From NCBI GenBank assembly GCA_014654705.1, contig JACVZY010000006.1:1-64000 (forward strand): a stretch of DNA of 64,000 nucleotides, given 5' to 3'. The stretch is from Ignavibacteria bacterium (GTDB taxonomy: Bacteria > Bacteroidota > Ignavibacteria > Kapaibacteriales > UBA4661). Made by a program: the position numbers and the translations under genes. Below the pieces are notes generated by a model. That model ran no database searches, had not been told where the DNA came from, and saw nothing but the letters and a program-made list of their open reading frames with translations. Below, piece after piece: positions 1-64,000 of this stretch (position 1 is the first letter of the stretch; each line of letters starts with the position of its first letter).

Positions 1-98
1 GCAGACTGGCTGCCGCTTTGATTGCTCTGATTTTTAACTTTTAATTGGCATTAGAGATGCAAGATACTGAATTTGTTACACTTCTTTGTTATGCGTCA

Positions 99-142
99 AC
101 GATAAAAAATAAAAGCCGCATGAGGTTGTATCTCATGCGGCT
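99..142 (-). terminator. Intrinsic terminator
   Basis: Read on the minus strand, an 11-bp perfect stem (arms 132-142 and 114-124, 7-nt loop) is followed by a T-rich run. It lies about 30 nt after the stop codon of the small minus-strand gene ending at 172, so it most likely ends that transcript. Confidence 0.8.
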
Positions 143-171
143 TTGCAATATATTTGACGCAACTCCTAGGG

Positions 172-351
172 CTAATGAGCCGATTTTTCTGTCTTTGCCG
201 GCATTTCAGTGGCGGTGCTTGCGGTATTTTGGTCATCGCAGTCACACTGACGCAAGCCGAAGTATGCAACTGCCGATACACCCAGCACAATAAATATCGG
301 AAAAAGAATGCGCGGGACGAATTTGCTTGGGGTTGTTCCTGCTGATGCCAT
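172..351 (-). CDS. Small single-pass membrane protein
   Basis: A 59-residue protein of unknown function. The start is set at the ATG at 351 (MASAGTTPSK); a longer reading to 477 only adds atypical sequence. A hydrophobic segment at about residues 13-33 is followed by a Cys-Asp-rich turn (RQCDCDDQ) and a polar tail, giving one membrane span with a short soluble end. No family is recognised. An intrinsic terminator directly after the stop supports it being a real transcription unit. Confidence 0.55.
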   Translation of the reverse strand: MASAGTTPSKFVPRILFPIFIVLGVSAVAYFGLRQCDCDDQNTASTATEMPAKTEKSAH

Positions 352-814
352 AAAAGTTCGTGAAGATAAGTGAAACAAGATTTGAATGAGTTGCGTGAGG
401 GTTGTTCTCTTGAACAAGTCTGTGGCAAAGGCGCACAAACACGACACAAATGTATTGAAGTTTTTGCTTTTGCACAAATCAATTTACACAAATCAAAACG
501 GACACGTACAAGTATCTCCAAACAACAAAAAACAAGCGGAGAAGGCTCACCTTTACCCTGAAAAACGGTGAGATGAGTAACCCCACGGCATTCAAAGTCC
601 CCATAATCTCAAACAGCAAGCAAGCACGGCAAGCCATACTCCGCTTCGTTACTTGGTTACTTGTCGTTGGGTATAAGCAATATACACAATTCCTAAATTT
701 TGTGTAAGTTGCCCGAAGTCAGAACTTATTATGACCAAAAGTCATGGATTATGACGCCAGTGAGGCTACAGACCACGCTACAAACTACACATTACGACAA
801 CCCTTCAAGAACCA
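352..814. other. Intergenic region upstream of murI
   Basis: No convincing gene is seen between the small minus-strand gene and murI. The stretch holds a 7-bp inverted repeat (TACACAA at 683-689 with TTGTGTA at 700-706), which could be an operator or a weak hairpin, and a short ATGAC/GTCAT palindrome near 730. No clear Bacteroidota promoter was found for murI. Confidence 0.4.
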
Positions 815-1687
815 ATGAACGTTTCGTCACCATCATTACCATCAAATCCTCTTTCTATTGAAAACAGCACCCAACAGGCGATTGGTGTGTTCGACTCCGG
901 TGTCGGCGGGCTGACTGCCGTACGCAAACTCGTCAATATGCTGCCTAACGAACGTGTCATCTATTTCGGCGACACGGCGCGAGTTCCTTACGGTAATAAA
1001 ACCGCAGCCACCGTGAGCGCATATTCGCAGGAGTGCGTTCATTTTCTCATTCAGCGCCAGATAAAACTGGTCATTATTGCCTGCAATACCGCTTCAGCGC
1101 TGGCATTAGAAGACATCCAGCGTATTTCTCCCGTACCTGTGGTAGGCGTGATAGAGCCTGCTGCTGAAGCCGCACTTGCGGAAACACGTTCGGGAAGAAT
1201 TGGTATTATCGGCACACGTGCCACTGTGCAGAGCGGCGCATATCAAAGCGCCATCAAGCATTTATGCACACAAAAAGGCATTGACCGCGAAATCGTTGTC
1301 TTTGCTGAAGCCTGCCCGCTCTTTGTACCCTTCGCTGAGGAGGGCTGGCATTACCACCCCGCCACACGTCTTGTAGCAGAGGAATACCTCGCACCACTCA
1401 AAAAAGCGCAGATTGACACGCTTATTTTAGGCTGTACTCACTACCCAATGTTAACCGATGTTATTCAGGACGTTCTACCGAATGTATCCCTTATCAATTC
1501 CGGCGAGGAAGCCGTGTCTGTCGCTGATGCAATTCTTCACGAACAGAGTATTCACGCCATGCAGCGAGGCATGAACCGTATCGTGGAATGCTACGTTACC
1601 GACAAATCCACGGCTTTTATGAGCGTCGCCGAACGCTTTTTGGGGTTTCCGCTCGGTATGGCGGAGGAAGTACGCTTCGGGAAGTGA
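815..1687 (+). CDS. murI: Glutamate racemase
   Basis: Converts L-glutamate to D-glutamate for peptidoglycan precursors in the cytoplasm. The 290-residue length fits the family. The N-terminal GVFDSGVGGL motif is present, and the two catalytic cysteines lie in ACNTAS (Cys90) and GCTHYP (Cys207). The ATG at 815 leaves an N-terminal tail of about 20 residues before the conserved core, so a later start is possible, but there is no internal Met before the core. It stands alone, convergent with the lipoprotein gene ending at 1722. Confidence 0.95.
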   Translation: MNVSSPSLPSNPLSIENSTQQAIGVFDSGVGGLTAVRKLVNMLPNERVIYFGDTARVPYGNKTAATVSAYSQECVHFLIQRQIKLVIIACNTASALALEDIQRISPVPVVGVIEPAAEAALAETRSGRIGIIGTRATVQSGAYQSAIKHLCTQKGIDREIVVFAEACPLFVPFAEEGWHYHPATRLVAEEYLAPLKKAQIDTLILGCTHYPMLTDVIQDVLPNVSLINSGEEAVSVADAILHEQSIHAMQRGMNRIVECYVTDKSTAFMSVAERFLGFPLGMAEEVRFGK

Positions 1688-1721
1688 GTTTTGCCAAACG
1701 ATGCGGTACCTTACGCCCCCT

Positions 1722-2159
1722 CTATTGCTTGCTTATGAGGAGTGTTGCACGGTAGTCGCCGGATTTTGTCGGCTCGCCCGCCGTCGGTAGTGGTGTTAAT
1801 TCTACAAGCTGCACACTGTACCCCAAATACTTAGCTGTTTTTGGTTCTGTCGTTGTATTCAATTCTAATTGCTGTTGCTGAGAGCCGCCTTTCGTGAGCG
1901 TCAAGCGTACACGGGCGTTACCAGCCCAGATACAGACGGCATTTATTGGGCAACGCGAGTCTTCCGGCACGCTATCCAAATGCACACGGAGGCTTTCGTC
2001 TTGAATTTCTGCCATCTGCCCCACGCCAAGCGTGAAGCGCTCTTGCAGCTTTGTTTTGACATCAATAGTCTCTGTATCAAGCGGGGAACAAGCAAAAAGG
2101 AGAATACCAATAACGCAGGCAAAAAAAGCGTTTTTGGCGAAAATAATATTGCGACTCAT
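1722..2159 (-). CDS. Predicted lipoprotein
   Basis: A 145-residue protein with a signal peptide and lipobox (LLFAC, Cys24), so probably a membrane lipoprotein. The start at 2159 is preferred over the longer frame to 2261 because it gives the signal peptide directly and has an AGGA ribosome site a few bases upstream. The mature part has a Cys pair (RCPINAVCIW) and a predicted beta-rich body; no named domain is recognised. It follows the GT39-type gene by about 100 nt on the same strand. Confidence 0.7.
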   Translation of the reverse strand: MSRNIIFAKNAFFACVIGILLFACSPLDTETIDVKTKLQERFTLGVGQMAEIQDESLRVHLDSVPEDSRCPINAVCIWAGNARVRLTLTKGGSQQQQLELNTTTEPKTAKYLGYSVQLVELTPLPTAGEPTKSGDYRATLLISKQ

Positions 2160-2261
2160 TGTCGGTTTCCTTTGGAAATGGAGAAAAATACTGTCCACAC
2201 CTTGAAAAGTGGGCGTTTGTAGAGTAAGAGACAGAAGGAGAAAAAAAGTCACAAAAAACAC

Positions 2262-3974
2262 CTATTGATGCCAACGCGCAAGATTTACTTTCTTTTTTAC
2301 TTCTCGCTGAAAGAAGACATAACCGTTTTTTCCGTATAATTCTGTCAAGTATACGTGTTTACGCCATGTTTGAGCATCGTTTATTTTGCAAACAAAGTAT
2401 GCAGTGTGGTCAATTTCATCTTCCAGAAGCCATCGCTCAAACTCCTCCGGCGGGATATTGGCGGCTGATGCACTTTGCGACAACTGTTTTTGTGCGTAAA
2501 AAAGGTCGGCATACGTGGTAAATCCAAGCGTTTGAATGTAGCACGACTGCCCTTGCAAACCTTGGTAAAATTCAACTGCCGCCGATTGTGTGTAGCCCTC
2601 TAGTTTATGGGCGACGACAAATGAGAAACAAAGTGCTGTAACAAGAGCAGCAGGAAACAACGTCAACGCCATTTCAAAATGCCGATGCTTCCGGAGAAAA
2701 TAAATACTGGCAAGGAGCGCAAGCACGAAGCCGACAGCCGGAAGGAGCGTCCAAGCGCTCCACAACACATTTGCTTGAAGATTACTGCGCTGAAACGCAT
2801 CATGGATTCGTTCAATGAGCCACGCTTTATTCATCCCTAGAAGCGGGACAAATACTAAAACCACACTCCACACAAAGCCTAAACCAAGCAAAATTGCAGT
2901 CGCCACACGAGAAAACGAATAGTCGCTACGCAAAAGCCCATCCAGAGCGCGGGCAGCAAAAAACGTTATCGGGAAATAAGCCAACGAAGTAAAATGCAAA
3001 ACGTTTGTCTGGACAAAAAAACCAGTCAGCACTGCCACCACAAAGAGAAGCAGCATCCACACCGTAAACGTAGCAAATGCATCGCGCACCTTCAGCAACG
3101 ACCACGATTGACGGAGTGCTCTTGCCAGCCCCGTAAAAATAAACGCCGAAGCAGGGAAACATCCCAGCACCAGTAGTAGTGGGCGATACAGCAATCCGCT
3201 ATCAACGCTTATGGTCGCAAAATTCTGTATGCGATAGCGTACAAATTCACGGAAGAACCACAACCCGCTTTTCAACAGTTCGTTACCATACCACACGAGC
3301 GAGACCGCCAGCGCCAATGCACAATACACAGCAAGTTCGGTCAAAGGAAAAAGCTCATCGCGCCGCCGCAGAAACCAGAAAAGAAGCCACGTAGCCGCAA
3401 CAAGTATCACGGCAAAAGCGCCATTCGTCAGCAACGCCATACCAATCGCTAAACCTGCCAGCACAATACGCCGCATCGAGTGGACTTTGCCATTTTGTGG
3501 CGCATAATAGCCGCAGATAGCATAAACACTAAGAAATATCCAGGAATTGAACCACGAATCGGGGAATCCAAACTGAAAGGAAAGTAGAGGCAGCATCGAG
3601 CAGCCGTAGGACAAAGCCCAAAGAACACCAAAATTACCGCGCCCAGTCAGATGTTTGCCCAGCGCGTATAACAATGGAAGCATCATCATGCCCAAGAGCG
3701 CATTTGGAAGCCGTGCGGCAAATTCATTCACCCCAAAAATCTTCATGGACAGCGCTTGAAGCCAATAGAAAAATGGCGGCTTTTCCCATGATGCTTGAAA
3801 ATCCAGATGTGTACGAAAATAATCGCCCGTTAGTATCATTTCACGCGCAATTTCAGCACTTTTCAGTTCTTCTCCGTCGAACAAATGCACCGCCCCCAAA
3901 CAGGGGATAAAAAGAAAGCCTGCAATGCAGGCTAGAAGAATACAAACAACAGTGTCGCGATTTGTCCATGCCAT
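2262..3974 (-). CDS. GT39/ArnT-type membrane glycosyltransferase
   Basis: A 570-residue polytopic protein resembling the PMT/ArnT group, which transfers a sugar from a polyprenyl-phosphate donor onto lipid or protein acceptors at the outer face of the inner membrane. The diagnostic region is the first periplasmic loop: an acidic motif (DGEELKSAEIAREM, around residue 33) followed by a region with EKPPFFYWLQ and a FAARLPNALLG helix. About ten to twelve hydrophobic segments follow, then a soluble C-terminal part of about 100 residues. Donor and acceptor cannot be told from sequence. Confidence 0.8.
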   Translation of the reverse strand: MAWTNRDTVVCILLACIAGFLFIPCLGAVHLFDGEELKSAEIAREMILTGDYFRTHLDFQASWEKPPFFYWLQALSMKIFGVNEFAARLPNALLGMMMLPLLYALGKHLTGRGNFGVLWALSYGCSMLPLLSFQFGFPDSWFNSWIFLSVYAICGYYAPQNGKVHSMRRIVLAGLAIGMALLTNGAFAVILVAATWLLFWFLRRRDELFPLTELAVYCALALAVSLVWYGNELLKSGLWFFREFVRYRIQNFATISVDSGLLYRPLLLVLGCFPASAFIFTGLARALRQSWSLLKVRDAFATFTVWMLLLFVVAVLTGFFVQTNVLHFTSLAYFPITFFAARALDGLLRSDYSFSRVATAILLGLGFVWSVVLVFVPLLGMNKAWLIERIHDAFQRSNLQANVLWSAWTLLPAVGFVLALLASIYFLRKHRHFEMALTLFPAALVTALCFSFVVAHKLEGYTQSAAVEFYQGLQGQSCYIQTLGFTTYADLFYAQKQLSQSASAANIPPEEFERWLLEDEIDHTAYFVCKINDAQTWRKHVYLTELYGKNGYVFFQREVKKKVNLARWHQ

Positions 3975-3998
3975 AGTAAAGGGCGTACAAATGAGTAT

Positions 3999-4958
3999 TT
4001 ATCGGCTTTGGGCGAGCTTCCAGAGTCTGTCTGCCAATGCAATAATAATATCTTTCTTGACCACCACATCTAGCCAACGGCGAGGAATGGCGGTTACGCC
4101 GTAGTAAGCGCCGGCAATTTGTCCATAGACCGCGCCCGTTGAATCGGCATCGCCGCCAAGATTAACGGCAAGAATAGCCCCTGTTTCAAAATTTGTCGTG
4201 CGATGAAACGCCCACAGCGCAGCTTCCAGCGTATCAGCCACAAAGCCGCTTCCGGTGATGTCGTGGGGAACATCTTGCTTAAACGAGCCGGATGCTACCT
4301 GCGCAACCTCATCAGTAAAATTATAGTCCGTCCAATCGTCGCCGAAAGGATTATAGAGATCGGAGAGCACTTTTTCCTTAGAATGACCACGCAAGATGCC
4401 TGTAATAATGCCACTCATGTACGCGCAACAGTCAAGCGATGCCTGCGCTGCGTGCGTGGTTTTGCTGGATTCAATAGCGTAGTCAATAGCCTGATTGGGA
4501 GTTTGTGCATAGAACATCGGAATCGGCGCAAGACGGCTGATAGCATCGTTGTCAGCCCATTCCTTGCTTGTACCACCACATTGAAGTTCTTTGGTTTGCT
4601 GGAATTTATCAAGCGCCATTTTCATCGTGGCACTCATATCAAAAGCAGCACCATTACTGGACAAATAGCCTTCGCGACGCCACCGACTGTACCGCGTCAA
4701 CTGGTCAAAGGCATCAAAGCCATTTTTTTCGATTAGGCTTGCGGCAAGACAGAGTGCCGTAGAGGTATCGTCTGTCCATTCGCCGAGTTCCACATCAAGC
4801 GGACCGCCCGTAATCATATCCTTCACCGCAGGCGCACTGCCCCGCGCACGAAATTTCAACGGCGCTCCGAGTGCATCGCCGACTGCCAAACCCAAAAGCG
4901 CACCCTGATACTGGGCTTGCTTCAGTTGGACGTTGGGCATTTCCATCTTTTTTGCCAT
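3999..4958 (-). CDS. ADP-ribosylglycohydrolase family protein
   Basis: A 319-residue member of the DraG/ARH family, which removes ADP-ribose from proteins or hydrolyses related ADP-ribosyl compounds with two Mg2+ ions. The opening GALLGLAVGDALGAP motif, the first metal site (GEWTDDTSTAL) and the C-terminal metal site (NLGGDADSTGAVYG) are all present, so it should be active. A Bacteroidota-type promoter lies at 5061-5091. No ADP-ribosyltransferase is visible nearby, so the substrate is unknown. Confidence 0.9.
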   Translation of the reverse strand: MAKKMEMPNVQLKQAQYQGALLGLAVGDALGAPLKFRARGSAPAVKDMITGGPLDVELGEWTDDTSTALCLAASLIEKNGFDAFDQLTRYSRWRREGYLSSNGAAFDMSATMKMALDKFQQTKELQCGGTSKEWADNDAISRLAPIPMFYAQTPNQAIDYAIESSKTTHAAQASLDCCAYMSGIITGILRGHSKEKVLSDLYNPFGDDWTDYNFTDEVAQVASGSFKQDVPHDITGSGFVADTLEAALWAFHRTTNFETGAILAVNLGGDADSTGAVYGQIAGAYYGVTAIPRRWLDVVVKKDIIIALADRLWKLAQSR

Positions 4959-5276
4959 AGAAAATTCCTCGTGAATATATCGTGGTAAATACTAAATACA
5001 TTGTTCGGAATATGGTTTGATAATGTACCGCTCAATGCCACACATTATCCATCATTCGTACAAAGATACAAAAGCCGACGGTATAGACAAAGCGCTTGAG
5101 GAAATACTAGGGAATGGCTGCGCACACTCCGGCATACTATATACTTTGCCCATCCTCGTTCTCAGCCATCGGTCATGTATTCAGACCGCTCATCACTTTT
5201 TTAGAACAAAATTGTGCCTCCCCTCGTATTACGAAATGTTACAAACTTTCAAGCACATACATTTCAGCGGCACACT
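4959..5276. other. Divergent intergenic region
   Basis: Separates the ADP-ribosylglycohydrolase gene (minus) from the small membrane protein gene (plus). It contains the minus-strand promoter at 5061-5091. Short overlapping plus-strand frames here have no recognisable features and are not called. Confidence 0.4.
5061..5091 (-). promoter_or_regulatory. Bacteroidota-type promoter
   Basis: On the minus strand TTTG (5091-5088) is followed by exactly 19 nt and then TATCTTTG (5068-5061), a full match to the known Bacteroidota TTTG / TAnnTTTG pattern. It would start transcription near 5054, about 95 nt before the ADP-ribosylglycohydrolase start codon. Confidence 0.6.
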
Positions 5277-5660
5277 ATGACTACCCTAAGTATCACATCA
5301 GAGAAGATGCTTCGCTCGTTACCAGAAACGCTCCCCCACGCATCATTCCAACAAGAACAATTTCGCCTTTCAAGCCTTGCAGCGCTTGACCGCAGTATCG
5401 CGCTATTACTGCTCTTAGGAGGAATGGTACTGATTGTGTCCGGTTTCTTGCACTCACTCCATCACCCGACGTGTGGTGTTCTACGATTACTCTTGGGGGT
5501 AGCTCCGGCGATAGCGGGCGGCTATCATGCGTATTGCCTTGAGGCATGGCGCTACGAAGCACATCTAAGCCCGACGTTGCTTCGGTGGCGCTGCATGGCA
5601 ATTTATCTGATTGCAGGGACTCTGGCGGGTACAATTCTTTCGGTGACCTGCTGCGGGTAA
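5277..5660 (+). CDS. Small polytopic membrane protein
   Basis: A 127-residue protein of unknown function. The start is placed at the ATG at 5277 (MTTLSITSEK); an upstream frame to 5214 adds 21 residues without obvious character. After a polar N-terminus of about 38 residues, hydrophobic stretches near 40-60, 66-85 and 105-125 suggest three membrane spans. It is convergent with trpA, with 20 nt between the stops. No family is recognised. Confidence 0.5.
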   Translation: MTTLSITSEKMLRSLPETLPHASFQQEQFRLSSLAALDRSIALLLLLGGMVLIVSGFLHSLHHPTCGVLRLLLGVAPAIAGGYHAYCLEAWRYEAHLSPTLLRWRCMAIYLIAGTLAGTILSVTCCG

Positions 5661-5680
5661 AAGAATTACGGATTCCAAAT

Positions 5681-6487
5681 CTATCGTAACCCTGAAATAA
5701 ATCCTTGAACCTTGCTTTGAATCTGCTCCGGCGACGTGCCCGATAGTGCTTTGACAAAAGCACTTCCGATAATTGCCCCATCAGCATACTCGCAAGCCGC
5801 ATCAAAACTTGCTTTATCGTGAATACCAAAGCCAATCATAATGTGATTTGCTATTTTCTTCTCACGCCTGAGGCGCTGCAAACGCTCAAAATATGTGGTT
5901 CGTGCGTCGTCCATCGAAAGCGCACCGCCGGTTGTTCCCGCCGAAGAAACGGCATAGAGAAAACCGCTTGAAACCTCATCAAGCATCGCAATACGCGCGT
6001 CCGATGTTTGGGGTGTCACGAGCAAGATATGATGCAGGTTGTAACGCTGAAATATCGGCTGCCATTCCTTCACAAAGACTTCCATCGGCAAATCCGGCAG
6101 TATCACGCCGTCAATACCCACTTCCGCACACGACGCTGCAAAGCGCTCTATACCATACTGCAAGACCGGATTCACATAGCCCATGAGGACAAGCGGCATC
6201 TGCACACGGGAGCGCACATTGCCGAGTTGGGCAAAGAGCAACTCGGTCGTCATTCCGCTCAGAAGTGCTTGGGTGCTGCTTTCTTGGATAATTTGTCCGT
6301 CGGCAATAGGGTCAGAAAAAGGCATACCGATTTCGACCATATCAACACCACTATCTTGCAACGCTTCCAGCACAGGCACGGTATCTTCCAGATGCGGAAA
6401 CCCAGCTGTGCAATACACCGATAAAATGGGTGATTTTTTTTCAGCAAAGAGTGTATTGATGCGGTTATGAACGTGTATTGTCGTCAT
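5681..6487 (-). CDS. trpA: Tryptophan synthase alpha subunit
   Basis: Cleaves indole-3-glycerol phosphate to indole and glyceraldehyde 3-phosphate, passing indole to TrpB. The 268-residue form starting at 6487 (MTTIHVHNRI) matches the usual length; an in-frame ATG at 6511 adds eight residues. The catalytic Glu lies in MVEIGMPFSDPIADG, which also holds the catalytic Asp; the phosphate-binding glycine loops (GIDGVILPDLP, GFGIHDKASF) are present. It is the last trp gene, separated from the upstream YidB-like gene by a terminator, so it may depend on read-through or its own promoter. Confidence 0.96.
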   Translation of the reverse strand: MTTIHVHNRINTLFAEKKSPILSVYCTAGFPHLEDTVPVLEALQDSGVDMVEIGMPFSDPIADGQIIQESSTQALLSGMTTELLFAQLGNVRSRVQMPLVLMGYVNPVLQYGIERFAASCAEVGIDGVILPDLPMEVFVKEWQPIFQRYNLHHILLVTPQTSDARIAMLDEVSSGFLYAVSSAGTTGGALSMDDARTTYFERLQRLRREKKIANHIMIGFGIHDKASFDAACEYADGAIIGSAFVKALSGTSPEQIQSKVQGFISGLR

Positions 6488-6559
6488 GGAGCGGAGGATT
6501 GGGAAAAACAAAGAATTTGAAGCTTGAATTCACGAAGGAATAAAGGATTCTGTTGGAAC

Positions 6560-6594
6560 AAAAAAAGCCATGCTCGCTTAACAACAAACATGGC
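6560..6594 (-). terminator. Intrinsic terminator between yidB-like gene and trpA
   Basis: Minus-strand hairpin with arms GCCATG (6594-6589) and CATGGC (6572-6567), extended inward by G-T and A-T pairs, followed by a seven-T run (6566-6560). It lies just after the YidB-like stop codon and about 70 nt before trpA. Confidence 0.7.
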
Positions 6595-6611
6595 GTTCTG
6601 AAGCATTATGA

Positions 6612-7025
6612 TTACTTAAACAAGCCACCCAAAAGCGAGCCTAAGCCCGATTGGAGCGCATCGCCTGCCGGAGCAGTACCATCCGGCGTAAGCTGGTCAA
6701 TAACCATCGGAAGAATCTGTGTAAGTGCCGTAGTTGCCATTTCGGGCGGGATACCGACTTGCTGCGCGATAGCGGCAACTTGCTCACTTCCCAAAACGCT
6801 TGTGAGTGTCCCCGGCGAGATGGGAAGATTTTGCCCCGTGCCGACCCATGATTGCATCAGGTCGCCTGCTCCGCCTTGTTGGAAAGCGTTCATCAAGCCT
6901 TCTATGCCACCTTGTTGGCTAATCATGCCGCCAACCGCGCTAATAAGTGCCGATTGTCCGCCGCCTTCAGCGTTTCCACCGAGTGCTGCGCCAGCTACTT
7001 GTCCGACTAAATCAAATAAGCTCAT
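6612..7025 (-). CDS. YidB/DUF937 family protein
   Basis: A 137-residue, Gly/Gln/Ala-rich protein matching the YidB (DUF937) family of unknown function. Typical features are the N-terminal MSLFDLVGQVAGAALGG, the segment GTGQNLPISPGTLTSVLG, and a C-terminal region rich in Pro/Leu ending in GLGSLLGGLFK. No signal peptide or true membrane span. It sits 39 nt after trpB on the same strand and is closed by an intrinsic terminator, so it looks like the last gene of the main trp transcript, although no tryptophan role is known. Confidence 0.8.
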   Translation of the reverse strand: MSLFDLVGQVAGAALGGNAEGGGQSALISAVGGMISQQGGIEGLMNAFQQGGAGDLMQSWVGTGQNLPISPGTLTSVLGSEQVAAIAQQVGIPPEMATTALTQILPMVIDQLTPDGTAPAGDALQSGLGSLLGGLFK

Positions 7026-7064
7026 GAATACTGCCTAAATAATTGAATAAAAAGGGATTATTAC

Positions 7065-8285
7065 TTAATGCGGTCTTTCCTGCACTCCACCAATATACGT
7101 TTGCAAGTCTTTATCACCGCGCCCCGAAAGATTCACGACCACAATTTCGTCAGGTTTCGCACCGAGTTTTTCCAGATACGCCAGTGCGTGTGCGGTTTCG
7201 AGTGCGGGAATAATGCCTTCGGTTCGGGCAAGAAACTTTCCAGCCTGCATGGCTTCATCGTCGGTCACAGCATGAAATTCTGCTCGCCCTGCGGAGAAAA
7301 GGTGCGCATGAATAGGACCGATGCCCGGATAATCCAGCCCTGCTGAAATAGAAAACGGCTCTACGACTTGCCCGTCAGGGGTTTGCATGAGAAAAGTTCT
7401 GCTCCCGTGAAGCACACCCGGTTTGCCGAGTGCCGTCGTTGCAGCAGAAAAACCACTGTCCACGCCTTTTCCGGCTGCTTCAAGTGCTACAAGGCGCACA
7501 CGCGCATCATCCAAAAAGTGATAAAAAGCTCCCACGGCGTTGGAACCACCGCCCACACACGCCAGCACGTAGTCCGGATACGTTCTACCTTCTTTTTCTT
7601 CTAACTGCCGCATGATTTCTTCGCTGATAACCGATTGAAAGCGTGCCACCATGTCGGGATATGGGTGCGGTCCGACCACTGAGCCAATGATGTAGTGCGT
7701 GTTGTCGGGATTCGTAATCCAGTCGCGCATGGCTTCATTGGTTGCGTCTTTGAGTGTTTGGCTACCTGATTTTGCGGCAACCACACTCGCACCAAGAAGT
7801 TTCATCCGCTCCACATTTGGCTTCTGGCGCTCAATATCCACCGCTCCCATATAGACAACGCATTCCAAGCCCATCAGTGCACAAACCGTTGCCGTCGCCA
7901 CGCCGTGCTGTCCTGCACCGGTTTCAGCAATGATACGCTTTTTGCCGAGACGCTTTGCCAAAAGAATTTGCCCAAGCGTGTTATTGATTTTATGCGCCCC
8001 GGTGTGGTTCAGGTCTTCACGCTTCAGGTAAATGCGGGTCTTGTAAAAATCGGAAAGTCGCTGTGCAAAATAGAGCGGTGTCGGACGACCAACGTAATCC
8101 CTGAGTAACGCCGCAAACTCCGCTTGGAAGCTGCTTTCTCCAATGATGTCCAGATAAACCGAGCGCAGGTGCTCCACATTTGGATACAGCATTTCAGGAA
8201 CAAAAGCACCACCGAAATCGCCGTAATAACCGCTTTCGGATACGCCATAATGAGTGGATGCTGTGGTGAGAGAGGGTGTTGTCAT
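7065..8285 (-). CDS. trpB: Tryptophan synthase beta subunit
   Basis: PLP enzyme that condenses indole with L-serine to give tryptophan. The 406 residues match the TrpB1 class. The PLP lysine is Lys99 in HTGAHKINN, the cofactor phosphate loop is GGGSNAVG, and the N-terminal [12 protein letters not shown] signature is intact. Its start codon overlaps the stop of the Rpn-type nuclease gene (ATGA, 8282-8285), implying translational coupling. Confidence 0.98.
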
Positions 8286-9337
8286 GGTGATACGTATTTT
8301 TGGCGAAGTTGTGCAATAGTTTCAATGGATAAGCCCGTCTTGAGGGCTATTGTCTTGTCATCCAGCACATCGAAGAGATTTTGTGCAATTGCGGCGGCTT
8401 TCCGTAATTCACCTTCTTCAATGCCTTTCTGTATGCCTTTTTCAATACCTTTTTGTAATCCTTGCTCTAAACCTTGTTCTAAACCTTTTTGCAGACCTTG
8501 CTCTAAACCTTGTTCCAATCCCTTTTGTAATCCTTCTTCCAATCCCTTTTGTAATCCTTCTTCCAATCCCTTTTGTAATCCTTCTTCTAATCCCTTTTGT
8601 AATCCTTCTTCTAATCCTTTTTGTAATCCGTCTTTCAAAGCCTTTGAGACTATGCCACGCTGGTCGTGTATCCACATTTCTTTGCGTTCCAAATCATCTA
8701 ACTCCATACGGCTTAGATTCATTCTATTGGCAAGCGCGAAAGCCTGCTCTAAATCAGGACGTAAAATATCCGGTACCGCTTCCAATCGTGGTGCATATCG
8801 TAAGAAATAGAGCCATTTTTCCAGTATAGTTAAATCATCGTCCAGCGTTTTGGTAAATTTCGGCAACTCCAAAAATACCAGTTCAATATCGTTTGCAGGG
8901 TAGTCTATCAATTCATGTTTTTCCTTGAGAATGAAGCGCGTTTCCAAGCGCTCAATCTGTGGGAACATGATAAAATCTGTTATCGTCAACGCAATAATAG
9001 GCTTCAAAAGGTGATAATTCTCGCCCTCACCGAGCTGAATAGAATATTTTTTTGCAGCATTGTAAAGAATACGTTTCTCGAAACTTTCCACGCTCAGAAC
9101 TTGCATCTCAATAATCACCGTTGTCTCATCGCTGAGTCGCGCCTGCACATCCACGAACGTATCCTTCATGCCTTTCAAGCGCGGCACAAGGTAGGGGTCA
9201 AGTATTTCCAAATCCTGAATTGTCGTCTCCCCTTGATACAAAGCGGCATTAAGGAAACTCATTAGAATTTCTTTACTGGCTTCGGAACCAAATATTCGCT
9301 TAAATGCGAGGTCGGTTTTGGGGTCAATAAAGCGCAT
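8282..9337 (-). CDS. Rpn/PD-(D/E)XK nuclease family protein
   Basis: A 351-residue member of the Rpn (recombination-promoting nuclease, COG5464) group, often annotated as a transposase-like PD-(D/E)XK protein. The N-terminus [17 protein letters not shown] is typical, and the nuclease core is [21 protein letters not shown] (around residues 55-75), with D, E and Q in the expected spacing. The C-terminal third is an array of GLQK/GLEE four-residue units that probably forms a long charged helix. The ATG at 9337 is chosen, 4 nt after the trpF stop; a TTG at 9358 is possible. It sits between trpF and trpB and overlaps trpB by 4 bp, a very unusual location. Confidence 0.85.
8413..8636 (-). repeat. 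In-frame tandem repeat coding GLEEGLQK units
   Basis: Inside the Rpn-type gene, a 24-nt unit (12-nt half units) is repeated about nine times, with near-identical copies at 8525-8630 and more diverged copies toward 8413. Each unit encodes an eight-residue Gly-Leu-charged block. Such arrays in Rpn-family genes vary in copy number by slippage; here the frame is intact. Confidence 0.85.
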
Positions 9338-9341
9338 ATAG

Positions 9342-10118
9342 TCAGGGATTATGAGCAAGGCTTTCTAAAAAACTATGCACAGTGGCTACGTCTTTTAGCG
9401 CCGGAGCCGTTTCAAAACGACTGTTAATATCGACACCGTACAAATATGGATGCTGAATTTTTTTAATTTCAGCTGCGTGTTCAAGTGCAATACCACCACT
9501 CAAAAAAAATGGTATGTGCGAAGAATACTCTTCCAAGAGTGACCAGTCAAAACGAGTTCCGTTACCGCCGTGTGCCGCTCCTTTGGTGTCGAGCAATGCC
9601 TTATCAATTATGCTTTCATATTGCGCAATCGCACGAAGGTCTTCGGCAGTGGCAATGCTAAAGGCTTTCCAAATTTGTAGCGCAGGAAACATAAGTTTTA
9701 TGCGCTCTTTGAGGTTTGTACAAAAATCCATTGTTTCTGCGCCATGCAGTTGAACGGCAGAAAAACCGAAGTTCTCAATAGATTGAAGAATCGTATCAGG
9801 CGACGCATTGACAAAAACACCAACGGTACAAACATATTGCCTCAAAAAGCGCATAAAATCAGGGCGAAGAGACTCTCCAACATAACGCGGTGATTTTGGG
9901 TAGAAAATGAACCCAAGAGCATCGGGCGGAAAAGAAGATGTCAGAAGTGCGTTGATGTTAGCTTCTTCGCGGAGTCCGCAGACTTTTACTCGGAGCACAC
10001 GCGGCGAACGCCGATGCTCGTCGTGTGTCTGCGGAGAGATTACGGGCTGAAAGTCGGTTGCCTGCAAAATAGCCGACGACGACGACTGCTGCCGCTGCAC
10101 GGAATGACTAGAAGTCAT
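9342..10118 (-). CDS. trpF: Phosphoribosylanthranilate isomerase
   Basis: Isomerises N-(5-phosphoribosyl)anthranilate to CdRP in tryptophan synthesis. The catalytic Cys47 lies in RVKVCGLRE, and the general-acid Asp lies in YGVDINSRFE, with a usual phosphate loop (FLSGGI). The start lies within a run of ATG codons (10124, 10121, 10118) overlapping the end of the acidic-protein gene; the nearest is used, giving 258 residues. That leaves an N-terminal extension of about 42 Ser/Gln-rich residues not found in most TrpF proteins. The overlap of 11 bp suggests coupled translation. Confidence 0.93.
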   Translation of the reverse strand: MTSSHSVQRQQSSSSAILQATDFQPVISPQTHDEHRRSPRVLRVKVCGLREEANINALLTSSFPPDALGFIFYPKSPRYVGESLRPDFMRFLRQYVCTVGVFVNASPDTILQSIENFGFSAVQLHGAETMDFCTNLKERIKLMFPALQIWKAFSIATAEDLRAIAQYESIIDKALLDTKGAAHGGNGTRFDWSLLEEYSSHIPFFLSGGIALEHAAEIKKIQHPYLYGVDINSRFETAPALKDVATVHSFLESLAHNP

Positions 10119-10599
10119 CATCATCGTCATCAAAAACCGCGAGGTCTTCATCGTCAAATTCTTCAACTTCTATTTCATCCTCGTCGAAATCCTCATCCTC
10201 CTCATCATCGTCTTCTTCATCATCTTCATCCTCATCGGGGTCAAATTCTTCGAGGTCTTCAAGGTCTTCGTCGCCGTAAGCATCGTCATCCTCGTCTTCG
10301 GAATCATCTTCCTCGAAGTCATCTTCGTCAAATTCATCGTCATCATTATCGAATTCGTCGTCGTCTTCATCTTCGTCCTCATCAGCACTCATCGCAAGTG
10401 TGCTTATGGGGCTTCCCAATTTTGCATCGAAGGCTTCAATACTATCATCCAGACCACCAAAAACGAACTCGGCAAGCTTTTCGGCGCTTGATTGCTCAAT
10501 TGCTTCCAGAGCAGACTGCTTCAGGAATGCAGTAAAATCAGGGTTTTTTAGATAATGGTTGATGCCAAGCATCTCTTCAAAATGTGCCGTTTTGGGCAT
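10108..10599 (-). CDS. Highly acidic low-complexity protein
   Basis: A 163-residue protein of unknown function. Residues 1-70 form an ordinary, probably helical region (MPKTAHFEEMLGINHYLK...); from about residue 72 to the end it is almost entirely Asp and Glu with scattered Phe, Tyr and Ala. No catalytic motif. It lies between trpC and trpF, its end overlapping the trpF start. The acidic tail could be a disordered chaperone-like or DNA-mimic segment, but this is speculation. Confidence 0.7.
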   Translation of the reverse strand: MPKTAHFEEMLGINHYLKNPDFTAFLKQSALEAIEQSSAEKLAEFVFGGLDDSIEAFDAKLGSPISTLAMSADEDEDEDDDEFDNDDDEFDEDDFEEDDSEDEDDDAYGDEDLEDLEEFDPDEDEDDEEDDDEEDEDFDEDEIEVEEFDDEDLAVFDDDDDDF

Positions 10600-10717
10600 A
10601 CTTCCTCCAAAAAATTACGGGTTGCGAATAAATGATATTTGTTCTCTGTTCACTACTGCTTAGAACCGAGCCTTCTGTTGTGAAACATCGGTCGCTCAAG
10701 TTTTTGTTCCGACAAAT

Positions 10718-11551
10718 TTACGAAGGGAGTTCCGTAAATCCCAATGCTTTCACCGTAGAAGTATAAGAACGCAATTCCCGTATGAAGTTAGCACACGCCT
10801 CTTCGGGGCGGCTATGCCGCATAAACTGCTCTCCAATCAAAAAACCCTGAAATCCCGCACTGCGCAGACGATGAACATCTTCCGCCGTTCTAATGCCGCT
10901 TTCGGATATTTTCACAAAAGTGCTCGGAATCTCGCTTGCAAGACGTTCCGAGGTTTCAAGCGAGACAGAAAAAGTCTGCAAATCTCGATTATTCACGCCG
11001 ACCACATCCACATCATCGCAGAGACTTCGCGCAAGTTCTTCGCCAGAGTGTACTTCCAGCAGTACTTCCAAGTCAAGCGAATGGGCAAATGCCGCAAGGC
11101 GCTTGATTTCATCCGGCGTAAGCACTGCCGCGATAAGCAAAATCGCATCGGCACCGATTGATTTTGCCTCAAGAATTTGGTATTCGTCCACGGTAAAATC
11201 TTTCCGCAGAATCGGGCAATAATTGAACTTTCGCGCCGCTTTCAGGTCGTCGTTCGAGCCTTGGAAAAACTTTGTATCCGTCAGAACCGACAGCGCCGAT
11301 GCGCCCGCTTGCATATAGCCGATGGAAGTTCGCTCAATCGAAACGTACTTATTGATAACACCTTTCGAGGGTGATGCACGCTTAATTTCGGCGATAATAC
11401 CACTTTTGTCCGCACGAAGCAGATATTTTTTCAACGATACCGCCGGAGATGAGAAATAGAGCGACTTTTCGAGGAGTTTGCTAGGGTAAAGCTCTTTACG
11501 CTCTTGAACTTCCGTGCGTTTGTATGCAATAATTTCGTCGAGTATGTTCAT
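10718..11551 (-). CDS. trpC: Indole-3-glycerol phosphate synthase
   Basis: Closes the ring of CdRP to form indole-3-glycerol phosphate. The 277-residue form starting at 11551 (MNILDEIIAYKR) is chosen because AGGAAGG lies directly upstream; the longer frame to 11701 adds non-family sequence. Catalytic residues are seen in IIAEIKRASPSKG (Lys), LRKDFTVDEYQI (Lys), LEVHSGEEL (Glu) and SESGIRTAED. It is separated from trpD by about 370 nt containing a small gene on the other strand, so it may have its own promoter. Confidence 0.96.
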   Translation of the reverse strand: MNILDEIIAYKRTEVQERKELYPSKLLEKSLYFSSPAVSLKKYLLRADKSGIIAEIKRASPSKGVINKYVSIERTSIGYMQAGASALSVLTDTKFFQGSNDDLKAARKFNYCPILRKDFTVDEYQILEAKSIGADAILLIAAVLTPDEIKRLAAFAHSLDLEVLLEVHSGEELARSLCDDVDVVGVNNRDLQTFSVSLETSERLASEIPSTFVKISESGIRTAEDVHRLRSAGFQGFLIGEQFMRHSRPEEACANFIRELRSYTSTVKALGFTELPS

Positions 11552-11706
11552 AACCTTCCTAGAGATAGATAAAAATGTAGCATTGATGGTAATCTCTTCA
11601 CGATTTATTATGCGAAGATAACGTGCCTCGTAACATCCACACAAAGCGTGATGTGTATTTTTGAATGAGTACAAATATACTTCATCAATACACGAATACA
11701 ACTATT

Positions 11707-11910
11707 ATGTACACTATTGAAAAGCGCAGTTACGGCTTACAAATCACTGTTGACCGCGTTCTTGCACCAGATGAAATTGAGGTATTGGGCGCAGAACTCA
11801 AGCGCAGCCTCAAAAACGGCAAAAAACCATATGAACCGCTCGGAATACTCGTTCGCCCTAGTGCCAATGCGCCTAAGACACTCAGACCGCGCGTCTATGT
11901 GGTCGATTAA
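11707..11910 (+). CDS. Small hypothetical protein inside the trp cluster
   Basis: A 67-residue frame (MYTIEKRSYG to RVYVVD) on the opposite strand to the trp genes, in the trpC-trpD gap. The ATG at 11707 is preferred over an upstream ATG at 11665. Codon use looks coding. The first 50 residues faintly recall the N-terminal part of a family of about 120-residue STAS/SEC14-like proteins that begin in a similar way, so this may be a short or truncated relative. Function unknown. Confidence 0.45.
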   Translation: MYTIEKRSYGLQITVDRVLAPDEIEVLGAELKRSLKNGKKPYEPLGILVRPSANAPKTLRPRVYVVD

Positions 11911-11921
11911 GTCATCGGACT

Positions 11922-12914
11922 TCACTGTATGAATGACTTGAAAGCCGCAAGTGCTTTGCCGGAAACAAGAGATTCTTTTGCTAAACGCACTGCATCGGAC
12001 TTGGCGATATGCGGCTGCACACAATGAATTGCCATACCAGCATTAGCACACACGACCGCTTGCTGCGCCGTAGTGCCGCCGCCTTCCAAGATACGCAAAA
12101 AAATCTGAGCGTTTTCTTCGGGTGTTGTACCACCGCGCAAATCTTCCGCTCTCACTCTCTCCAAACCGAGCGCAGAAGGCTCTAAAAGCTCTTCTTGCCC
12201 GCGAGAAATGAGCTTAAAAGCACCCGTAAGAGATATTTCGTCGTAGCCGTCAAGAGCGCGAAGGACAATATAGCCTTGCTTTGCCGGGTCGTTCTGCAAT
12301 AAATACCCATACATACGGGCAAGTTCCATGCTGAACACTCCCGTGAGCTGAAAGGGCGGAAATGCAGGATTGACAAGGGGTCCGAGCATATTGAAAAACG
12401 TCCGCATACCAAGCGCCTGACGAATCGGTGCAACGGCTTTCATAGCGGGATGAAACATCGGAGCGTGCATGAAGCAAACGCCGGAACGGTCAAGCGAACG
12501 CCGCAGAGAATCCACATCATTCGTGAACGTGTACCCCAAGCACTGAAGCACATTCGACGAACCCGACACCGACGAAACGCCGTAGTTACCGTGCTTCGCA
12601 ACCTTTACGCCCGCACCCGCAGCCACAAACATCGCAGTTGTCGAGATATTGAAAGTGTCCTTGCTGTCGCCGCCCGTGCCGCACATATCAATCGTCGGCA
12701 GCCCGCCCAAATCTACGCAGTGACAGAGTTCCAACAGCACCTCGCGGAAGCCGCTCAGTTCCTCAACCGTGATGCTCCGCATCATAAAAACAGTGAGAAA
12801 AGCCGTGATATGCGCATCACTACACGCACCGGAAGCAATTTCAGTCAGAACTTTTTTTGCTTCTGCTTTCGTAAGCGTTTTGTGGTCAAAGAGATGTTGT
12901 AAAGTGTCTTTCAT
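11922..12914 (-). CDS. trpD: Anthranilate phosphoribosyltransferase
   Basis: Transfers phosphoribose from PRPP to anthranilate, the second step of the pathway. The 330 residues match the family. The PRPP-binding glycine loop DMCGTGGDSKDTFNIST is intact, followed by KVAKHGNYGVSS and the metal-binding GYDEIS region. It starts 20 nt after the HAD phosphatase gene. Confidence 0.97.
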   Translation of the reverse strand: MKDTLQHLFDHKTLTKAEAKKVLTEIASGACSDAHITAFLTVFMMRSITVEELSGFREVLLELCHCVDLGGLPTIDMCGTGGDSKDTFNISTTAMFVAAGAGVKVAKHGNYGVSSVSGSSNVLQCLGYTFTNDVDSLRRSLDRSGVCFMHAPMFHPAMKAVAPIRQALGMRTFFNMLGPLVNPAFPPFQLTGVFSMELARMYGYLLQNDPAKQGYIVLRALDGYDEISLTGAFKLISRGQEELLEPSALGLERVRAEDLRGGTTPEENAQIFLRILEGGGTTAQQAVVCANAGMAIHCVQPHIAKSDAVRLAKESLVSGKALAAFKSFIQ

Positions 12915-12934
12915 AGGTGCTCGGTAAATGGTGA

Positions 12935-13768
12935 TTATGCGTTGTGCTGCAAGATGAAATTACGCATTGCCTTTGCCCAACCGTCTTCTTCATGGCTAAC
13001 CGTTAGGTGCGTGGCTGCATTGCGCACAGTTTCGGAGGCGTGCCCCATTGCGACGCTCATACCGGAGACGCGAAACATTTCGATGTCATTATCGCCATCG
13101 CCAATAGTGCATATTTCCTCACTTCTCACACCGAGTATTTCTGCCAAGCGCATAACAGCAGTGCCTTTGTGAACGCCCGGTGCGGTGATATCAATAAATT
13201 TGGGGTTTGCAGGGCTGGACGCAGAAATTTTTCCTTCAAAGAGCGCATCAAGACGGCGTTTTGCTTCTGCACTGTGTTCGGGTTTACCCAGAAGCGTAAT
13301 TTTACTCACCGGTGATTTCATGCGTTCATGCAAGCCGCTTAAAATCGGTTCAAATCGAAGCGAAGCCGCCTCACGCTGCACTAAATCGTCATTGCCGGAA
13401 CTCCACCAACCTTTTTCGTCCAGCAGCATAAAGTTTACGCCCGTATCCATCACCGTGCTGTACACCGCTTGCACCAGCGAAGGTTCTAGCGTAGCGCTAT
13501 GTAGAGTTTCACCACTTGTGTTTGCGATAACAGCGCCATTCATACCGATAAACGGCGTTGGGGTTGTTGTAAAGCCCGCATCGTCAAGAATATGCCGCAT
13601 ACCGAGCGGCGGACGTGAACTCGCTAAGACAACGGCTATGCTCCGTGCAGCAAGTTCTCGCAGGACTTTGCGCGTCGCCTCCGTAATCATGCGGCTTTTA
13701 GGAAGAAATGTACCGTCAACGTCGGAAACGATGAGTTTGATATTCATAAATGTGGTTGTGGTGTTCAT
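12935..13768 (-). CDS. Cof-type HAD hydrolase
   Basis: A 277-residue HAD phosphatase of the Cof/YkrA type, usually acting on small sugar or cofactor phosphates. All four motifs are visible: DVDGT near residue 16 (nucleophile and general acid Asp), ASSRP (motif II), a Lys in SKITLLGK (motif III) and GDGDNDIEM (motif IV). An in-frame ATG at 13747 would shorten it by seven residues. It is packed between trpG (4 nt) and trpD (20 nt), so it is co-transcribed with them; no tryptophan-specific substrate can be named. Confidence 0.88.
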   Translation of the reverse strand: MNTTTTFMNIKLIVSDVDGTFLPKSRMITEATRKVLRELAARSIAVVLASSRPPLGMRHILDDAGFTTTPTPFIGMNGAVIANTSGETLHSATLEPSLVQAVYSTVMDTGVNFMLLDEKGWWSSGNDDLVQREAASLRFEPILSGLHERMKSPVSKITLLGKPEHSAEAKRRLDALFEGKISASSPANPKFIDITAPGVHKGTAVMRLAEILGVRSEEICTIGDGDNDIEMFRVSGMSVAMGHASETVRNAATHLTVSHEEDGWAKAMRNFILQHNA

Positions 13769-13772
13769 AATT

Positions 13773-14342
13773 CTAGCTTTCCAGCCAGTTTTTCATCATT
13801 CGTGCGCCATGCTCGGTCAGCACAGATTCGGGATGAAACTGTACTCCACGCACATTGTACGACCGATGCCGCAGCGCCATGATTTGCCCGTCGTCGTCGG
13901 TCGCCGTTATTTCCAGTTCTGCGGGAAACCCGTGCGCATCCACTACCCATGAGTGATACCGCCCGACGGCAAATTCTTCGGGCAGCCCTTGAAAAAGTAC
14001 GTCCGTTGTCGGTTTAGTAACATGCGCCTTCGTTGCCACGCCATGTACCACACGTGGCAGGTTCTGAAGCCGTGCGCCGAATGCCTCACCGATTGCCTGA
14101 TGCCCCAGACACACGCCTAGAATGGGCTTTTCAGCGGCATAACGCTTGATGAGTTCAGGCATAATTCCTGCTTCTTCAGGAATGCCGGGACCCGGCGAAA
14201 GCACTATTTTGTCGTACTGCGCGGCTTCGTCCAGTGTGATTTTATCGTTGCGAATGACTTCCACCGTATAACCACATTCGCGGATAAGGTGCGCGACGTT
14301 GTAGGTAAAAGAGTCGTAATTGTCGAGAAGGAGTATCGTCAT
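13773..14342 (-). CDS. trpG: Anthranilate synthase component II (glutamine amidotransferase)
   Basis: Supplies ammonia from glutamine to TrpE. It is a 189-residue class I amidotransferase with the opening LLLDNYDSFTYN, the oxyanion segment SPGPGIPEEAG, the nucleophile Cys78 in GVCLGHQAIG, and the His-Glu pair in VQFHPESVLTEHG. It starts 33 nt after trpE. It could also serve an aminodeoxychorismate synthase (pabA role), but the context favours tryptophan. Confidence 0.95.
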   Translation of the reverse strand: MTILLLDNYDSFTYNVAHLIRECGYTVEVIRNDKITLDEAAQYDKIVLSPGPGIPEEAGIMPELIKRYAAEKPILGVCLGHQAIGEAFGARLQNLPRVVHGVATKAHVTKPTTDVLFQGLPEEFAVGRYHSWVVDAHGFPAELEITATDDDGQIMALRHRSYNVRGVQFHPESVLTEHGARMMKNWLES

Positions 14343-14375
14343 AATTGCTTGGTTGAGGCTTATAGACTTGATTTG

Positions 14376-15833
14376 TTAAAGATTTTGTGCAAAAGCGATT
14401 GCCTTACGCAATGCGCCCAGTTTATTATGAACTTCTTGCAACTCGCTTTCGGGAATGGAATCCGCCACAAAGCCCATGCCTGCTTGATAGGTGAGCGTAT
14501 TGTTCTTGCTCATCATTGAGCGAATCATAATTGCTTGATTCACATCACCATTAAAATCAATAAATCCTACCGCACCACCATAGAAGCCACGTGCGCCGCG
14601 CTCATAGCGGTCAATGAGGGTCATTGCCATATATTTCGGCGCACCCGAAAGAGTTCCCGCCGGAAAAGTATCGGCTACAATGCTGATAGAATCTTGTGTG
14701 CCGTCCTTTGCTGCCTGAAGCGTACCGCTCACTTTTGAAACCAAGTGAATGACGTGCGAGTAATACTGCACTTCCTTATAGACGTCCACGTTCACATTCC
14801 GGCAATGACGGCTAAGGTCGTTGCGAGCGAGGTCAACAAGCATCACGTGTTCAGCGTTTTCTTTTGGGTCTTTTTGAAGTTCTGCTGCCCGCTCAGCATC
14901 GGTTGCGTCGTGACCGGTGCGGCGGAATGTACCTGCTATCGGGTGAATTTCTGCGCGACCGCTTTTGATGATAATTTGTGCCTCTGGCGATGACCCCATA
15001 AGGCGCATAGAACCGTAATCGAAATAAAACAGGTACGGCGAAGGATTCACGCTGCGAAGCGCCCTGTACACATTAAAATCATCGCCCTTGAACCCGCGCT
15101 GGTAGCGACGCGAGGGCACAATTTGGAATACATCACCACGATAAATGTGTGGCTTGATGCGCCTCAGCGTTTCTAAGAACTCCTCGTCCGTAAAGTTTGA
15201 CGTTTCTTCCGTCTCCGCCTCGAAACGGTAACTTGCAAAGGTTTTCTTTCCGATAAGCGAGGTAATCGTGTCAATGGAATCTCCCGAATCAGCATGAATA
15301 CTGCTCTCCGGCACGTGCTCAATAACCGAAAGCTCGTTTGTGAAGTGATTGAGCGCGATAACGTACTGGTAAAGGTGGTACTGGATATGCGGAATACGGC
15401 GCTCCGGCTCACATTCGGCATGCAGCGCAATGTCTTCGCAGTATTCCACGGCATCGTAGCTCATATAGCCGAACACGCCATTGTATGCGAAGTGCGGGAA
15501 ATGCGAGCCGCCATGCTCACTTGTGAAACCGCGCAGAAAAGCGCTCAATTCAGGCAAAACCTCAGCATTGCTCTTCGCTATATGAGTCGAATGTTCGCCA
15601 TTCGGCAAGCGACATGAAATCTCGCTTTTATGCCCGTCGTGGTTGACGATAAAACTTGCAATCGGTTTGCAGCAGATGTAGGAGCAGCTGTTTTCATTGC
15701 CGTGATAATCCGAACTTTCCAGCAAAATGCTATTTGGAAAGACATCGCGGACTTGCAGGTAGATGCTCACAGGCGTGTACGTGTCCGCAAGGACAGTCTT
15801 GAAGCGGGTTGTGAGGTGTGTTTTGTGTTGCAT
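14376..15833 (-). CDS. trpE: Anthranilate synthase component I
   Basis: Converts chorismate to anthranilate with ammonia from TrpG, the committed step of the pathway. The 485 residues match. The N-terminal LLESSD motif matches the tryptophan feedback site, and the C-terminal chorismate domain has GDVFQIVPSRR, IAGTFRRTG, ENAEHVMLVDLARNDL and GTLSGAPK. The start at 15833 lies 17 nt after the attenuator T-run. This is the first structural gene of the operon. Confidence 0.96.
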   Translation of the reverse strand: MQHKTHLTTRFKTVLADTYTPVSIYLQVRDVFPNSILLESSDYHGNENSCSYICCKPIASFIVNHDGHKSEISCRLPNGEHSTHIAKSNAEVLPELSAFLRGFTSEHGGSHFPHFAYNGVFGYMSYDAVEYCEDIALHAECEPERRIPHIQYHLYQYVIALNHFTNELSVIEHVPESSIHADSGDSIDTITSLIGKKTFASYRFEAETEETSNFTDEEFLETLRRIKPHIYRGDVFQIVPSRRYQRGFKGDDFNVYRALRSVNPSPYLFYFDYGSMRLMGSSPEAQIIIKSGRAEIHPIAGTFRRTGHDATDAERAAELQKDPKENAEHVMLVDLARNDLSRHCRNVNVDVYKEVQYYSHVIHLVSKVSGTLQAAKDGTQDSISIVADTFPAGTLSGAPKYMAMTLIDRYERGARGFYGGAVGFIDFNGDVNQAIMIRSMMSKNNTLTYQAGMGFVADSIPESELQEVHNKLGALRKAIAFAQNL

Positions 15834-15849
15834 AGTGTTTCAAATTCAT

Positions 15850-15881
15850 AAAAAAAGCCCACTGCTTGTGGGCAGTAGGCT
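15850..15881 (-). terminator. trp attenuator terminator (segments 3:4)
   Basis: On the minus strand a 10-bp stem (15881-15872 with 15865-15856, one G-T pair, 6-nt loop) is followed by a T-run ending at 15850. It ends 17 nt before the trpE start codon, exactly where an attenuator should sit. Its left arm can instead pair with 15943-15933 (antiterminator). Confidence 0.85.
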
Positions 15882-15932
15882 TTGCTAACCATTTCATCAA
15901 AATTTTTGAAAATGTGATAGCTGCATGGGGAA

Positions 15933-15964
15933 AGCGCTACGCCGCCAAATCGGAATGCGAGTAG
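15933..15964 (-). promoter_or_regulatory. trp leader alternative pairings (segments 1 and 2)
   Basis: Segment 1 (15964-15957) can pair with 15945-15937 in eight base pairs with one bulge. Segment 2 (15943-15933, spanning the leader stop codon) can pair with the left arm of the terminator (15881-15871) in ten base pairs with two single-base bulges. The two pairings share bases and exclude each other, and the second excludes the terminator. Confidence 0.7.
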
Positions 15965-16002
15965 TTCCACCACCAGAGCCAGCTATTTGTTTGCATTATC
16001 AT
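15937..16002 (-). CDS. trpL: trp operon leader peptide
   Basis: A 21-codon frame (start ATG at 16002, or 15996 for 19 codons) ending at 15937. The peptide contains S-W-L-W-W-W-N: Trp codons at 15981-15979 and three in a row at 15975-15967. Tryptophan is rare in bacterial proteins, so four in five positions just upstream of an anthranilate synthase gene marks a stalling peptide. The tandem Trp codons lie directly before segment 1 of the attenuator. No Shine-Dalgarno is seen; the upstream sequence is A-rich. Confidence 0.88.
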   Translation of the reverse strand: MIMQTNSWLWWWNYSHSDLAA

Positions 16003-16042
16003 TGTTGTTGTTTTGATCGAAGTAAAGTAGTCATTAACTCTG

Positions 16043-16074
16043 CGAAGATGCGAATTTTTTTGTAGCAAAGCAAA
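16043..16074 (-). promoter_or_regulatory. Possible trp operon promoter
   Basis: On the minus strand TTTG (16074-16071) is followed by 20 nt and CATCTTCG (16050-16043), which differs from TAnnTTTG at two of its six fixed positions. It would start transcription about 35 nt before the leader peptide. The match is partial. Confidence 0.35.
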
Positions 16075-16100
16075 TTTTTCTACTTTTAGTATTCCCCACG

Positions 16101-16556
16101 TTACGCTATCGGCTTGAAAACCATCACCACGACAATTGCCAAACCAAGTGCGACAAGCAACCATCCGAGCGGGTTTGCGCGACGTTCTAAGCGTCGAAAT
16201 TCTTCCGAATCCACACCCTTTGTTTCAGCAACGGTGATTTGTTTTTTCACAAGTGGCGTGTAGAAAGGCAGTGCCAACAAGCCTTGCGCGATAAACAGTG
16301 CATTAGCAAGCCATACCCACGTCGTAGTGAAAGGAATATCGGCAACAACTATCATAATGTGCCCGGTGATGAGCGCCCCAAAATACGCAGGGTTTGCTAC
16401 CCAATCATCAACACGCTTAATGCCACGGAGCGCGAAAACAGTTGCTTCGGGCTGTTTTTTCGCAAGCGTCAGCCACACGCCGTAGGTCATATTTGCTCCA
16501 AGAGCAATGATAGCGCAGAAGATGTGCGCAAGTTTCAGGTAGAGATAGTATTCCAT
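16101..16556 (-). CDS. DUF2269-like integral membrane protein
   Basis: A 151-residue protein with four predicted membrane spans (about residues 5-25, 48-68, 75-100, 128-148). The sequence pattern (YLKLAHIFCAIIALGANMTYG at the start, DDWVANPAYFGALITG, and RRLERRANPLGWLL before the last helix) fits the DUF2269 family of unknown function. The start at 16556 is preferred; a longer frame to 16598 would overlap the upstream gene. It probably forms one unit with the membrane protein gene at 16585-17262. Confidence 0.65.
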   Translation of the reverse strand: MEYYLYLKLAHIFCAIIALGANMTYGVWLTLAKKQPEATVFALRGIKRVDDWVANPAYFGALITGHIMIVVADIPFTTTWVWLANALFIAQGLLALPFYTPLVKKQITVAETKGVDSEEFRRLERRANPLGWLLVALGLAIVVVMVFKPIA

Positions 16557-16584
16557 GGAAATATGTTTTTGAATGGTAAAGAAA

Positions 16585-17262
16585 TTATGCTCGTTCAAAT
16601 TTGCGGCGATAGTGCCGTGACCAAGCGATAATACCTGCCGTGCCTATCACCGTCGGTGCAAGCCAGCGCACAAGCGGCGGCAAAAATGCGCCATTGACCA
16701 CCAACACCGCCGTTACAGTTGCAATATACGCCGCCAGCATCCCCGACATATGGGCGAGCCACCATTCCATGCGCTCTAGCTTCACGCCATGCTGGATATT
16801 GCGAAAAAGTCGAATATCGCTGACAGACCGCGCTACACCTATCAAGCCAAAGATACCGCTCACTATACCCACCGCGTCACCCTCCATCCAGCGCCAAACG
16901 CCAAGCCCGACAAATACGCATCCTGCCAAGAGCGAAACAACGACTATTGCCCAGTCCAGCATGGGAATTTGATAAACGCTCCCCGGACGAATCTTTTTTC
17001 GTTCTAATGCCCGCCATCCGCCAAGTGTAAGCTGAAGGGTGAAAAATGAAAGCGGCACAAAGAACGTCAGAAGCTCCGTTTTAACCAGCGACATAAGCAC
17101 TGCCGTAAGTGCAACGGTAAGCATTGAGCAAATATACACCAAACCGACTTTTTTATGAAGTGCTTTGCCTTTGGGCGCAAGCATTGCCGCGAGACCACTC
17201 ACAAACGCCAGTGTTCCTGCGGTTATGTGGACAATACGCGCGAGAGAGTACAATGTTTCCAT
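16585..17262 (-). CDS. Polytopic membrane protein, DUF2306-like
   Basis: A 225-residue protein with about seven hydrophobic segments. The opening RIVHITAGTLAFVSGLAAML with KGKALHKKVGLVYI in the first loop resembles DUF2306-type membrane proteins of unknown function: conserved His and Gly in helix 1 and a Lys/His loop. Some relatives have been suggested to bind heme, which cannot be judged here. It lies 28 nt upstream of the DUF2269-like gene. Confidence 0.65.
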   Translation of the reverse strand: METLYSLARIVHITAGTLAFVSGLAAMLAPKGKALHKKVGLVYICSMLTVALTAVLMSLVKTELLTFFVPLSFFTLQLTLGGWRALERKKIRPGSVYQIPMLDWAIVVVSLLAGCVFVGLGVWRWMEGDAVGIVSGIFGLIGVARSVSDIRLFRNIQHGVKLERMEWWLAHMSGMLAAYIATVTAVLVVNGAFLPPLVRWLAPTVIGTAGIIAWSRHYRRKFERA

Positions 17263-17302
17263 TTGGGGATTCCTGATAAAATAAAGAGACTATTATATGG
17301 AT

Positions 17303-18613
17303 TTACAGAGCAAACAAGCGGTTCAGATTGATAACGAGTTGAATGAAGTTGATTTCAAGATCGGGAAAGCGTATATCGTTACCACTCGACATGGTGAGTG
17401 TTACGTTTGGCGTATAGCGGACATTGGTGCGGAGCACAAACCATTCGACGTTGGTGGGGCGAATATCCCAACCCGCAATGAAATATGGAAGCCATTTGGT
17501 GCCGCTACGGCGAACCAGTTCCTCGTTACGGTCACGCTGTTCTGCCAAGAGTGCTTCAAAACTGATTCCTGCTCCTAGAAATGGAACAAATCCATGATAG
17601 TCGAAGAAATACTTATATCCTTCCAGCCCTATACTGGTGCGGGAAAGTTGCTGATGCAATCTCAATGCACGTTGTGAAGAATTCATCGCACGTCCTGCCA
17701 GATTCAGATGAGCATCAATATCGTTGAAGTAATATCCGATGCCAACATCGGCAATCGTGCCTCCGTTACGCGGATTCAGGAACGGGTACAAGGCTTCATT
17801 ATGCGGCGAAGGCGAAGCACTCGAAATATAGGAAGGACCGATAGCGACAGTAAAAGAATTCATTGCGCCGTGCTGACGATACTTCTTTTCTAAGCGCTCA
17901 AGTCCTCCGCGTTGTATGTTTTTCTCAATTGGTTGGGTGGTATCGAAAACATATTTAGCGCCGAGCCAAAATGCGATTGAAGGCAGACTAATACTGGATT
18001 TATCAGCACGGGTGATGAAGTATTCAAGGTTGTCGAGCGCGGGAATAAACCGTGCGCCACCTTCGACAATCACATTGCCTGTTTGGTATGTAGCTCCCAG
18101 CGAAAATGCCGCACGGTCGAGATTGAGCGTCATACCGGCTTCGTCATTGACGATTTGGCGATATGCTCCGGGCTGCCATGCAATCCCCACAAAAGGACGC
18201 ACAGCTTCGCGCTCCACTCGCCACGGATAGAGCCGCGCTCCGGTCTCCACGCCGAGAGCGTACACCGCATTGAATTTGTCACCACGTTCAGTTGTACGCT
18301 GCGTGGAATTACCAAACGGTGCAAAAGTGATATAAAAATCTGCATGACCCCAAAAGTGCAGTGCACCAATAGTCAGTCGAGGTGTGAATCGTGGGTCTAA
18401 ATAATCATTGGTCAGGATTCCGTCAGTATTGGCGTAGCGAAGATTTCCGCCTCCCGATTGTATCTGCATATCAAGCCCACAATAGGTCTGAGCAAAACGA
18501 AATCGTGCGTTGGCACTGTCAACATATAATTGCGCAGAAATACTGCCAACCGATGTCAACATAACGACGCAAATAGCAATAATCATCGGTATTGCCGACG
18601 GAAATCTGCTCAT
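17303..18613 (-). CDS. Outer-membrane beta-barrel-type protein
   Basis: A 436-residue secreted protein with a signal peptide (cleavage after VGSISA-Q). The start at 18613 is fixed by a GGAGG ribosome site 6 nt upstream; the frame extends to 18766 but that part is not protein-like. The mature sequence alternates short amphipathic strands with Gly/Asn turns and aromatic ends, as in outer-membrane barrels, and closes with a hydrophobic strand (LEINFIQLVINLNRLFAL). Two similar halves may exist. No functional family is recognised. Confidence 0.7.
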   Translation of the reverse strand: MSRFPSAIPMIIAICVVMLTSVGSISAQLYVDSANARFRFAQTYCGLDMQIQSGGGNLRYANTDGILTNDYLDPRFTPRLTIGALHFWGHADFYITFAPFGNSTQRTTERGDKFNAVYALGVETGARLYPWRVEREAVRPFVGIAWQPGAYRQIVNDEAGMTLNLDRAAFSLGATYQTGNVIVEGGARFIPALDNLEYFITRADKSSISLPSIAFWLGAKYVFDTTQPIEKNIQRGGLERLEKKYRQHGAMNSFTVAIGPSYISSASPSPHNEALYPFLNPRNGGTIADVGIGYYFNDIDAHLNLAGRAMNSSQRALRLHQQLSRTSIGLEGYKYFFDYHGFVPFLGAGISFEALLAEQRDRNEELVRRSGTKWLPYFIAGWDIRPTNVEWFVLRTNVRYTPNVTLTMSSGNDIRFPDLEINFIQLVINLNRLFAL

Positions 18614-18694
18614 GCTACCTCCAAAAAAACGTGGTGAATGGGAATGATGCGAAAAAAAAAATTTGTCTGACGTGTTTTGTTTTTTTCGACACAA

Positions 18695-18702
18695 CAAAAC
18701 TA
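18695..18702 (-). promoter_or_regulatory. Possible -7 element for the barrel gene
   Basis: TAGTTTTG on the minus strand (18702-18695) matches TAnnTTTG fully, about 80 nt before the start at 18613. No TTTG is found at the proper upstream distance. Confidence 0.3.
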
Positions 18703-18749
18703 CGCAATCGATCACAACAAGTTTGGGAAATGGGGCAAGCGTCAGGCAC

Positions 18750-18815
18750 TTTGTGGTGAATAACAAGGCAAGTATCTTTTTGTGGTAAAAGGCTTCCCTT
18801 GTTATTCACCACAAA
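18750..18815. repeat. 19-bp perfect inverted repeat
   Basis: Arms 18750-18768 and 18797-18815 are exact reverse complements, separated by 28 nt. They lie between the LytTR regulator gene and the barrel gene, both on the minus strand. No T-run follows on either strand, so it is not a plain intrinsic terminator. It could be a tandem operator, an RNA processing hairpin or a remnant of a mobile palindrome. Confidence 0.85.
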
Positions 18816-18850
18816 CATTTCACAAATAAGAACTTACAACTTAAAAGAAA

Positions 18851-19831
18851 TCAATGCTCAAGCGCTTGCAAAACTCTGTATTGGTAAGAACGGGAGACCG
18901 GAACGGGGAAAGTAAGGGTGGGAATATGCAATTTATAGCCTTGCGCATTGCCGGAAATGTCGCACACGTGGTGGAGATTGACAATATAGGATTTGTGGCA
19001 ACGGAGAATATGTTGGTTATTCTTGACACACGCTTCGGCAGATTTTAGTGTCATTCGGAGCAACGTCGTCTGAACGTCGTTCTCTGTATCGCTACCACTG
19101 AGAGCAAAAATCGTAACGTAATTGTCGCTGGATTGCAAGCAAATCAGTGCATCCGCCGCGAGCACACAACGCTCTTTCGCACTCGCTCCCTCAAAGACCA
19201 CAATAGACGGTGCTGAAAGCTGAGTAGAAAGATTTTGGGAATAAGAAGTTTCTTTCGTTGGCTGTGAATCTGTGGTATTGGTCGAGGGCGTAGTACTTTG
19301 TTCGGGAGAAAGTGAGCTATGGAGATGAGCAGAAATGCGGCTTGCAGCGTTAATGTTTCGTCGAAGCAAGCGCCTCTCTTGCAAGAGCGTCAGCACCGTA
19401 ACGGGAAAAATACCGATAAGTGCGGTAGTTGCAAGAAAGAGAAACGCGGTATGGAAGGAAAGATAAAGTTGGAATTGCATTACGGTATAGGCTAGATTTC
19501 CGGCGGCGATAGTCATGATATTCCATAATGTGATTCCGACATTTTTACCAACTGTCCAACTCTCTTCGGTGACAGTAAAACGAAACAAACGAAGAACAAG
19601 CGCAGCGTTGCAGAGCATAATGCCACTGCAAATAGCACCGTATATCGCAGCATGGAAGTACAATCGTGGTGTGGAAATAGCCCCCAAACCAATAGGTGGA
19701 AACAACGAAAGAAACACAGCAACAAAAACACCAAAACTGAGGGCGGTCGTAATGTTGGAGCGCCATGACTCCCCCGTAAAGGGAAAAGGTCGAGCGAGCA
19801 TTGCGCGGAGAGATACAAGCACAGCAGTCAT
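18851..19831 (-). CDS. Membrane-bound LytTR transcriptional regulator
   Basis: A 326-residue one-component regulator. The N-terminal half has four hydrophobic segments (about residues 28-48, 58-82, 98-118, 125-148). A Ser/Thr/Gln-rich linker (170-205) leads to a C-terminal LytTR DNA-binding domain (about 215-325) with the typical DALICLQSSDNYVTIF and HKSYIVNLHHV motifs. There is no receiver domain, so the signal is probably sensed in the membrane. It starts 12 nt after the neighbouring receptor gene (19844-21679), likely the same transcript. Confidence 0.88.
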   Translation of the reverse strand: MTAVLVSLRAMLARPFPFTGESWRSNITTALSFGVFVAVFLSLFPPIGLGAISTPRLYFHAAIYGAICSGIMLCNAALVLRLFRFTVTEESWTVGKNVGITLWNIMTIAAGNLAYTVMQFQLYLSFHTAFLFLATTALIGIFPVTVLTLLQERRLLRRNINAASRISAHLHSSLSPEQSTTPSTNTTDSQPTKETSYSQNLSTQLSAPSIVVFEGASAKERCVLAADALICLQSSDNYVTIFALSGSDTENDVQTTLLRMTLKSAEACVKNNQHILRCHKSYIVNLHHVCDISGNAQGYKLHIPTLTFPVPVSRSYQYRVLQALEH

Positions 19832-19843
19832 TATGCTAACTAA

Positions 19844-21679
19844 TTATGCTAAATATTGGTACGAGCTGACCTGAAGCGTTGATGGATTCAGGCTTTGGTG
19901 CACTTCTTCAATGACAAACTGCCGAAGAAGCGTCTGCAAATCCCGCACCAAACCGGAAAGCGATTCTAAGGAATGTTCGATATGATGCGTCATCTCGACG
20001 GTAGATTCCAAACTGCCGACGGTAGATTTAACCGTTTCGACAACGCTATTGAAGGCGGCGGCACGAGTTTCTATGCCAGAGGCAATGCCTTCGTATGCTT
20101 CCGCGCCTTTTGTAGCATTGTCGCGGGTAATCATAAATGCTTCACCCGCTTCTTCTACAAGTCGTGTCCCGCGTTCTACTTCTCCCGTGCCACGTCCGAT
20201 AATCACGACGGCTTGCTGTGTATCGTTCTGGATACGCTGTATCATGGTCGCAATTTCTTTGGTAGCTTTCGTCGTGCGCTCGGCAAGTTTGCGAACTTCA
20301 TCGGCAACAACCGCAAAGCCGCGGCCTTGGTCGCCGGCGCGAGCAGCTTCAATAGCGGCATTCAACGCCAGCAAATTTGTCTGGTCGGCAATTTCGTTAA
20401 TCACCTGTACAATTTCGCCGATTTGATTACTGCTTTCGCCAAGCGTGCGGATAGTATCGGCGGACTGCGCCACAACAAAAGCAATTGAACCCATTCCCGC
20501 AATAGCCTCTTGAATACGCTGACTGCCCTCTTGTGAGCTTTTTACCGTGCCTTGCGCTATATTCGCAAAGCCCCGTGCAGAGGATGCGCCATGTTGCATT
20601 TGCTCGGTCAGCTCCGTGATACGCTCTGTGACTGCGGAAGCTTTCCGCGCCTGTTCGGCTGCGGTGAACGCCATTTTTTCGGTTGCCGATAAAATTTCAT
20701 TACTGGACTGAGCAGTAGAATCGGCAGTTTCTCGGACTTTGCGCATAAGGTCGCGGACGTTTGCAATCGCTTCATTCAGCCCGTCCGTCAGACGCGCAAT
20801 TTCATCACGCTTGTCGGCATCAAGATTCTGCAAGCGCACAGTTAAATTACCTCGCGAAAATTGCTCTACGCCTTGAAGAATCCGAGAGACACTTGATTCG
20901 AGATAACGCTGCTGCTCTTGGGCAGTTTCCAGTATTTTTTGGTCTTTCGCGTGAGCTATTGCTTGTTCCCGCTGAAGTTCATTTCGGGCTTCGTGGACTT
21001 TTTCTTTGATACTGGCTTGCTCTTGCTGCAAAAGTCGGAGCACCTGCACTTTGCCCGACTCGAACACACTGACAAACGCAAAGAGAACCAAGCTAAAAGA
21101 AAACAACGAGTTTATCCAAAGGGTTGATTCTTTGTCTTTCGGCACAACGCTTACCGGGGTCATTCCATTGAGTTCAAGAAATGCCAAAACACCACAAATA
21201 AGAAAAACCACACCCAGCCAAAAACGCCCCTGTTTTTGCCCCATAATCAACATAGCGAGCAGCATAATAAAAACGAACCACGAGGATGTTGGCGAACGCA
21301 GACCGCCGTAGGCAACAGCACTCACACCAATGACAATGGCTCCAATAAGGCAGACTAAATGCCCGATAACGTTAATTGATCCTGTGGCACGAAACATCGG
21401 AGCCAGCAATAGAAGAGCGATACATCCGGCTAGTGCAGACATCGCTGCCCAATGGGCGGAATAAAACAAATGAATGGGCGCATAGCAGCCACAGGCAAGA
21501 GCGCAAATAAACGACAACTGCACGACCAAACGTGCCCTGCGCTGCGTATCAAAATCAGCATTGCGCAATGCTTCCGGGATAAATCGCTCAATCATTGCAT
21601 TCATAACAAGTACTCCGCACAACAGAATTGAGAAAGAAAAATAGTTGGCTTGGAAATAACTATTGAAAAGCCTAATCAA
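19844..21679 (-). CDS. Methyl-accepting chemotaxis protein with polytopic N-terminus
   Basis: A 611-residue receptor. Instead of a periplasmic sensor flanked by two helices it has about six membrane spans in the first 210 residues, then a coiled coil (220-265), a HAMP-like segment ([21 protein letters not shown] region) and a long signalling helix pair. The hairpin tip motif ([21 protein letters not shown]) is highly conserved, near residue 440. No CheB/CheR pentapeptide tail. No che genes lie in the window, so it may act with remote che genes or, given the adjacent LytTR gene, in gene regulation. Confidence 0.92.
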
Positions 21680-21689
21680 AAATCACAAT

Positions 21690-22040
21690 CTAATAGGCTT
21701 CGCCTTGTTCAGCAAGAGTTTTTCGTTTGTCTTCAATCCGAACAAGTTTTGCCCGCACCGCTTCACCCAAATTGATACCCCGTGCATTGGCATAATTCAT
21801 CAATGCAATCAGTACATCCGCCGCTTCGTCGCTGAGAGCTTCCGGCGCAACGGCTTTTCCCTTCCACCGTTTTTTTTCCAGATTGGCAAGTTCACCCGCT
21901 TCGCCGCACAGCTCCAGCGCAAAGAACTCCGAAGGGCGCTCCACAAAAGCGCTGCGCTGGTACTCGTCAAAATGCCCCTGCACACGGCACAAATGCTCTT
22001 CTATGGGCACATAAAAATCATTGTCCGTAAGCTGAAACAT
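21690..22040 (-). CDS. MazG-like nucleotide pyrophosphohydrolase
   Basis: A 116-residue all-alpha NTP pyrophosphohydrolase, probably cleaving non-canonical (d)NTPs to monophosphates with Mg2+. The metal motif is present: ELCGEAGELANLEKK with two Glu pairs, then SDEAADVLIAL with the second acidic pair. The start at 22040 is set by a strong ribosome site (AAGGAGGAG) 6-8 nt upstream. It is followed after 10 nt by the chemotaxis-receptor gene. Confidence 0.82.
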   Translation of the reverse strand: MFQLTDNDFYVPIEEHLCRVQGHFDEYQRSAFVERPSEFFALELCGEAGELANLEKKRWKGKAVAPEALSDEAADVLIALMNYANARGINLGEAVRAKLVRIEDKRKTLAEQGEAY

Positions 22041-22074
22041 TGCGCATCTCCTCCTTTGAGCGAATACCGTCTTT

Positions 22075-22113
22075 AATAAAAAACCGTGCGGCGGTGAAAC
22101 GACCACCGCACGG
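22075..22113 (-). terminator. Intrinsic terminator after glmS
   Basis: Minus-strand hairpin: outer arms 22113-22105 and 22090-22082 (9 bp), one mismatch, three more pairs and a 6-nt loop, followed by TTTTATT. It lies 44 nt after the glmS stop codon. Confidence 0.8.
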
Positions 22114-22157
22114 TAGGGACTACGACTCTAGCTGAACAATCTCACTAAACAAAAAAA

Positions 22158-24002
22158 CTATTCCACTGTAACGCTCTTTGCCAGATTGCGCGGCATATCG
22201 ACGTTGCAACCACGCTCAACTGCGATGTAGTACGCCAAAAGCTGAAGCGGAATCACCGACAAAACAGGTGTGAGCATGGGATGGGTGTTCGGAATGTAAA
22301 TGATGTGTTCAGCAAATTCCGCGATACGGGAATCGCCCTCGTTCGCAATCGCAATAATTCGACCGTTCCGAGCGCGTACTTCTTGAATATTCGAGAGAAC
22401 TTTATCATAAATTTCGTCTTGCGTGGCAAGGCACACAACGGGCATATTTTCGTCAATCAGAGCAATCGGACCGTGCTTCATCTCGGCAGCCGGATAGCCT
22501 TCGGCGTGAATGTACGAAATTTCTTTCAGTTTTAATGCGCCTTCGAGCGCCACAGGAAAATTCGAGCCGCGCCCCAAATACAAGAAGTTCTTAGAATCTG
22601 CATATTCCAGCGCAATTTTTTTGATAGTTTCTGCGCGGTCAAGAATATACTGAATTTGCTCCGGAATGCGCTCTATTGCTTGCGCTATCTCCATACCTTC
22701 GCGTTGTGAAAGCCTGCGTGTTCGCCCCAAATAAAGCGCCACAAGCATAATCGCTGCAAGCTGAGACGTAAATGCCTTTGTGGAAGCAACGCCGATTTCG
22801 GGTCCGGCGTGAAGGTAAATTCCTGCATCGGTTTCTCTGGCAATAGAAGAACCCACCACATTCACCAACCCTATTGCCGTTGCGCCTTTCAAGCGAGCTT
22901 CACGAATGGCGGCGAGCGTGTCGGCGGTCTCACCGCTTTGGGAAATAGCAATCACGACATCGTCGGGCGTAATAACAGGATTGCGATAGCGGAACTCCGA
23001 TGCGTACTCGACTTCCACTGGTATTCCCGCTAATTGCTCAATCATATATTCGCCTACAAGCGCTGAGTGCCACGACGTCCCGCAAGCGGTGAAAATAATA
23101 CGTTTTGCGCGGCGGAGTTTGTCCAGCACGGGCGTTAAGCCGCCCAGACGCACCATGCCGTCATTCGGTAGCAAGCGCCCGCGAAAGCAATCCTTGAAGG
23201 TGCGTGGTTGCTCGTGAATTTCCTTGAGCATAAAGTGGTCAAAGCCGCCTTTTTCAATGCTTTCAAGGTCAAATTCTACTTCGTGGATGATACTGTCCGT
23301 GGTTTCGTTATCAATCGTTTTAGTGCTGTAACCGCCCTCGGTCAAAATCACCATTTCATCTTCTTGCAGATAAATCACATGGCGTGTGTGTTGTATGATT
23401 GCCGATGCGTCTGAGGCAAGGAAATTCTCGTTTTCACCAATACCCACCAGAAGTGGACTTCCGCGCCGTGCACCGATAAGTTTGTCCGGCTCCAACGTGG
23501 AAACAACGGCAATGCCAAACGTCCCCTCCACCTCGCAAAGCGCCAGCCGAACGGCTTCGGTAAGGTCTTTGGTTTTTTGATACAAGGAATGAATAAACAT
23601 CGTCAGCACTTCGGTATCGGTCTCGGAACGAAAGACGTAGCCTTGCTTTTGGAGGCGCTGCTTGATAGCGGAATAATTTTCGATGATGCCGTTGTGAACA
23701 AGGGCAATCGTGTTGTCGGTGTCCGTGTGTGGGTGTGCGTTTACGTCGTTGGGAGCGCCGTGCGTAGCCCAGCGCGTGTGACCAATCCCCAGCGAACCGC
23801 GTAATTGCGATGCTTTTATCACTTTTTCTAATTCGGAAACTTTGCCCGCTTTTTTCACAATATCCGCATGGGCGCTGGCATTTGTACCATTGATCAGCGC
23901 AATACCTGCCGAATCATAACCGCGATATTCCAAGCGTTTCAGTCCGGTAAGAATGATGGGCGTTGCATTTTTTGAACCGATATAACCGACGATTCCACAC
24001 AT
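22158..24002 (-). CDS. glmS: Glutamine--fructose-6-phosphate aminotransferase (isomerizing)
   Basis: Makes glucosamine 6-phosphate for peptidoglycan and lipopolysaccharide. The 614 residues match. The N-terminal glutaminase domain starts MCGIVGYIG with Cys2 as nucleophile (after Met removal); two SIS isomerase domains follow (TACGTSWHSALVGEY and ISQSGETADT in the first; GRGSNFPVALEGALKLKEISY in the second), ending with the canonical NLAKSVTVE. Transcribed alone, closed by a terminator. Confidence 0.98.
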   Translation of the reverse strand: MCGIVGYIGSKNATPIILTGLKRLEYRGYDSAGIALINGTNASAHADIVKKAGKVSELEKVIKASQLRGSLGIGHTRWATHGAPNDVNAHPHTDTDNTIALVHNGIIENYSAIKQRLQKQGYVFRSETDTEVLTMFIHSLYQKTKDLTEAVRLALCEVEGTFGIAVVSTLEPDKLIGARRGSPLLVGIGENENFLASDASAIIQHTRHVIYLQEDEMVILTEGGYSTKTIDNETTDSIIHEVEFDLESIEKGGFDHFMLKEIHEQPRTFKDCFRGRLLPNDGMVRLGGLTPVLDKLRRAKRIIFTACGTSWHSALVGEYMIEQLAGIPVEVEYASEFRYRNPVITPDDVVIAISQSGETADTLAAIREARLKGATAIGLVNVVGSSIARETDAGIYLHAGPEIGVASTKAFTSQLAAIMLVALYLGRTRRLSQREGMEIAQAIERIPEQIQYILDRAETIKKIALEYADSKNFLYLGRGSNFPVALEGALKLKEISYIHAEGYPAAEMKHGPIALIDENMPVVCLATQDEIYDKVLSNIQEVRARNGRIIAIANEGDSRIAEFAEHIIYIPNTHPMLTPVLSVIPLQLLAYYIAVERGCNVDMPRNLAKSVTVE

Positions 24003-24261
24003 TTGCGATACCTCGTTGATGGTGCTAAAAGTGAATTGATGCCATAATCTCCGTCATCAGGCGCACACTTGCGCTGTAAAGATTACCAATTTACTGTTTT
24101 TTTACAGAATAGCATGGGTGTTTTTCGTGCGGAATGGACGGCTCGTTTTATGCTATTTTTCTCTTCTTGTGCCTATTTTCCGCTCATAAATCGTTGCTTG
24201 TTTGCCGCCAGCATTGTATTTTACAGGCGAATGCACCGCCCACGACGACCTTCAATGCTTT
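24003..24261. other. Divergent intergenic region glmS / glycosyltransferase
   Basis: Contains a 7-bp inverted repeat (CTGTAAA / TTTACAG, about 24074-24107) and no clear promoter or riboswitch. No glmS ribozyme structure was recognised. Confidence 0.3.
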
Positions 24262-25011
24262 ATGATACCGCATATTTCTATCATTATACCCGCTTACAAC
24301 GAGCAAAAGCGCATCGCCGATACGCTTTTTGCCGTTAAAGCCTACCTTGCAAAGCAGCCCTACGCCAGCGAGGTTATTGTCGTGGACGACGGCAGCACGG
24401 ACTATACCACCGAAGTCATTAAAACAGTGGATATTTATGGCAGCGAGATAATGGACCAAACGGTGAGCGTGGTTATGGAAAATGTCAAAAATGTCGGCAA
24501 GGGGTTTTCCGTCGCTCGGGGAATGCTCAAGGCTCAAGGCAATATCATCCTGTTTACTGATGCCGACCTCTCCACACCAATTGATGAACTTGAAAAATTT
24601 CTCCCATATTTTGACCAGGGATACGATATTGTCATTGGTTCGCGACGTATGGAAGAGTCGGAAGTAGAGAAAAAACCGTTCTACCGCGATGTAATGAGTA
24701 TCGGCTTCAATGCTCTCGTGCAACTTCTCACCGTGCGGGGCATACGCGATACACAATGCGGCTTCAAGGCATTTCGGCGTGAGGTGGCACACGATATTGC
24801 CCGCCTGCAACGCACGTATCGGTTTGGATTTGACGTAGAGCAGTTGTACATTGCTTCAAAGCGCGGCTACCGCATCCATGAAGTACCCGTGCGCTGGGTG
24901 CATCAGGACGGTTCCACTGTTAGTCCCGTACGCGATTCTCTGGCTATGATTGCCGATGTCGTTCGCATACGTCGCCTTCATGCGGGATTGAAGGCACTAC
25001 CAGCCTCGTAA
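24262..25011 (+). CDS. GT2 glycosyltransferase, dolichyl-phosphate glucose synthase-like
   Basis: A 249-residue soluble GT-A enzyme of the family that loads a sugar from a nucleotide donor onto a polyprenyl phosphate (ALG5/DPG synthase type). The start ATG at 24262 is chosen because MIPHISIIIPAYNEQ begins the domain; the upstream frame is not conserved. Motifs: VVDDGSTDYT, NVGKGFSVARGM, the metal DxD in LFTDADLSTP, and DTQCGFKAFRR. Its product could be the lipid-linked sugar used by GT39-type enzymes such as those at 2262-3974 and 43356-44861. Confidence 0.88.
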   Translation: MIPHISIIIPAYNEQKRIADTLFAVKAYLAKQPYASEVIVVDDGSTDYTTEVIKTVDIYGSEIMDQTVSVVMENVKNVGKGFSVARGMLKAQGNIILFTDADLSTPIDELEKFLPYFDQGYDIVIGSRRMEESEVEKKPFYRDVMSIGFNALVQLLTVRGIRDTQCGFKAFRREVAHDIARLQRTYRFGFDVEQLYIASKRGYRIHEVPVRWVHQDGSTVSPVRDSLAMIADVVRIRRLHAGLKALPAS

Positions 25012-25075
25012 ATTCAGCAGTAATACAATTCTTTAATCATCTGTGTTTCTTTGATGCCCCCCCTCGTTCAACGCT

Positions 25076-26677
25076 ATGAATCTGAATGCCCTCGAACAAA
25101 CCGAGCGTCTGCTAGACCAAATTCTGCAAAGCGGCGTGAGTGAACTCGACATATTACAGCAGTTTTACACTTTCAAGCACGGTCTCCCGCACATCAGGCT
25201 TGATGCGCCTTGCACGACCGAAAATGGAACCATCCGCCGCGTGAGCACCGAAGAATCGTACAACCTTATTCGGCAAGCAGAAAATGCCATTGCTGCTGGG
25301 CGCGTGATGAAATTCGTACCGGCATCGGGCGCTGCAACACGGATGTTCAAGGCAATTCTCGCTGTACTTGGTACGAACGAACCAATAACGCTCCAAACCT
25401 TGCGCGACCGCGCCGGAACAGAATCCAACTACCGTTTCACGCTGACCTTCGTTGAGAATCTTCACCAATTTGCCTTTTATACAGCATTGGCGAATGTGTC
25501 TGAGAAGCACGGCATCAACCTTGCAGACCGCACAAAAGCTAACTTTGATTATGCACCGGTGCTGCAATTGCTCACGAGTGAAGAAGGCTTGAATTATGCC
25601 AATCTTCCCAAAGGTTTGATTATCTTTCACCGATATTCTTCTCCGAGCGCACCAGCCCGCACAGCATTTGAGGAACACGTCGTCGAGGCACTTCATTACA
25701 CGCTTGGTGCAGGAGAGGACGGTCGCGCGGCGCGTCTGCACTTCACGGTTTCGCCGGAACATCACAACGTTGTGAAGGCGCATTTGGACGCAGTTTGCTC
25801 TCATTATGATGACCCCAAAAGCATGGCAAGCCGCATTACTATTGAACTTTCGGAGCAAAAACAGTCCACGAATACGGTTGCCGTTACCCCTGAAAATGAA
25901 CCATTTTTGACCGAAGACGGCTTGCATTTTCGTCCCGCCGGACATGGCGCATTGCTGGAAAATCTAAACGACCTCGAAGGCGATATTGTCTTCATCAAAA
26001 ATATTGACAATGTAGTCCCTGACCGTATAAAAGCTGACACCTACACATACAAGAAGATTCTTTGCGGTCTGCTGGTATCCTTACAAGAGCGTATATTTAC
26101 TGCATTGCGTGAACTGGAAACTCTTCCGATAAGCAAAGAGCGCCTCTTCTCAATTGCTGAATTTGGCAGCAAGGAACTTGCGTGGTTCTTCCCGAAACCG
26201 ATTCAGGAATATTCGCAGGACGATTTACAGACGATGCTTGTAACCTTGCTCAATCGCCCAATTCGCGTTTGTGGCATGGTCAAGAATGAGGGTGAGCCGG
26301 GTGGCGGTCCTTTTGTAGTGGAATATAGCGATGGTTCGCGCTCCTTGCAAATCGTGGAATCAGCCCAAATAGACCTTGCGAACCCCAAACAACGCTCTAT
26401 TTTTGATGCCTCCACGCACTTCAATCCCGTTGACCTTGTTTGCGCAGTACGGAACTACAAAGGTGAGCCGTTTAATCTGTTGCATTTCCGCGATATTGAA
26501 ACCGGCTTTATTTCTTTCAAATCCACCAACGGGCGGGAACTGAAAGCACTGGAGCTGCCGGGCTTGTGGAACGGAAGCATGGCGTATTGGAACACCATCT
26601 TTGTCGAGGTTCCGACAAGTACCTTCAATCCCGTCAAAACAATCAATGACCTTTTGCGCCCGGAGCATCAAGGATGA
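25076..26677 (+). CDS. DUF4301 family protein
   Basis: A 533-residue protein matching DUF4301, a family found mainly in Bacteroidota. The diagnostic region KFVPASGAATRMFKA (about residues 82-96) resembles a nucleotide-sugar pyrophosphorylase-like loop, with a second marker in FHRYSS and GHGALLENLNDL. Function unproven; a nucleotidyltransferase fold is plausible. It follows the GT2 gene by 64 nt on the same strand. Confidence 0.82.
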   Translation: MNLNALEQTERLLDQILQSGVSELDILQQFYTFKHGLPHIRLDAPCTTENGTIRRVSTEESYNLIRQAENAIAAGRVMKFVPASGAATRMFKAILAVLGTNEPITLQTLRDRAGTESNYRFTLTFVENLHQFAFYTALANVSEKHGINLADRTKANFDYAPVLQLLTSEEGLNYANLPKGLIIFHRYSSPSAPARTAFEEHVVEALHYTLGAGEDGRAARLHFTVSPEHHNVVKAHLDAVCSHYDDPKSMASRITIELSEQKQSTNTVAVTPENEPFLTEDGLHFRPAGHGALLENLNDLEGDIVFIKNIDNVVPDRIKADTYTYKKILCGLLVSLQERIFTALRELETLPISKERLFSIAEFGSKELAWFFPKPIQEYSQDDLQTMLVTLLNRPIRVCGMVKNEGEPGGGPFVVEYSDGSRSLQIVESAQIDLANPKQRSIFDASTHFNPVDLVCAVRNYKGEPFNLLHFRDIETGFISFKSTNGRELKALELPGLWNGSMAYWNTIFVEVPTSTFNPVKTINDLLRPEHQG

Positions 26678-26695
26678 GAAAGTAAAGATTGTTTC

Positions 26696-26703
26696 TACGT
26701 TTG
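26696..26703 (+). promoter_or_regulatory. Possible -7 element for the cytochrome gene
   Basis: TACGTTTG matches TAnnTTTG fully, 68 nt before the cytochrome start codon; no proper upstream TTTG element was found. Confidence 0.25.
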
Positions 26704-26770
26704 ACAATCTGCCAATCAAGGCAAATGCTGCCTTCCAAATACTTCATTTATTTCATTCAAGGAGGAAACC

Positions 26771-28012
26771 ATGAAGAAGGTTATGAAATATGCTTTTATG
26801 CTCATTGGGGCTGTGGTAGTAATGCTTGGAGCATTCGTGCTTTTTATCTATGTGAGTGATTTTCCGAGTTATTCGGTGCAAATTCCGAGTGTGAATATTG
26901 ATTATACGCCCTCGCGCGTGGAGCGTGGAAAAAAACTTGCGTCCATGCTCTGTGTGGAATGTCATCAGAACCCTGAGACAAAGCAGATTACAGGGCGCTT
27001 GATGTTTGATTTGCCCCCTGAATTTGGTACGGTCTATACAAAAAATATTACGCAGCATCCCACAAAAGGTATTGGCGCTTGGTCGGATGGAGAAATTCTT
27101 TTTATGCTGCGCACGGGTATTCACCCCAAGACGAAACGTGCCGTGCCGCCGTACATGATTAAACTGCCCACAATGGCTGATGAAGACTTGTACTCCATAA
27201 TCTCGTGGCTTCGGTCCTCCGAGCCAATGGTTCAACCCCTTGATGTGGATAATAAGCAATCATCACCCTCGTTGCTTACAAAATTTCTAATGCGAGTCGT
27301 CATAAAACCATTTGATTATCCAACAAAACCAATTTTGCTGCCGGACACAAACAACAGCGTTGCCTTGGGAAAATATTTGGTAAGCAATCTTGGCTGCAAT
27401 GATTGTCATGCCGCCGACGTTACCAAAGTAAATGCGTTGGAGATTGAGAAAACCCCAGGCTTTATGGGCGGTGGAAGTAATTGGACCGATGTAACCCGCA
27501 CGACGCTGTATTCTTCCAATATCACTTTTGATAAAGAAACCGGTATTGGGTCGTGGTCGGAAGCAGATTTTCGGAAAGCCATCAAAGATGGTATTCGCCC
27601 CGACGGACGACCACTTTCCTATCCGATGGAGCGGAAAGTGCAACTGACCGATTCTGAAATAAACGCCATATACGCTTTCTTACGCACCGCTCCACACCTA
27701 CATAGCCCTCACAAACCTGCCGAAGAATTTGTGATTGCCAAGAATGCTTCCAAAGGAGAACAGATTTATGTTCGCTATGGTTGCCAGAGATGTCACGGCG
27801 AAAGCGGCTTGGGCATTGGTGATTTGCGCCAAGCACATAAAAAATATCCCGACGATTCTACGCTGACCGATGTTATCAAACACTCAAGCAAATACTACCC
27901 TGAAACGGTAATGATTCAGTGGGACGGTATCATCAAAGACGATGAATATGCGCCGCTCTGCGCTCATGTACGCGAACTTGGAAAAAAAGCAGAACAAGCA
28001 ATGGTGCGATAA
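26771..28012 (+). CDS. Triheme cytochrome c
   Basis: A 413-residue protein anchored by an N-terminal hydrophobic helix (about 7-28), with three c-type heme sites: CVECH (Cys61-His65), CNDCH (Cys209-His213) and CQRCH (Cys338-His342). Three consecutive monoheme domains recall the cytochrome subunits of membrane alcohol or aldose dehydrogenases, which pass electrons to the respiratory chain in the periplasm. No dehydrogenase gene adjoins it, so the partner is unknown. A very good ribosome site (AAGGAGGAAACC) precedes the ATG. Confidence 0.92.
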   Translation: MKKVMKYAFMLIGAVVVMLGAFVLFIYVSDFPSYSVQIPSVNIDYTPSRVERGKKLASMLCVECHQNPETKQITGRLMFDLPPEFGTVYTKNITQHPTKGIGAWSDGEILFMLRTGIHPKTKRAVPPYMIKLPTMADEDLYSIISWLRSSEPMVQPLDVDNKQSSPSLLTKFLMRVVIKPFDYPTKPILLPDTNNSVALGKYLVSNLGCNDCHAADVTKVNALEIEKTPGFMGGGSNWTDVTRTTLYSSNITFDKETGIGSWSEADFRKAIKDGIRPDGRPLSYPMERKVQLTDSEINAIYAFLRTAPHLHSPHKPAEEFVIAKNASKGEQIYVRYGCQRCHGESGLGIGDLRQAHKKYPDDSTLTDVIKHSSKYYPETVMIQWDGIIKDDEYAPLCAHVRELGKKAEQAMVR

Positions 28013-28083
28013 GTATTTTGTAGTATTTTGACGAAAATGCACCTTAGGAATGACTAAAAAAGAAATCAAAGCTTTGAGACTTC

Positions 28084-28159
28084 GGTGGCACAGACATTCT
28101 TGTCCGTGGTGTTTGAAGCTACTTTCAAGGACTACACAGGCAAGAATGCCTGTGCCACC
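28084..28159. repeat. REPIN-like nested palindromes
   Basis: Two short palindromes, 28089-28108 (8-bp arms, one mismatch) and 28135-28154 (8-bp arms, perfect, AGAA loop), stand in opposite orientation and extend into a larger imperfect inverted repeat from 28084 to 28159. This is the layout of REP doublets. It lies between the cytochrome gene and the exopolysaccharide operon. Confidence 0.7.
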
Positions 28160-28242
28160 AATGAAAGATTTGACCACTTAATTTTTGAATGAATCCCTAG
28201 AACAAAAATCCAATTCTTTCACCTTTTTTCATTCAGACGAGC

Positions 28243-28587
28243 ATGGCAACAATAACAACGACAAAAGCGGCAAATGTAATGGTTGTAACCGTAACCGAAA
28301 AGCGCCTCGACGCAAAAATAGCGGTCAGTTTCAAAGACGAAATGGCTTCACTTATCAATGCAGGCGAAACGACGGTCGTTCTTGACCTCAGCAATGTAGG
28401 CTTTGTCGATAGTAGCGGCTTAGGTGCTATTGTTACAAGCCTCAAGCTCATCGGTCGCAAGGGCGATTTACTTGTGGCGGGCGTGAAGGATGACGTAATG
28501 ACGATGTTCACTCTGACCCGCATGGATAGAGTCTTTCAAATGTTCCCGACCACAGATGATGCTTTGAATAGTCTCATTGCAAAATAA
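28243..28587 (+). CDS. STAS-domain anti-sigma factor antagonist-like protein
   Basis: A 114-residue single STAS domain of the SpoIIAA/RsbV type. Partner-switching proteins of this kind bind an anti-sigma kinase when unphosphorylated and let go when phosphorylated on a conserved serine. That site is present (VDSSGLGAIV, Ser57/Ser58). It is the first gene of a fourteen-gene plus-strand run; the kinase gene follows after 33 nt and a matching phosphatase lies at 42131-43333. Confidence 0.92.
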   Translation: MATITTTKAANVMVVTVTEKRLDAKIAVSFKDEMASLINAGETTVVLDLSNVGFVDSSGLGAIVTSLKLIGRKGDLLVAGVKDDVMTMFTLTRMDRVFQMFPTTDDALNSLIAK

Positions 28588-28620
28588 ATTTCCCACGCGC
28601 ACATCTGTCGGGGCAATTCT

Positions 28621-29052
28621 ATGGCATTACTTCATCTTTCGGGCGAAGCCACCTTCGATACAGTCCGCCTTGTTGGGATGGCAATTCGGGCTGTTTGTGC
28701 GTCTGTCTCCTCCAGCTCTGAGGCGGCACAAATTGAACTTGCTGTCGTGGAAGCCAGCAATAATATCGTCGAACACGCTTACAGAGCCGTGCAAGGCGAT
28801 ATTGCCCTTGATGTGGACATCGGAGAAAAGAAAATTGTCATAGCCCTGCACGACACCGGCGAGACAATGCCAACCGCATCACACCAAAGCGCAAATTTGG
28901 ATTTTGACCCGATGAATCTGGACGACCTTCCTGAAGGCGGCATGGGGCTTTTTCTGATGACCAGTATCATGGATGAGCAGTCGTACGTCTCGGTAAACGG
29001 CAAAAACACGCTCACGCTCACCAAATTCTTGCACGGAGAGAATAATGATTAG
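28621..29052 (+). CDS. RsbW/SpoIIAB-like serine kinase (anti-sigma type)
   Basis: A 143-residue GHKL ATPase domain of the HATPase_c_2 group. Signature boxes are intact: N-box EASNNIVEHAY (Glu44, Asn47), G1 box HDTGETM (Asp78) and G2 box EGGMGLFLM. It probably phosphorylates the STAS protein encoded just upstream. Whether it holds a sigma factor or another target cannot be told; no sigma factor gene lies in the operon. Its end overlaps the GH2 gene by 8 bp. Confidence 0.9.
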   Translation: MALLHLSGEATFDTVRLVGMAIRAVCASVSSSSEAAQIELAVVEASNNIVEHAYRAVQGDIALDVDIGEKKIVIALHDTGETMPTASHQSANLDFDPMNLDDLPEGGMGLFLMTSIMDEQSYVSVNGKNTLTLTKFLHGENND

Positions 29053-31291
29053 ACATCTTCTCTCTTGTTGTCTCGCGCTTTTATTTTTTACCGCTTGCTC
29101 GCTGCAGCGGGATTTTGCGCCGCAGAATAGTCTCGCACATCCGCACGGCATCAATCTTCCCGACCCCTCATCAATACCATACCTTGATTTGCACGGCGAG
29201 TGGTCTGTGCGGCGCGATGACGGGCGGGCGCAGGATTCTTTACCTCCCGCACCGCGCGTTATCGGCGTTCCGGCAAACTGGTACACCGAAGGGCTTGATT
29301 ATGCAGGCGCAGTCTTGTACGAGCGACGCTTTTTTCTGCCCAAACTCAGCGCAGACACCTTGCTCCGCCTTGTTTTTGAGGGCGTTGATTACGAAGCGGA
29401 GGTCTGGCTGAATGGTAAACTACTCGGCAAACACACAGGCTATTTTCAGCCATTTTCGTTTGTAGTGAATGAATTCGTGCAATTTGGCGCTGAAAACGTC
29501 CTCCGCGTCCGCGTAAACAGCCCGAATGAACACCCCGACAATTGGTCGCTGCGCAAACGCTTGGTCAAAGGAATTTTTGGTCATCACGACACTCGTCCGG
29601 GCGGCGCATGGTCTGTGCGCGGGCAGGATGCCAATACGGGTGGAATATGGGGAAACGTCTATGTATCTGCCTCGCAGAGTATTGCGCTCGAAAGCGTAGA
29701 ATGTACGCCGCTTCTGGATAGCACATACACACAGTCGATCGTCTGCCTGCGCACTGCCATTCGTTCGCAATCTCGTAAGCGAGTAATGATGCACTTTGCA
29801 GCAAAAGATGCGAGTGGTGCAATAACAGAACATACCCCAAAAGAATGTTTACTGCAAGCGGGACTGAATGTGGTCTATGACACTCTGCGCGTTCACAAGC
29901 CGCGCCTCTGGTACACGCATGACGTAGGGCAGCCGCATTTGTACACGCTCTCCACGCAGGTTTATGATTCCGGGCATACGCAAACTACCAAGCAAGCACC
30001 CTTGAGCACCCGAACAGATAAATTCGGTATCCGCGAGATACGATACGACCAGAATACAGGCGAGTGGCGCTTGAACGACAAGCGATTATTTCTTCGCGGC
30101 ACGAATTACATTGGTACGCAATTTCTTTCCACTATGAATCGGACGGCATACAACCGCGATGCTGTACTAATGCTGCAAGCAAACATCAATGCCGTGCGCG
30201 TCCATGCTCACATAGCCCGCAAGGAATGGTACGATGCCTGTGATTCGCTCGGCTTGCTTCTTTGGCAAGATTTCCCCTTGCAATGGGGTTATGCCGATGA
30301 TGCAGAATTTGTGCAGACCGCATCCAATCAAGTCCGCGATATGATTCACTCGGCGTATAATCACCCAAGTATCGCCGCGTGGTGCCTGCACAACGAACCG
30401 CCATTTGATGCCGATTGGATGCAGTATAAATACCCTAACTACTCCCCGCAGCAGAATGCAGCGCTCAATACCATTCTTACACGAATAGCAAGCAGCCTTG
30501 ATGCGACGCGCTATGTGCATCCTTTTTCGGCAACTCGTGAACATCATTGGGAGGGCTGGTACTTTGGCTCGTGGACAGATTATAGCAAACCCGTCACCGA
30601 GCACCTCGTTACCGAATTTGGGGCGCAAGCTCTTCCGAGCCTCGCGACTCTGGAAACAATTCTTGGGGAAAAACCTACACTTCCGTCTAATGATGCCGCT
30701 TGGAAAAAATGGGACTATCACAATTTCCAACGCCACGAGACGTTTGATTTTGCTAAAGTAGCGATGGGCGCTAGTGTGGAAGAATTTGTGCGCAACTCGC
30801 AAGAGCATCAGCGCCGCGTTACCGAACTGGCGGCAGAATCGTATCGCTTGCAGCGCTATGCGCCTGTCGGTGCGATATTTCAGTTTATGTTTGTGGAAGC
30901 ATGGGCTTCGATGAACTGGGGAATTGTTGACTATATGCGCAACCCCAAGCCCGCTTACGATGCGCTCCGTGAGGCATACCGACCGACCTTGATTGCGAGC
31001 ACGCTGGATTCGGCGTCAGGCAATGTGAATGTTTTCGTTGTTAACGATAGATGGCAAGCCTTTCCAAAGGCACATTTGCATTATACATTAGAGATGAATG
31101 GTCGTCTAGTCGCTCAAACACACCTTCCGCTTCTTGTTCCGGCAGATGCGAAGGTTGCGGCGAGTTTCACACATTTACAGGAATACGGCAGATACCGTTT
31201 AGAAGCAACGCTCCTGAATGACAACGGCGACACCCTCAGTCGCCGCTCAAAAAGCATTGATTACCAACCAAGCCGTACAAAACCTCAATAA
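29045..31291 (+). CDS. Glycoside hydrolase family 2 lipoprotein
   Basis: A 748-residue GH2-type enzyme (beta-galactosidase, beta-mannosidase or beta-glucuronidase group) with a lipoprotein signal (FFTAC, Cys18). Domain order: jelly-roll sugar-binding domain (about 45-215), immunoglobulin-like domain (215-320) and TIM barrel (320-650). The acid/base Glu is in CLHNEPPFD (about residue 450) and the likely nucleophile Glu in LVTEFGAQALPS (about 523). It probably trims a beta-linked sugar from the exopolysaccharide or a related glycan at the cell surface. Confidence 0.88.
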   Translation: MIRHLLSCCLALLFFTACSLQRDFAPQNSLAHPHGINLPDPSSIPYLDLHGEWSVRRDDGRAQDSLPPAPRVIGVPANWYTEGLDYAGAVLYERRFFLPKLSADTLLRLVFEGVDYEAEVWLNGKLLGKHTGYFQPFSFVVNEFVQFGAENVLRVRVNSPNEHPDNWSLRKRLVKGIFGHHDTRPGGAWSVRGQDANTGGIWGNVYVSASQSIALESVECTPLLDSTYTQSIVCLRTAIRSQSRKRVMMHFAAKDASGAITEHTPKECLLQAGLNVVYDTLRVHKPRLWYTHDVGQPHLYTLSTQVYDSGHTQTTKQAPLSTRTDKFGIREIRYDQNTGEWRLNDKRLFLRGTNYIGTQFLSTMNRTAYNRDAVLMLQANINAVRVHAHIARKEWYDACDSLGLLLWQDFPLQWGYADDAEFVQTASNQVRDMIHSAYNHPSIAAWCLHNEPPFDADWMQYKYPNYSPQQNAALNTILTRIASSLDATRYVHPFSATREHHWEGWYFGSWTDYSKPVTEHLVTEFGAQALPSLATLETILGEKPTLPSNDAAWKKWDYHNFQRHETFDFAKVAMGASVEEFVRNSQEHQRRVTELAAESYRLQRYAPVGAIFQFMFVEAWASMNWGIVDYMRNPKPAYDALREAYRPTLIASTLDSASGNVNVFVVNDRWQAFPKAHLHYTLEMNGRLVAQTHLPLLVPADAKVAASFTHLQEYGRYRLEATLLNDNGDTLSRRSKSIDYQPSRTKPQ

Positions 31292-31303
31292 TCATCGCAG
31301 AGC

Positions 31304-33394
31304 ATGGCAAATTTTTTAGAAACGCGAGCCTTCACCGATACCTTGCTGGACAATTTTGCCTCGGCGGTGCTGGCGATTGACAAGGAAGGTACCATTCTGT
31401 TTTGCAATCGCTCGGCAGAGGAATTGCTTGGCTACACGGCAGATGAGCTGGTGACGAAACAAAACATTAGTATTCTGCAAGACAAAGAAACAGTAGAGAA
31501 CCTCCGTGATGAGCTTTCCCAAGCATTTGGCATCAAGAATCTTACAGATGTAGGATTACTTTTTGCCGCCGCAGAGCGCTCGCACAGGCAGCGCCGTATC
31601 TGGAAATATCGTGCAAAAAATGGTCGCGTTATCAGTGTTGAAATGGCACTCAGCGTTCTTGAGCACCACCAAAGTGCAACACAAGATTTGTTCATTACAG
31701 CACGGAACATTGAAGAGCAACAAGGGCTGGCAGAACTGAAGGTAGAACTCCTTTCGCGCCTGAGTCACGAGATGCGAACCCCCTTGCATGGCATTATCGG
31801 CGCACTGGAACTTCTTGCTTCTACACCTCTGGCACCCGAGCAGAAAGAAATTCTAGCACTCGCCCGCTCAAAATCGGACATTCTTGTTTCGCTCATCAAC
31901 GATATTTTCGAGTACTCACGCTCTCAGGGACGTTCTCTCAGTTTGGAGCGAGTGCCGGCAGAACCCCGCGCTATTATGCGTAATATCGTGGAAGTGTTGA
32001 GTGAACGGATTTCATCGCGGGATATTGCTATTATTTCGGCAATTGACGAAGCAGTGCCGAACCAGATTCTCTGCGACCCAGTGCGTCTGTATCAGGTTCT
32101 TATGACGGTAGTATCCATTCTGGCAAGTTTTATGAATGACGGCACGATCCACCTAGCACTGGAATTTTTACCAAGTGCAAGTGAAGAATTTGGTGGGCTG
32201 TACTTTACTATACGAGGCGCTGCGACGACTATCAACGTTCAAAAGCGCGGGCAGATTCTGGCTCTTATCCAGCACGAAGAAGAATCGCCGGACGTGAGCG
32301 CCGAAAGCCTGCAATTATCCCTCGCCCGCAGTGTGATTATGGCAATGGGTGGATTTTTTTGGAGTGAGAAAAAAGAATATGTTAATGACAATGAAACCAT
32401 CATGCACATTGTCGTTTCGGTAGAAAGCGCAGACGAAACAAATTCCGGAAACCTACCGACAGACGCTGCACACACCCACGATAGTGAACGAACAGTTGAT
32501 AATACCATCGTCGCAAACCGTTCGACCAGTAGCGCTGAGAAGGAAGCACTAACCAGAAAATCTGACTTCGGCAATACATCGCAGGCACATTCACAACCGG
32601 GCACTACTGGTATTGGCAGGCGTATTCTCATTGTGGACGACGACCCCGATAACTGCCAGTTAGCAGCATTATTTCTCCGTGGGCTGAACGACAAACAGGG
32701 CAATGCACCGCTGATTACCATCGCCAATAACGGTCTGGAAGCCTTAGGAGAAGCGCAGAAAATCAGGTTTGATGTTATTCTCATGGATGTCCAAATGCCA
32801 CTCATGGATGGCTTTGAAGCGACAGAGTGTATTCGAGCTTTCGAGGCGAATAACCACTTCAAACGCACACCAATACTGGCTGTAACGGCGCATACGATGG
32901 AAAACTACCGCGAACTCTGCTTGCAGAAAGGCATGGATGATTATATGTCGAAACCAGTCAAAAAACAACAGTTGCAGGAATTTGTTCAAAAATGGCTTGA
33001 CCGCAAGCCCATTATTATCGTTGCCGACGACAGCGACGATTATCGCTTATTACTCAAATTGCAATTTGACAAACAGAAGCAATACTCAATTATTTTTGCA
33101 ACGAATGGACAAGAAGTCCTTAATTTGTGTCAGAACCACGACGTGGATGCAATCCTGCTTGATATGCAAATGCCCATCATGACTGGCTACGAAGCAGCTC
33201 CAATCCTACGACAAATGCCTAAATACAGTACCATCCCCATTTGGGGTCTGACGGCACATGAAGGCTTGCCAGAGATTGAAAAGGTTCTTGCCGTCGGTTG
33301 CGACCGCTGCTTTACGAAAGGAAATTTGTCGGTAATTCGCCAAATCATTGCCGGATTCGACGAGTATTTTTTACTATCGCAAACTATACAGTAA
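31304..33394 (+). CDS. Hybrid sensor with PAS, HisKA, degenerate ATPase and two receivers
   Basis: A 696-residue soluble protein: PAS domain (about 14-137), HisKA helix with intact phospho-acceptor His155 (SRLSHEMRTPLHG), an ATPase-like region (258-375), and two receiver domains with phospho-acceptor Asp495 (ILMDVQMPLMDG) and Asp620 (ILLDMQMPIMTG). The ATPase region keeps its place but has lost the N-box Asn (RLYQVLMTVVSILASF), the G1 Asp-x-Gly and the G2 glycines, so it probably cannot bind ATP. REC1 has the usual SKP lysine (Lys550); REC2 has TKG (Lys672). Likely a phosphorelay scaffold or phosphatase serving the Hpt protein. Confidence 0.88.
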   Translation: MANFLETRAFTDTLLDNFASAVLAIDKEGTILFCNRSAEELLGYTADELVTKQNISILQDKETVENLRDELSQAFGIKNLTDVGLLFAAAERSHRQRRIWKYRAKNGRVISVEMALSVLEHHQSATQDLFITARNIEEQQGLAELKVELLSRLSHEMRTPLHGIIGALELLASTPLAPEQKEILALARSKSDILVSLINDIFEYSRSQGRSLSLERVPAEPRAIMRNIVEVLSERISSRDIAIISAIDEAVPNQILCDPVRLYQVLMTVVSILASFMNDGTIHLALEFLPSASEEFGGLYFTIRGAATTINVQKRGQILALIQHEEESPDVSAESLQLSLARSVIMAMGGFFWSEKKEYVNDNETIMHIVVSVESADETNSGNLPTDAAHTHDSERTVDNTIVANRSTSSAEKEALTRKSDFGNTSQAHSQPGTTGIGRRILIVDDDPDNCQLAALFLRGLNDKQGNAPLITIANNGLEALGEAQKIRFDVILMDVQMPLMDGFEATECIRAFEANNHFKRTPILAVTAHTMENYRELCLQKGMDDYMSKPVKKQQLQEFVQKWLDRKPIIIVADDSDDYRLLLKLQFDKQKQYSIIFATNGQEVLNLCQNHDVDAILLDMQMPIMTGYEAAPILRQMPKYSTIPIWGLTAHEGLPEIEKVLAVGCDRCFTKGNLSVIRQIIAGFDEYFLLSQTIQ

Positions 33395-33434
33395 GAGACT
33401 TCATTGTAAGAAAGAGAAACCCAAGGTAAGAGAT

Positions 33435-33746
33435 ATGAAAAAAAATATCGTTCATATTTCGTCAGATTTAGAGCCACTTATTCCGCGTTATCTTGACAAC
33501 CGTCGGGCGGATATTGTTATGCTTCGTGAAGCGCTGCATTTGAGTAATAGCGACGTGATTCGCTCCATTGGTCATACGATGAAGGGTTCCGGCGCATCCT
33601 ACGGGCTAGAGGAAATAAGCACCTTTGGTCGTATGCTTGAGGTAGCCACTCAAGCCTCGGATATATCGGAGGTGGAAGTGATTATCAATCAACTTGCACA
33701 TTTTTTGGAAACACTTGATATTATCTTTGTGGATGATATGCCGTAA
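33435..33746 (+). CDS. Stand-alone Hpt phosphotransfer protein
   Basis: A 103-residue histidine phosphotransfer protein. The phosphorylated histidine is His47 in IGHTMKGSGASYG, in a predicted four-helix bundle. The ATG at 33435 is used, with an AAGG site 8 nt upstream; the frame extends back to 33348 but overlaps the sensor gene. It sits between the hybrid sensor and the synthase genes and probably moves phosphate between receivers. Confidence 0.85.
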   Translation: MKKNIVHISSDLEPLIPRYLDNRRADIVMLREALHLSNSDVIRSIGHTMKGSGASYGLEEISTFGRMLEVATQASDISEVEVIINQLAHFLETLDIIFVDDMP

Positions 33747-33762
33747 AAAGCTGTAACGCATT

Positions 33763-35571
33763 ATGTCTGAATACTACTTTCACCAGTTTGAAAACCGCCA
33801 CCCTCCAGCACCGATTCCGTACTCACCCGCACGGGAAGCACTGTGGCAATTCTTAGCAACAATAGCTTTGGCGCTGGGCGCGTGGTATATTACGTGGCGC
33901 TGGACCTCCAGTATCAATGTTCAAGCGCTGTGGTTTGCGATACCGCTCCTTTTTGCCGAGACTTGTGCATATTTCGGATTGATTCTTTTCGCCATCAATC
34001 TGTGGAAAACAGAAGACACGCCCAAAAAAGATCCGCCCCGCTTTATCCGCGAGTGTGTTCGTGAAGAAGATGCTCTGCACGGCATAGAGCGCCCTCTGGC
34101 AGTAGATGTCTTTTTCCCGACGTACAACGAAGATGTTGAACTTGTCCGCATGGGAATACGCGACGCAAAGGCGATGCGCTATCCACACCCGATAGATATT
34201 GCCATTCACGTTCTGGACGATGGCAAGCGCGATGAAATGCGCCGTGTGGCAGAAGAAGAAGGCGTGAATTACATCACCCGTAGCAACAATATGGGCTTCA
34301 AAGCTGGGAACCTGCGCAATGCAATGGAGCAGACCTTTGGTGATTTTATTGTCATTTGTGATGCCGACACGCGCCCTTTCCCGACCATGCTGGCACACAC
34401 ACTTGGTTACTTCCGCGACCCGGATGTGGCATGGGTGCAGACCCCGCAGTGGTTTTTTGATTTGACCGCCGGAGAGCGTCTAAAAAACTGGATGCTTCGC
34501 CGCTTTTCCTACGCCGGATATGTGGTCGGAGCTGCTGTGGAAGGAATCATTGGCACAGTGGAAGTAGGGCATGACCGCTTTGTGAACGACCCACAAATGT
34601 TTTTTGAAATCATTCAGCGCCGCCGAAACTGGGCAAATGCTTCATTTTGCTGCGGTGCAGGTTCTATTCACCGCCGCGAAGCCGTGATGCAAGCTGCCAT
34701 GCAGACCTACGCCGATGCTATTGATGGCGAGGTACGCCGCTTCACCGAAGAAATTCATGACGAAGACATCAAACGCGACCTTTCGGACGCAATGCGCAAG
34801 GAACTGGCGCTTGAAACCGAAGTCGTACCGTATAAGTTCCATGTTTCGGAGGATATTTACACTTCCATCGTACTCCATTCATATGAAGCACGCGAGTGGA
34901 AATCAGTTTTCCACCCGGAAGTGGAATCGAAAATGCTTTCGCCCCAAGACCTGCTCAGTTGGACGATTCAGCGCTTTAAGTATGCAGGCGGCTCACTAGA
35001 TATTTTCTTCCACGACAATCCAATTTTTCGCAAAAGCCGTATGACCTTTGCGCAGCGCACGATGTATTTCGCAACGTTCTATTCCTATCTGGCTGGCGTG
35101 TGGAATGTTATTTTTCTCTTTGCGCCTATTGTCTATCTTTTCACAGGTGTATCGCCTGTGAGTGCAGATACCGCCGAGTTTGCAAAACGTTTTTTGCCGT
35201 TTATTGTTATGAGCGAACTTGCATTTTTGGTCGGTACGTGGGGTGTTCCGGGGTGGCAGGGAATGGCGAGCTATTTGTCATTTTTCCCTATCAATCTGAG
35301 AGCGCTCTGGACGGTGCTTCGCGGCGAAAAAATCCGCTTTCACGTTACCCCCAAAGACCGTCAGGAAGGTAATTTCTTGCACTTGGTCATCCCGCAGCTT
35401 ACGGTTATCGTTCTGACTATTCTGGGTTTACTTTATGCCGGAATAATGATTTGGCTCGGCAAGACAACCAACTACGCGGGCTTTATCATCAATCTTTTTT
35501 GGGGAATTATCAACGTTAGCGCGATGGGCGGTTTGGTGGCAGCAGCCTTGTGGAAGCCGAAAGAGACCTAA
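33763..35571 (+). CDS. Cellulose synthase-like processive GT2
   Basis: A 602-residue inner-membrane glycosyltransferase resembling BcsA. Two N-terminal helices precede a GT-A domain with LDDGK (151-155), DAD (200-202), FCCGAGS (295-301) and a TED-type triad SED (362-364); about five C-terminal helices follow. The usual QxxRW product-binding motif reads QRFKY (403-407), keeping Gln and an aromatic. There is an insertion around 320-355, and no C-terminal PilZ domain, so direct c-di-GMP control as in BcsA is unlikely. It probably polymerises a beta-linked glucan from UDP-sugar; the linkage is not provable here. Confidence 0.9.
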   Translation: MSEYYFHQFENRHPPAPIPYSPAREALWQFLATIALALGAWYITWRWTSSINVQALWFAIPLLFAETCAYFGLILFAINLWKTEDTPKKDPPRFIRECVREEDALHGIERPLAVDVFFPTYNEDVELVRMGIRDAKAMRYPHPIDIAIHVLDDGKRDEMRRVAEEEGVNYITRSNNMGFKAGNLRNAMEQTFGDFIVICDADTRPFPTMLAHTLGYFRDPDVAWVQTPQWFFDLTAGERLKNWMLRRFSYAGYVVGAAVEGIIGTVEVGHDRFVNDPQMFFEIIQRRRNWANASFCCGAGSIHRREAVMQAAMQTYADAIDGEVRRFTEEIHDEDIKRDLSDAMRKELALETEVVPYKFHVSEDIYTSIVLHSYEAREWKSVFHPEVESKMLSPQDLLSWTIQRFKYAGGSLDIFFHDNPIFRKSRMTFAQRTMYFATFYSYLAGVWNVIFLFAPIVYLFTGVSPVSADTAEFAKRFLPFIVMSELAFLVGTWGVPGWQGMASYLSFFPINLRALWTVLRGEKIRFHVTPKDRQEGNFLHLVIPQLTVIVLTILGLLYAGIMIWLGKTTNYAGFIINLFWGIINVSAMGGLVAAALWKPKET

Positions 35572-35643
35572 GTAAACAGCAACAACCTTCATTTGTCAAG
35601 GGATTCCTACCCTTCATCCAACACACTCAAACCATCAAGCACA

Positions 35644-36996
35644 ATGACCTTCAAAGACGGAATCCGTGCGGCACGTAGCCGCATCATTATCATTCTCGGA
35701 CTACTCACTTCCATAGGCATTATCGTTGCCTTGGACAGTTTGAAGCTGCCCGGCTCATCGGGCATGAGTGCAGGCGCTTCATTGCCACAGCAGTCCTCAG
35801 CACAATTCACCGTAGAGCGCACGTCGCGCCTACCGATGCCGTCGCCCGGAGAATTAAGCGCCGAAGAACGAGAATTTGCTCGTATCGCATGGCAATATTT
35901 CGAGAAAAATTACCAACCGCAGACAGGCTTAGTGAACTCTGTGGACGGCTACCCGGCTTCCACGATGTGGGATACAGGTTCGTATCTGATGGGAGTTATC
36001 TCGGCGTATAAATTGGGAATTATCTCGAAATCGGTCTTTGCAGAGCGCATAAAATCTGCCCTTCAAGCCCTTTCGACTCTGGCGCTCTTCGACAACGAAT
36101 TACCCAATAAATCGTACAACACGCTCACCAAAGAAATGGCAAATTACGACAACAGCCCCGCACCACGCGGCATTGGCTGGTCGGCTATTGACATTGGACG
36201 TTTGTTTGTGCCGATGAATATTCTTATTTGGAATTATCCTGAATTTGCCAGCGGTGTACGCCTCGTGCTGGAGCGTTTGCGCTTTCGGAATGTGGTGCGC
36301 GGCGGCACACTGTACGGCGCGGTAGTGGGTGACAGCAACCGCACCGAATACCCGCAAGAAGGCAGATTGGGTTACGAAGAATATGCCGCAAAGTCTTATG
36401 CGCTCATGGGTGCGGACGTATCGGTAGCGCTTCGTCAGGATGATTATTTGCACTTCGAGACCATTGACGGCATCCAAGTTCCTACGGATAGCCGCTCACC
36501 CGACCGTTACAAAGCATTTAACTACGTCGTTAGTGAGCCATATATTTTGGATGGTTTGGAATTTGGCTTTGATAATATCTCCCGCGAGTTCGCATACCGT
36601 GTCTATGCCGCACAGGAAAAGCATTTCGACCAAACAAAGGTATTAACGGCGGTCAGCGAGGACAATATAGATGCACCGCCCTATTTCGTGTACAACACCG
36701 TGTACACGGGTGGCAAAGCATGGAGCTGCATTACAGACAAAGGCGAGGATGTATCGCGCTTCCGCTCCGTCAGCACCAAAGCGGTGTTTGGTTGGCACGC
36801 ATTGTACCAAACCCCTTATACCAAACGTTTGTTTGAAAGCATTAAATCGCTCTACGACCCGCAAAAAGGCTGGTATTCGGGTCTGTATGAGCAGACAGGA
36901 CAGCCGAACAAGGCAATCACCTGTAACACCAATGCAATCGTGCTGGAAGCGCTCGCATACAAACGCTTTGGAGCACACCTGCAGTTGATTCGATAA
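35644..36996 (+). CDS. DUF3131 protein A (membrane-anchored)
   Basis: A 450-residue DUF3131 protein with an N-terminal signal anchor (about residues 13-31) and a long periplasmic domain (from about residue 70). The domain has typical patterns: WQYFEKNYQPQTGLVNS, PASTMWDTGSYLMG, NKSYNT and GRLGYEEYAAKSYAL. DUF3131 is probably an alpha/alpha-toroid related to glycoside hydrolases; function unproven. It is the first of three paralogues, placed directly after the synthase. The ATG at 35644 is preferred to an upstream start at 35593. Confidence 0.87.
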   Translation: MTFKDGIRAARSRIIIILGLLTSIGIIVALDSLKLPGSSGMSAGASLPQQSSAQFTVERTSRLPMPSPGELSAEEREFARIAWQYFEKNYQPQTGLVNSVDGYPASTMWDTGSYLMGVISAYKLGIISKSVFAERIKSALQALSTLALFDNELPNKSYNTLTKEMANYDNSPAPRGIGWSAIDIGRLFVPMNILIWNYPEFASGVRLVLERLRFRNVVRGGTLYGAVVGDSNRTEYPQEGRLGYEEYAAKSYALMGADVSVALRQDDYLHFETIDGIQVPTDSRSPDRYKAFNYVVSEPYILDGLEFGFDNISREFAYRVYAAQEKHFDQTKVLTAVSEDNIDAPPYFVYNTVYTGGKAWSCITDKGEDVSRFRSVSTKAVFGWHALYQTPYTKRLFESIKSLYDPQKGWYSGLYEQTGQPNKAITCNTNAIVLEALAYKRFGAHLQLIR

Positions 36997-37137
36997 AGCC
37001 CAGATTGCACATACCTTCCAGAACGTATTGCAGAGGTACTATTAAACCCCTGAAGCAATTTTGCAGTCTTGCTCACATCAGTTAAAAACTGTATCTTGCG
37101 GCATTGTCACGACACCACACAATCACCTCATCATGCT

Positions 37138-38538
37138 ATGAAAACACGATTATTGCTCCTCACGCTTTTGTTTGCTCTTGCGCCACTACTTGCGGAAGCA
37201 CAGACCAAGACGAACTACGGTCGGCATCCGGGCAGAAATGGTGCGCTGACTGATGAAGAAATGAAAATGGCACGCACGGCATGGAAATACTTTGAGCGCA
37301 ACTATCAGGATACCACCGGACTGGTCAATGCTGCCGATATGTTTCCTTCCACAACAATGTGGGATATTGCAGCATACATGGCAGCGCTTGTATCGGTACG
37401 CGAACTGGGTATTATTGATGTTGGCACGTTCAATTACCGCATCGAAAAAATGTTCGCTACTTTTATGCGCCTTTCATTTTTTCGTGGTGAAATGCCGAAC
37501 AAATGCTACAATACTATCACGGGTGAAAAAGTAAATTATGGCAATCAGCCGATGGAAATTGGCTATTCAGCAATAGATTTGGCGCGATTTTTGGTGTGGT
37601 GTAAAATTATCAAAGAGCGCTATCCCGAGCACAGCGACCGTATTGATGATTTTATTCTGCGCTGGAATTTCAAGAACGTGATAGACAGCACCGGAATGCT
37701 TTACGGAGCCGGAATCAACGAAAAAGACAATAACAAAACGCAATATCTGCAAGAAGGACGCTTGGGCTATGAGGAATATGCTGCCAAAGCCTTCCAGCTC
37801 TGGGGCTTCCAGACTGATCTTGCGGCAAAAGCCGAACCGTATGATACTCGCATGATATACGGCGTGGAAATCCCCTACGATACCCGCGACCCTCGTGTGC
37901 TTGGCGCGCATAATTACGTTGTTTCGGAAAGTTATGTCTTGGACGGTGTGGAAATGAATTGGGACAAAGGCACCGACCGCGAATCCGATGATATGCACAG
38001 CACCGACAAGACCATCGCGGACTTTGCGCAGCGCATCTATAAAGTGCAAGAAGAGCGATACAAACGCACGGGCATTATGACAGCCCGCACAGAGCATCAA
38101 CTCGACAGCGACCCGTATTTCGTCTATGATGCCATTTTTACCGATGGCTACCCTTGGAATACCATTACCGAAGACAGTCGTTACGTACCCCAATTTGCCG
38201 CCGTTGCCTTGAAGGGTGCATTAGGACTCTGGGCACTCTGGGAAACAAAATATACCGATGCGCTGTTTAATTACATCAAAGGCGCTTACGACCCCGAGAT
38301 TGGTTTTAATGAGGGTATCTTTGAACGAAAAGGGAATGACCGCATTAAAGCCTTTACAATGAACAACAACGGCATTATGCTCGAAACGCTTCTCTACAAA
38401 GTACAAGGTAAACTTTTACGATTTTCGGGACGCGACAGCAAATGGGATAAGGTACTGCGCGAGCGCAAGGAACCGCCCGGAAGCTATATTTACGAACGAC
38501 AGCGCAAGCCCACGCAAGCAGCAACGACGAATCGCTAA
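37138..38538 (+). CDS. DUF3131 protein B (periplasmic)
   Basis: A 466-residue DUF3131 paralogue with a cleavable signal peptide (MKTRLLLLTLLFALAPLLAEA-Q). The domain repeats the pattern of protein A (WKYFERNYQDTTGLVNAADM, PSTTMWDIAAYMA, GRLGYEEYAAKAFQLWGF, YFVYDAIF). The start ATG at 37138 is preferred over a GTG-type upstream start. A 141-nt gap before it holds a weak TTG-N20-TATCTTGC sequence, a possible internal promoter. It is probably soluble in the periplasm. Confidence 0.86.
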   Translation: MKTRLLLLTLLFALAPLLAEAQTKTNYGRHPGRNGALTDEEMKMARTAWKYFERNYQDTTGLVNAADMFPSTTMWDIAAYMAALVSVRELGIIDVGTFNYRIEKMFATFMRLSFFRGEMPNKCYNTITGEKVNYGNQPMEIGYSAIDLARFLVWCKIIKERYPEHSDRIDDFILRWNFKNVIDSTGMLYGAGINEKDNNKTQYLQEGRLGYEEYAAKAFQLWGFQTDLAAKAEPYDTRMIYGVEIPYDTRDPRVLGAHNYVVSESYVLDGVEMNWDKGTDRESDDMHSTDKTIADFAQRIYKVQEERYKRTGIMTARTEHQLDSDPYFVYDAIFTDGYPWNTITEDSRYVPQFAAVALKGALGLWALWETKYTDALFNYIKGAYDPEIGFNEGIFERKGNDRIKAFTMNNNGIMLETLLYKVQGKLLRFSGRDSKWDKVLRERKEPPGSYIYERQRKPTQAATTNR

Positions 38539-38584
38539 ATCTTTCGCTACCGAGCAAGGGCAAGCACAATGACGACCACGACGC

Positions 38585-40018
38585 ATGAAACCTGCATTCA
38601 ACCTTACAACCTTGCCTTTTTTTGCCTTGCCTTTCTTGAGCTTGCCTCTGTTGCGCAGCTTAGGCATGGCGATTGTAGCGGTGTTTGCTCTTGTATGCGT
38701 GTCGTGTGGAGTAGCGGTGCGGGCTGTGGACGAAGGAGCTGAAAAAGTTGGCGCTGCTTTTCAAGAAGGACGGCGCGGGCGCTTAACGGAAGACGAAATT
38801 GTCTGGGCTAAAACAGCGTGGAAGTACTTTGAAAACAACTATAATCCGCAGTCCGGCTTGGTAAATATCAAAGATGCATACCAACTGGTAACAATGGAAA
38901 GCACTGCGGACTACATCGTAGCACTGATGGCGGCACGCGAACTGGAAGTTATCAGCAAGCACGAGTTCGATAGCCGATTAAGTCTTGTCTTTGGGTTCTT
39001 GAATACAATGCCACTTGCTTTCGATGAACTGCCCAACGTGAATTACAATGCAGTTTCGTTGCGACCGACAGATTATGCTAATAATTACGGCACAATAGGC
39101 TGGGCAGTGAATCATGTAGGAAGATTGATGAATGTTCTCCGGCTCTTGCGCAACCGTTACCCGCAATATGGTGAATACGCCGATCGTGTTGTGCTTCGCT
39201 GGGCTTTTTGTAATATTGTAGATGCACAAGGAAATTTATACAGCGCCGTAAACGTCAACGGGAAGCCCGAAAAGTACCTTGATGCCAAACACGGGTGGAA
39301 AGAATACACGGCACGCGGCTTCAAAACATGGGGGTTCCCCACCGATGCTTCCACCAGTATCGAACCTGCGGAAACTATTCGTATTTACGACGTTGAACTC
39401 TACTTCGATGGCAAAGACGAGCGCGAAAGCGGTGGAAATAATGCGGTGAACAGTATGCCGTATTTCCTCATGGCACTGGAGTACGGGTGGGAAAATATTC
39501 CGTATCTCGCCATCGACAAGCGCTATTACGACCAAATGCAAGCCGTCTATGAAGTCCAAAAACGCCGCCATGAGCGCGAGGACATATTCACCGCCCGCGC
39601 GACGCATGAAGTCAATACTGAACCATATACGGTGTATGACGCTATTTTTTCCAACGGCTATAAATGGACAACGATTTCTAGCCAAGGGGTGTATTACCCA
39701 TTCCTCTCTGCCGTTTCTACCAAAGCTGCTTTTGCAATGTGGGCAGTTTTCAAATCAGATTATACCGACCAACTTATGCTCATCGTCAACCACCTTTTCG
39801 ATCCGGCGCGCGGCTGGTACGAAGGCAGGCTTGAAAAGACAGGCGATGCCGTCCGTACCTTGACCTGCGCAACCAATAGCGCCGTTCTGGAAGCATTGCT
39901 CTTCAAAAAAACAGGGCGATTATACACAAGAGCAAAAGAAGAAAACGACCTCTACAACATCTATCTACGCGACGAATTTAAGGTTATCAGCCGTTGCTTT
40001 CCCGTTAAACCGAAGTGA
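38585..40018 (+). CDS. DUF3131 protein C (possible lipoprotein)
   Basis: A 477-residue DUF3131 paralogue. The N-terminus has a long hydrophobic stretch ending in a lipobox-like CVSCG (Cys41), so it may be a lipoprotein, although the residue at -3 (Cys) is unusual. The domain keeps WKYFENNYNPQSGLVNIKDA and YTVYDAIFSNGYKWTT but diverges elsewhere: the TMWD motif of A and B is TMESTADY here. It follows protein B by 46 nt. Confidence 0.84.
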   Translation: MKPAFNLTTLPFFALPFLSLPLLRSLGMAIVAVFALVCVSCGVAVRAVDEGAEKVGAAFQEGRRGRLTEDEIVWAKTAWKYFENNYNPQSGLVNIKDAYQLVTMESTADYIVALMAARELEVISKHEFDSRLSLVFGFLNTMPLAFDELPNVNYNAVSLRPTDYANNYGTIGWAVNHVGRLMNVLRLLRNRYPQYGEYADRVVLRWAFCNIVDAQGNLYSAVNVNGKPEKYLDAKHGWKEYTARGFKTWGFPTDASTSIEPAETIRIYDVELYFDGKDERESGGNNAVNSMPYFLMALEYGWENIPYLAIDKRYYDQMQAVYEVQKRRHEREDIFTARATHEVNTEPYTVYDAIFSNGYKWTTISSQGVYYPFLSAVSTKAAFAMWAVFKSDYTDQLMLIVNHLFDPARGWYEGRLEKTGDAVRTLTCATNSAVLEALLFKKTGRLYTRAKEENDLYNIYLRDEFKVISRCFPVKPK

Positions 40019-40032
40019 TTTTTTGCTGCACC

Positions 40033-41016
40033 ATGACACACACGACTTTCCACCACATCCGAGACGCGTTTGTCTGTTCTCGACCGTACCGCCTCTGCGC
40101 CCATGAAAGTGTGCAGCGAACTAACTATGGGTTGATTGGTAGAATCCTCTTTTTCCTTATTTCTGCTCTTGCAGCGCAGCAAATAGCTCTTGCTCAATAT
40201 AAAACCGGTGCAAGCACTCCTGCACAGCCCAAAGTACAAGCAGTACAAGACGTACAAACCCGCTCGGCAGCCAGCATCAATGCAGACAGTATCTATAATG
40301 CCGCCCAAACAATCACTTTTTCCGGCATCCGATGGAAAATTCGTAGCACAAATACTCAATCAGAGCCGGGTAACAATTTCTTTTCGAGCGCTCGGAGCGA
40401 AGTCTGGACAGACAGTGACAAAAAATTGCATCTGCAAATCAATACCCGTGATAGATATTGGTTCTGCGTTGAACTTGTTGCCGATACAGTGCTGGGTTAC
40501 GGTACATATGCAGTTTTTCCTGAAATTAAGCTGGATACTTTACCGCAAAATATCATGCTTGAATTTGGCTTGACACCCGACAAGGCACTACACAAATACA
40601 TTCCCGATGACGTTGCGATACAGTTCACCCGTATGGGAACACTGAACTCTGCAAACACGCTTCAGTACGTGGTTTCGCGCCCTCAAAATGCAAAAGAGCA
40701 ATATACTCCCGAGCGAAAAGAACGGATATTTCGCCCCGAAGCACCATTCCGTATGCAAGGCTCATACTCCACCCACGCTTTTACGTGGCGCGAAAACGCA
40801 CTTGAATTTGCCAGCTATCACGACCACGGGCTGCCCACGCCCTATTTAGCGGCGCTGTGGGAATTTTCGGGATCAACGGTGCTTGATTTGCAAGTGCCGA
40901 AAGCAGCTGAGCCGTACCGAATGCGCTTACGTCTTTGGTCGGCAGGCTCGCCTATCGGCGGAAAGCCATTTGAGGTCATCATCAAAAAAATTCAATTTGT
41001 TCCGCTCAAAAAGTGA
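40033..41016 (+). CDS. GH16-fold secreted protein, probably non-catalytic
   Basis: A 327-residue exported protein with the pattern of the GH16/concanavalin-like fold found beside many polysaccharide genes: FSGIRWKIRST, EPGNNFFSSARSEVWTD, and the downstream QYVVSRPQ. At the position where active relatives have a Glu-x-Asp-x-Glu catalytic strand, this protein reads PDDVAIQF (about residues 191-198), so the catalytic acids are lost. It may bind glucan rather than cut it. The long N-terminus before the hydrophobic signal segment (about 34-54) is odd; the ATG at 40033 is the only good start. Confidence 0.72.
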   Translation: MTHTTFHHIRDAFVCSRPYRLCAHESVQRTNYGLIGRILFFLISALAAQQIALAQYKTGASTPAQPKVQAVQDVQTRSAASINADSIYNAAQTITFSGIRWKIRSTNTQSEPGNNFFSSARSEVWTDSDKKLHLQINTRDRYWFCVELVADTVLGYGTYAVFPEIKLDTLPQNIMLEFGLTPDKALHKYIPDDVAIQFTRMGTLNSANTLQYVVSRPQNAKEQYTPERKERIFRPEAPFRMQGSYSTHAFTWRENALEFASYHDHGLPTPYLAALWEFSGSTVLDLQVPKAAEPYRMRLRLWSAGSPIGGKPFEVIIKKIQFVPLKK

Positions 41017-42098
41017 AATACTCTTGTAAGCATAGCGCATCGGGCAAGATTCCTGCTCGTGTAAGAATCTACTTCAACGGCAGATTCTATCTGGCGATGG
41101 CGCTCAGTATTGCGGCTTCTCTTACGTGTGTTTATGCACAATCGGACAAAGAAAGTACGATTCGCGCTATCAATAAATACGGCTTTCTCCAGCTCAACGG
41201 TCAAGGCGCAAAAGCCGTAAAATCTATTCCGGCAGAAAAAACACCGAGCGAAGATGAGTCGTGGGAGAATATCTGGACAAATATGCAAACGTCGTTCAGC
41301 TTGCCATGGGAAGATTTTTTCAAAAAAGAAAAACCTACGGATGGCTTGAGCGGTAGTCTCTCGGTAACGTATCCGCTCAGTGACATTGCCTCGCGTCAGG
41401 GAAGTGGTTCATCGTCGCAGGGTGTACCGCTCTCCAGCGCAGTTGTTGGCGCATCGTTGTCCTACGTGCCTATTGGGTATTGGTTTGTCAATCTGTCGGT
41501 GATGCGGTACTGGTATCCTGAGCGCAAACAGTCGTGGAATCCTGATTTCACATATAGTTTTGGCTATAATGACTGGCACCCGTACACCTTTAGCTTCACC
41601 TATCAAAACTATGGCGGAAACCGCTTTGCGCCACAAGCCGGAGAAGTGGTGTCGCGCTTTTGGGAAGGTACATTTTCGCTCGGCTGGAAGTTTCCCTCGG
41701 CAAAGCTGATTGAGTATCTGTGCGTGGTTCATCCGAGCGGGGGCATCGGACATAGCCTAAGCGCAAACATCACCCCGCAATACCGCGATGCAGCTTCAGG
41801 TGAGACTCGGTTTTGGAAAACAGATTTTACTCTTTCAACCAAATATACGATTTATGAAAATTTTTACTTTAATTTCAACATAAACCTCTACCCGATTGCG
41901 GGGCAGCAACAGCCCTGGGATCCCGATTTCACCTACGGATTCGGGTATTTCGACTGGCATCCGTATTCGTTTTCTGTTCAGTACAACAACTTTGCCGGCG
42001 GGCGCTTCCCATGGAACCCGACCACACTCCAAAGCAAAGGATTTTTTGACGCTTTTCTTGACGGAACAATCTCCGTTTCGTGGAGTTTTGTTTTCTAA
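41013..42098 (+). CDS. Outer-membrane beta-barrel, exopolysaccharide operon
   Basis: A 361-residue secreted protein. It starts with a GTG at 41013 that overlaps the preceding stop (GTGA), giving a signal peptide with a charged n-region and cleavage near CVYA-Q; the next ATG (41097) would give a very short signal without positive charge. The mature part has alternating strands with repeats of FTYSFGYNDWHPYTFSFTYQ and FTYGFGYFDWHPYSFSVQYN, and it ends in Phe (SVSWSFVF), typical of outer-membrane barrels. In this operon it could be the export pore in place of BcsC, or a polymer-binding barrel. Confidence 0.72.
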   Translation: MKYSCKHSASGKIPARVRIYFNGRFYLAMALSIAASLTCVYAQSDKESTIRAINKYGFLQLNGQGAKAVKSIPAEKTPSEDESWENIWTNMQTSFSLPWEDFFKKEKPTDGLSGSLSVTYPLSDIASRQGSGSSSQGVPLSSAVVGASLSYVPIGYWFVNLSVMRYWYPERKQSWNPDFTYSFGYNDWHPYTFSFTYQNYGGNRFAPQAGEVVSRFWEGTFSLGWKFPSAKLIEYLCVVHPSGGIGHSLSANITPQYRDAASGETRFWKTDFTLSTKYTIYENFYFNFNINLYPIAGQQQPWDPDFTYGFGYFDWHPYSFSVQYNNFAGGRFPWNPTTLQSKGFFDAFLDGTISVSWSFVF

Positions 42099-42130
42099 CC
42101 GTTCATTTGAACGCCTCTTTTGCCTCAACC

Positions 42131-43333
42131 ATGAAAATTCTTATTGCCGATGATAGCGAAGACATGCAAATGCTTCTGTCGCAGTACTTGCGCCAGTGGG
42201 GGCATACGGTTGTCGTTGCTCGCAATGGTGCCGAGGCGCTCCATATCCTTGAAGAAACCGATATTCAGTTTGTTATCAGCGATTGGGCAATGCCCCTTAT
42301 AAGCGGCGAGGAGCTTTGCCGCACCGTCCGCGAGAAAATAGACCTTCAGCGCTACATTTACATTATTCTCCTGACTGCAAAGCAAGAACGACAAGACCTT
42401 GTAACCGGCATGGAAGCCGGTGCCGATGATTTTATCCGCAAGCCTTTTAATAAAGATGAGCTGCGCGTGAGGATTCGTGCGGGCGAGCGAACACTCCAAA
42501 TGGAAAAAATGCTTGCCGAGCAAAATACACAACTCAAAGAAGCTCAGGCGGCTCTGAGGAACGACCTCGAAATAGCGGCACAAGTGCAGCGGAATCTTCT
42601 TCCGAACCCTAACGAACAGCCATTTGTACACGCCGGATATCGTTTTGATTGGCTCTATACGCCCGCAGCGTTTCTGGGCGGCGATACGTGTAATGTTTTG
42701 CGACTGGACAAAACGCACGCAGGCTTTTATATGATTGACGTTGCCGGACACGGCATTCCGTCGGCGCTCAAGACCGTCATGCTTCACCAGACGCTTTCCG
42801 CTGCTAATGGGCAAGCGGGACTGCTGAAAGACGATATTTCCTACGCGCCGCACTGCTTCATTCGCCCGTCGGCGGAGGTTCTGTACGATTTGAATAACAT
42901 CTCGCAAGATGAAAATGATGCAATGCACTACTTCACGATGATTTATGGTCTCTTGGATGTAGAAACGGGGCAAGCAACCATCAGCCATGCAGGGCATCCC
43001 TCTGCCATCCTGCTTCATAGCGACTCTTCTCTGGAAATGACCGAAACAGGCGGCGTTCCCATCGGGATGCTACCCGAAATGGTGTACGAAGAAAGTACAT
43101 GGACGCTGATTGTGGGAGACCGCATTATTCTTTACACTGACGGCATTACCGAGTGTGAAAATGTTCTTGGAGAACAGTTCACGATGGAGCGCTTCCAAGA
43201 CCTTTTGCGCCAGCATTGCCAAAAGCCGCTCCGCGACATGATTGCTGCTATTCATCAGTCACTCGTTGCGTGGCGCGGTAACTCTGGTTTTGACGATGAT
43301 GTATCGCTTCTTGTCATTGAACGATTTGCATAA
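42131..43333 (+). CDS. Response regulator with PP2C (RsbU/SpoIIE) phosphatase
   Basis: A 400-residue protein: receiver domain (1-120; phospho-acceptor Asp51 in VISDWAMP, Lys104 in RKPF), coiled-coil linker (about 128-160), and PP2C-type serine phosphatase (about 160-400) with metal sites in FLGGDTCN, IDVAGHGIPSAL, LYTDGITE and GFDDDVSLLVI. In partner-switching systems such enzymes dephosphorylate the STAS protein; here the partner would be the protein at 28243-28587. The receiver could be fed by the Hpt protein. The ATG at 42131 is preferred to 42080. Confidence 0.92.
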   Translation: MKILIADDSEDMQMLLSQYLRQWGHTVVVARNGAEALHILEETDIQFVISDWAMPLISGEELCRTVREKIDLQRYIYIILLTAKQERQDLVTGMEAGADDFIRKPFNKDELRVRIRAGERTLQMEKMLAEQNTQLKEAQAALRNDLEIAAQVQRNLLPNPNEQPFVHAGYRFDWLYTPAAFLGGDTCNVLRLDKTHAGFYMIDVAGHGIPSALKTVMLHQTLSAANGQAGLLKDDISYAPHCFIRPSAEVLYDLNNISQDENDAMHYFTMIYGLLDVETGQATISHAGHPSAILLHSDSSLEMTETGGVPIGMLPEMVYEESTWTLIVGDRIILYTDGITECENVLGEQFTMERFQDLLRQHCQKPLRDMIAAIHQSLVAWRGNSGFDDDVSLLVIERFA

Positions 43334-43355
43334 CCCCCAACACCGCACAACGTCT

Positions 43356-44861
43356 ATGCTCTCATCACAAAACCGCTCCCCGCTTGAACGGATTCAAACA
43401 CCCGCATTTTGGGGAATTGTTACGTTTGTCCTCTTCGCGCTTGCATATCTGCGGCTTGCGCTCAATTTTAATGCACCATATCTGGATGAATGTGATTATA
43501 TCTTCGTGGGACGCGCCTTGCTTTCAGGTGAGCCGTGGATAACGAAAACCTATATCTTCAGCTCCGATATGCACCTGTACCTCTACGGGCTGGCAGACCG
43601 CATTTTTTCAGGTGAGCACAGCTATCTTGCGGCTCGTGCCTTTGCCGTGATTATGGGTGCAGCATCGCTGTGGTTTTTCTATTCTTTTGTGAGGAATCTT
43701 TACGCCGCGCACACCGACTCGCGCCGCATTGCTGAACTTGCCGCGCTTCTTCTGGCGCTGACCGTACCGCACGTGTTCATCAGCCAGTTTGCCACCTACG
43801 ATGTCGTGTGCTTCATGTTTTTTGCTGCATCGCTCTGGCTGCTATCGGCTTCGGTACTGAATCCTCGCGAGACTTCTTCTCAAAAGCAAGCACTCATCAT
43901 GTGTGCAGGAGCAGTACTCTACGCATTGGCAGTGCTGGCAAAGTATGTGGTGATTGCATATGTACCGCTTCTTTTCGTGGCATTACTCCTCAAAAATCGC
44001 CGCGCCGCGCTTATTTTTATGCTTGTTGTGACGACGATGCTCGGTGGGTATGTGTTCTTTTACCGCGTTGAACTCCTACAGCTTTACCACAATCAAATTC
44101 TCGGTACGCACAAAGCAAATGCGACCCTGTGGAATATTCTCTCGACAGCGCTTGAATACTGTGGTTTCACAGCACTACTTGCGGTGGCGTTATTTTTTTT
44201 CAAAAAGGAAAAAGTACTTTCGGCTTGGTATTATGGCACTTTGGTACTCTTTGCCACTCCGCTTGTGGCATACCACGTGCGCTCGCAGGATGTGATTTCG
44301 CTCTACAAACACGTTGTGTACGCCTGTTGCTTCCTTGCGCCGATTGCCGGAGAAGCGCTTTATCTCTTGCTTCGCAGGGCAGCAGACCGCGATAATGATT
44401 GGCTGCGGGCGCTTGCGGCGGCACTAGTGGTGGTGGCTTGTGGGCTGCTCTGGTGGCAATTACGCAAGGTGCAGACCGCGTATCCGAACACGGATGCCGT
44501 TACGCAACTTGTGCGCAGCAACATGAGTGCTCAGACAACCATTTTAAGCGAGGATGCGTACTTGTTCCGTTATGCTTGCTTCCCAACTATCCCTACGAAA
44601 AACCTCGAAGAAATGACGTGGTACGACAATAACCACGACGGCAAACGCGAAGCGCAAGACGTGATAGATGCTGTATGGGATGGAAAGTTTGAATACGTCT
44701 ATCTGAACGGCTTAATTCTGCGTGAACTTGGCGATGAACTCAAGCGAGGCGTGCTGAAGAATCGCTATGAGTGCATTCTCACCATTCCTTTCCATAATTC
44801 AACCGTAATGAACCCAATCAACACGGGTTTTCTTAGCCTTTATCGCCGTCGTACCAAATGA
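43356..44861 (+). CDS. GT39-type membrane glycosyltransferase
   Basis: A 501-residue polytopic protein of the PMT/ArnT type. The first periplasmic loop carries an acidic motif (APYLDECDYIFVGRALL) and MHLYLYGLADRIFSGEHSYLAARAFAVIMGA, matching the donor- and metal-binding helix region. About ten membrane spans follow, then a soluble C-terminus. The ATG at 43356 lies 22 nt after the phosphatase stop. It may decorate a lipid-linked precursor or the polymer with a sugar. Confidence 0.75.
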   Translation: MLSSQNRSPLERIQTPAFWGIVTFVLFALAYLRLALNFNAPYLDECDYIFVGRALLSGEPWITKTYIFSSDMHLYLYGLADRIFSGEHSYLAARAFAVIMGAASLWFFYSFVRNLYAAHTDSRRIAELAALLLALTVPHVFISQFATYDVVCFMFFAASLWLLSASVLNPRETSSQKQALIMCAGAVLYALAVLAKYVVIAYVPLLFVALLLKNRRAALIFMLVVTTMLGGYVFFYRVELLQLYHNQILGTHKANATLWNILSTALEYCGFTALLAVALFFFKKEKVLSAWYYGTLVLFATPLVAYHVRSQDVISLYKHVVYACCFLAPIAGEALYLLLRRAADRDNDWLRALAAALVVVACGLLWWQLRKVQTAYPNTDAVTQLVRSNMSAQTTILSEDAYLFRYACFPTIPTKNLEEMTWYDNNHDGKREAQDVIDAVWDGKFEYVYLNGLILRELGDELKRGVLKNRYECILTIPFHNSTVMNPINTGFLSLYRRRTK

Positions 44862-46693
44862 CCCTGACCATGCGCCACTTACTGCTATTGTGTGGGCTGT
44901 GGTCAGCACTGAACCTTGCCTGCACGAACCGAGAAACCCTGTTATACAGCCAGACCAGCGCCGACTGCCGTATAGTTGTGAATCAACTGGGATTTTATCC
45001 AAACGCACAGAAGATTGCTCTGGTGCAAGGCGTTGTGCGGCGCGAGGATACATTGCGCTTTGGAATTGTGGCAGAAATATTTGACACCGCACGAAAAGCA
45101 GTAGTGCTGCGCGTCGCAATGGGACTTCCAACGGTGGATGCGCAAAGTGGCGACACGCTCAGGGCGCTTGATTTTTCGATTTTGAATAAAGAAGGTGTGT
45201 ACCGAGTGCGCTATGGCGGCGTGGAATCTGCACCATTTCGTGTTGGAAGAAATGTCTATGACAGCCTTGTTACGCTGATGCTGCGCAGCTACTACCTTCA
45301 GCGCTGCGGAGTGGCAGTGCGCGATAGCGTGAATGGTATTTACCACGAGGCGTGTCATTTGGCTGACGGTATTCTCGCTCGCAAAGACGAACTTCATGCA
45401 CAAGGAACGTCCATAAAAGCACACGGTGGCTGGCACGACGCGGGCGATTATGGAAAATATATCACCACTACATCAGTGAGCGTTGCAAGCCTCCTAACCA
45501 CGTTTGAAGAGTTCGGCACTGCCCTACCACGCTTATTCGGTGATAATTTGCGTATTCCCGAAAGTAAAAATGCGAAACCTGATGTGCTTGACGAAATAAA
45601 AGTGGCGCTTGACTGGATGCTCCGGATGCAGCGCAGCGACGGCGCGGTGTACAGAAAATTATCCGGCGCGGCGTGGTCGCCGCTCATTCCCCCCGACGCA
45701 GAGCAGCAGACGCGCTACGTCTATGGTGTCTGCACGCCCGAAACGGCGAAATTTGCCGGAGCAATGGCGCAAGCGGCGCGTGTACTGAAGCCGTTCTGGG
45801 GACAGTACGCCGATACGTGCTTGCGGGCAGCAAAAGCAGCATGGCAGTATTTGGAGAAGCACCCACAAATGGCGGTGGACTGGCAAGCAAGTGATGACGG
45901 GGGTTCGGGTAAGTATTTGGAATCGGAAGTTGACACCGAACAATCACTTTTTGTGGACACAGACGATAGATTTTATGCGGCTTCAGAACTTTTTATGACC
46001 ACGCGCGACAGTTTATACTTACGCACGAGCAGCGCCCTTTTCAATAATATAGCAACAACGCCTGACTATGGAATTGTTGAATGGAAAAACGCTGCTCCGC
46101 TTGCAATGACGAATCTTATCCGCTTGGCAAAGCCTGATTTTAGCAAAGAAATTCAACGCCGCATCAGTATTCATGCCGCTCACGTGGAAAAACTTATTGA
46201 AGCGAGTGCTTACCGCTATGGGAATAAGCGCATCGTCTGGGGATCGAACAAGATGATTGCGGAAGAAGCTGTCACGCTCCTTCATGCGTACCGTCTCAGC
46301 AAACACCGCGCTTTTCTGGACGGCGCACAAGACCAATTGGATTTTCTTTTGGGACGGAATCCTTTCGGTTTGTGCTTTGTAAGCGGCGCGGGAACCCACT
46401 CCGTAGAACACATCTGCCACACATTTGCCCGTGCAAAGGGCTTGACAGGGCGGCGAATGATTCCGGGCTTGCTTTCGGGGGGAGCAAACGAATTGGAGCA
46501 ATCGGGAATCGCACCCAAAAATCGAGGTTTGAAGAGCTACGCAGATGACGAGCGCTCCTACGCAACCAACGAAAATGCTATTGACTATAATGCCTCAGCC
46601 ATTGCACTCGTGGTCATGCTGGCAGCAGAACTGGAGCGAGAGGCTTTGCCCGCCGCGAACCTGACAAAACCCAAGACACAAATCGGGAAGTAG
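44858..46693 (+). CDS. Glycoside hydrolase family 9 endoglucanase
   Basis: A 611-residue exported endo-beta-1,4-glucanase (cellulase). After a signal peptide (possible lipid Cys22), an immunoglobulin-like CelD_N domain (about 35-125; VVNQLGFYPN) precedes the GH9 alpha/alpha-barrel. The catalytic base Asp is in GGWHDAGDYGKY and the acid Glu in YATNENAIDYNAS. Its start overlaps the GT39 stop (ATGA). A GH9 enzyme beside a cellulose-like synthase could trim the nascent chain, the role played by the GH8 enzyme BcsZ in bcs operons. Last gene of the run. Confidence 0.92.
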   Translation: MTLTMRHLLLLCGLWSALNLACTNRETLLYSQTSADCRIVVNQLGFYPNAQKIALVQGVVRREDTLRFGIVAEIFDTARKAVVLRVAMGLPTVDAQSGDTLRALDFSILNKEGVYRVRYGGVESAPFRVGRNVYDSLVTLMLRSYYLQRCGVAVRDSVNGIYHEACHLADGILARKDELHAQGTSIKAHGGWHDAGDYGKYITTTSVSVASLLTTFEEFGTALPRLFGDNLRIPESKNAKPDVLDEIKVALDWMLRMQRSDGAVYRKLSGAAWSPLIPPDAEQQTRYVYGVCTPETAKFAGAMAQAARVLKPFWGQYADTCLRAAKAAWQYLEKHPQMAVDWQASDDGGSGKYLESEVDTEQSLFVDTDDRFYAASELFMTTRDSLYLRTSSALFNNIATTPDYGIVEWKNAAPLAMTNLIRLAKPDFSKEIQRRISIHAAHVEKLIEASAYRYGNKRIVWGSNKMIAEEAVTLLHAYRLSKHRAFLDGAQDQLDFLLGRNPFGLCFVSGAGTHSVEHICHTFARAKGLTGRRMIPGLLSGGANELEQSGIAPKNRGLKSYADDERSYATNENAIDYNASAIALVVMLAAELEREALPAANLTKPKTQIGK

Positions 46694-46738
46694 GCGGACT
46701 TTCTAGCTAAAATTTTTCGTGCAGAAAGCAGAGTAGCG

Positions 46739-47881
46739 CTACAATCGGCGGTGCCAGCCGATAGCAGCACGAAAACCAATAATATATTGCCGCCATGCCG
46801 CATCACTGGTAACTGTTTGCAATGGTAGCAAGGCAAAGGCTTCCATCAGCACCGCCAATCCCGCCTGAAACTGACCGGCGTTGACTTCACCGCTCAATCC
46901 CCAACCGAAAGCCACTTCGGGTTGAATACGAAGGGTGTTTAGCGTCGGCATGGGAGCATTCCAGACTTGGAGCGTATCAGTTCCATTTCTGATACGTTCG
47001 CCCGACAAACCATAGCTGCGCTCACCATAGCGAATGCGAGTTTCTCCGGCATCCAAGGGAACAAGTTGGGCGTGCTGCACGGCGCGGTTGAAGATATTAT
47101 GCTGCACCTGAGCACCAAGATAAAGATAGTAATACGACGAAATACGTTGGTCGAGCATATCGGCGAAAGCACCATAAATGGGGATTTTTACGCCCAGCGT
47201 CCCTTTCAGAAAATGCTCCTGCATATCAAGTGTGTGAAATTCCTGCAGAGGAATCAATTTTCCGTTATTATCAGGAGAAAGTACATTCATCGTTCGGTCT
47301 TTGGCAAAGAGCACTCCACGCTGATAGATATACCCCACGCCCGCACGCAGCATAAGCGGCACAGGCAGATGAATCTCGTAGAGGAGATTAATATCGTTAT
47401 ATTCACTGTTGTAATACTCACCGACACGGGCTGTATCATTGATGTTCACACCGCGAGGGCGTGGCTTGCGGTCGTCGTCGTTACTATATGGATTAACGGG
47501 TGAAAATGATTTGTTGATGCGAGGCAAAGAAGAAAACGTGATATTATTCGCATCGTTAATAATCCATGCTGCCGAGCGCAGCGCGAAGATGCTCTGCGCC
47601 GGAAACGGCGTAGGCAGCCAGCCGTGAGAGTAAAAGCCGAGGAAATCATTCAGCATAGACTCATTTTCGTCACCATTGGCTGATTGTGACTTGCTTGCTT
47701 CTTCTTTGAGCAATTCCGAAGCAGATTTTGGCTTGGAAGGTGTTCGCCTTCCGGGTAAGGGGATATTTAGTTGAGCGGACACTTCCGCAGAAAACAATAC
47801 TGCGAAGAACGCTACGAAAAAGAGCGTAAAAGCGGAGAATTTCAGACGCTGAAGGTATCGTGAAACGTATTGTGTGGTCAT
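46739..47881 (-). CDS. Secreted outer-membrane-type protein
   Basis: A 380-residue exported protein with signal peptide (cleavage near AEVSA-Q). The ATG at 47881 is preferred; 47920 gives an over-long signal. A proline- and lysine-rich N-terminal tail is followed by a beta-rich, aromatic-bordered body that could be a barrel (LMLRAGVGYIYQRGVLF, SYYYLYLGAQVQHNIF). No family is recognised. It follows the T9SS-cargo gene by about 45 nt on the same strand. Confidence 0.62.
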   Translation of the reverse strand: MTTQYVSRYLQRLKFSAFTLFFVAFFAVLFSAEVSAQLNIPLPGRRTPSKPKSASELLKEEASKSQSANGDENESMLNDFLGFYSHGWLPTPFPAQSIFALRSAAWIINDANNITFSSLPRINKSFSPVNPYSNDDDRKPRPRGVNINDTARVGEYYNSEYNDINLLYEIHLPVPLMLRAGVGYIYQRGVLFAKDRTMNVLSPDNNGKLIPLQEFHTLDMQEHFLKGTLGVKIPIYGAFADMLDQRISSYYYLYLGAQVQHNIFNRAVQHAQLVPLDAGETRIRYGERSYGLSGERIRNGTDTLQVWNAPMPTLNTLRIQPEVAFGWGLSGEVNAGQFQAGLAVLMEAFALLPLQTVTSDAAWRQYIIGFRAAIGWHRRL

Positions 47882-47926
47882 AGTTTTTTGCAGATAATCG
47901 CGCTCAAAGTTTTTACTCACAAGTTG

Positions 47927-48700
47927 TTACTCAATAATACAGCGTTGTAAAATATCGCCCGAATTGCTCGAAAAACGCACGTAATAGACACCTGCTGGAA
48001 GCGGTGAAAGAGGTGTCCACGTCTCCTTGTGTTCACCGCGCGACTGTTTCTGCCGTTCAAGCCTCATCACTTCTTGTCCTAGCGCTGTGTACAGACGAAA
48101 GGTAATGTCTGACGGCTCATCAATTCTGTATTCCCATGTCATCACATTTCCACGCACAGCCGGATTGGGATAGCTCTGTTTAAGGCTTGGTCGGCGGATA
48201 ATCGGCAAAGGCGTTCCAATAGAGCCAATCGTCAACGTGGCAAATGTGCTAGGAATCATGCGTCTTCCACGGCTGTCGGTGAGGGTCATATTCACAAGGC
48301 GCACGTCAGTGACGGAATCGGATGCTGCCAATATCTCGCCTCGCAAGCGTACAAGCGTGTCGCAGCGCATACTTTGGGTGCAGCGTAGGGTAATAGAAAA
48401 TCTGTATGACGAGTCATTCTCGCGTGTGCGAGTTGAGTCAAGTAACTGCGTTCCCTGCGCTGCTACAAATACTTCGGGATAGAATACCGTGGGGTTTGAG
48501 AGTGTCAATTTTCCTTCCAATATAACATCGCCGCTAAAGCTGATAGAATCTGCTTTAACAAGAATCGCAATGTCATTTTTTTCGCCCACAAGACCGCGCA
48601 CCGTTTGAAGACGGATAGGTGAAACCTGTGCAACTACAAATGTTGATGCGGCGAACAATAGGAATACGGCAAAAACACTAACCATGAAACGCTGATACAT
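47927..48700 (-). CDS. Secreted protein with type IX sorting domain
   Basis: A 257-residue protein with a signal peptide (MYQRFMVSVFAVFLLFAAS...VVA-Q) and a C-terminal type A T9SS sorting domain: QSYPNPAVRGNVMTWEYRID, FRLYTALGQEVM and LPAGVYYVRFSS. The start at 48700 is fixed by the signal peptide. The N-terminal half is a beta-rich domain, possibly cohesin-like. It shows that the organism has a type IX secretion system. It lies between the OmpA/vWA lipoprotein gene and the barrel gene. Confidence 0.8.
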   Translation of the reverse strand: MYQRFMVSVFAVFLLFAASTFVVAQVSPIRLQTVRGLVGEKNDIAILVKADSISFSGDVILEGKLTLSNPTVFYPEVFVAAQGTQLLDSTRTRENDSSYRFSITLRCTQSMRCDTLVRLRGEILAASDSVTDVRLVNMTLTDSRGRRMIPSTFATLTIGSIGTPLPIIRRPSLKQSYPNPAVRGNVMTWEYRIDEPSDITFRLYTALGQEVMRLERQKQSRGEHKETWTPLSPLPAGVYYVRFSSNSGDILQRCIIE

Positions 48701-48716
48701 ACTTAATTTCTCCACC

Positions 48717-50990
48717 TTATTTTTCCACAATGGCAAATTCCGTGCGACGATTCCGACGGCGGTTTTCTTCGGTATCATTGGCGGCAAGCGGCTTCGATTC
48801 GCCATAGCCAACGATGCGTAATTGCGTTTTTTGAACGCCCATACCGATGAGTGCCGTTGCGACCGCCTGAGCACGCGCTTCGGAAAGTTTTTGATTGATC
48901 TCCGTACCACCACGATTATCGGTGTGCCCACGCACTTCCATCACGATACGGGGCGAGCGCTTGAGATATTGCGCAACGTCGCGTAGAAGCGATAAAGATT
49001 CAGCGCGAATAGTCGCTTTGCCCGTCTCAAATTCGATATTCACCAGTTGCACCGAACCAACCGTATCAAGCGGCGTAAAGACCGAACGGTCATACTGTGC
49101 CGTTCCTGTGGAAACGGTTACCAATTCCGGCACTGCAAGGCGCACCTGTACGGAGTGGACGGCAGCACATTCCGGCGGGCGATAGCGAATGCGATAGTAG
49201 TTTTTAAGCGCTTTGTAGAGATCGGCAAAGGCAAGTGGAAATTCTTTGACGGAATAAAGACGATACATCATGCCTCCGGTGTATTGCGCCAAGTTCTGAA
49301 GAGGCGTTTCTTCGGTCATACCGTAGGCGATGCTATAAATGCGGACGTTATTTTCTTTTGCGGCTTTATAGACTGCGCCAATCTTGAGCTTTGATGAATT
49401 ATCATCACCATCAGTAAAGAGAATTATCACCTTTGACGCGCCTTTCGGAGCTTTTTGCAACTCTTTAATAGCAGCCATAACACCGTCGTAAATGGCAGTG
49501 CCGCCACTATATCCTTCCAAACCGTCTATCAAAAAGCCATCGCGGTACGCATTGGAGTCGTTCGTAAGCGGTACTTCTACTTTTATCTTATTGGTAAACT
49601 TGATGGCGGTGATATAATCTTGCTTCTTGACAATACCCATTGTCCGCGCAACAGCCTCTTGCAAGCGTCGTGCACGGGTATTGCCCATAGACGAGGAGTG
49701 GTCAAGAACAAACGCTACGGCGTGAGTGTCCAAGCTACCTTCGCGGACTTCTTGCACATCAAAGCTGCGCACTCGTGTTTGCGCCGTAGAATTCATTTGC
49801 GGACACGAGTCGGCAAGCGCTCTCCAGTAGGCGCGGTAATTGCCCGTGCCTTGGAAGTTCGGCGGTGCAAGCCCTGAAATAAAGCGTCCGGCAGTGTCAA
49901 TGACCGAAACGTTCAATTCGATTTCATTCGGATAGCGTGCATCATTGATGCTGCGAACATGGACGTTTATTGGCATAATCGCCGGCTCGGCGGCAATACG
50001 CTTGGCTTCGCGCTCTTCGGCTTCGGCAATGCGCTCGTATTGCGTTTGTGCTTCACGCTCGACATACTCGCGTTGCATCCGCTCATAATTTTTCTTCATT
50101 TCGCTCAGTTGCGGCAGCATCTGAGCCATCTTTCGCGCCATATCCCCAGCCACCTGTCCGGGCACTACATCATCGGATTTCTCTTCAGATTTTTTTGCGG
50201 AGTTTTTAGATTCTTTGGGCGCAGAGGACTTTGAAGATTTGCCTTTTTGTTCTGATTTTTCCTTACCGTCTGATTTCGCAGGAGTAGCGCTAGAGTCTCC
50301 CATAACGCTTGAAATCATGTCCGGCAGGTTGTTCAACATTTCTTCGGGAATGACATCTGGAATATTTTTCAGCATTTTTGCAAAGGAAGAATCCTTCATA
50401 AATTTCTCCATACTGCCAGCAATACCAGCACCACCGCTACTCATAGCGCCACCACTACTAAAACCCTTGAGTTTGCTCAGTACGCTGTCCACATCACCCG
50501 ATGTGAGTGTTTTTGAAAGCGCCGAATCACCCAGAAACCCTTTCATTGCTGAGGTTATATCGGGCATACCGGACGGAAATCCTTTGGGAATCCCTTGCGG
50601 CAAACCACCTACGAATGCTGATGAGTCCATGCTTCCAAGCGAACCACTTCCAAGTGAACTAGAAGTAACGGACGGCGAAAGCACTTTGCCAATATCGCCA
50701 GCGTAGGGGAACGATGCAAGGACACTTGGATCAAAGTCTGACGGCGACGGCGATGGTGACGATGCTGTCGTTGCATTTGCTGCCGAGCGGGAAGGAATTT
50801 TCGCCTGTTCGGTCAGCTTTTTAAGCGACGTGTTTGATGTGGTGTACGACGGCTTGTAGCCTTTGGGCGGAGCCATTTTTTCGACCATTTCCTCAATATG
50901 GTGCGGACAAGCGTTGAGGAGCAAGCACAGTGCGCAGCAAACTGCCGCAATAACGGTGCGTCTGAGAACAAGAGGTCGTACAAGGCGCAT
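48717..50990 (-). CDS. OmpA/von Willebrand A lipoprotein
   Basis: A 757-residue predicted lipoprotein (LLLNAC, Cys28). Domain order: low-complexity Ser/Gly/Lys region (30-290), coiled coil (about 300-330), beta domain, von Willebrand A domain (about 420-600) with a metal-ion site (VLDHSSSMG, GGTAIYDG, FTDGDDNS), and a C-terminal OmpA peptidoglycan-binding domain (about 640-757; GHTDNRGGTEINQKLSEARA, GYGESKPLAAND). It probably tethers the outer membrane to peptidoglycan and exposes a binding domain. The start at 50990 is chosen for the signal peptide; the frame continues to 51074. Confidence 0.85.
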   Translation of the reverse strand: MRLVRPLVLRRTVIAAVCCALCLLLNACPHHIEEMVEKMAPPKGYKPSYTTSNTSLKKLTEQAKIPSRSAANATTASSPSPSPSDFDPSVLASFPYAGDIGKVLSPSVTSSSLGSGSLGSMDSSAFVGGLPQGIPKGFPSGMPDITSAMKGFLGDSALSKTLTSGDVDSVLSKLKGFSSGGAMSSGGAGIAGSMEKFMKDSSFAKMLKNIPDVIPEEMLNNLPDMISSVMGDSSATPAKSDGKEKSEQKGKSSKSSAPKESKNSAKKSEEKSDDVVPGQVAGDMARKMAQMLPQLSEMKKNYERMQREYVEREAQTQYERIAEAEEREAKRIAAEPAIMPINVHVRSINDARYPNEIELNVSVIDTAGRFISGLAPPNFQGTGNYRAYWRALADSCPQMNSTAQTRVRSFDVQEVREGSLDTHAVAFVLDHSSSMGNTRARRLQEAVARTMGIVKKQDYITAIKFTNKIKVEVPLTNDSNAYRDGFLIDGLEGYSGGTAIYDGVMAAIKELQKAPKGASKVIILFTDGDDNSSKLKIGAVYKAAKENNVRIYSIAYGMTEETPLQNLAQYTGGMMYRLYSVKEFPLAFADLYKALKNYYRIRYRPPECAAVHSVQVRLAVPELVTVSTGTAQYDRSVFTPLDTVGSVQLVNIEFETGKATIRAESLSLLRDVAQYLKRSPRIVMEVRGHTDNRGGTEINQKLSEARAQAVATALIGMGVQKTQLRIVGYGESKPLAANDTEENRRRNRRTEFAIVEK

Positions 50991-51143
50991 ACAATCAAGG
51001 ATTAAAGCAAGAAAGATAATGGATGCACTCCAAAAGACGCAGCCACGCAGGAAATGTTTCGGTGCGACCGTCAAAATAAAAACGGTGGGACGTTAAGAAA
51101 TGTTAAGAATCGGCGGTTCGTAGCAGATTTTTCGTAGCAGATT

Positions 51144-52664
51144 CTACGACTCCTCGCGACGATTACACAGGTCTGAGGCGATATTCCCGAGCGTCTCAAT
51201 AGCCCGTTCTATGCGCTCCGACCAAGGATAGCCGCAGTTCAACCGAATATAGTGATTATACTGGTCAGTTTTAGAGAAAGCCGGACCGGGCGCAATACTA
51301 ATTTTTTCGCGCATTGCCTCGCTGTGGAGCGCGATAGCATCTACCTCGCGCGGGCACTCTACCCACACAACAAAGCCGCCGTTGGGGCGCGTTACTTTTG
51401 TACCTTCGGGAAAATACTCGCCCACAGCGCCAATTATCTTTTGCATTTGCACGGCAAAGGCTTTGCGCAGCGCTCGCATCTGGTGTTCGTAACCGCCGGT
51501 CTGAAGAAATTTTGCCATCACAAGCTGCGGCAGCGTCGGCGAAGCAAGCGTGGACGCGATTTTCAGACGATACACCTCATTGTAAAAACGTCCCGGGATA
51601 GTATAGCCCACGCGCAGTCCGGGCGAAACCGTCTTAGAAAACGAGTCGCAGAGCATCACCCAGCCGTCTTTGTCGAATGCCTTCACCGGGCGAGGACGCT
51701 GCGAACCGAAATATATGTCACCGTAAACATCGTCTTCAATGATAGGAATTTCGTGCTTTGCGGCAAGTGCGGCAAGTTTTGCTTTGTTCTCATCCGGCAT
51801 ACACGCGCCTGTGGGATTACTAAAATTCGGAACGACCATCACCGCCTGCACTTCCTTCCGCCGCATCACCGGTTCCAGACTTTCAAGCGAAATACCCGTG
51901 CGCGGGTCGGTCGGAATTTCCAGTGCTTTCATGCCCAAGCCTTCAATCACCCGCAAAATACCAAAATAGCACGGTGATTCCACCGCAACCGTATCGCCCG
52001 GCTTGGCGACAGCACGAATACAGATATTGAGCGCTTCGGTAGCTGCACCGGTCGTGATAACATCGTCGGGAGCAAAAAGTCCACCCCAGTCCATTGCTCT
52101 GAGGACAATATGACGGCGAAGTTCCAGATTTCCGCTTGGATGCTCATATCGCGCAATAGTGTGCATCTCTGCGCGAGCAAGCGAAGCGTAGAGCTTGGAA
52201 ATTTTGGTAATGGGCAAAAGGTCGGGAGCAGGCATGGCTGCGCCTAGCGGCACAAAGTCCGAGTACTGGTAGGTGTTAATGAGGTCTTCGACGAGCGTGA
52301 CGACATTTTTGACAGGTTTCGCCATCGGTGCAAAACGCTGTATGCTCGGCTCCGGCGGCAGATTGCGAAATTGCTGCCGCACGTAATAGCCGGACTGTGG
52401 GCGTGCTTCTATCACGCCCACATCCTCAAGGTTCATGTATGCTTGTAGTACCGTCGAAATGCTTACACCTTTTTGACGGCTCATCTTCCGCACTGACGGC
52501 AAGCGATTGCCGGGCTGCAAGACGCGATGTTCAATCTGAGCACGAATCTCTTGCGCAATCTGCTCGTACAAGTGCCCGTCGGAAGAAACATCCTTCAACG
52601 GAGCGCTGTTCCCTATGATTACGCCCGTTTTTGCGGTTATATGCGCTGCTGTTGTTACTGCCAT
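51144..52664 (-). CDS. MocR-type GntR/aminotransferase transcriptional regulator
   Basis: A 506-residue fusion: an N-terminal GntR winged helix (about residues 31-100; LYEQIAQEIRAQIEHRVLQP, RLPSVRKMSRQKGVSISTV) and a class I aminotransferase-like domain (about 140-500) with the PLP lysine in SFSKTVSPGLRVG. Such proteins sense PLP or amino-compound ligands. The start at 52664 avoids overlap with the acidic-protein gene, whose stop lies 8 nt upstream. An aminotransferase of related fold is encoded nearby at 54580-55797. Confidence 0.9.
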   Translation of the reverse strand: MAVTTAAHITAKTGVIIGNSAPLKDVSSDGHLYEQIAQEIRAQIEHRVLQPGNRLPSVRKMSRQKGVSISTVLQAYMNLEDVGVIEARPQSGYYVRQQFRNLPPEPSIQRFAPMAKPVKNVVTLVEDLINTYQYSDFVPLGAAMPAPDLLPITKISKLYASLARAEMHTIARYEHPSGNLELRRHIVLRAMDWGGLFAPDDVITTGAATEALNICIRAVAKPGDTVAVESPCYFGILRVIEGLGMKALEIPTDPRTGISLESLEPVMRRKEVQAVMVVPNFSNPTGACMPDENKAKLAALAAKHEIPIIEDDVYGDIYFGSQRPRPVKAFDKDGWVMLCDSFSKTVSPGLRVGYTIPGRFYNEVYRLKIASTLASPTLPQLVMAKFLQTGGYEHQMRALRKAFAVQMQKIIGAVGEYFPEGTKVTRPNGGFVVWVECPREVDAIALHSEAMREKISIAPGPAFSKTDQYNHYIRLNCGYPWSERIERAIETLGNIASDLCNRREES

Positions 52665-52671
52665 GAGACGA

Positions 52672-53388
52672 TTATTTTTTGTCGTCTGCTTCGTCATCAT
52701 CCGCCGGATTCCAGACATTTTCATCCTCCTCGTCGTAAATTGCTTCAATATCCTCACCGTTAAAGACTACCACGTAGTCCGTTGGAAGTGCAAGAACGGA
52801 AAGCAGCATCGGGCGCGACTCCAAAAGTTCATAGACATAGCAGGCTTCATAATCTTCCTCATCGTCGGAGCCTTCTTCGTCGTCATCTGCGCCGCCGATA
52901 TACCAGCCAGAATCAATGACCTCCGCGCCTTCTATGCCGCTTTCGTCATCTTCTGCTTCATCGCGCTGAAGAACAATATGCTCTTCCTCAAGAACACCTT
53001 TGCGCAAAACAATGGTTTCATCAAAGCGAGGAATTTTGAAGGAATCGCTCGTACCCGTTACCTCACCAACTTCGTTCTGCATCACCACTACCCAAAGTGA
53101 GCGCGATACATCCTCAACAACGTTTTCAAACGGGTCATCATCGTAATCGGGTTCGCAGACGACAAACATTCCATCACGTTCGACAAGCGCCAGCACAGAA
53201 AATCCGATTTCCAACGTCCAGCCGTCACGAATCGCATCTTTTGTCTCTTCAGAAATATCTTCGATTGTTTTCAGCAGCCATTCTGCTTGTGCTTCAAGGC
53301 GGCTGTCGCACTGGACAAGCACGGTTTTGCCATTGATCACACGCTTAAAGGCTCCTACTTCAAATGTTTCTTGGTTGTTATTGCTCAT
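52672..53388 (-). CDS. Acidic protein of unknown function
   Basis: A 238-residue protein with many Asp/Glu runs (YDDDP, ADDDEEGSDDEEDYE, ADDDEADDKK) in an otherwise globular sequence. A DSGWYI segment (about residue 160) faintly recalls DUF2185/immunity-type folds, at low confidence. It is transcribed just before the MocR regulator gene, 8 nt apart, and shares a divergent promoter region with the acetyltransferase gene at 53548. Confidence 0.65.
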   Translation of the reverse strand: MSNNNQETFEVGAFKRVINGKTVLVQCDSRLEAQAEWLLKTIEDISEETKDAIRDGWTLEIGFSVLALVERDGMFVVCEPDYDDDPFENVVEDVSRSLWVVVMQNEVGEVTGTSDSFKIPRFDETIVLRKGVLEEEHIVLQRDEAEDDESGIEGAEVIDSGWYIGGADDDEEGSDDEEDYEACYVYELLESRPMLLSVLALPTDYVVVFNGEDIEAIYDEEDENVWNPADDDEADDKK

Positions 53389-53430
53389 TGTGAAAAAGTG
53401 TTGATGAGGAAAGAGTAATGTTTCAAACTA

Positions 53431-53447
53431 TACAGTTTTGAACTGTA
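53431..53447. promoter_or_regulatory. Palindrome, possible operator
   Basis: A perfect 7-bp inverted repeat with 3-nt spacer (TACAGTT / AACTGTA) in the 159-nt divergent region between the acidic-protein/MocR genes and the acetyltransferase gene. It could be the site of the MocR-type regulator encoded nearby; this is inference. Confidence 0.35.
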
Positions 53448-53547
53448 CTGGTTGCGAAACTACAATATTGTATCTGTTTTGCAAAATTCTTTTGTTGTAA
53501 TTTTGTATCGTGTTCACGTTCTACCGCGTCAATCATTGCTTTTACCA

Positions 53548-54045
53548 ATGCTCATCAATAATCTCACTATTCGCTCTGCCACTCATAATGATGTTCCCGT
53601 CATTCTTGATTTTATTAAGGCATTGGCTGAGTATGAAAAATTATCGCATGAAGTCGTTGCTACGGAAGAATCACTGCTCACAACACTCTTCGGTACAAAA
53701 CCAGTTGCGGAAGTTGTTATCGGATACACAGAAAATGGCGTTCCTGCCGGATTTGCGCTCTTTTTTCACAATTATTCCACGTTTTTGGCAAAGCCCGGTA
53801 TCTACTTGGAAGACCTCTTTGTCAAGCCGGAATTTCGCGGCAAAGGCTACGGGAAATCGCTTCTCATTTACCTTGCCCGCTTGGCTGAAGAACGTCATTG
53901 TGGACGGTTGGAGTGGTCGGTACTGGATTGGAACACGCCAGCAATTGAGTTTTACAAAAGCCTCGGTGCAAAGCCGATGGACGAATGGACGATGTTCCGC
54001 GTCACAGGTAAAACGCTCACCGAGCTTGCAAATGCTTCAATGTGA
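53548..54045 (+). CDS. GNAT family N-acetyltransferase
   Basis: A 165-residue GNAT enzyme resembling diamine/spermidine acetyltransferases of the SSAT type. The acetyl-CoA loop is in LFVKPEFRGKGYGKSLLIYL, followed by WSVLDWNTPAIEFYKSLGA. The ATG at 53548 starts directly at the domain (MLINNLTIRSAT); the upstream frame is not conserved. A TAnnTTTG element (53498-53505) lies about 43 nt upstream. Substrate unknown; a polyamine or amine is plausible. Confidence 0.85.
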   Translation: MLINNLTIRSATHNDVPVILDFIKALAEYEKLSHEVVATEESLLTTLFGTKPVAEVVIGYTENGVPAGFALFFHNYSTFLAKPGIYLEDLFVKPEFRGKGYGKSLLIYLARLAEERHCGRLEWSVLDWNTPAIEFYKSLGAKPMDEWTMFRVTGKTLTELANASM

Positions 54046-54058
54046 AGAATAGAAGAAT

Positions 54059-54517
54059 ATGGATTCAGCGTATCATCTTGCACAGATTAATATTGGGCGA
54101 TTACTCGCCCCAATGGAAGATCCACGAATTAAAGATTTCACACAAGCTCTTCCGGCAATAAATTTACTGGCGGAATCAAGCGACGGGTTTATTTGGCGTT
54201 TGAAAGACGAAACGGATAATGCGACGTCCATTCAAGCCTTTTCTGATCCACTGGTGATTGTGAATATGTCCGTATGGGAATCACTGGAAGCGCTTCAGAA
54301 TTATGCTTTTCAAAGCGGACACGCACAGTATCTGCGCCGCCGCCGCGAATGGTTTGAGCCGATGCAAACGGCACACCTTGCACTGTGGTGGATTCCCAAA
54401 GGACACAAGCCAACACTTGAAGAAGCAAAAGAACGCTTACGTCACTTGGACACCCATGGAGACAGTGAATTTGCTTTTACCTTTCGCAAGACATTTTCTG
54501 CACCGACTCAGCCATAA
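54059..54517 (+). CDS. DUF3291 family protein
   Basis: A 152-residue protein matching DUF3291, a small dimeric alpha/beta-barrel fold similar to antibiotic biosynthesis monooxygenases. Typical segments are YHLAQINIGRLLAPMEDPRI, ESSDGFIWRLKDE, VNMSVWESLEALQNYAF and TAHLALWWIPKGHKPTLEEA. Function unknown. It starts 13 nt after the acetyltransferase gene, so likely the same transcript. Confidence 0.85.
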   Translation: MDSAYHLAQINIGRLLAPMEDPRIKDFTQALPAINLLAESSDGFIWRLKDETDNATSIQAFSDPLVIVNMSVWESLEALQNYAFQSGHAQYLRRRREWFEPMQTAHLALWWIPKGHKPTLEEAKERLRHLDTHGDSEFAFTFRKTFSAPTQP

Positions 54518-54579
54518 ATCGTTTGCAGCAAATTTGAACATTTAGAATTTATCTTTCATACTCATAAATCGAAATTGCC

Positions 54580-55797
54580 ATGAATACTGCACCCTTCAAC
54601 CCCACCAGCCTTTTTGCCGAGCGCATGAGCGGCGTACCGACGTCCTTCATTCGTGAAATCTTGAAAACAACGGTGCAGCCAGATATTATCTCTTTCGCAG
54701 GCGGTTTGCCGAATCCGGCGTTGTTTCCGGTGGAAGCATTTCAGCGTGCTGCCGATACGGTCTTTTCGATGAGCGGTCGCATTGCGCTTCAATATGCTCA
54801 AACCGAAGGCTACTTGCCGCTTCGTGAGTATATCGCTGCACGATACAAAAAAATTCAGGGCTTAGACATTAAGCCTGAAGAAATCTTGATTACAAGCGGC
54901 TCGCAGCAAGGAATTGACCTTGTGGGCAAGGTTCTTGTTAATCCGGGCGATACTATTGCGATGGAAAGCCCCGGTTACTTGGGCGCTATTCAGTCCTTGT
55001 CGGTCTATCAGCCCAATTTCGCGGGCGTTACGCTCACCAACGAAGGCGTGGACGTAGATGAACTGGAAGCTCTCTACGACAAACAAGCCGTGAAGCTCTT
55101 CTCGGCAATTCCAAACTTCCAAAACCCAACGGGTATCAGCTATACCGAAGCCACCCGTGAGCGTGTCGCGTCGGCACTCATGGGGCGCAATACCATCGTG
55201 GTTGAAGACGATCCATATGGTGATCTGCGATTTGCCGGTGTCCGCGCAAAATCGCTTCGTTCCTACTTCGGTGACCAATGTATCATGTTCGGTTCCTTCT
55301 CGAAAATTGCCGCTCCCGGATTCCGCCTTGGCTGGGTGGTAGCAGCAAAACCACTTATGGAAAAATTGATTATTGCCAAGCAAGCAACCGACTTGCACAC
55401 AAACTTTGTCGGTCAACGCATCATGCACGAATATCTAGTCAATAACGACCTTGATGCGCATATTCGCCGTATCACCGACGCATACAGCTCGCAGTGCGAG
55501 GCGATGCTCGGCTCTATCGCACGGCACTTCCCAGCGGAAGCAGTTTCTACCAAACCCGAAGGCGGTATGTTTGTGTGGGTCACAATGCCGGAACATTTCT
55601 CAACTGTGAAATTTTTCGACGCTGCTATCAAGCAAAAAGTTGCGTTCGTACCGGGCGTACCGTTCTACGTCAATGGCGGTGGCTCGAACACCATGCGCCT
55701 GAACTACTCTTGCTCCGATGCAGCAACGATTGAAGAAGGAATCAAGCGTCTCGGAACGCTGATGCGCGAAATGCTCCCGCAAGGAGCGACAGCGTAA
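54580..55797 (+). CDS. Class I/II PLP aminotransferase
   Basis: A 405-residue aminotransferase of the 2-aminoadipate/LysN-like group. Motifs: ISFAGGLPNPALFP near the N-terminus, QYAQTEGYLPLREYIA, GSQQGIDLVG, AIPNFQNPTGISY and the PLP lysine in MFGSFSKIAAPGFRLGW. It is close in fold to the aminotransferase half of the MocR-type regulator. Amino-acid preference (2-aminoadipate, branched-chain or aromatic) cannot be told. Follows DUF3291 by 62 nt. Confidence 0.9.
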   Translation: MNTAPFNPTSLFAERMSGVPTSFIREILKTTVQPDIISFAGGLPNPALFPVEAFQRAADTVFSMSGRIALQYAQTEGYLPLREYIAARYKKIQGLDIKPEEILITSGSQQGIDLVGKVLVNPGDTIAMESPGYLGAIQSLSVYQPNFAGVTLTNEGVDVDELEALYDKQAVKLFSAIPNFQNPTGISYTEATRERVASALMGRNTIVVEDDPYGDLRFAGVRAKSLRSYFGDQCIMFGSFSKIAAPGFRLGWVVAAKPLMEKLIIAKQATDLHTNFVGQRIMHEYLVNNDLDAHIRRITDAYSSQCEAMLGSIARHFPAEAVSTKPEGGMFVWVTMPEHFSTVKFFDAAIKQKVAFVPGVPFYVNGGGSNTMRLNYSCSDAATIEEGIKRLGTLMREMLPQGATA

Positions 55798-55943
55798 AAA
55801 GCCGCAGATGCGCAAAAAGCCGCATGAAGGGTATGGAAAGAAAATCGACACAATGAAAACAACAACTCTCGAACCCGTGGCTATCTAATGGGGAAGCACA
55901 CGGCGAGGCAATTCCGGCAACGGAAGAGCCTCCTCTCTGAAGC

Positions 55944-55986
55944 ATCAACGCCGCTTGGAACCTTGTTCCGGGCGGCGTTGGTGTTT
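55944..55986 (+). terminator. Hairpin, probable terminator
   Basis: A strong two-part stem: outer arms 55944-55954 and 55972-55982, inner GGAA/TTCC arms, then GTTTTG. It lies 147 nt after the aminotransferase stop and before the convergent propeller gene. The T-run is short. Confidence 0.55.
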
Positions 55987-56016
55987 TGAGTTGCTTCCCT
56001 CAATGTTTTGCCTTCA

Positions 56017-57189
56017 TCAACAGCCGTCTTCACTATTGTTTCGGGGAAGCATAAATTTTGTCAAGGATCTTCCGTCGTATGTGCACACGCCTCCTCCATC
56101 GGTACCGAACCAAAGTTTTCCGGTGTTGTCTTTGTATATCGTCCAAATTGCATTGCTGCTTAATCCATCGCTCATCGTAAAATTGGTGAGTTTTTTACCA
56201 TCATAACGCCATACTCCTGCATCAATGGTACCAATCCAGAGGTCTCCGTTTCTATCTTCTGCAATGCTCCAGACGCGAGCCAGTGTTCCGAGCTTGCCTT
56301 TTAAGGTTCTCACAAAATCTGGATTACTCAGCCCGTTTTCCTTTGTAACATTTGTTACGGTTTTACCATCGTATTTGGTTAAACCTAAGCCATTACTACC
56401 GAACCAGTAATCTCCATTTTTATCCTGAAAAATACAACGAACAGCAAATCCAACCTCTTTTTCGCTGATTTGAGCATTAGTAAAGGATTTTCCATCATAG
56501 CGGAACACACCTTTTTGCTCTGTTCCGAACCAGAGATTTCCGGCTTTATCTTTTAATATACTATAAACTGAATATGCTGTCGGGTTCGCCTCCTGCTGGA
56601 GGCTGCGTACTTTATGATCGGCTTTATCAGCAGGTAATGATAGGAATGTAAATAATTTACCATCATGGCGGTAAGCGCCGCCTCGGGCTCCAAACCAAAG
56701 GTCTTCGCCGCCGCCGCACCCATCTTGCCAAAATTTACCAGAAGAAAAATTATTCAGCAGCTCTGAATGAAGGGCAAAACTGGCAATTTTGAAATTAGTA
56801 AAAGATTTTCCATCGTAACGGCAAACACCGTCTCGGGTTCCGAACCAAAGATTACCTCGTCTATCCTCTTGAATACTCCAGACAAAATTGCTACACAAAC
56901 CATCTCTCTGGGTAAAATAGGTATATGATTTTCCATCATAGCGGCATACGCCTTCGCCATCAGTGGCAAACCAAAAATTTCCGGCTCTATCCTGTAATAT
57001 ACAGCGTATTGTTTTACCTGTTGCTACCGCTGTGTCAGTAGCTCTGACGGAGTCATCGGTATCTGCTTGCCTCGTTGGTACTGCTTTGTGTTTGTTTATG
57101 TCCTTCTTCAGATATTGTGTTGGATTATCTCCACCGAAGGAAGCAAAGATTAGCAAAGGTAATGCGAGTGCATAGATATAAGTGTACAT
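56017..57189 (-). CDS. Seven-blade regulator-type beta-propeller protein
   Basis: A 390-residue exported protein with an N-terminal hydrophobic signal (about residues 4-18). Seven repeats of the two-component regulator propeller type are seen, each with a WFGT...GVCRYDGKSFT-like core (first near residue 73, last near 362). Such propellers are normally the sensor part of large hybrid histidine kinases; here the protein ends after the seventh blade without any kinase or membrane-spanning C-terminus. It is divergent from a membrane-bound winged-helix regulator (57472-58395), a likely partner. Confidence 0.85.
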   Translation of the reverse strand: MYTYIYALALPLLIFASFGGDNPTQYLKKDINKHKAVPTRQADTDDSVRATDTAVATGKTIRCILQDRAGNFWFATDGEGVCRYDGKSYTYFTQRDGLCSNFVWSIQEDRRGNLWFGTRDGVCRYDGKSFTNFKIASFALHSELLNNFSSGKFWQDGCGGGEDLWFGARGGAYRHDGKLFTFLSLPADKADHKVRSLQQEANPTAYSVYSILKDKAGNLWFGTEQKGVFRYDGKSFTNAQISEKEVGFAVRCIFQDKNGDYWFGSNGLGLTKYDGKTVTNVTKENGLSNPDFVRTLKGKLGTLARVWSIAEDRNGDLWIGTIDAGVWRYDGKKLTNFTMSDGLSSNAIWTIYKDNTGKLWFGTDGGGVCTYDGRSLTKFMLPRNNSEDGC

Positions 57190-57471
57190 TGTGCTTCAAT
57201 CCTTTTAGTACGTGGATAAAAAAATTGTTGTTACCCTAACGGGTAGTAGATTTGGTATTGTTATGTAACGAGGTGAATTGCTGCTCCCGACCGCATTGTG
57301 TAGGCGCACGTATTTTGTTAATTGCATCCATTGTAGTAGTTTTTCGTAGATGACAAGAATGGCTTGTACAAACATACTATCTCCCATAGAGAGAATCGTG
57401 TAAAGAGATGTCAAGCATTGTAAATTCACTGTAAAAACCATTTTTTACATTCGACACAATTCCATAGATAA

Positions 57472-58395
57472 ATGATTTTTAAACACCTTAGCTTAGTGGT
57501 ATTCGCGATAGTGCACCTGCTGTTTTTCGCAAGTAGTACCATATTGAAAGCCGATGATGAGAATTTTTCGGCAGAAATGAGGAATCTCGTTATCAGAAAA
57601 ATTGGACATCACATTCTATTGAGCGTGGGAGACAGTGTCTCAAGAGTACTTCCTATCCAGAGATTAAGCAACAATGAGTTTCAAATCCGATTTGAAAGTC
57701 GTTTCACCTTTGTTCCCGATACACTCATCAGCATTGTAGAGAAGGTTATTAGCGCACACCACTTACCCCGGAACTATATCGTAAACGTGTATGATTGCTC
57801 GACTAATGAAGTGGTCTTTGGCTATGCAATGCTGGAAAGCCGACAGAACAATATCGTCGCCTGTACAGGAAGAAACCAACCCGTGCGGTGCTATTATATC
57901 AACATACATTTTGCCAATGAAGCTGTTCTCGGCTTGCACACGAGGTATATGCTTGTAGGAGCAGGTCTGCTGGCAATAGGATTTGTCTTTATGGGGGTAA
58001 AACGATGGAAACGTAGTCGCTATAAACTACAACGGCATAGCACAGAAAGTGCCATTTCTGAATCTTTCGTTGCACAACGCCCATTTTTATCTATTGGCAA
58101 GACAAATTTTTACTATGAAAGCCAATCTCTTGTCATAGATGAAGAAACGATAGAATTGACCGCAAAAGAATCGAAATTACTACACATCTTCGCAGAAAAT
58201 CCCAATCAAATCATCGAACGAAACAGATTGCAAAAAGAAGTTTGGGAGGATGAGGGGGTGATTGTCGGGCGCAGTCTGGATATGTTTATCTCCAAACTCA
58301 GAAAAAAATTGAGCGGTGATTCTTCTCTTAGATTGAATAATATTCACGGCAAAGGCTACAAACTGGAAATCATGATTCAAGAAGAGTTACATTAA
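57472..58395 (+). CDS. Membrane-bound winged-helix regulator (inverted ToxR-like)
   Basis: A 307-residue regulator with a signal segment (5-22), an extracytoplasmic domain (about 26-155), a single membrane span (158-176) and a C-terminal OmpR/PhoB-type winged helix (about 212-302) with LTAKESKLLHIFAENPNQII, VWEDEG, DMFISKLRKKL and HGKGYKL. There is no receiver, so signal passes through the membrane directly to DNA binding. The 282-nt gap to the divergent propeller gene would be its natural target. Cysteines at 109, 131 and 140 lie in the outer domain. Confidence 0.85.
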   Translation: MIFKHLSLVVFAIVHLLFFASSTILKADDENFSAEMRNLVIRKIGHHILLSVGDSVSRVLPIQRLSNNEFQIRFESRFTFVPDTLISIVEKVISAHHLPRNYIVNVYDCSTNEVVFGYAMLESRQNNIVACTGRNQPVRCYYINIHFANEAVLGLHTRYMLVGAGLLAIGFVFMGVKRWKRSRYKLQRHSTESAISESFVAQRPFLSIGKTNFYYESQSLVIDEETIELTAKESKLLHIFAENPNQIIERNRLQKEVWEDEGVIVGRSLDMFISKLRKKLSGDSSLRLNNIHGKGYKLEIMIQEELH

Positions 58396-58512
58396 TCTGC
58401 ATAAACCAATACCTGTAAAGTTTTCAAAATCATCACATTACACGTTAAAAAGCGTCAAACCTGCTATAGCACTCATAACATCTACCCTACTCCAAGCTAA
58501 CATAATAATCGA

Positions 58513-59124
58513 ATGAAAGAAAAATGGGATGACCGCTACAGTCGAAAGGAATTTGCCTACGGTGAAGAGCCCAACGCTTACCTTCGAGAACAACTACGTT
58601 CCATTCCTTCGGGAACAATACTTTTTCCGGCTGAAGGAGAAGGACGAAATGCGGTGTATGCCGCTACACTTGGGTGGACAGTGTTTGCCTTTGACCTGAG
58701 CATAGAAGGTAAAAAGAAAGCGCTACAATTAGCCGACAAGCATCAGGTTGAAGTCAAATATGATGTGGGAGAATTTCAATCGCTGTCGTACAAAGCAAAT
58801 CAGTTTGATGCGATTGCTTTAATTTATGCACATTTCCCGGCAAGCAGCAAATCAAGCTACCACAAAATACTAACAACCTACCTGCGCCCGGGCGGTATGC
58901 TAATTTTTGAGGCATTTAGCAAAAAGCATATGGACTACATGAGGCAGGACGAAACCATGGGCGGTCCCAAAGAGATAGAGATGCTATTTTCTCTTGAAGA
59001 AATTGCATCGGACTTTCACAATTTTGACATCCTGGAACTGATCGAACAAGAAGTTGAGCTACAAGAAGGACTATTCCACAATGGGAAAGGTTCTGTGGTG
59101 CGGTTTGTAGGGCGAAAAAGGTAA
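58513..59124 (+). CDS. Class I SAM-dependent methyltransferase
   Basis: A 203-residue small methyltransferase of the TehB/thiopurine-like group. The opening [23 protein letters not shown]-binding [16 protein letters not shown] and motif [13 protein letters not shown] are visible; the later [16 protein letters not shown] matches the usual motif IV region. The substrate cannot be told. It is transcribed alone and closed by a terminator at 59196. Confidence 0.87.
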
Positions 59125-59195
59125 TCCATTCTGATGAGGAGTTTTGCAAAAATGCAGTAATGATTTGTACCGCGACATGACAAGAGCATACCGAT

Positions 59196-59228
59196 AAAGC
59201 CCATAGATATATCCTCTATGGGCTTTTG
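59196..59228 (+). terminator. Intrinsic terminator after methyltransferase gene
   Basis: 11-bp perfect stem (59196-59206 with 59216-59226), 9-nt loop, ending in TTTTG. It lies about 70 nt after the methyltransferase stop. Confidence 0.75.
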
Positions 59229-59380
59229 TGCGACTCAAGCTCATTTTTCAAACGAGCACCAACTTTATTAAATCAAAAATAAAGCAGTCAATTACTAAGG
59301 TTTTTCTGCTTTTATTTATTATTTATTAAAATTATTTCGCAATTAAGAACAAAATCATCAAAAATTCATAATTCTTTTTC

Positions 59381-59388
59381 TATCTTTG
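59381..59388 (+). promoter_or_regulatory. Bacteroidota -7 promoter element
   Basis: TATCTTTG matches TAnnTTTG fully in an AT-rich region 43 nt before the TonB-domain start codon. The upstream TTTG element is not evident at the usual spacing. Confidence 0.4.
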
Positions 59389-59430
59389 CCATTGTAACTT
59401 ACACTTGTCAGACCAATGGAGAGGTTTATT

Positions 59431-59985
59431 ATGAAACCGCATATTCAATCCCCGTCCGTACCTGTACGCACCATCACCACATCGTTGATTACCGCCGGAC
59501 TGCTGCTTGCTTTTGCTAGCACAAGCCTTGCACAAAACCAAGTGAGCAGTACATTGGCAAAAGAACAATCGCCCACTGCAACCACGCCACTTACCGCGCA
59601 CACTTCCGCCGAAAAAGCAGACGAACCAGAAGCCGTAAAACCCGAATCGCTCCAATACATCCGACTGAGCGATCTTACGGGCGAGGGCAACACCCAATAC
59701 ACCTACACGCCCGCGAAGTACGACCCGAAAGAATTGTCGGCACTACTGCACTACCCCAAAAGCGCTCTCAGCGAAGGTAAAAGTGGCAAAGTTGACATTG
59801 TTGTCTATCTCAACGCGGAAGGAAAAATTACCCGCATGAACTATATCGGTGAGCCACAAGGCGGTTACACGCCATTTGTACGCAGCGCTTGTGATGCCGT
59901 CAGCAAGTGCGCCTTTACGCCCGCACAACGCAACAGCAAACCCGTTCACAGCGTCATCGTTATTCCCATACGATTTGTTCTCTAA
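59431..59985 (+). CDS. TonB C-terminal domain protein
   Basis: A 184-residue exported protein: signal peptide (cleavage near STSLA-Q), a Pro/Glu-rich linker (about 35-95) and a TonB C-terminal domain (about 95-184; KSGKVDIVVYLNAEGKITRM, AVSKCAFTPAQRNSKPVHSV, VIPIRFVL). Unlike a real energy transducer it has a cleavable signal, so it may be a soluble periplasmic protein. A GGAGAGG site 7 nt upstream fixes the start at 59431. Confidence 0.78.
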   Translation: MKPHIQSPSVPVRTITTSLITAGLLLAFASTSLAQNQVSSTLAKEQSPTATTPLTAHTSAEKADEPEAVKPESLQYIRLSDLTGEGNTQYTYTPAKYDPKELSALLHYPKSALSEGKSGKVDIVVYLNAEGKITRMNYIGEPQGGYTPFVRSACDAVSKCAFTPAQRNSKPVHSVIVIPIRFVL

Positions 59986-60033
59986 GCAGCACGGTGCTTC
60001 ATGAAGCACACCTTTACAGCAAAATTGACGACA

Positions 60034-60073
60034 AAGCCCGTTTGGATGGATGCCAACCAAACGGGCTTTTTTT
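60034..60073 (+). terminator. Intrinsic terminator after TonB-domain gene
   Basis: 12-bp perfect stem (60034-60045 with 60057-60068), 11-nt loop, followed by a T-run ending at 60071. It ends the plus-strand gene; the convergent purH gene stops 31 nt beyond. Confidence 0.85.
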
Positions 60074-60103
60074 GTGCTCATCAGTGTTTTTAACGCGCCA
60101 AGT

Positions 60104-61702
60104 TTAGTGCCGGAAGTGCCGGACACCCGTAAACATCATTGCTATTCCTTTTTCGTCTGCTGATGCAATTACCTCAGCGTCACGCACTGAGCCGCCCGGC
60201 TGAATAACTGCCGTTGCACCGGCTTTCACCGTTTCCAGCAAGCCATCGGAGAATGGGAAAAATGCGTCCGATGCCACTGCCGACCCCTTCAAATCTATAC
60301 CTGCCGCCTCTGCTTTGCGTGCCGCAATAGCAGCCGAATCCACCCGCGACATCTGCCCCGCACCGATAGCCAATGCACGATCTGAGGCAGCATAGACAAT
60401 AGCATTCGATTTGACGTGCTTTGCTATGCGCCATGCGTATTCGAGTGCCTTGCGTTCGTCGTTAGTGGGTTGGCGCTTGGTGACAACATCGGTTCCATCA
60501 GTGTTCCAGAGCAGCGTATCAGCACTTTGGAGCAGCATACCGCCTGCGATTGCTTTTACTTCCAGACGGAGCGCCGTCCGGAGCGCGTCGTAATTCACCG
60601 TCATCAGGCGGCGATTTTTCTTTTGCTGAAGCAGCTCCAACGCGGCTGGAGCATAGCTAGGTGCAATGACCACTTCAGTAAAAATTTCATCCACCGTTTT
60701 TGCCGTCTCAAGGTCAAGCTCGCCCGTCAAAGCAATAATTCCACCAAATGCAGAAGTGGTATCGCACGAGTACGCCTTCAGATATGCCTCTTTGAGTGTT
60801 GCGCCGGAGCCGACACCGCACGGATTCGTGTGCTTAATGATGACAGCCGTTTCGCCGCTTGTTGCTCCCAGAAATTCAAGCGCCAGCTTTGCTGCGGCAT
60901 CTATGTCGAGGAGGTTGTTGTAGGAAAGCTCTTTGCCGTGCAGATATCGGAAAATGTCGGTGTACGCCGCCGATGTGCCGGATTGTTTGTAGAGAGCTGC
61001 CGTTTGGTGAGGGTTTTCGCCGTAGCGGAGATCTTGTTCCTTGCGCAGTGCAATGGAAAGTGTTGTCGGCAGAAGATTTGAAGAAGCTTCCGAAGCGGTC
61101 TTGCGCGAAAAATAGCCCGCAATCATACCGTCGTAGTACGCAGTGTGAGCAAATGCCTCGTGCGCAAGGGAAAGTCGTGTGTCTTCAGGGATTGCGCCGT
61201 TGTGCGTGTGGAGGGCGCTAAGAATTTCGTCGTATCGTGCTGGATTTGTTACAACTGCCGTCCAACGGTAATTTTTTGCCGATGCCCGAATCATTGCCGG
61301 ACCACCAATATCAATGTTCTCAATGATGTCGTCGTGCGTGGAAGCTGGATTTTCCAGCGTTTTCTCGAAAGGGTAAAGATTGACCACCACAAGGTCAATG
61401 GATTGAATCATGTTGGCTTCCATTTGGTGTACGTGCTTGGGATTGTCGAGCACTCCCAGCAAACCACCGTGAATAGCGGGGTGCAACGTTTTAACCCGCC
61501 CGTCCAGTATTTCATCAAAGCCCGTTACCTCGGAAATACTGACAACGGGAACACCCGCATTCTTGAGTTCCTGCGCCGTGCCGCCGGTGGAAATTATTTG
61601 AATATCGCGCTCGGCAAGGTTACGAGCGAAATCTATGATACCGGTTTTGTCGGAAACGCTGATAAGCGCTCTGCGGATAACGTGCGTGGAAGGATGAAGC
61701 AT
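60104..61702 (-). CDS. purH: Bifunctional AICAR transformylase/IMP cyclohydrolase
   Basis: Catalyses the last two steps of IMP synthesis. The 532 residues hold an N-terminal cyclohydrolase domain ([44 protein letters not shown]) and the C-terminal AICAR transformylase domain ([38 protein letters not shown]). The start at 61702 is chosen; a frame to 61768 adds non-conserved residues. A promoter of Bacteroidota type lies at 61745-61775. Confidence 0.97.
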
Positions 61703-61744
61703 GATGATAGGAAAGAATGAAAAAGATTTTTGACAACAGAAACG

Positions 61745-61775
61745 CAAATTTACAACCTCCTCCGGCATTGCGCAA
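61745..61775 (-). promoter_or_regulatory. purH promoter
   Basis: On the minus strand TTG (61775-61773), 20 nt, then TAAATTTG (61752-61745), matching the Bacteroidota consensus; transcription would begin about 35 nt before the purH start. Confidence 0.5.
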
Positions 61776-61879
61776 CCATTTTAGCCGCCAAAAGACTTTT
61801 TTGCAAATTATCCATACGATGAAGAAATTTAAGAAAAATGCACAAATTATTGCCAATTTTGTGATTTTTTTCGCCATTA

Positions 61880-61911
61880 TTTGCATATTGAGCAAAAGCA
61901 TGGTATATTCG
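61880..61911 (+). promoter_or_regulatory. cphB promoter
   Basis: TTTG (61880-61883), 20 nt, then TATATTCG (61904-61911), one mismatch to TAnnTTTG. Transcription would begin about 45 nt before the cyanophycinase start codon. Confidence 0.5.
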
Positions 61912-61963
61912 CTAGTAGCGAAACAGTCCGCCACCTGATATTGTTCCACAACTACGAAAGGCT

Positions 61964-62770
61964 ATGAAACGCATGGAATGGACTTCTACGAAAGGTTTAC
62001 TTGTAATTGTCGGGGGAAACGAAGACAAAATCAAAACAAAGAGCGTTTTACAGTTTATTACCGATAACAGCCATGCCGCCTGCATTAGCATCATCCCTAC
62101 TGCCAGTTCCTATGGCAAGGAATTGGGCGACGAATACGCAGAGCTGTTTATGAAAATGGGTATTGCTAAAACACACGTGATTGCCGCCCGTTATGTCGGC
62201 GATGCCGACACACCGGAGTATCACGCAATGGTGAATGAATCGGACGCATTTTTCTTCACCGGTGGCGACCAAGTAAAGCTCGTTGAAGTCTTTAAGGGCA
62301 CCGAACTATTGCAGAAAATATATGCCAAGCACGCAAGTGGTGCGCTTATTGCCGGCACGAGTGCCGGAGCGGCGGCAGCGAGCGACGAAATGCTTTTCGA
62401 TGGTGACGAAAAAGGCTTCCAAAAAGGCTCCGTCAAAACAACACAAGGTTTTGGTTTTCTGCCAAACATCACAGTGGATACGCATTTTACACAACGCAAT
62501 CGTATTCCGCGACTGGCGCAAATCCTTGCTCGCAAGGTCAATGCTTACGCAATCGGGCTGGATGAAGACACGGCACTTTCGATTGATGCTGCCGGGAATG
62601 CGTACGTCGTGGGCAGTGAGATGGTAACATTTATGGCAATCACCAATGCCACGACCACAAATTATGAGCAGCTTCCGAATCAGTCTCATTACAGCGTTCA
62701 TGGGCTTGCGACGAGTTTTCTCGCCGCAGGTGGAAAATTTCATCTTCCCTCCTGGACAAGGCTTCCGTAA
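61964..62770 (+). CDS. cphB: Cyanophycinase
   Basis: A 268-residue serine exopeptidase that cuts cyanophycin (multi-L-arginyl-poly-aspartate) into beta-Asp-Arg dipeptides. The nucleophile Ser133 is in IAGTSAGAAAAS, with FFTGGDQVKLVE before it and DTHFTQRNRIPRLAQIL and GLDEDTAL after it, all family signatures. No signal peptide, so intracellular. It precedes cphA by 172 nt, so the pair makes and degrades the nitrogen store. Confidence 0.94.
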   Translation: MKRMEWTSTKGLLVIVGGNEDKIKTKSVLQFITDNSHAACISIIPTASSYGKELGDEYAELFMKMGIAKTHVIAARYVGDADTPEYHAMVNESDAFFFTGGDQVKLVEVFKGTELLQKIYAKHASGALIAGTSAGAAAASDEMLFDGDEKGFQKGSVKTTQGFGFLPNITVDTHFTQRNRIPRLAQILARKVNAYAIGLDEDTALSIDAAGNAYVVGSEMVTFMAITNATTTNYEQLPNQSHYSVHGLATSFLAAGGKFHLPSWTRLP

Positions 62771-62942
62771 CGTTTGCAAAAGAGAATTCATTTTCTTAGT
62801 TTTTCCCTCTCTCGTCATCAGCCACGCTTATTTCCATACCCGCATTGCACGACAAGCCCTTTACCGCGAGTGGTATATTGACAGCGTTGCACTGCATAAC
62901 TCGACTATCTCTATTTCATTACCCTCAATCCTTCCCAAACAG

Positions 62943-64000
62943 ATGAGACAGGACACCCACGAACCCCTGCCGCACAAGCAGACCACTGAAGACTTCAGCG
63001 TTAGTAAGTTTTATTCCTACAAAGGACCGAGCTATTATCTGCCGCGTCCGGCGGTTGTCTTCAATCTCTTTATTGCACCGGAAGGAAGGACGGTTGAGTA
63101 TTATCAACCCCTCGTAGTAGCTGAATTTCCACAACTTGCCAAGCGGAAATTTGAGCGTGTCATAGATGTTTTCGTCGCGGCACTCATTGAAGCGCTCCGC
63201 ATGGAAATCAACCTGCCCATCACCGAAAGCAACATCAGCTATGACGGTGATTCCTACGTGGTAGCAGTGCAGTACTTGGACGAATATGTCGCCGAGGACG
63301 CAGCAATGCTTGTGGCGGAGTGGTTTGCGGCGCTGAGTGTCGAAAAATCGTTTGATTTTCACGCCGGATTCCAAACGCTGCAAAAACGCTTCGACCGTAC
63401 CATACAAGGCGGTCCGACTATTTCTTCGATTATCGAGGCGGGAATGAAGCGAAATATCCCCATGTTTTTCCTGCGCAATGAAGGAGATTTTCAGTGGGGA
63501 TACGGTAGAAAGCAAGTGCGCGGTCGCTCTACGGTCTTTCACACCGACAGCATCAAGGACACCGAATTCACAACACAAAAAGACGCTGTGAAAGAATTTC
63601 TGCTGGATTGCGGCTTCCCAACACCGATTGGCAATAATTGTATGACCGAAGAAGACCTTTTGGAGGAAATTGCCGTTCTTGGTTTCCCACTTGTGGTCAA
63701 GCCACTTGCAGGACACAAAGGTCAAGGCGTTACCACCGATATTCAGACCAAGGAAGAAGCACTGCTCGCCTTTCAGCGTATTGTGGATGCTGCGAAGGAA
63801 GCAGGAACAGGCTTTGACGGCGCAATCGCGGAGCAACAGGTCTATGGCAAAGACCACCGTTTGCTGGCAGTGAACGGGCGATTTGTGGCTGCCTTGCAGC
63901 GCGTTCCCGCATTTGTGGAAGGCAATGGGAAAGACACGATTGAAGCGCTTATCGAACTGGAGAATAAACGCCCTGAGCGGCGCAATAATGCACGCTCTCC
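62943..64000 (+). CDS. cphA: Cyanophycin synthetase, 5' part
   Basis: The first 352 codons of a CphA-type enzyme, running off the end of the window. It polymerises aspartate and arginine with ATP. The N-terminal domain (about 1-160) leads to GYGRKQVRGRSTVFHTDSI and then an ATP-grasp domain (about 205 on: CGFPTPIGNN, VVKPLAGHKGQGVTTD, VYGKDHRLLAVNGRFVAAL, QRVPAFVEGNGKDTIEALI). The ATG at 62943 is the only in-frame start near the domain. The Mur-ligase-like half lies outside the window. Confidence 0.93.
   Translation, partial: MRQDTHEPLPHKQTTEDFSVSKFYSYKGPSYYLPRPAVVFNLFIAPEGRTVEYYQPLVVAEFPQLAKRKFERVIDVFVAALIEALRMEINLPITESNISYDGDSYVVAVQYLDEYVAEDAAMLVAEWFAALSVEKSFDFHAGFQTLQKRFDRTIQGGPTISSIIEAGMKRNIPMFFLRNEGDFQWGYGRKQVRGRSTVFHTDSIKDTEFTTQKDAVKEFLLDCGFPTPIGNNCMTEEDLLEEIAVLGFPLVVKPLAGHKGQGVTTDIQTKEEALLAFQRIVDAAKEAGTGFDGAIAEQQVYGKDHRLLAVNGRFVAALQRVPAFVEGNGKDTIEALIELENKRPERRNNARS

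What the first reader, a model, noticed from the sequence alone, without database searches (positions are those of the whole stretch)
28243..46693. Fourteen-gene operon linking partner switching to a cellulose-like exopolysaccharide machine
All genes are on one strand with mostly short gaps or overlaps (8 bp and two of 4 bp). Regulatory genes (STAS protein, RsbW-like kinase, hybrid pseudo-kinase, Hpt protein, receiver-PP2C phosphatase) are interleaved with a BcsA-like synthase, three DUF3131 proteins, a GH16-fold protein, an outer-membrane barrel, a GT39-type enzyme, and GH2 and GH9 hydrolases. The standard bcsB, bcsC, bcsD and bcsZ genes are absent and the synthase lacks PilZ. The simplest reading is a synthase-dependent polysaccharide secretion system whose activity is set by phosphorylation of a STAS protein rather than by c-di-GMP. 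I do not know a described system with this gene set.
Basis: partly seen in the sequence, partly recalled or inferred. Interest (0 to 1): 0.88.

Follow-up and report, generated by a model that had tools for sequence, protein, structure and literature searches.

The report
Partner-switch-controlled exopolysaccharide gene cassette
A block of genes that makes and exports a cellulose-like sugar polymer travels, in many unrelated bacteria, together with a protein-phosphorylation switch that probably turns it on and off in place of the usual small signalling molecule; I found no experimental test of how it works.

Summary
The block is real: 14 same-strand genes at 28243-46693; two family labels (GH16 fold, barrel) lack support. 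The operon probably starts at 24202. The set is a cassette shared across phyla: a genome scan gave 413 synthase relatives. Of the best 80 loci, 56 have over 9 kb on both sides; 53 of these 56 carry STAS, RsbW-like kinase and PP2C phosphatase beside the synthase, against 0 of 16 canonical BcsA loci. Key switch residues are kept in all members compared. All 86 synthases read QR[F/Y]KY where cellulose synthases have QxxRW. DUF3131 folds like beta-1,2-glucan enzymes; DUF4301, upstream, like UDP-sugar pyrophosphorylases. The genome shows no PilZ, no BcsB and one GGDEF domain without its signature. Best reading: a synthase-dependent exopolysaccharide gated by partner switching, not c-di-GMP. Polymer, direct target and sign of the switch are inferred. 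A Klebsiella paper lists a matching gene set in passing; I found no functional study.

The parts
24202..25011 (+). GT2, dolichyl/polyprenyl-phosphate hexose transferase-like; probable first gene of the extended operon
   Evidence: NCBIfam NF041391 best, 80.5 bits against cut-off 375; homologues also beside DUF4301 in L039 and L043
25076..26677 (+). DUF4301; predicted UDP-sugar pyrophosphorylase fold (nucleotide-sugar supply, inferred)
   Evidence: Pfam PF14134; AlphaFold model pLDDT 81.0; VIA Z 21.0, rmsd 4.0 over 332 residues to a UDP-glucose pyrophosphorylase
26771..28012 (+). cytochrome c protein between DUF4301 and STAS in the window; not seen at that place in L039 or L041
   Evidence: Pfam; ORF positions
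28243..28587 (+). STAS protein (anti-anti-sigma type), candidate phospho-acceptor Ser58 in DSSGLG
   Evidence: PF01740, TIGR00377 57.9 bits, over its cut-off; DS[S/T] in 77 of 77
28621..29052 (+). RsbW-like serine kinase
   Evidence: PF13581; N-box Glu and Asn in 77 of 77
29045..31291 (+). GH2 hydrolase, nearest solved relatives beta-mannosidases
   Evidence: Pfam; PDB search
31304..33394 (+). PAS-HisKA-REC-REC hybrid protein with degenerate ATPase region
   Evidence: Pfam, no HATPase_c at E <= 0.001; compared
33435..33746 (+). Hpt phosphotransfer protein (first ATG; ORF opens at 33348)
   Evidence: PF01627; sequence
33763..35571 (+). BcsA-like GT2 synthase without PilZ; QRFKY for QxxRW, SED for TED
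   Evidence: Pfam, TIGR03030 217.7 bits against cut-off 699.1, motif counts
35593..36996 (+). DUF3131 copy a, N-terminal membrane anchor by eye; (alpha/alpha)6 barrel of the beta-1,2-glucanase clan by fold
   Evidence: PF11329; model pLDDT 90.9; Z 35.5 to 8wy1
37069..38538 (+). DUF3131 copy b, signal peptide by eye
   Evidence: PF11329; tree
38585..40018 (+). DUF3131 copy c, possible lipoprotein by eye
   Evidence: PF11329; tree
40015..41016 (+). probably secreted protein of unknown family (GH16-like only by eye)
   Evidence: no Pfam hit; hhalign against GH16 probability 2.7; homologue in 4 of 80 loci, all Kapaibacteria or Ignavibacteria records
41013..42098 (+). putative outer-membrane barrel with repeated DWHP motif
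   Evidence: no Pfam hit over a cut-off; homologue in 45 of 80 loci; alignment A11
42080..43333 (+). receiver-PP2C (SpoIIE-type) phosphatase; ATG option at 42131
   Evidence: PF00072 and PF07228; metal-site Asp in 74 of 74
43242..44861 (+). GT39-type (PMT_2) membrane glycosyltransferase; start uncertain
   Evidence: PF13231
44858..46693 (+). GH9 hydrolase, nearest solved relatives endoglucanases
   Evidence: PF00759; PDB search

Best explanation
A synthase-dependent exopolysaccharide machine whose output is gated by an attached partner-switching module instead of c-di-GMP. Synthesis: a dedicated nucleotidyltransferase (DUF4301 here, a PF00483 enzyme in some other lineages) supplies the sugar nucleotide. 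The BcsA-like GT2 polymerises and translocates a glucan. The three DUF3131 (alpha/alpha)6-barrel proteins, the putative barrel and the GH2/GH9/GH16-type enzymes trim, transglycosylate or export it. GT2b with GT39 (here) or OpgC/acyltransferases (elsewhere) decorate it. Control: a sensory relay (hybrid protein, Hpt) sets the receiver of the PP2C phosphatase. The phosphatase and the RsbW-like kinase oppose each other on Ser58 of STAS. Unphosphorylated STAS licenses synthesis, by binding the synthase or the sugar-nucleotide enzyme or by holding the kinase off them. Shown: gene content, conservation, linkage, intact key residues, folds by prediction. Inferred: sign of the switch, its direct target, the polymer, and every biochemical step.
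For: PP2C, STAS and RsbW all lie within about 10 kb of the synthase in 53 of 56 full-flank loci, against 0 of 16 canonical BcsA loci from 14 genomes that also carry the synthase. Over the 80 loci, median distances to the synthase are 3.6 kb (STAS, 71 loci), 2.9 kb (RsbW, 71) and 3.4 kb (PP2C, 68). STAS DS[S/T] in 77 of 77, kinase N-box Glu and Asn in 77 of 77 (G1 Asp 76 of 77), PP2C metal Asp in 74 of 74. Protein distances of the three regulators track those of the synthase, r 0.82-0.86 (shared host history not removed). No PilZ in the synthase or found in the genome, no BcsB found, and one GGDEF domain whose signature position reads HGTTL by eye. DUF3131 and DUF4301 folds. A nucleotidyltransferase of one of two families in 28 of 80 loci; no locus has both. 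Glycogen phosphorylase group in 6 and an acyltransferase group in 29 of 80 (group names rest on one representative each). Precedent: partner switching is tied to biofilm, polysaccharide or aggregation in Syp, Hmp and Sia.
Against: No experiment on any member was found. Three full-flank loci (L043, L103, L114) lack the trio, so the machine can exist without it nearby. In the window the hybrid kinase looks inactive, so the relay's phosphate source is unknown. Synthase and regulators can be on opposite strands (L034, L037), so co-transcription is not universal, and in Pantoea stewartii L034 an IS66 element sits between the ATP-binding protein and the phosphatase. An EAL gene lies near the cassette in L035, so c-di-GMP may matter in some hosts. 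The control profiles were trained on cassette members and all 16 control loci are gammaproteobacterial, two of them from the genomes of L103 and L114. The genome is a 118-contig assembly (99.19% complete), so absences are not final.
Confidence: 0.7

Rival explanations
1. The partner switch works on transcription: STAS or the kinase controls a sigma factor encoded elsewhere, which expresses the polysaccharide genes; the synthase itself is not gated.
For: RsbW and SpoIIAB relatives are anti-sigma factors and the kinase scores to those models. The STAS review passage says that SypA output includes transcription of biofilm genes through an unknown target.
Against: No sigma factor gene was noticed in the annotated regions read; the loci were not searched with a sigma profile. 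The kinase scores far below the RsbW equivalog cut-offs (74 bits against 145).
Confidence: 0.17
2. About the product, not the switch: ordinary cellulose. The synthase makes beta-1,4-glucan and the system is a Bcs variant with replaced accessory genes.
For: Best family model is CelA; GH9 endoglucanase-type protein here and in 21 of 80 loci; gating-loop residues F (86 of 86) and T (85 of 86) of FxVT kept, V in 64 of 86.
Against: CelA 217.7 bits against cut-off 699.1; QR[F/Y]KY for QxxRW in 86 of 86; no BcsB found; DUF3131 and OpgC point to beta-1,2-glucan biology (the OpgC link is recalled).
Confidence: 0.35
3. The regulators are passengers: an unrelated stress module that happens to lie next to the synthase.
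For: Order and strand vary between lineages.
Against: 53 of 56 against 0 of 16, in loci from several phyla.
Confidence: 0.03

Closest known systems
Bacterial cellulose synthase (Bcs) systems
   Same: GT2 synthase with DDG, DxD and a FxVT-type loop; endoglucanase-type gene nearby
   Different: No PilZ, no BcsB, QR[F/Y]KY for QxxRW, SED for TED, three DUF3131, partner-switch genes
Syp of Vibrio fischeri (SypA STAS, SypE)
   Same: STAS protein in a polysaccharide locus, phosphorylated by the serine kinase/phosphatase SypE (abstract; passages)
   Different: Kinase, and receiver with PP2C, are separate genes here; the machine is synthase-dependent (Syp as another export type is recalled)
SiaABCD of Pseudomonas aeruginosa
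   Same: PP2C phosphatase and kinase balance the phosphorylation of SiaC, which controls aggregation and biofilm (abstract)
   Different: SiaC acts with a diguanylate cyclase, SiaD (listing); none seen here in the block
HmpUVW of Nostoc punctiforme
   Same: Partner switch in a motility and polysaccharide locus (passage)
   Different: Hormogonium context; no such synthase cassette in the passage read
Klebsiella pneumoniae accessory block 3b
   Same: [quoted passage not shown] apparently the same cassette, sequences not compared
   Different: Listed from a genome-wide association; no mechanism or test in the passage read

Membership tests
Bcs cellulose synthase | BcsA catalytic subunit over TIGR03030 cut-off | tested here: not met
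   217.7 bits against 699.1
Bcs cellulose synthase | PilZ domain in BcsA (c-di-GMP control) | tested here: not met
   no PilZ in the window synthase; none found in the genome, controls ring in 5 of 14
Bcs cellulose synthase | BcsB partner | tested here: not met
   no PF03170 found in the genome; controls ring in 2 of 14
Bcs cellulose synthase | QxxRW acceptor motif | tested here: not met
   QR[F/Y]KY in 86 of 86
Partner-switching module | STAS protein with phosphorylatable Ser/Thr | tested here: met
   77 of 77
Partner-switching module | HATPase_c_2 kinase with intact N-box | tested here: met
   77 of 77; PF13581
Partner-switching module | SpoIIE-type PP2C with metal-site Asp | tested here: met
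   74 of 74; PF07228
Partner-switching module | Demonstrated phosphorylation and partner exchange | not testable with these tools
   needs biochemistry
Syp | Kinase and phosphatase in one SypE protein | tested here: not met
   separate genes 28621-29052 and 42080-43333; the dual SypE is as told
SGL clan (GH-S, beta-1,2-glucan enzymes), for DUF3131 | (alpha/alpha)6 barrel closest to clan members | tested here: met
   Z 35.5 (rmsd 2.7, 345 aligned) to 8wy1; the first 15 rows (Z 24.1 or more) are beta-1,2-glucanases, cyclic beta-1,2-glucan synthases or putative glucoamylases; other barrels 21.7 and lower; hhalign probability 93.2 to GH144-like proteins over 110 columns
SGL clan (GH-S, beta-1,2-glucan enzymes), for DUF3131 | Clan-defining Glu, Phe and Tyr and catalytic acids | tested here: inconclusive
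   profile alignment does not reach those residues; E323 is invariant in 215 of 215 letters but not mapped
UDP-sugar pyrophosphorylase, for DUF4301 | UGP/UAP fold | tested here: met
   Z 21.0 (rmsd 4.0, 332 aligned); 48 of 50 rows are UGP, UAP or USP, then GlmU at 13.8
UDP-sugar pyrophosphorylase, for DUF4301 | Sequence match to PF01704 | tested here: not met
   only PF14134 at E <= 0.001

The most novel reading that the evidence does not exclude
A widespread, horizontally moving class of synthase-dependent polysaccharide system in which serine phosphorylation of a STAS protein directly gates the synthase or its dedicated sugar-nucleotide enzyme (post-translational control in place of c-di-GMP and PilZ), with QR[F/Y]KY synthases making a glucan that holds bonds other than beta-1,4, the DUF3131 trio acting on beta-1,2 or related bonds as new members of clan GH-S.
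Probability: 0.3. Interest if true: 0.85.

Novelty: new variant of a known kind. Interest (0 to 1): 0.66.

Why it matters
The direct target of the STAS switch in the Syp polysaccharide system is told as unknown. Here the switch is packed with the machine in loci from several phyla, including cultured non-pathogens, so the question becomes testable with few genes. It also offers fold-based function predictions for two unknown domain families (DUF3131, DUF4301) and a signature for a large synthase group, some members of which are annotated as cellulose synthase.

Tried and rejected
GH16 fold for 40015-41016: Pfam up to E = 10 and hhalign gave nothing. Barrel as BcsS: hhalign probability 0.2. Catalytic-residue transfer from GH144-like and CGS-like proteins to DUF3131: global hhalign aligned nothing useful beyond the first part. 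DUF4301 by sequence against the PDB: nothing; placed by fold instead. UDPGP family (PF01704) in 21 genomes: no hits and the controls did not ring, so uninformative. E. coli genomes: no near match to the Salmonella plasmid copy. Literature: searches gave no functional study of this gene set; the library holds open-licence papers only. Groups c14, c15, c16, c21 and c23 gave no or only weak Pfam matches; c35 and c37 were not scanned; some groups may be antisense ORFs in GC-rich loci (by eye).

Limits of the counts. Greedy gene calling loses genes in GC-rich loci, so the trio is counted by profile search; the cluster-based counts (GlgP, OpgC, H-NOX, globin, nucleotidyltransferase, DUF4301) are rough, named from one representative each, and 'globin' comes from record annotation, as Pfam gave nothing. 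The 80 loci are the best of 413 and hold near-duplicates (two Pseudooceanicola marinus, two Pacificibacter marinus), so counts are not independent. The 24 of 80 loci with a shorter flank were left out of the 56; 13 of those 24 had all three regulators. Control loci are cut by contig ends in four cases, and two of the 16 overlap.
Full report
What is there. The window is the first 64 kb of contig C6 of a 5.72-Mb, 118-contig genome. Its closest named relatives in the scan are Candidatus Kapaibacterium MAGs (the 90%-identical locus L038 has the same match coordinates as same-genus genome G435). The synthase gene is in 7 of 10 genomes of the family, 7 of the 8 that are near-complete. In the phylum sample, full-length DUF3131 was found in 4 of 395 genomes, the window's own included, all of one genus and each with three copies; the other 27 matching genomes have partial hits.

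The operon is longer. Upstream on the same strand lie a polyprenyl-phosphate-hexosyltransferase-like GT2 (24202-25011), DUF4301 (25076-26677) and a cytochrome c gene (26771-28012). In L039 the order is GT2b, DUF4301, STAS without the cytochrome. The 230-bp gap before STAS holds a genome-wide inverted repeat (58 match rows for its 86 bases in the own genome, both strands counted), so a promoter between cytochrome c and STAS is possible.

It is a conserved cassette. A tblastn search of plasmids finds the synthase in 17 listed records at 56-61% identity, among them Sphingobium, Paracoccus, Salmonella, Pantoea, Pseudooceanicola and Vibrio. Annotated regions show SpoIIE phosphatase, STAS and ATP-binding protein beside synthase and DUF3131 in Pseudooceanicola and Salmonella. 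In Pantoea stewartii the phosphatase and the ATP-binding protein are annotated, with an IS66 element between them, and STAS is seen only by profile. Sphingobium has the trio with BcsS and GH16 but no annotated DUF3131. The Vibrio record carries no annotation there. A scan of one genome for each of 84,980 species gave 443 pattern matches, 413 of them relatives, of which the best 80 were kept; these span Kapaibacteria, Desulfobacterota, Alpha-, Beta- and Gammaproteobacteria and a Sericytochromatia MAG, by record title. With domain profiles built from the window outwards, 53 of the 56 loci with more than 9 kb on both sides have PP2C, STAS and RsbW together; L043, L103 and L114 have none. In all 80 loci the trio is complete in 66, and DUF3131 is present in 77. 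As a control I searched 40 genomes of the carriers for canonical BcsA: 14 of 40 are over the TIGR03030 cut-off. I fetched 16 such loci from those 14 genomes (two overlap, some are cut by contig ends). The same profiles hit 0 of 16 for PP2C, STAS, RsbW and DUF3131, and 16 of 16 for the GT2. All these control genomes are gammaproteobacterial, two of them are the hosts of L103 and L114, and the profiles were trained on cassette members; these are limits of the control.

The parts look functional. Across 86 synthases (80 loci, five plasmids, the window), DDG, the two Asp of DxD and SED are invariant, and the position of QxxRW reads Q-R-[F82/Y4]-K-Y in all 86. The scan's search patterns did not include that motif. 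STAS keeps DS[S72/T5] in 77 of 77. The kinase keeps the N-box Glu and Asn in 77 of 77 and the G1 Asp in 76 of 77. The phosphatase keeps its metal-site Asp in 74 of 74. Pairwise distances of synthase against STAS, RsbW and PP2C correlate at 0.86, 0.82 and 0.83; shared ancestry of the hosts is not removed from that figure.

The relay is odd in this lineage. The window's hybrid protein has HisKA and two receivers but no HATPase_c hit. L039 and L040 also have none, L038 scores 22.1 against a cut-off of 26.4, while L041 (49.1) and L042 (38.7) pass; L043's and Yersinia ruckeri L116's hybrid kinases score 94.4 and 88.7, that of Pantoea L034 109.9. Sensors vary: an H-NOX group in 14 and a group annotated as globin in 5 of the 80 loci, CHASE in L116. 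This fits a fixed switch with exchangeable inputs (inference).

c-di-GMP. The window synthase has no PilZ. The genome shows no PilZ (the control rings in 5 of 14), no BcsB (2 of 14) and one GGDEF-domain hit of 63.7 bits. Its translation reads RYHGTTLAV where GGDEF is expected, by eye, so catalytic activity is unlikely. The assembly is a draft at 99.19% completeness.

New assignments by fold. DUF3131 copy a, modelled on 44 sequences, has pLDDT 90.9 and pTM 0.84. [quoted passage not shown] other (alpha/alpha)6 barrels follow from 21.7 downwards (Foldseek TM-scores of the top matches are 0.53-0.58 by query length at 11-13% identity). Sequence agrees in part: a PF10091 protein and a CGS-like protein also reach the DUF3131 cut-off over 84-100 residues, and hhalign gives 93.2 to GH144-like and 88.4 to CGS-like proteins. 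The paper on the recent clan families (passages read; DUF3131 found 0 times in its main text) does not treat it. Catalytic residues could not be mapped. Y175, R203, E323 and N447 are invariant wherever there is a letter in 217 copies. DUF4301 (pLDDT 81.0, 8 sequences) matches UDP-glucose and UDP-GlcNAc pyrophosphorylases (Z up to 21.0). In other lineages a PF00483 nucleotidyltransferase lies near STAS and RsbW: 22 loci against 8, none with both, window and a plasmid included. A glycogen-phosphorylase group (6 of 80) and an OpgC or other acyltransferase group (29 of 80) join in some. The picture is sugar-1-phosphate to NDP-sugar to glucan, with acyl or glycosyl decoration (inference).

How it probably works. 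The relay adjusts the receiver-PP2C; PP2C and the RsbW-like kinase set STAS phosphorylation; unphosphorylated STAS permits synthesis. The sign is borrowed from SypA, which is told as active when unphosphorylated and acting on an unknown target (passage). The nucleotidyltransferase gene lies between STAS and RsbW in several lineages, which makes precursor supply a candidate target next to the synthase; this is a guess from gene order. Transcriptional control through a distant sigma factor remains possible.

Prior knowledge. [quoted passage not shown] I did not compare its sequences. Of the other two papers with the word DUF3131, one has it in a Shewanella network table (passage) and the other I did not read. 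I found no functional description in the open-licence library; most subscription papers are not in it. The system is therefore filed as a new variant of a known kind: partner switching applied to a synthase-dependent polysaccharide machine that fails the tests for Bcs.

Noticed in passing
window 28080-28165: 86-bp inverted-repeat element between cytochrome c and STAS; 58 match rows in the own genome, both strands counted; REP- or MITE-like.
   Followed up: partly
L179 (own genome C3:67000-71500): The only GGDEF-domain protein found in the genome lacks the GGDEF signature by eye (HGTTL), so the organism may make no c-di-GMP.
   Followed up: partly
L008, L009 and other loci: A CGS-like and a PF10091 protein of Bacteroidota match Pfam DUF3131 over the cut-off in a stretch before the PF10091 part, a sign that PF11329 and PF10091 are related.
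   Followed up: partly
L043: Locus with synthase, DUF3131, GT2b and DUF4301 but none of the three partner-switch genes, and a hybrid kinase with HATPase_c: a natural comparison.
   Followed up: no
L035, L068, L104, L111: These loci have a BcsS-group protein and no DUF3131 found, and L035 has an annotated GH16, while the switch genes are there: accessory genes look replaceable.
   Followed up: no
L034: In Pantoea stewartii plasmid pDSJ10 an IS66 element lies inside the regulator block, between the ATP-binding protein and the SpoIIE phosphatase.
   Followed up: no
L049-L053, L055, L060, L071: Several carriers are sheathed or filamentous bacteria (Sphaerotilus, Thiothrix, Leucothrix; record titles); a link to sheath polysaccharide is conceivable (from general knowledge).
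   Followed up: no
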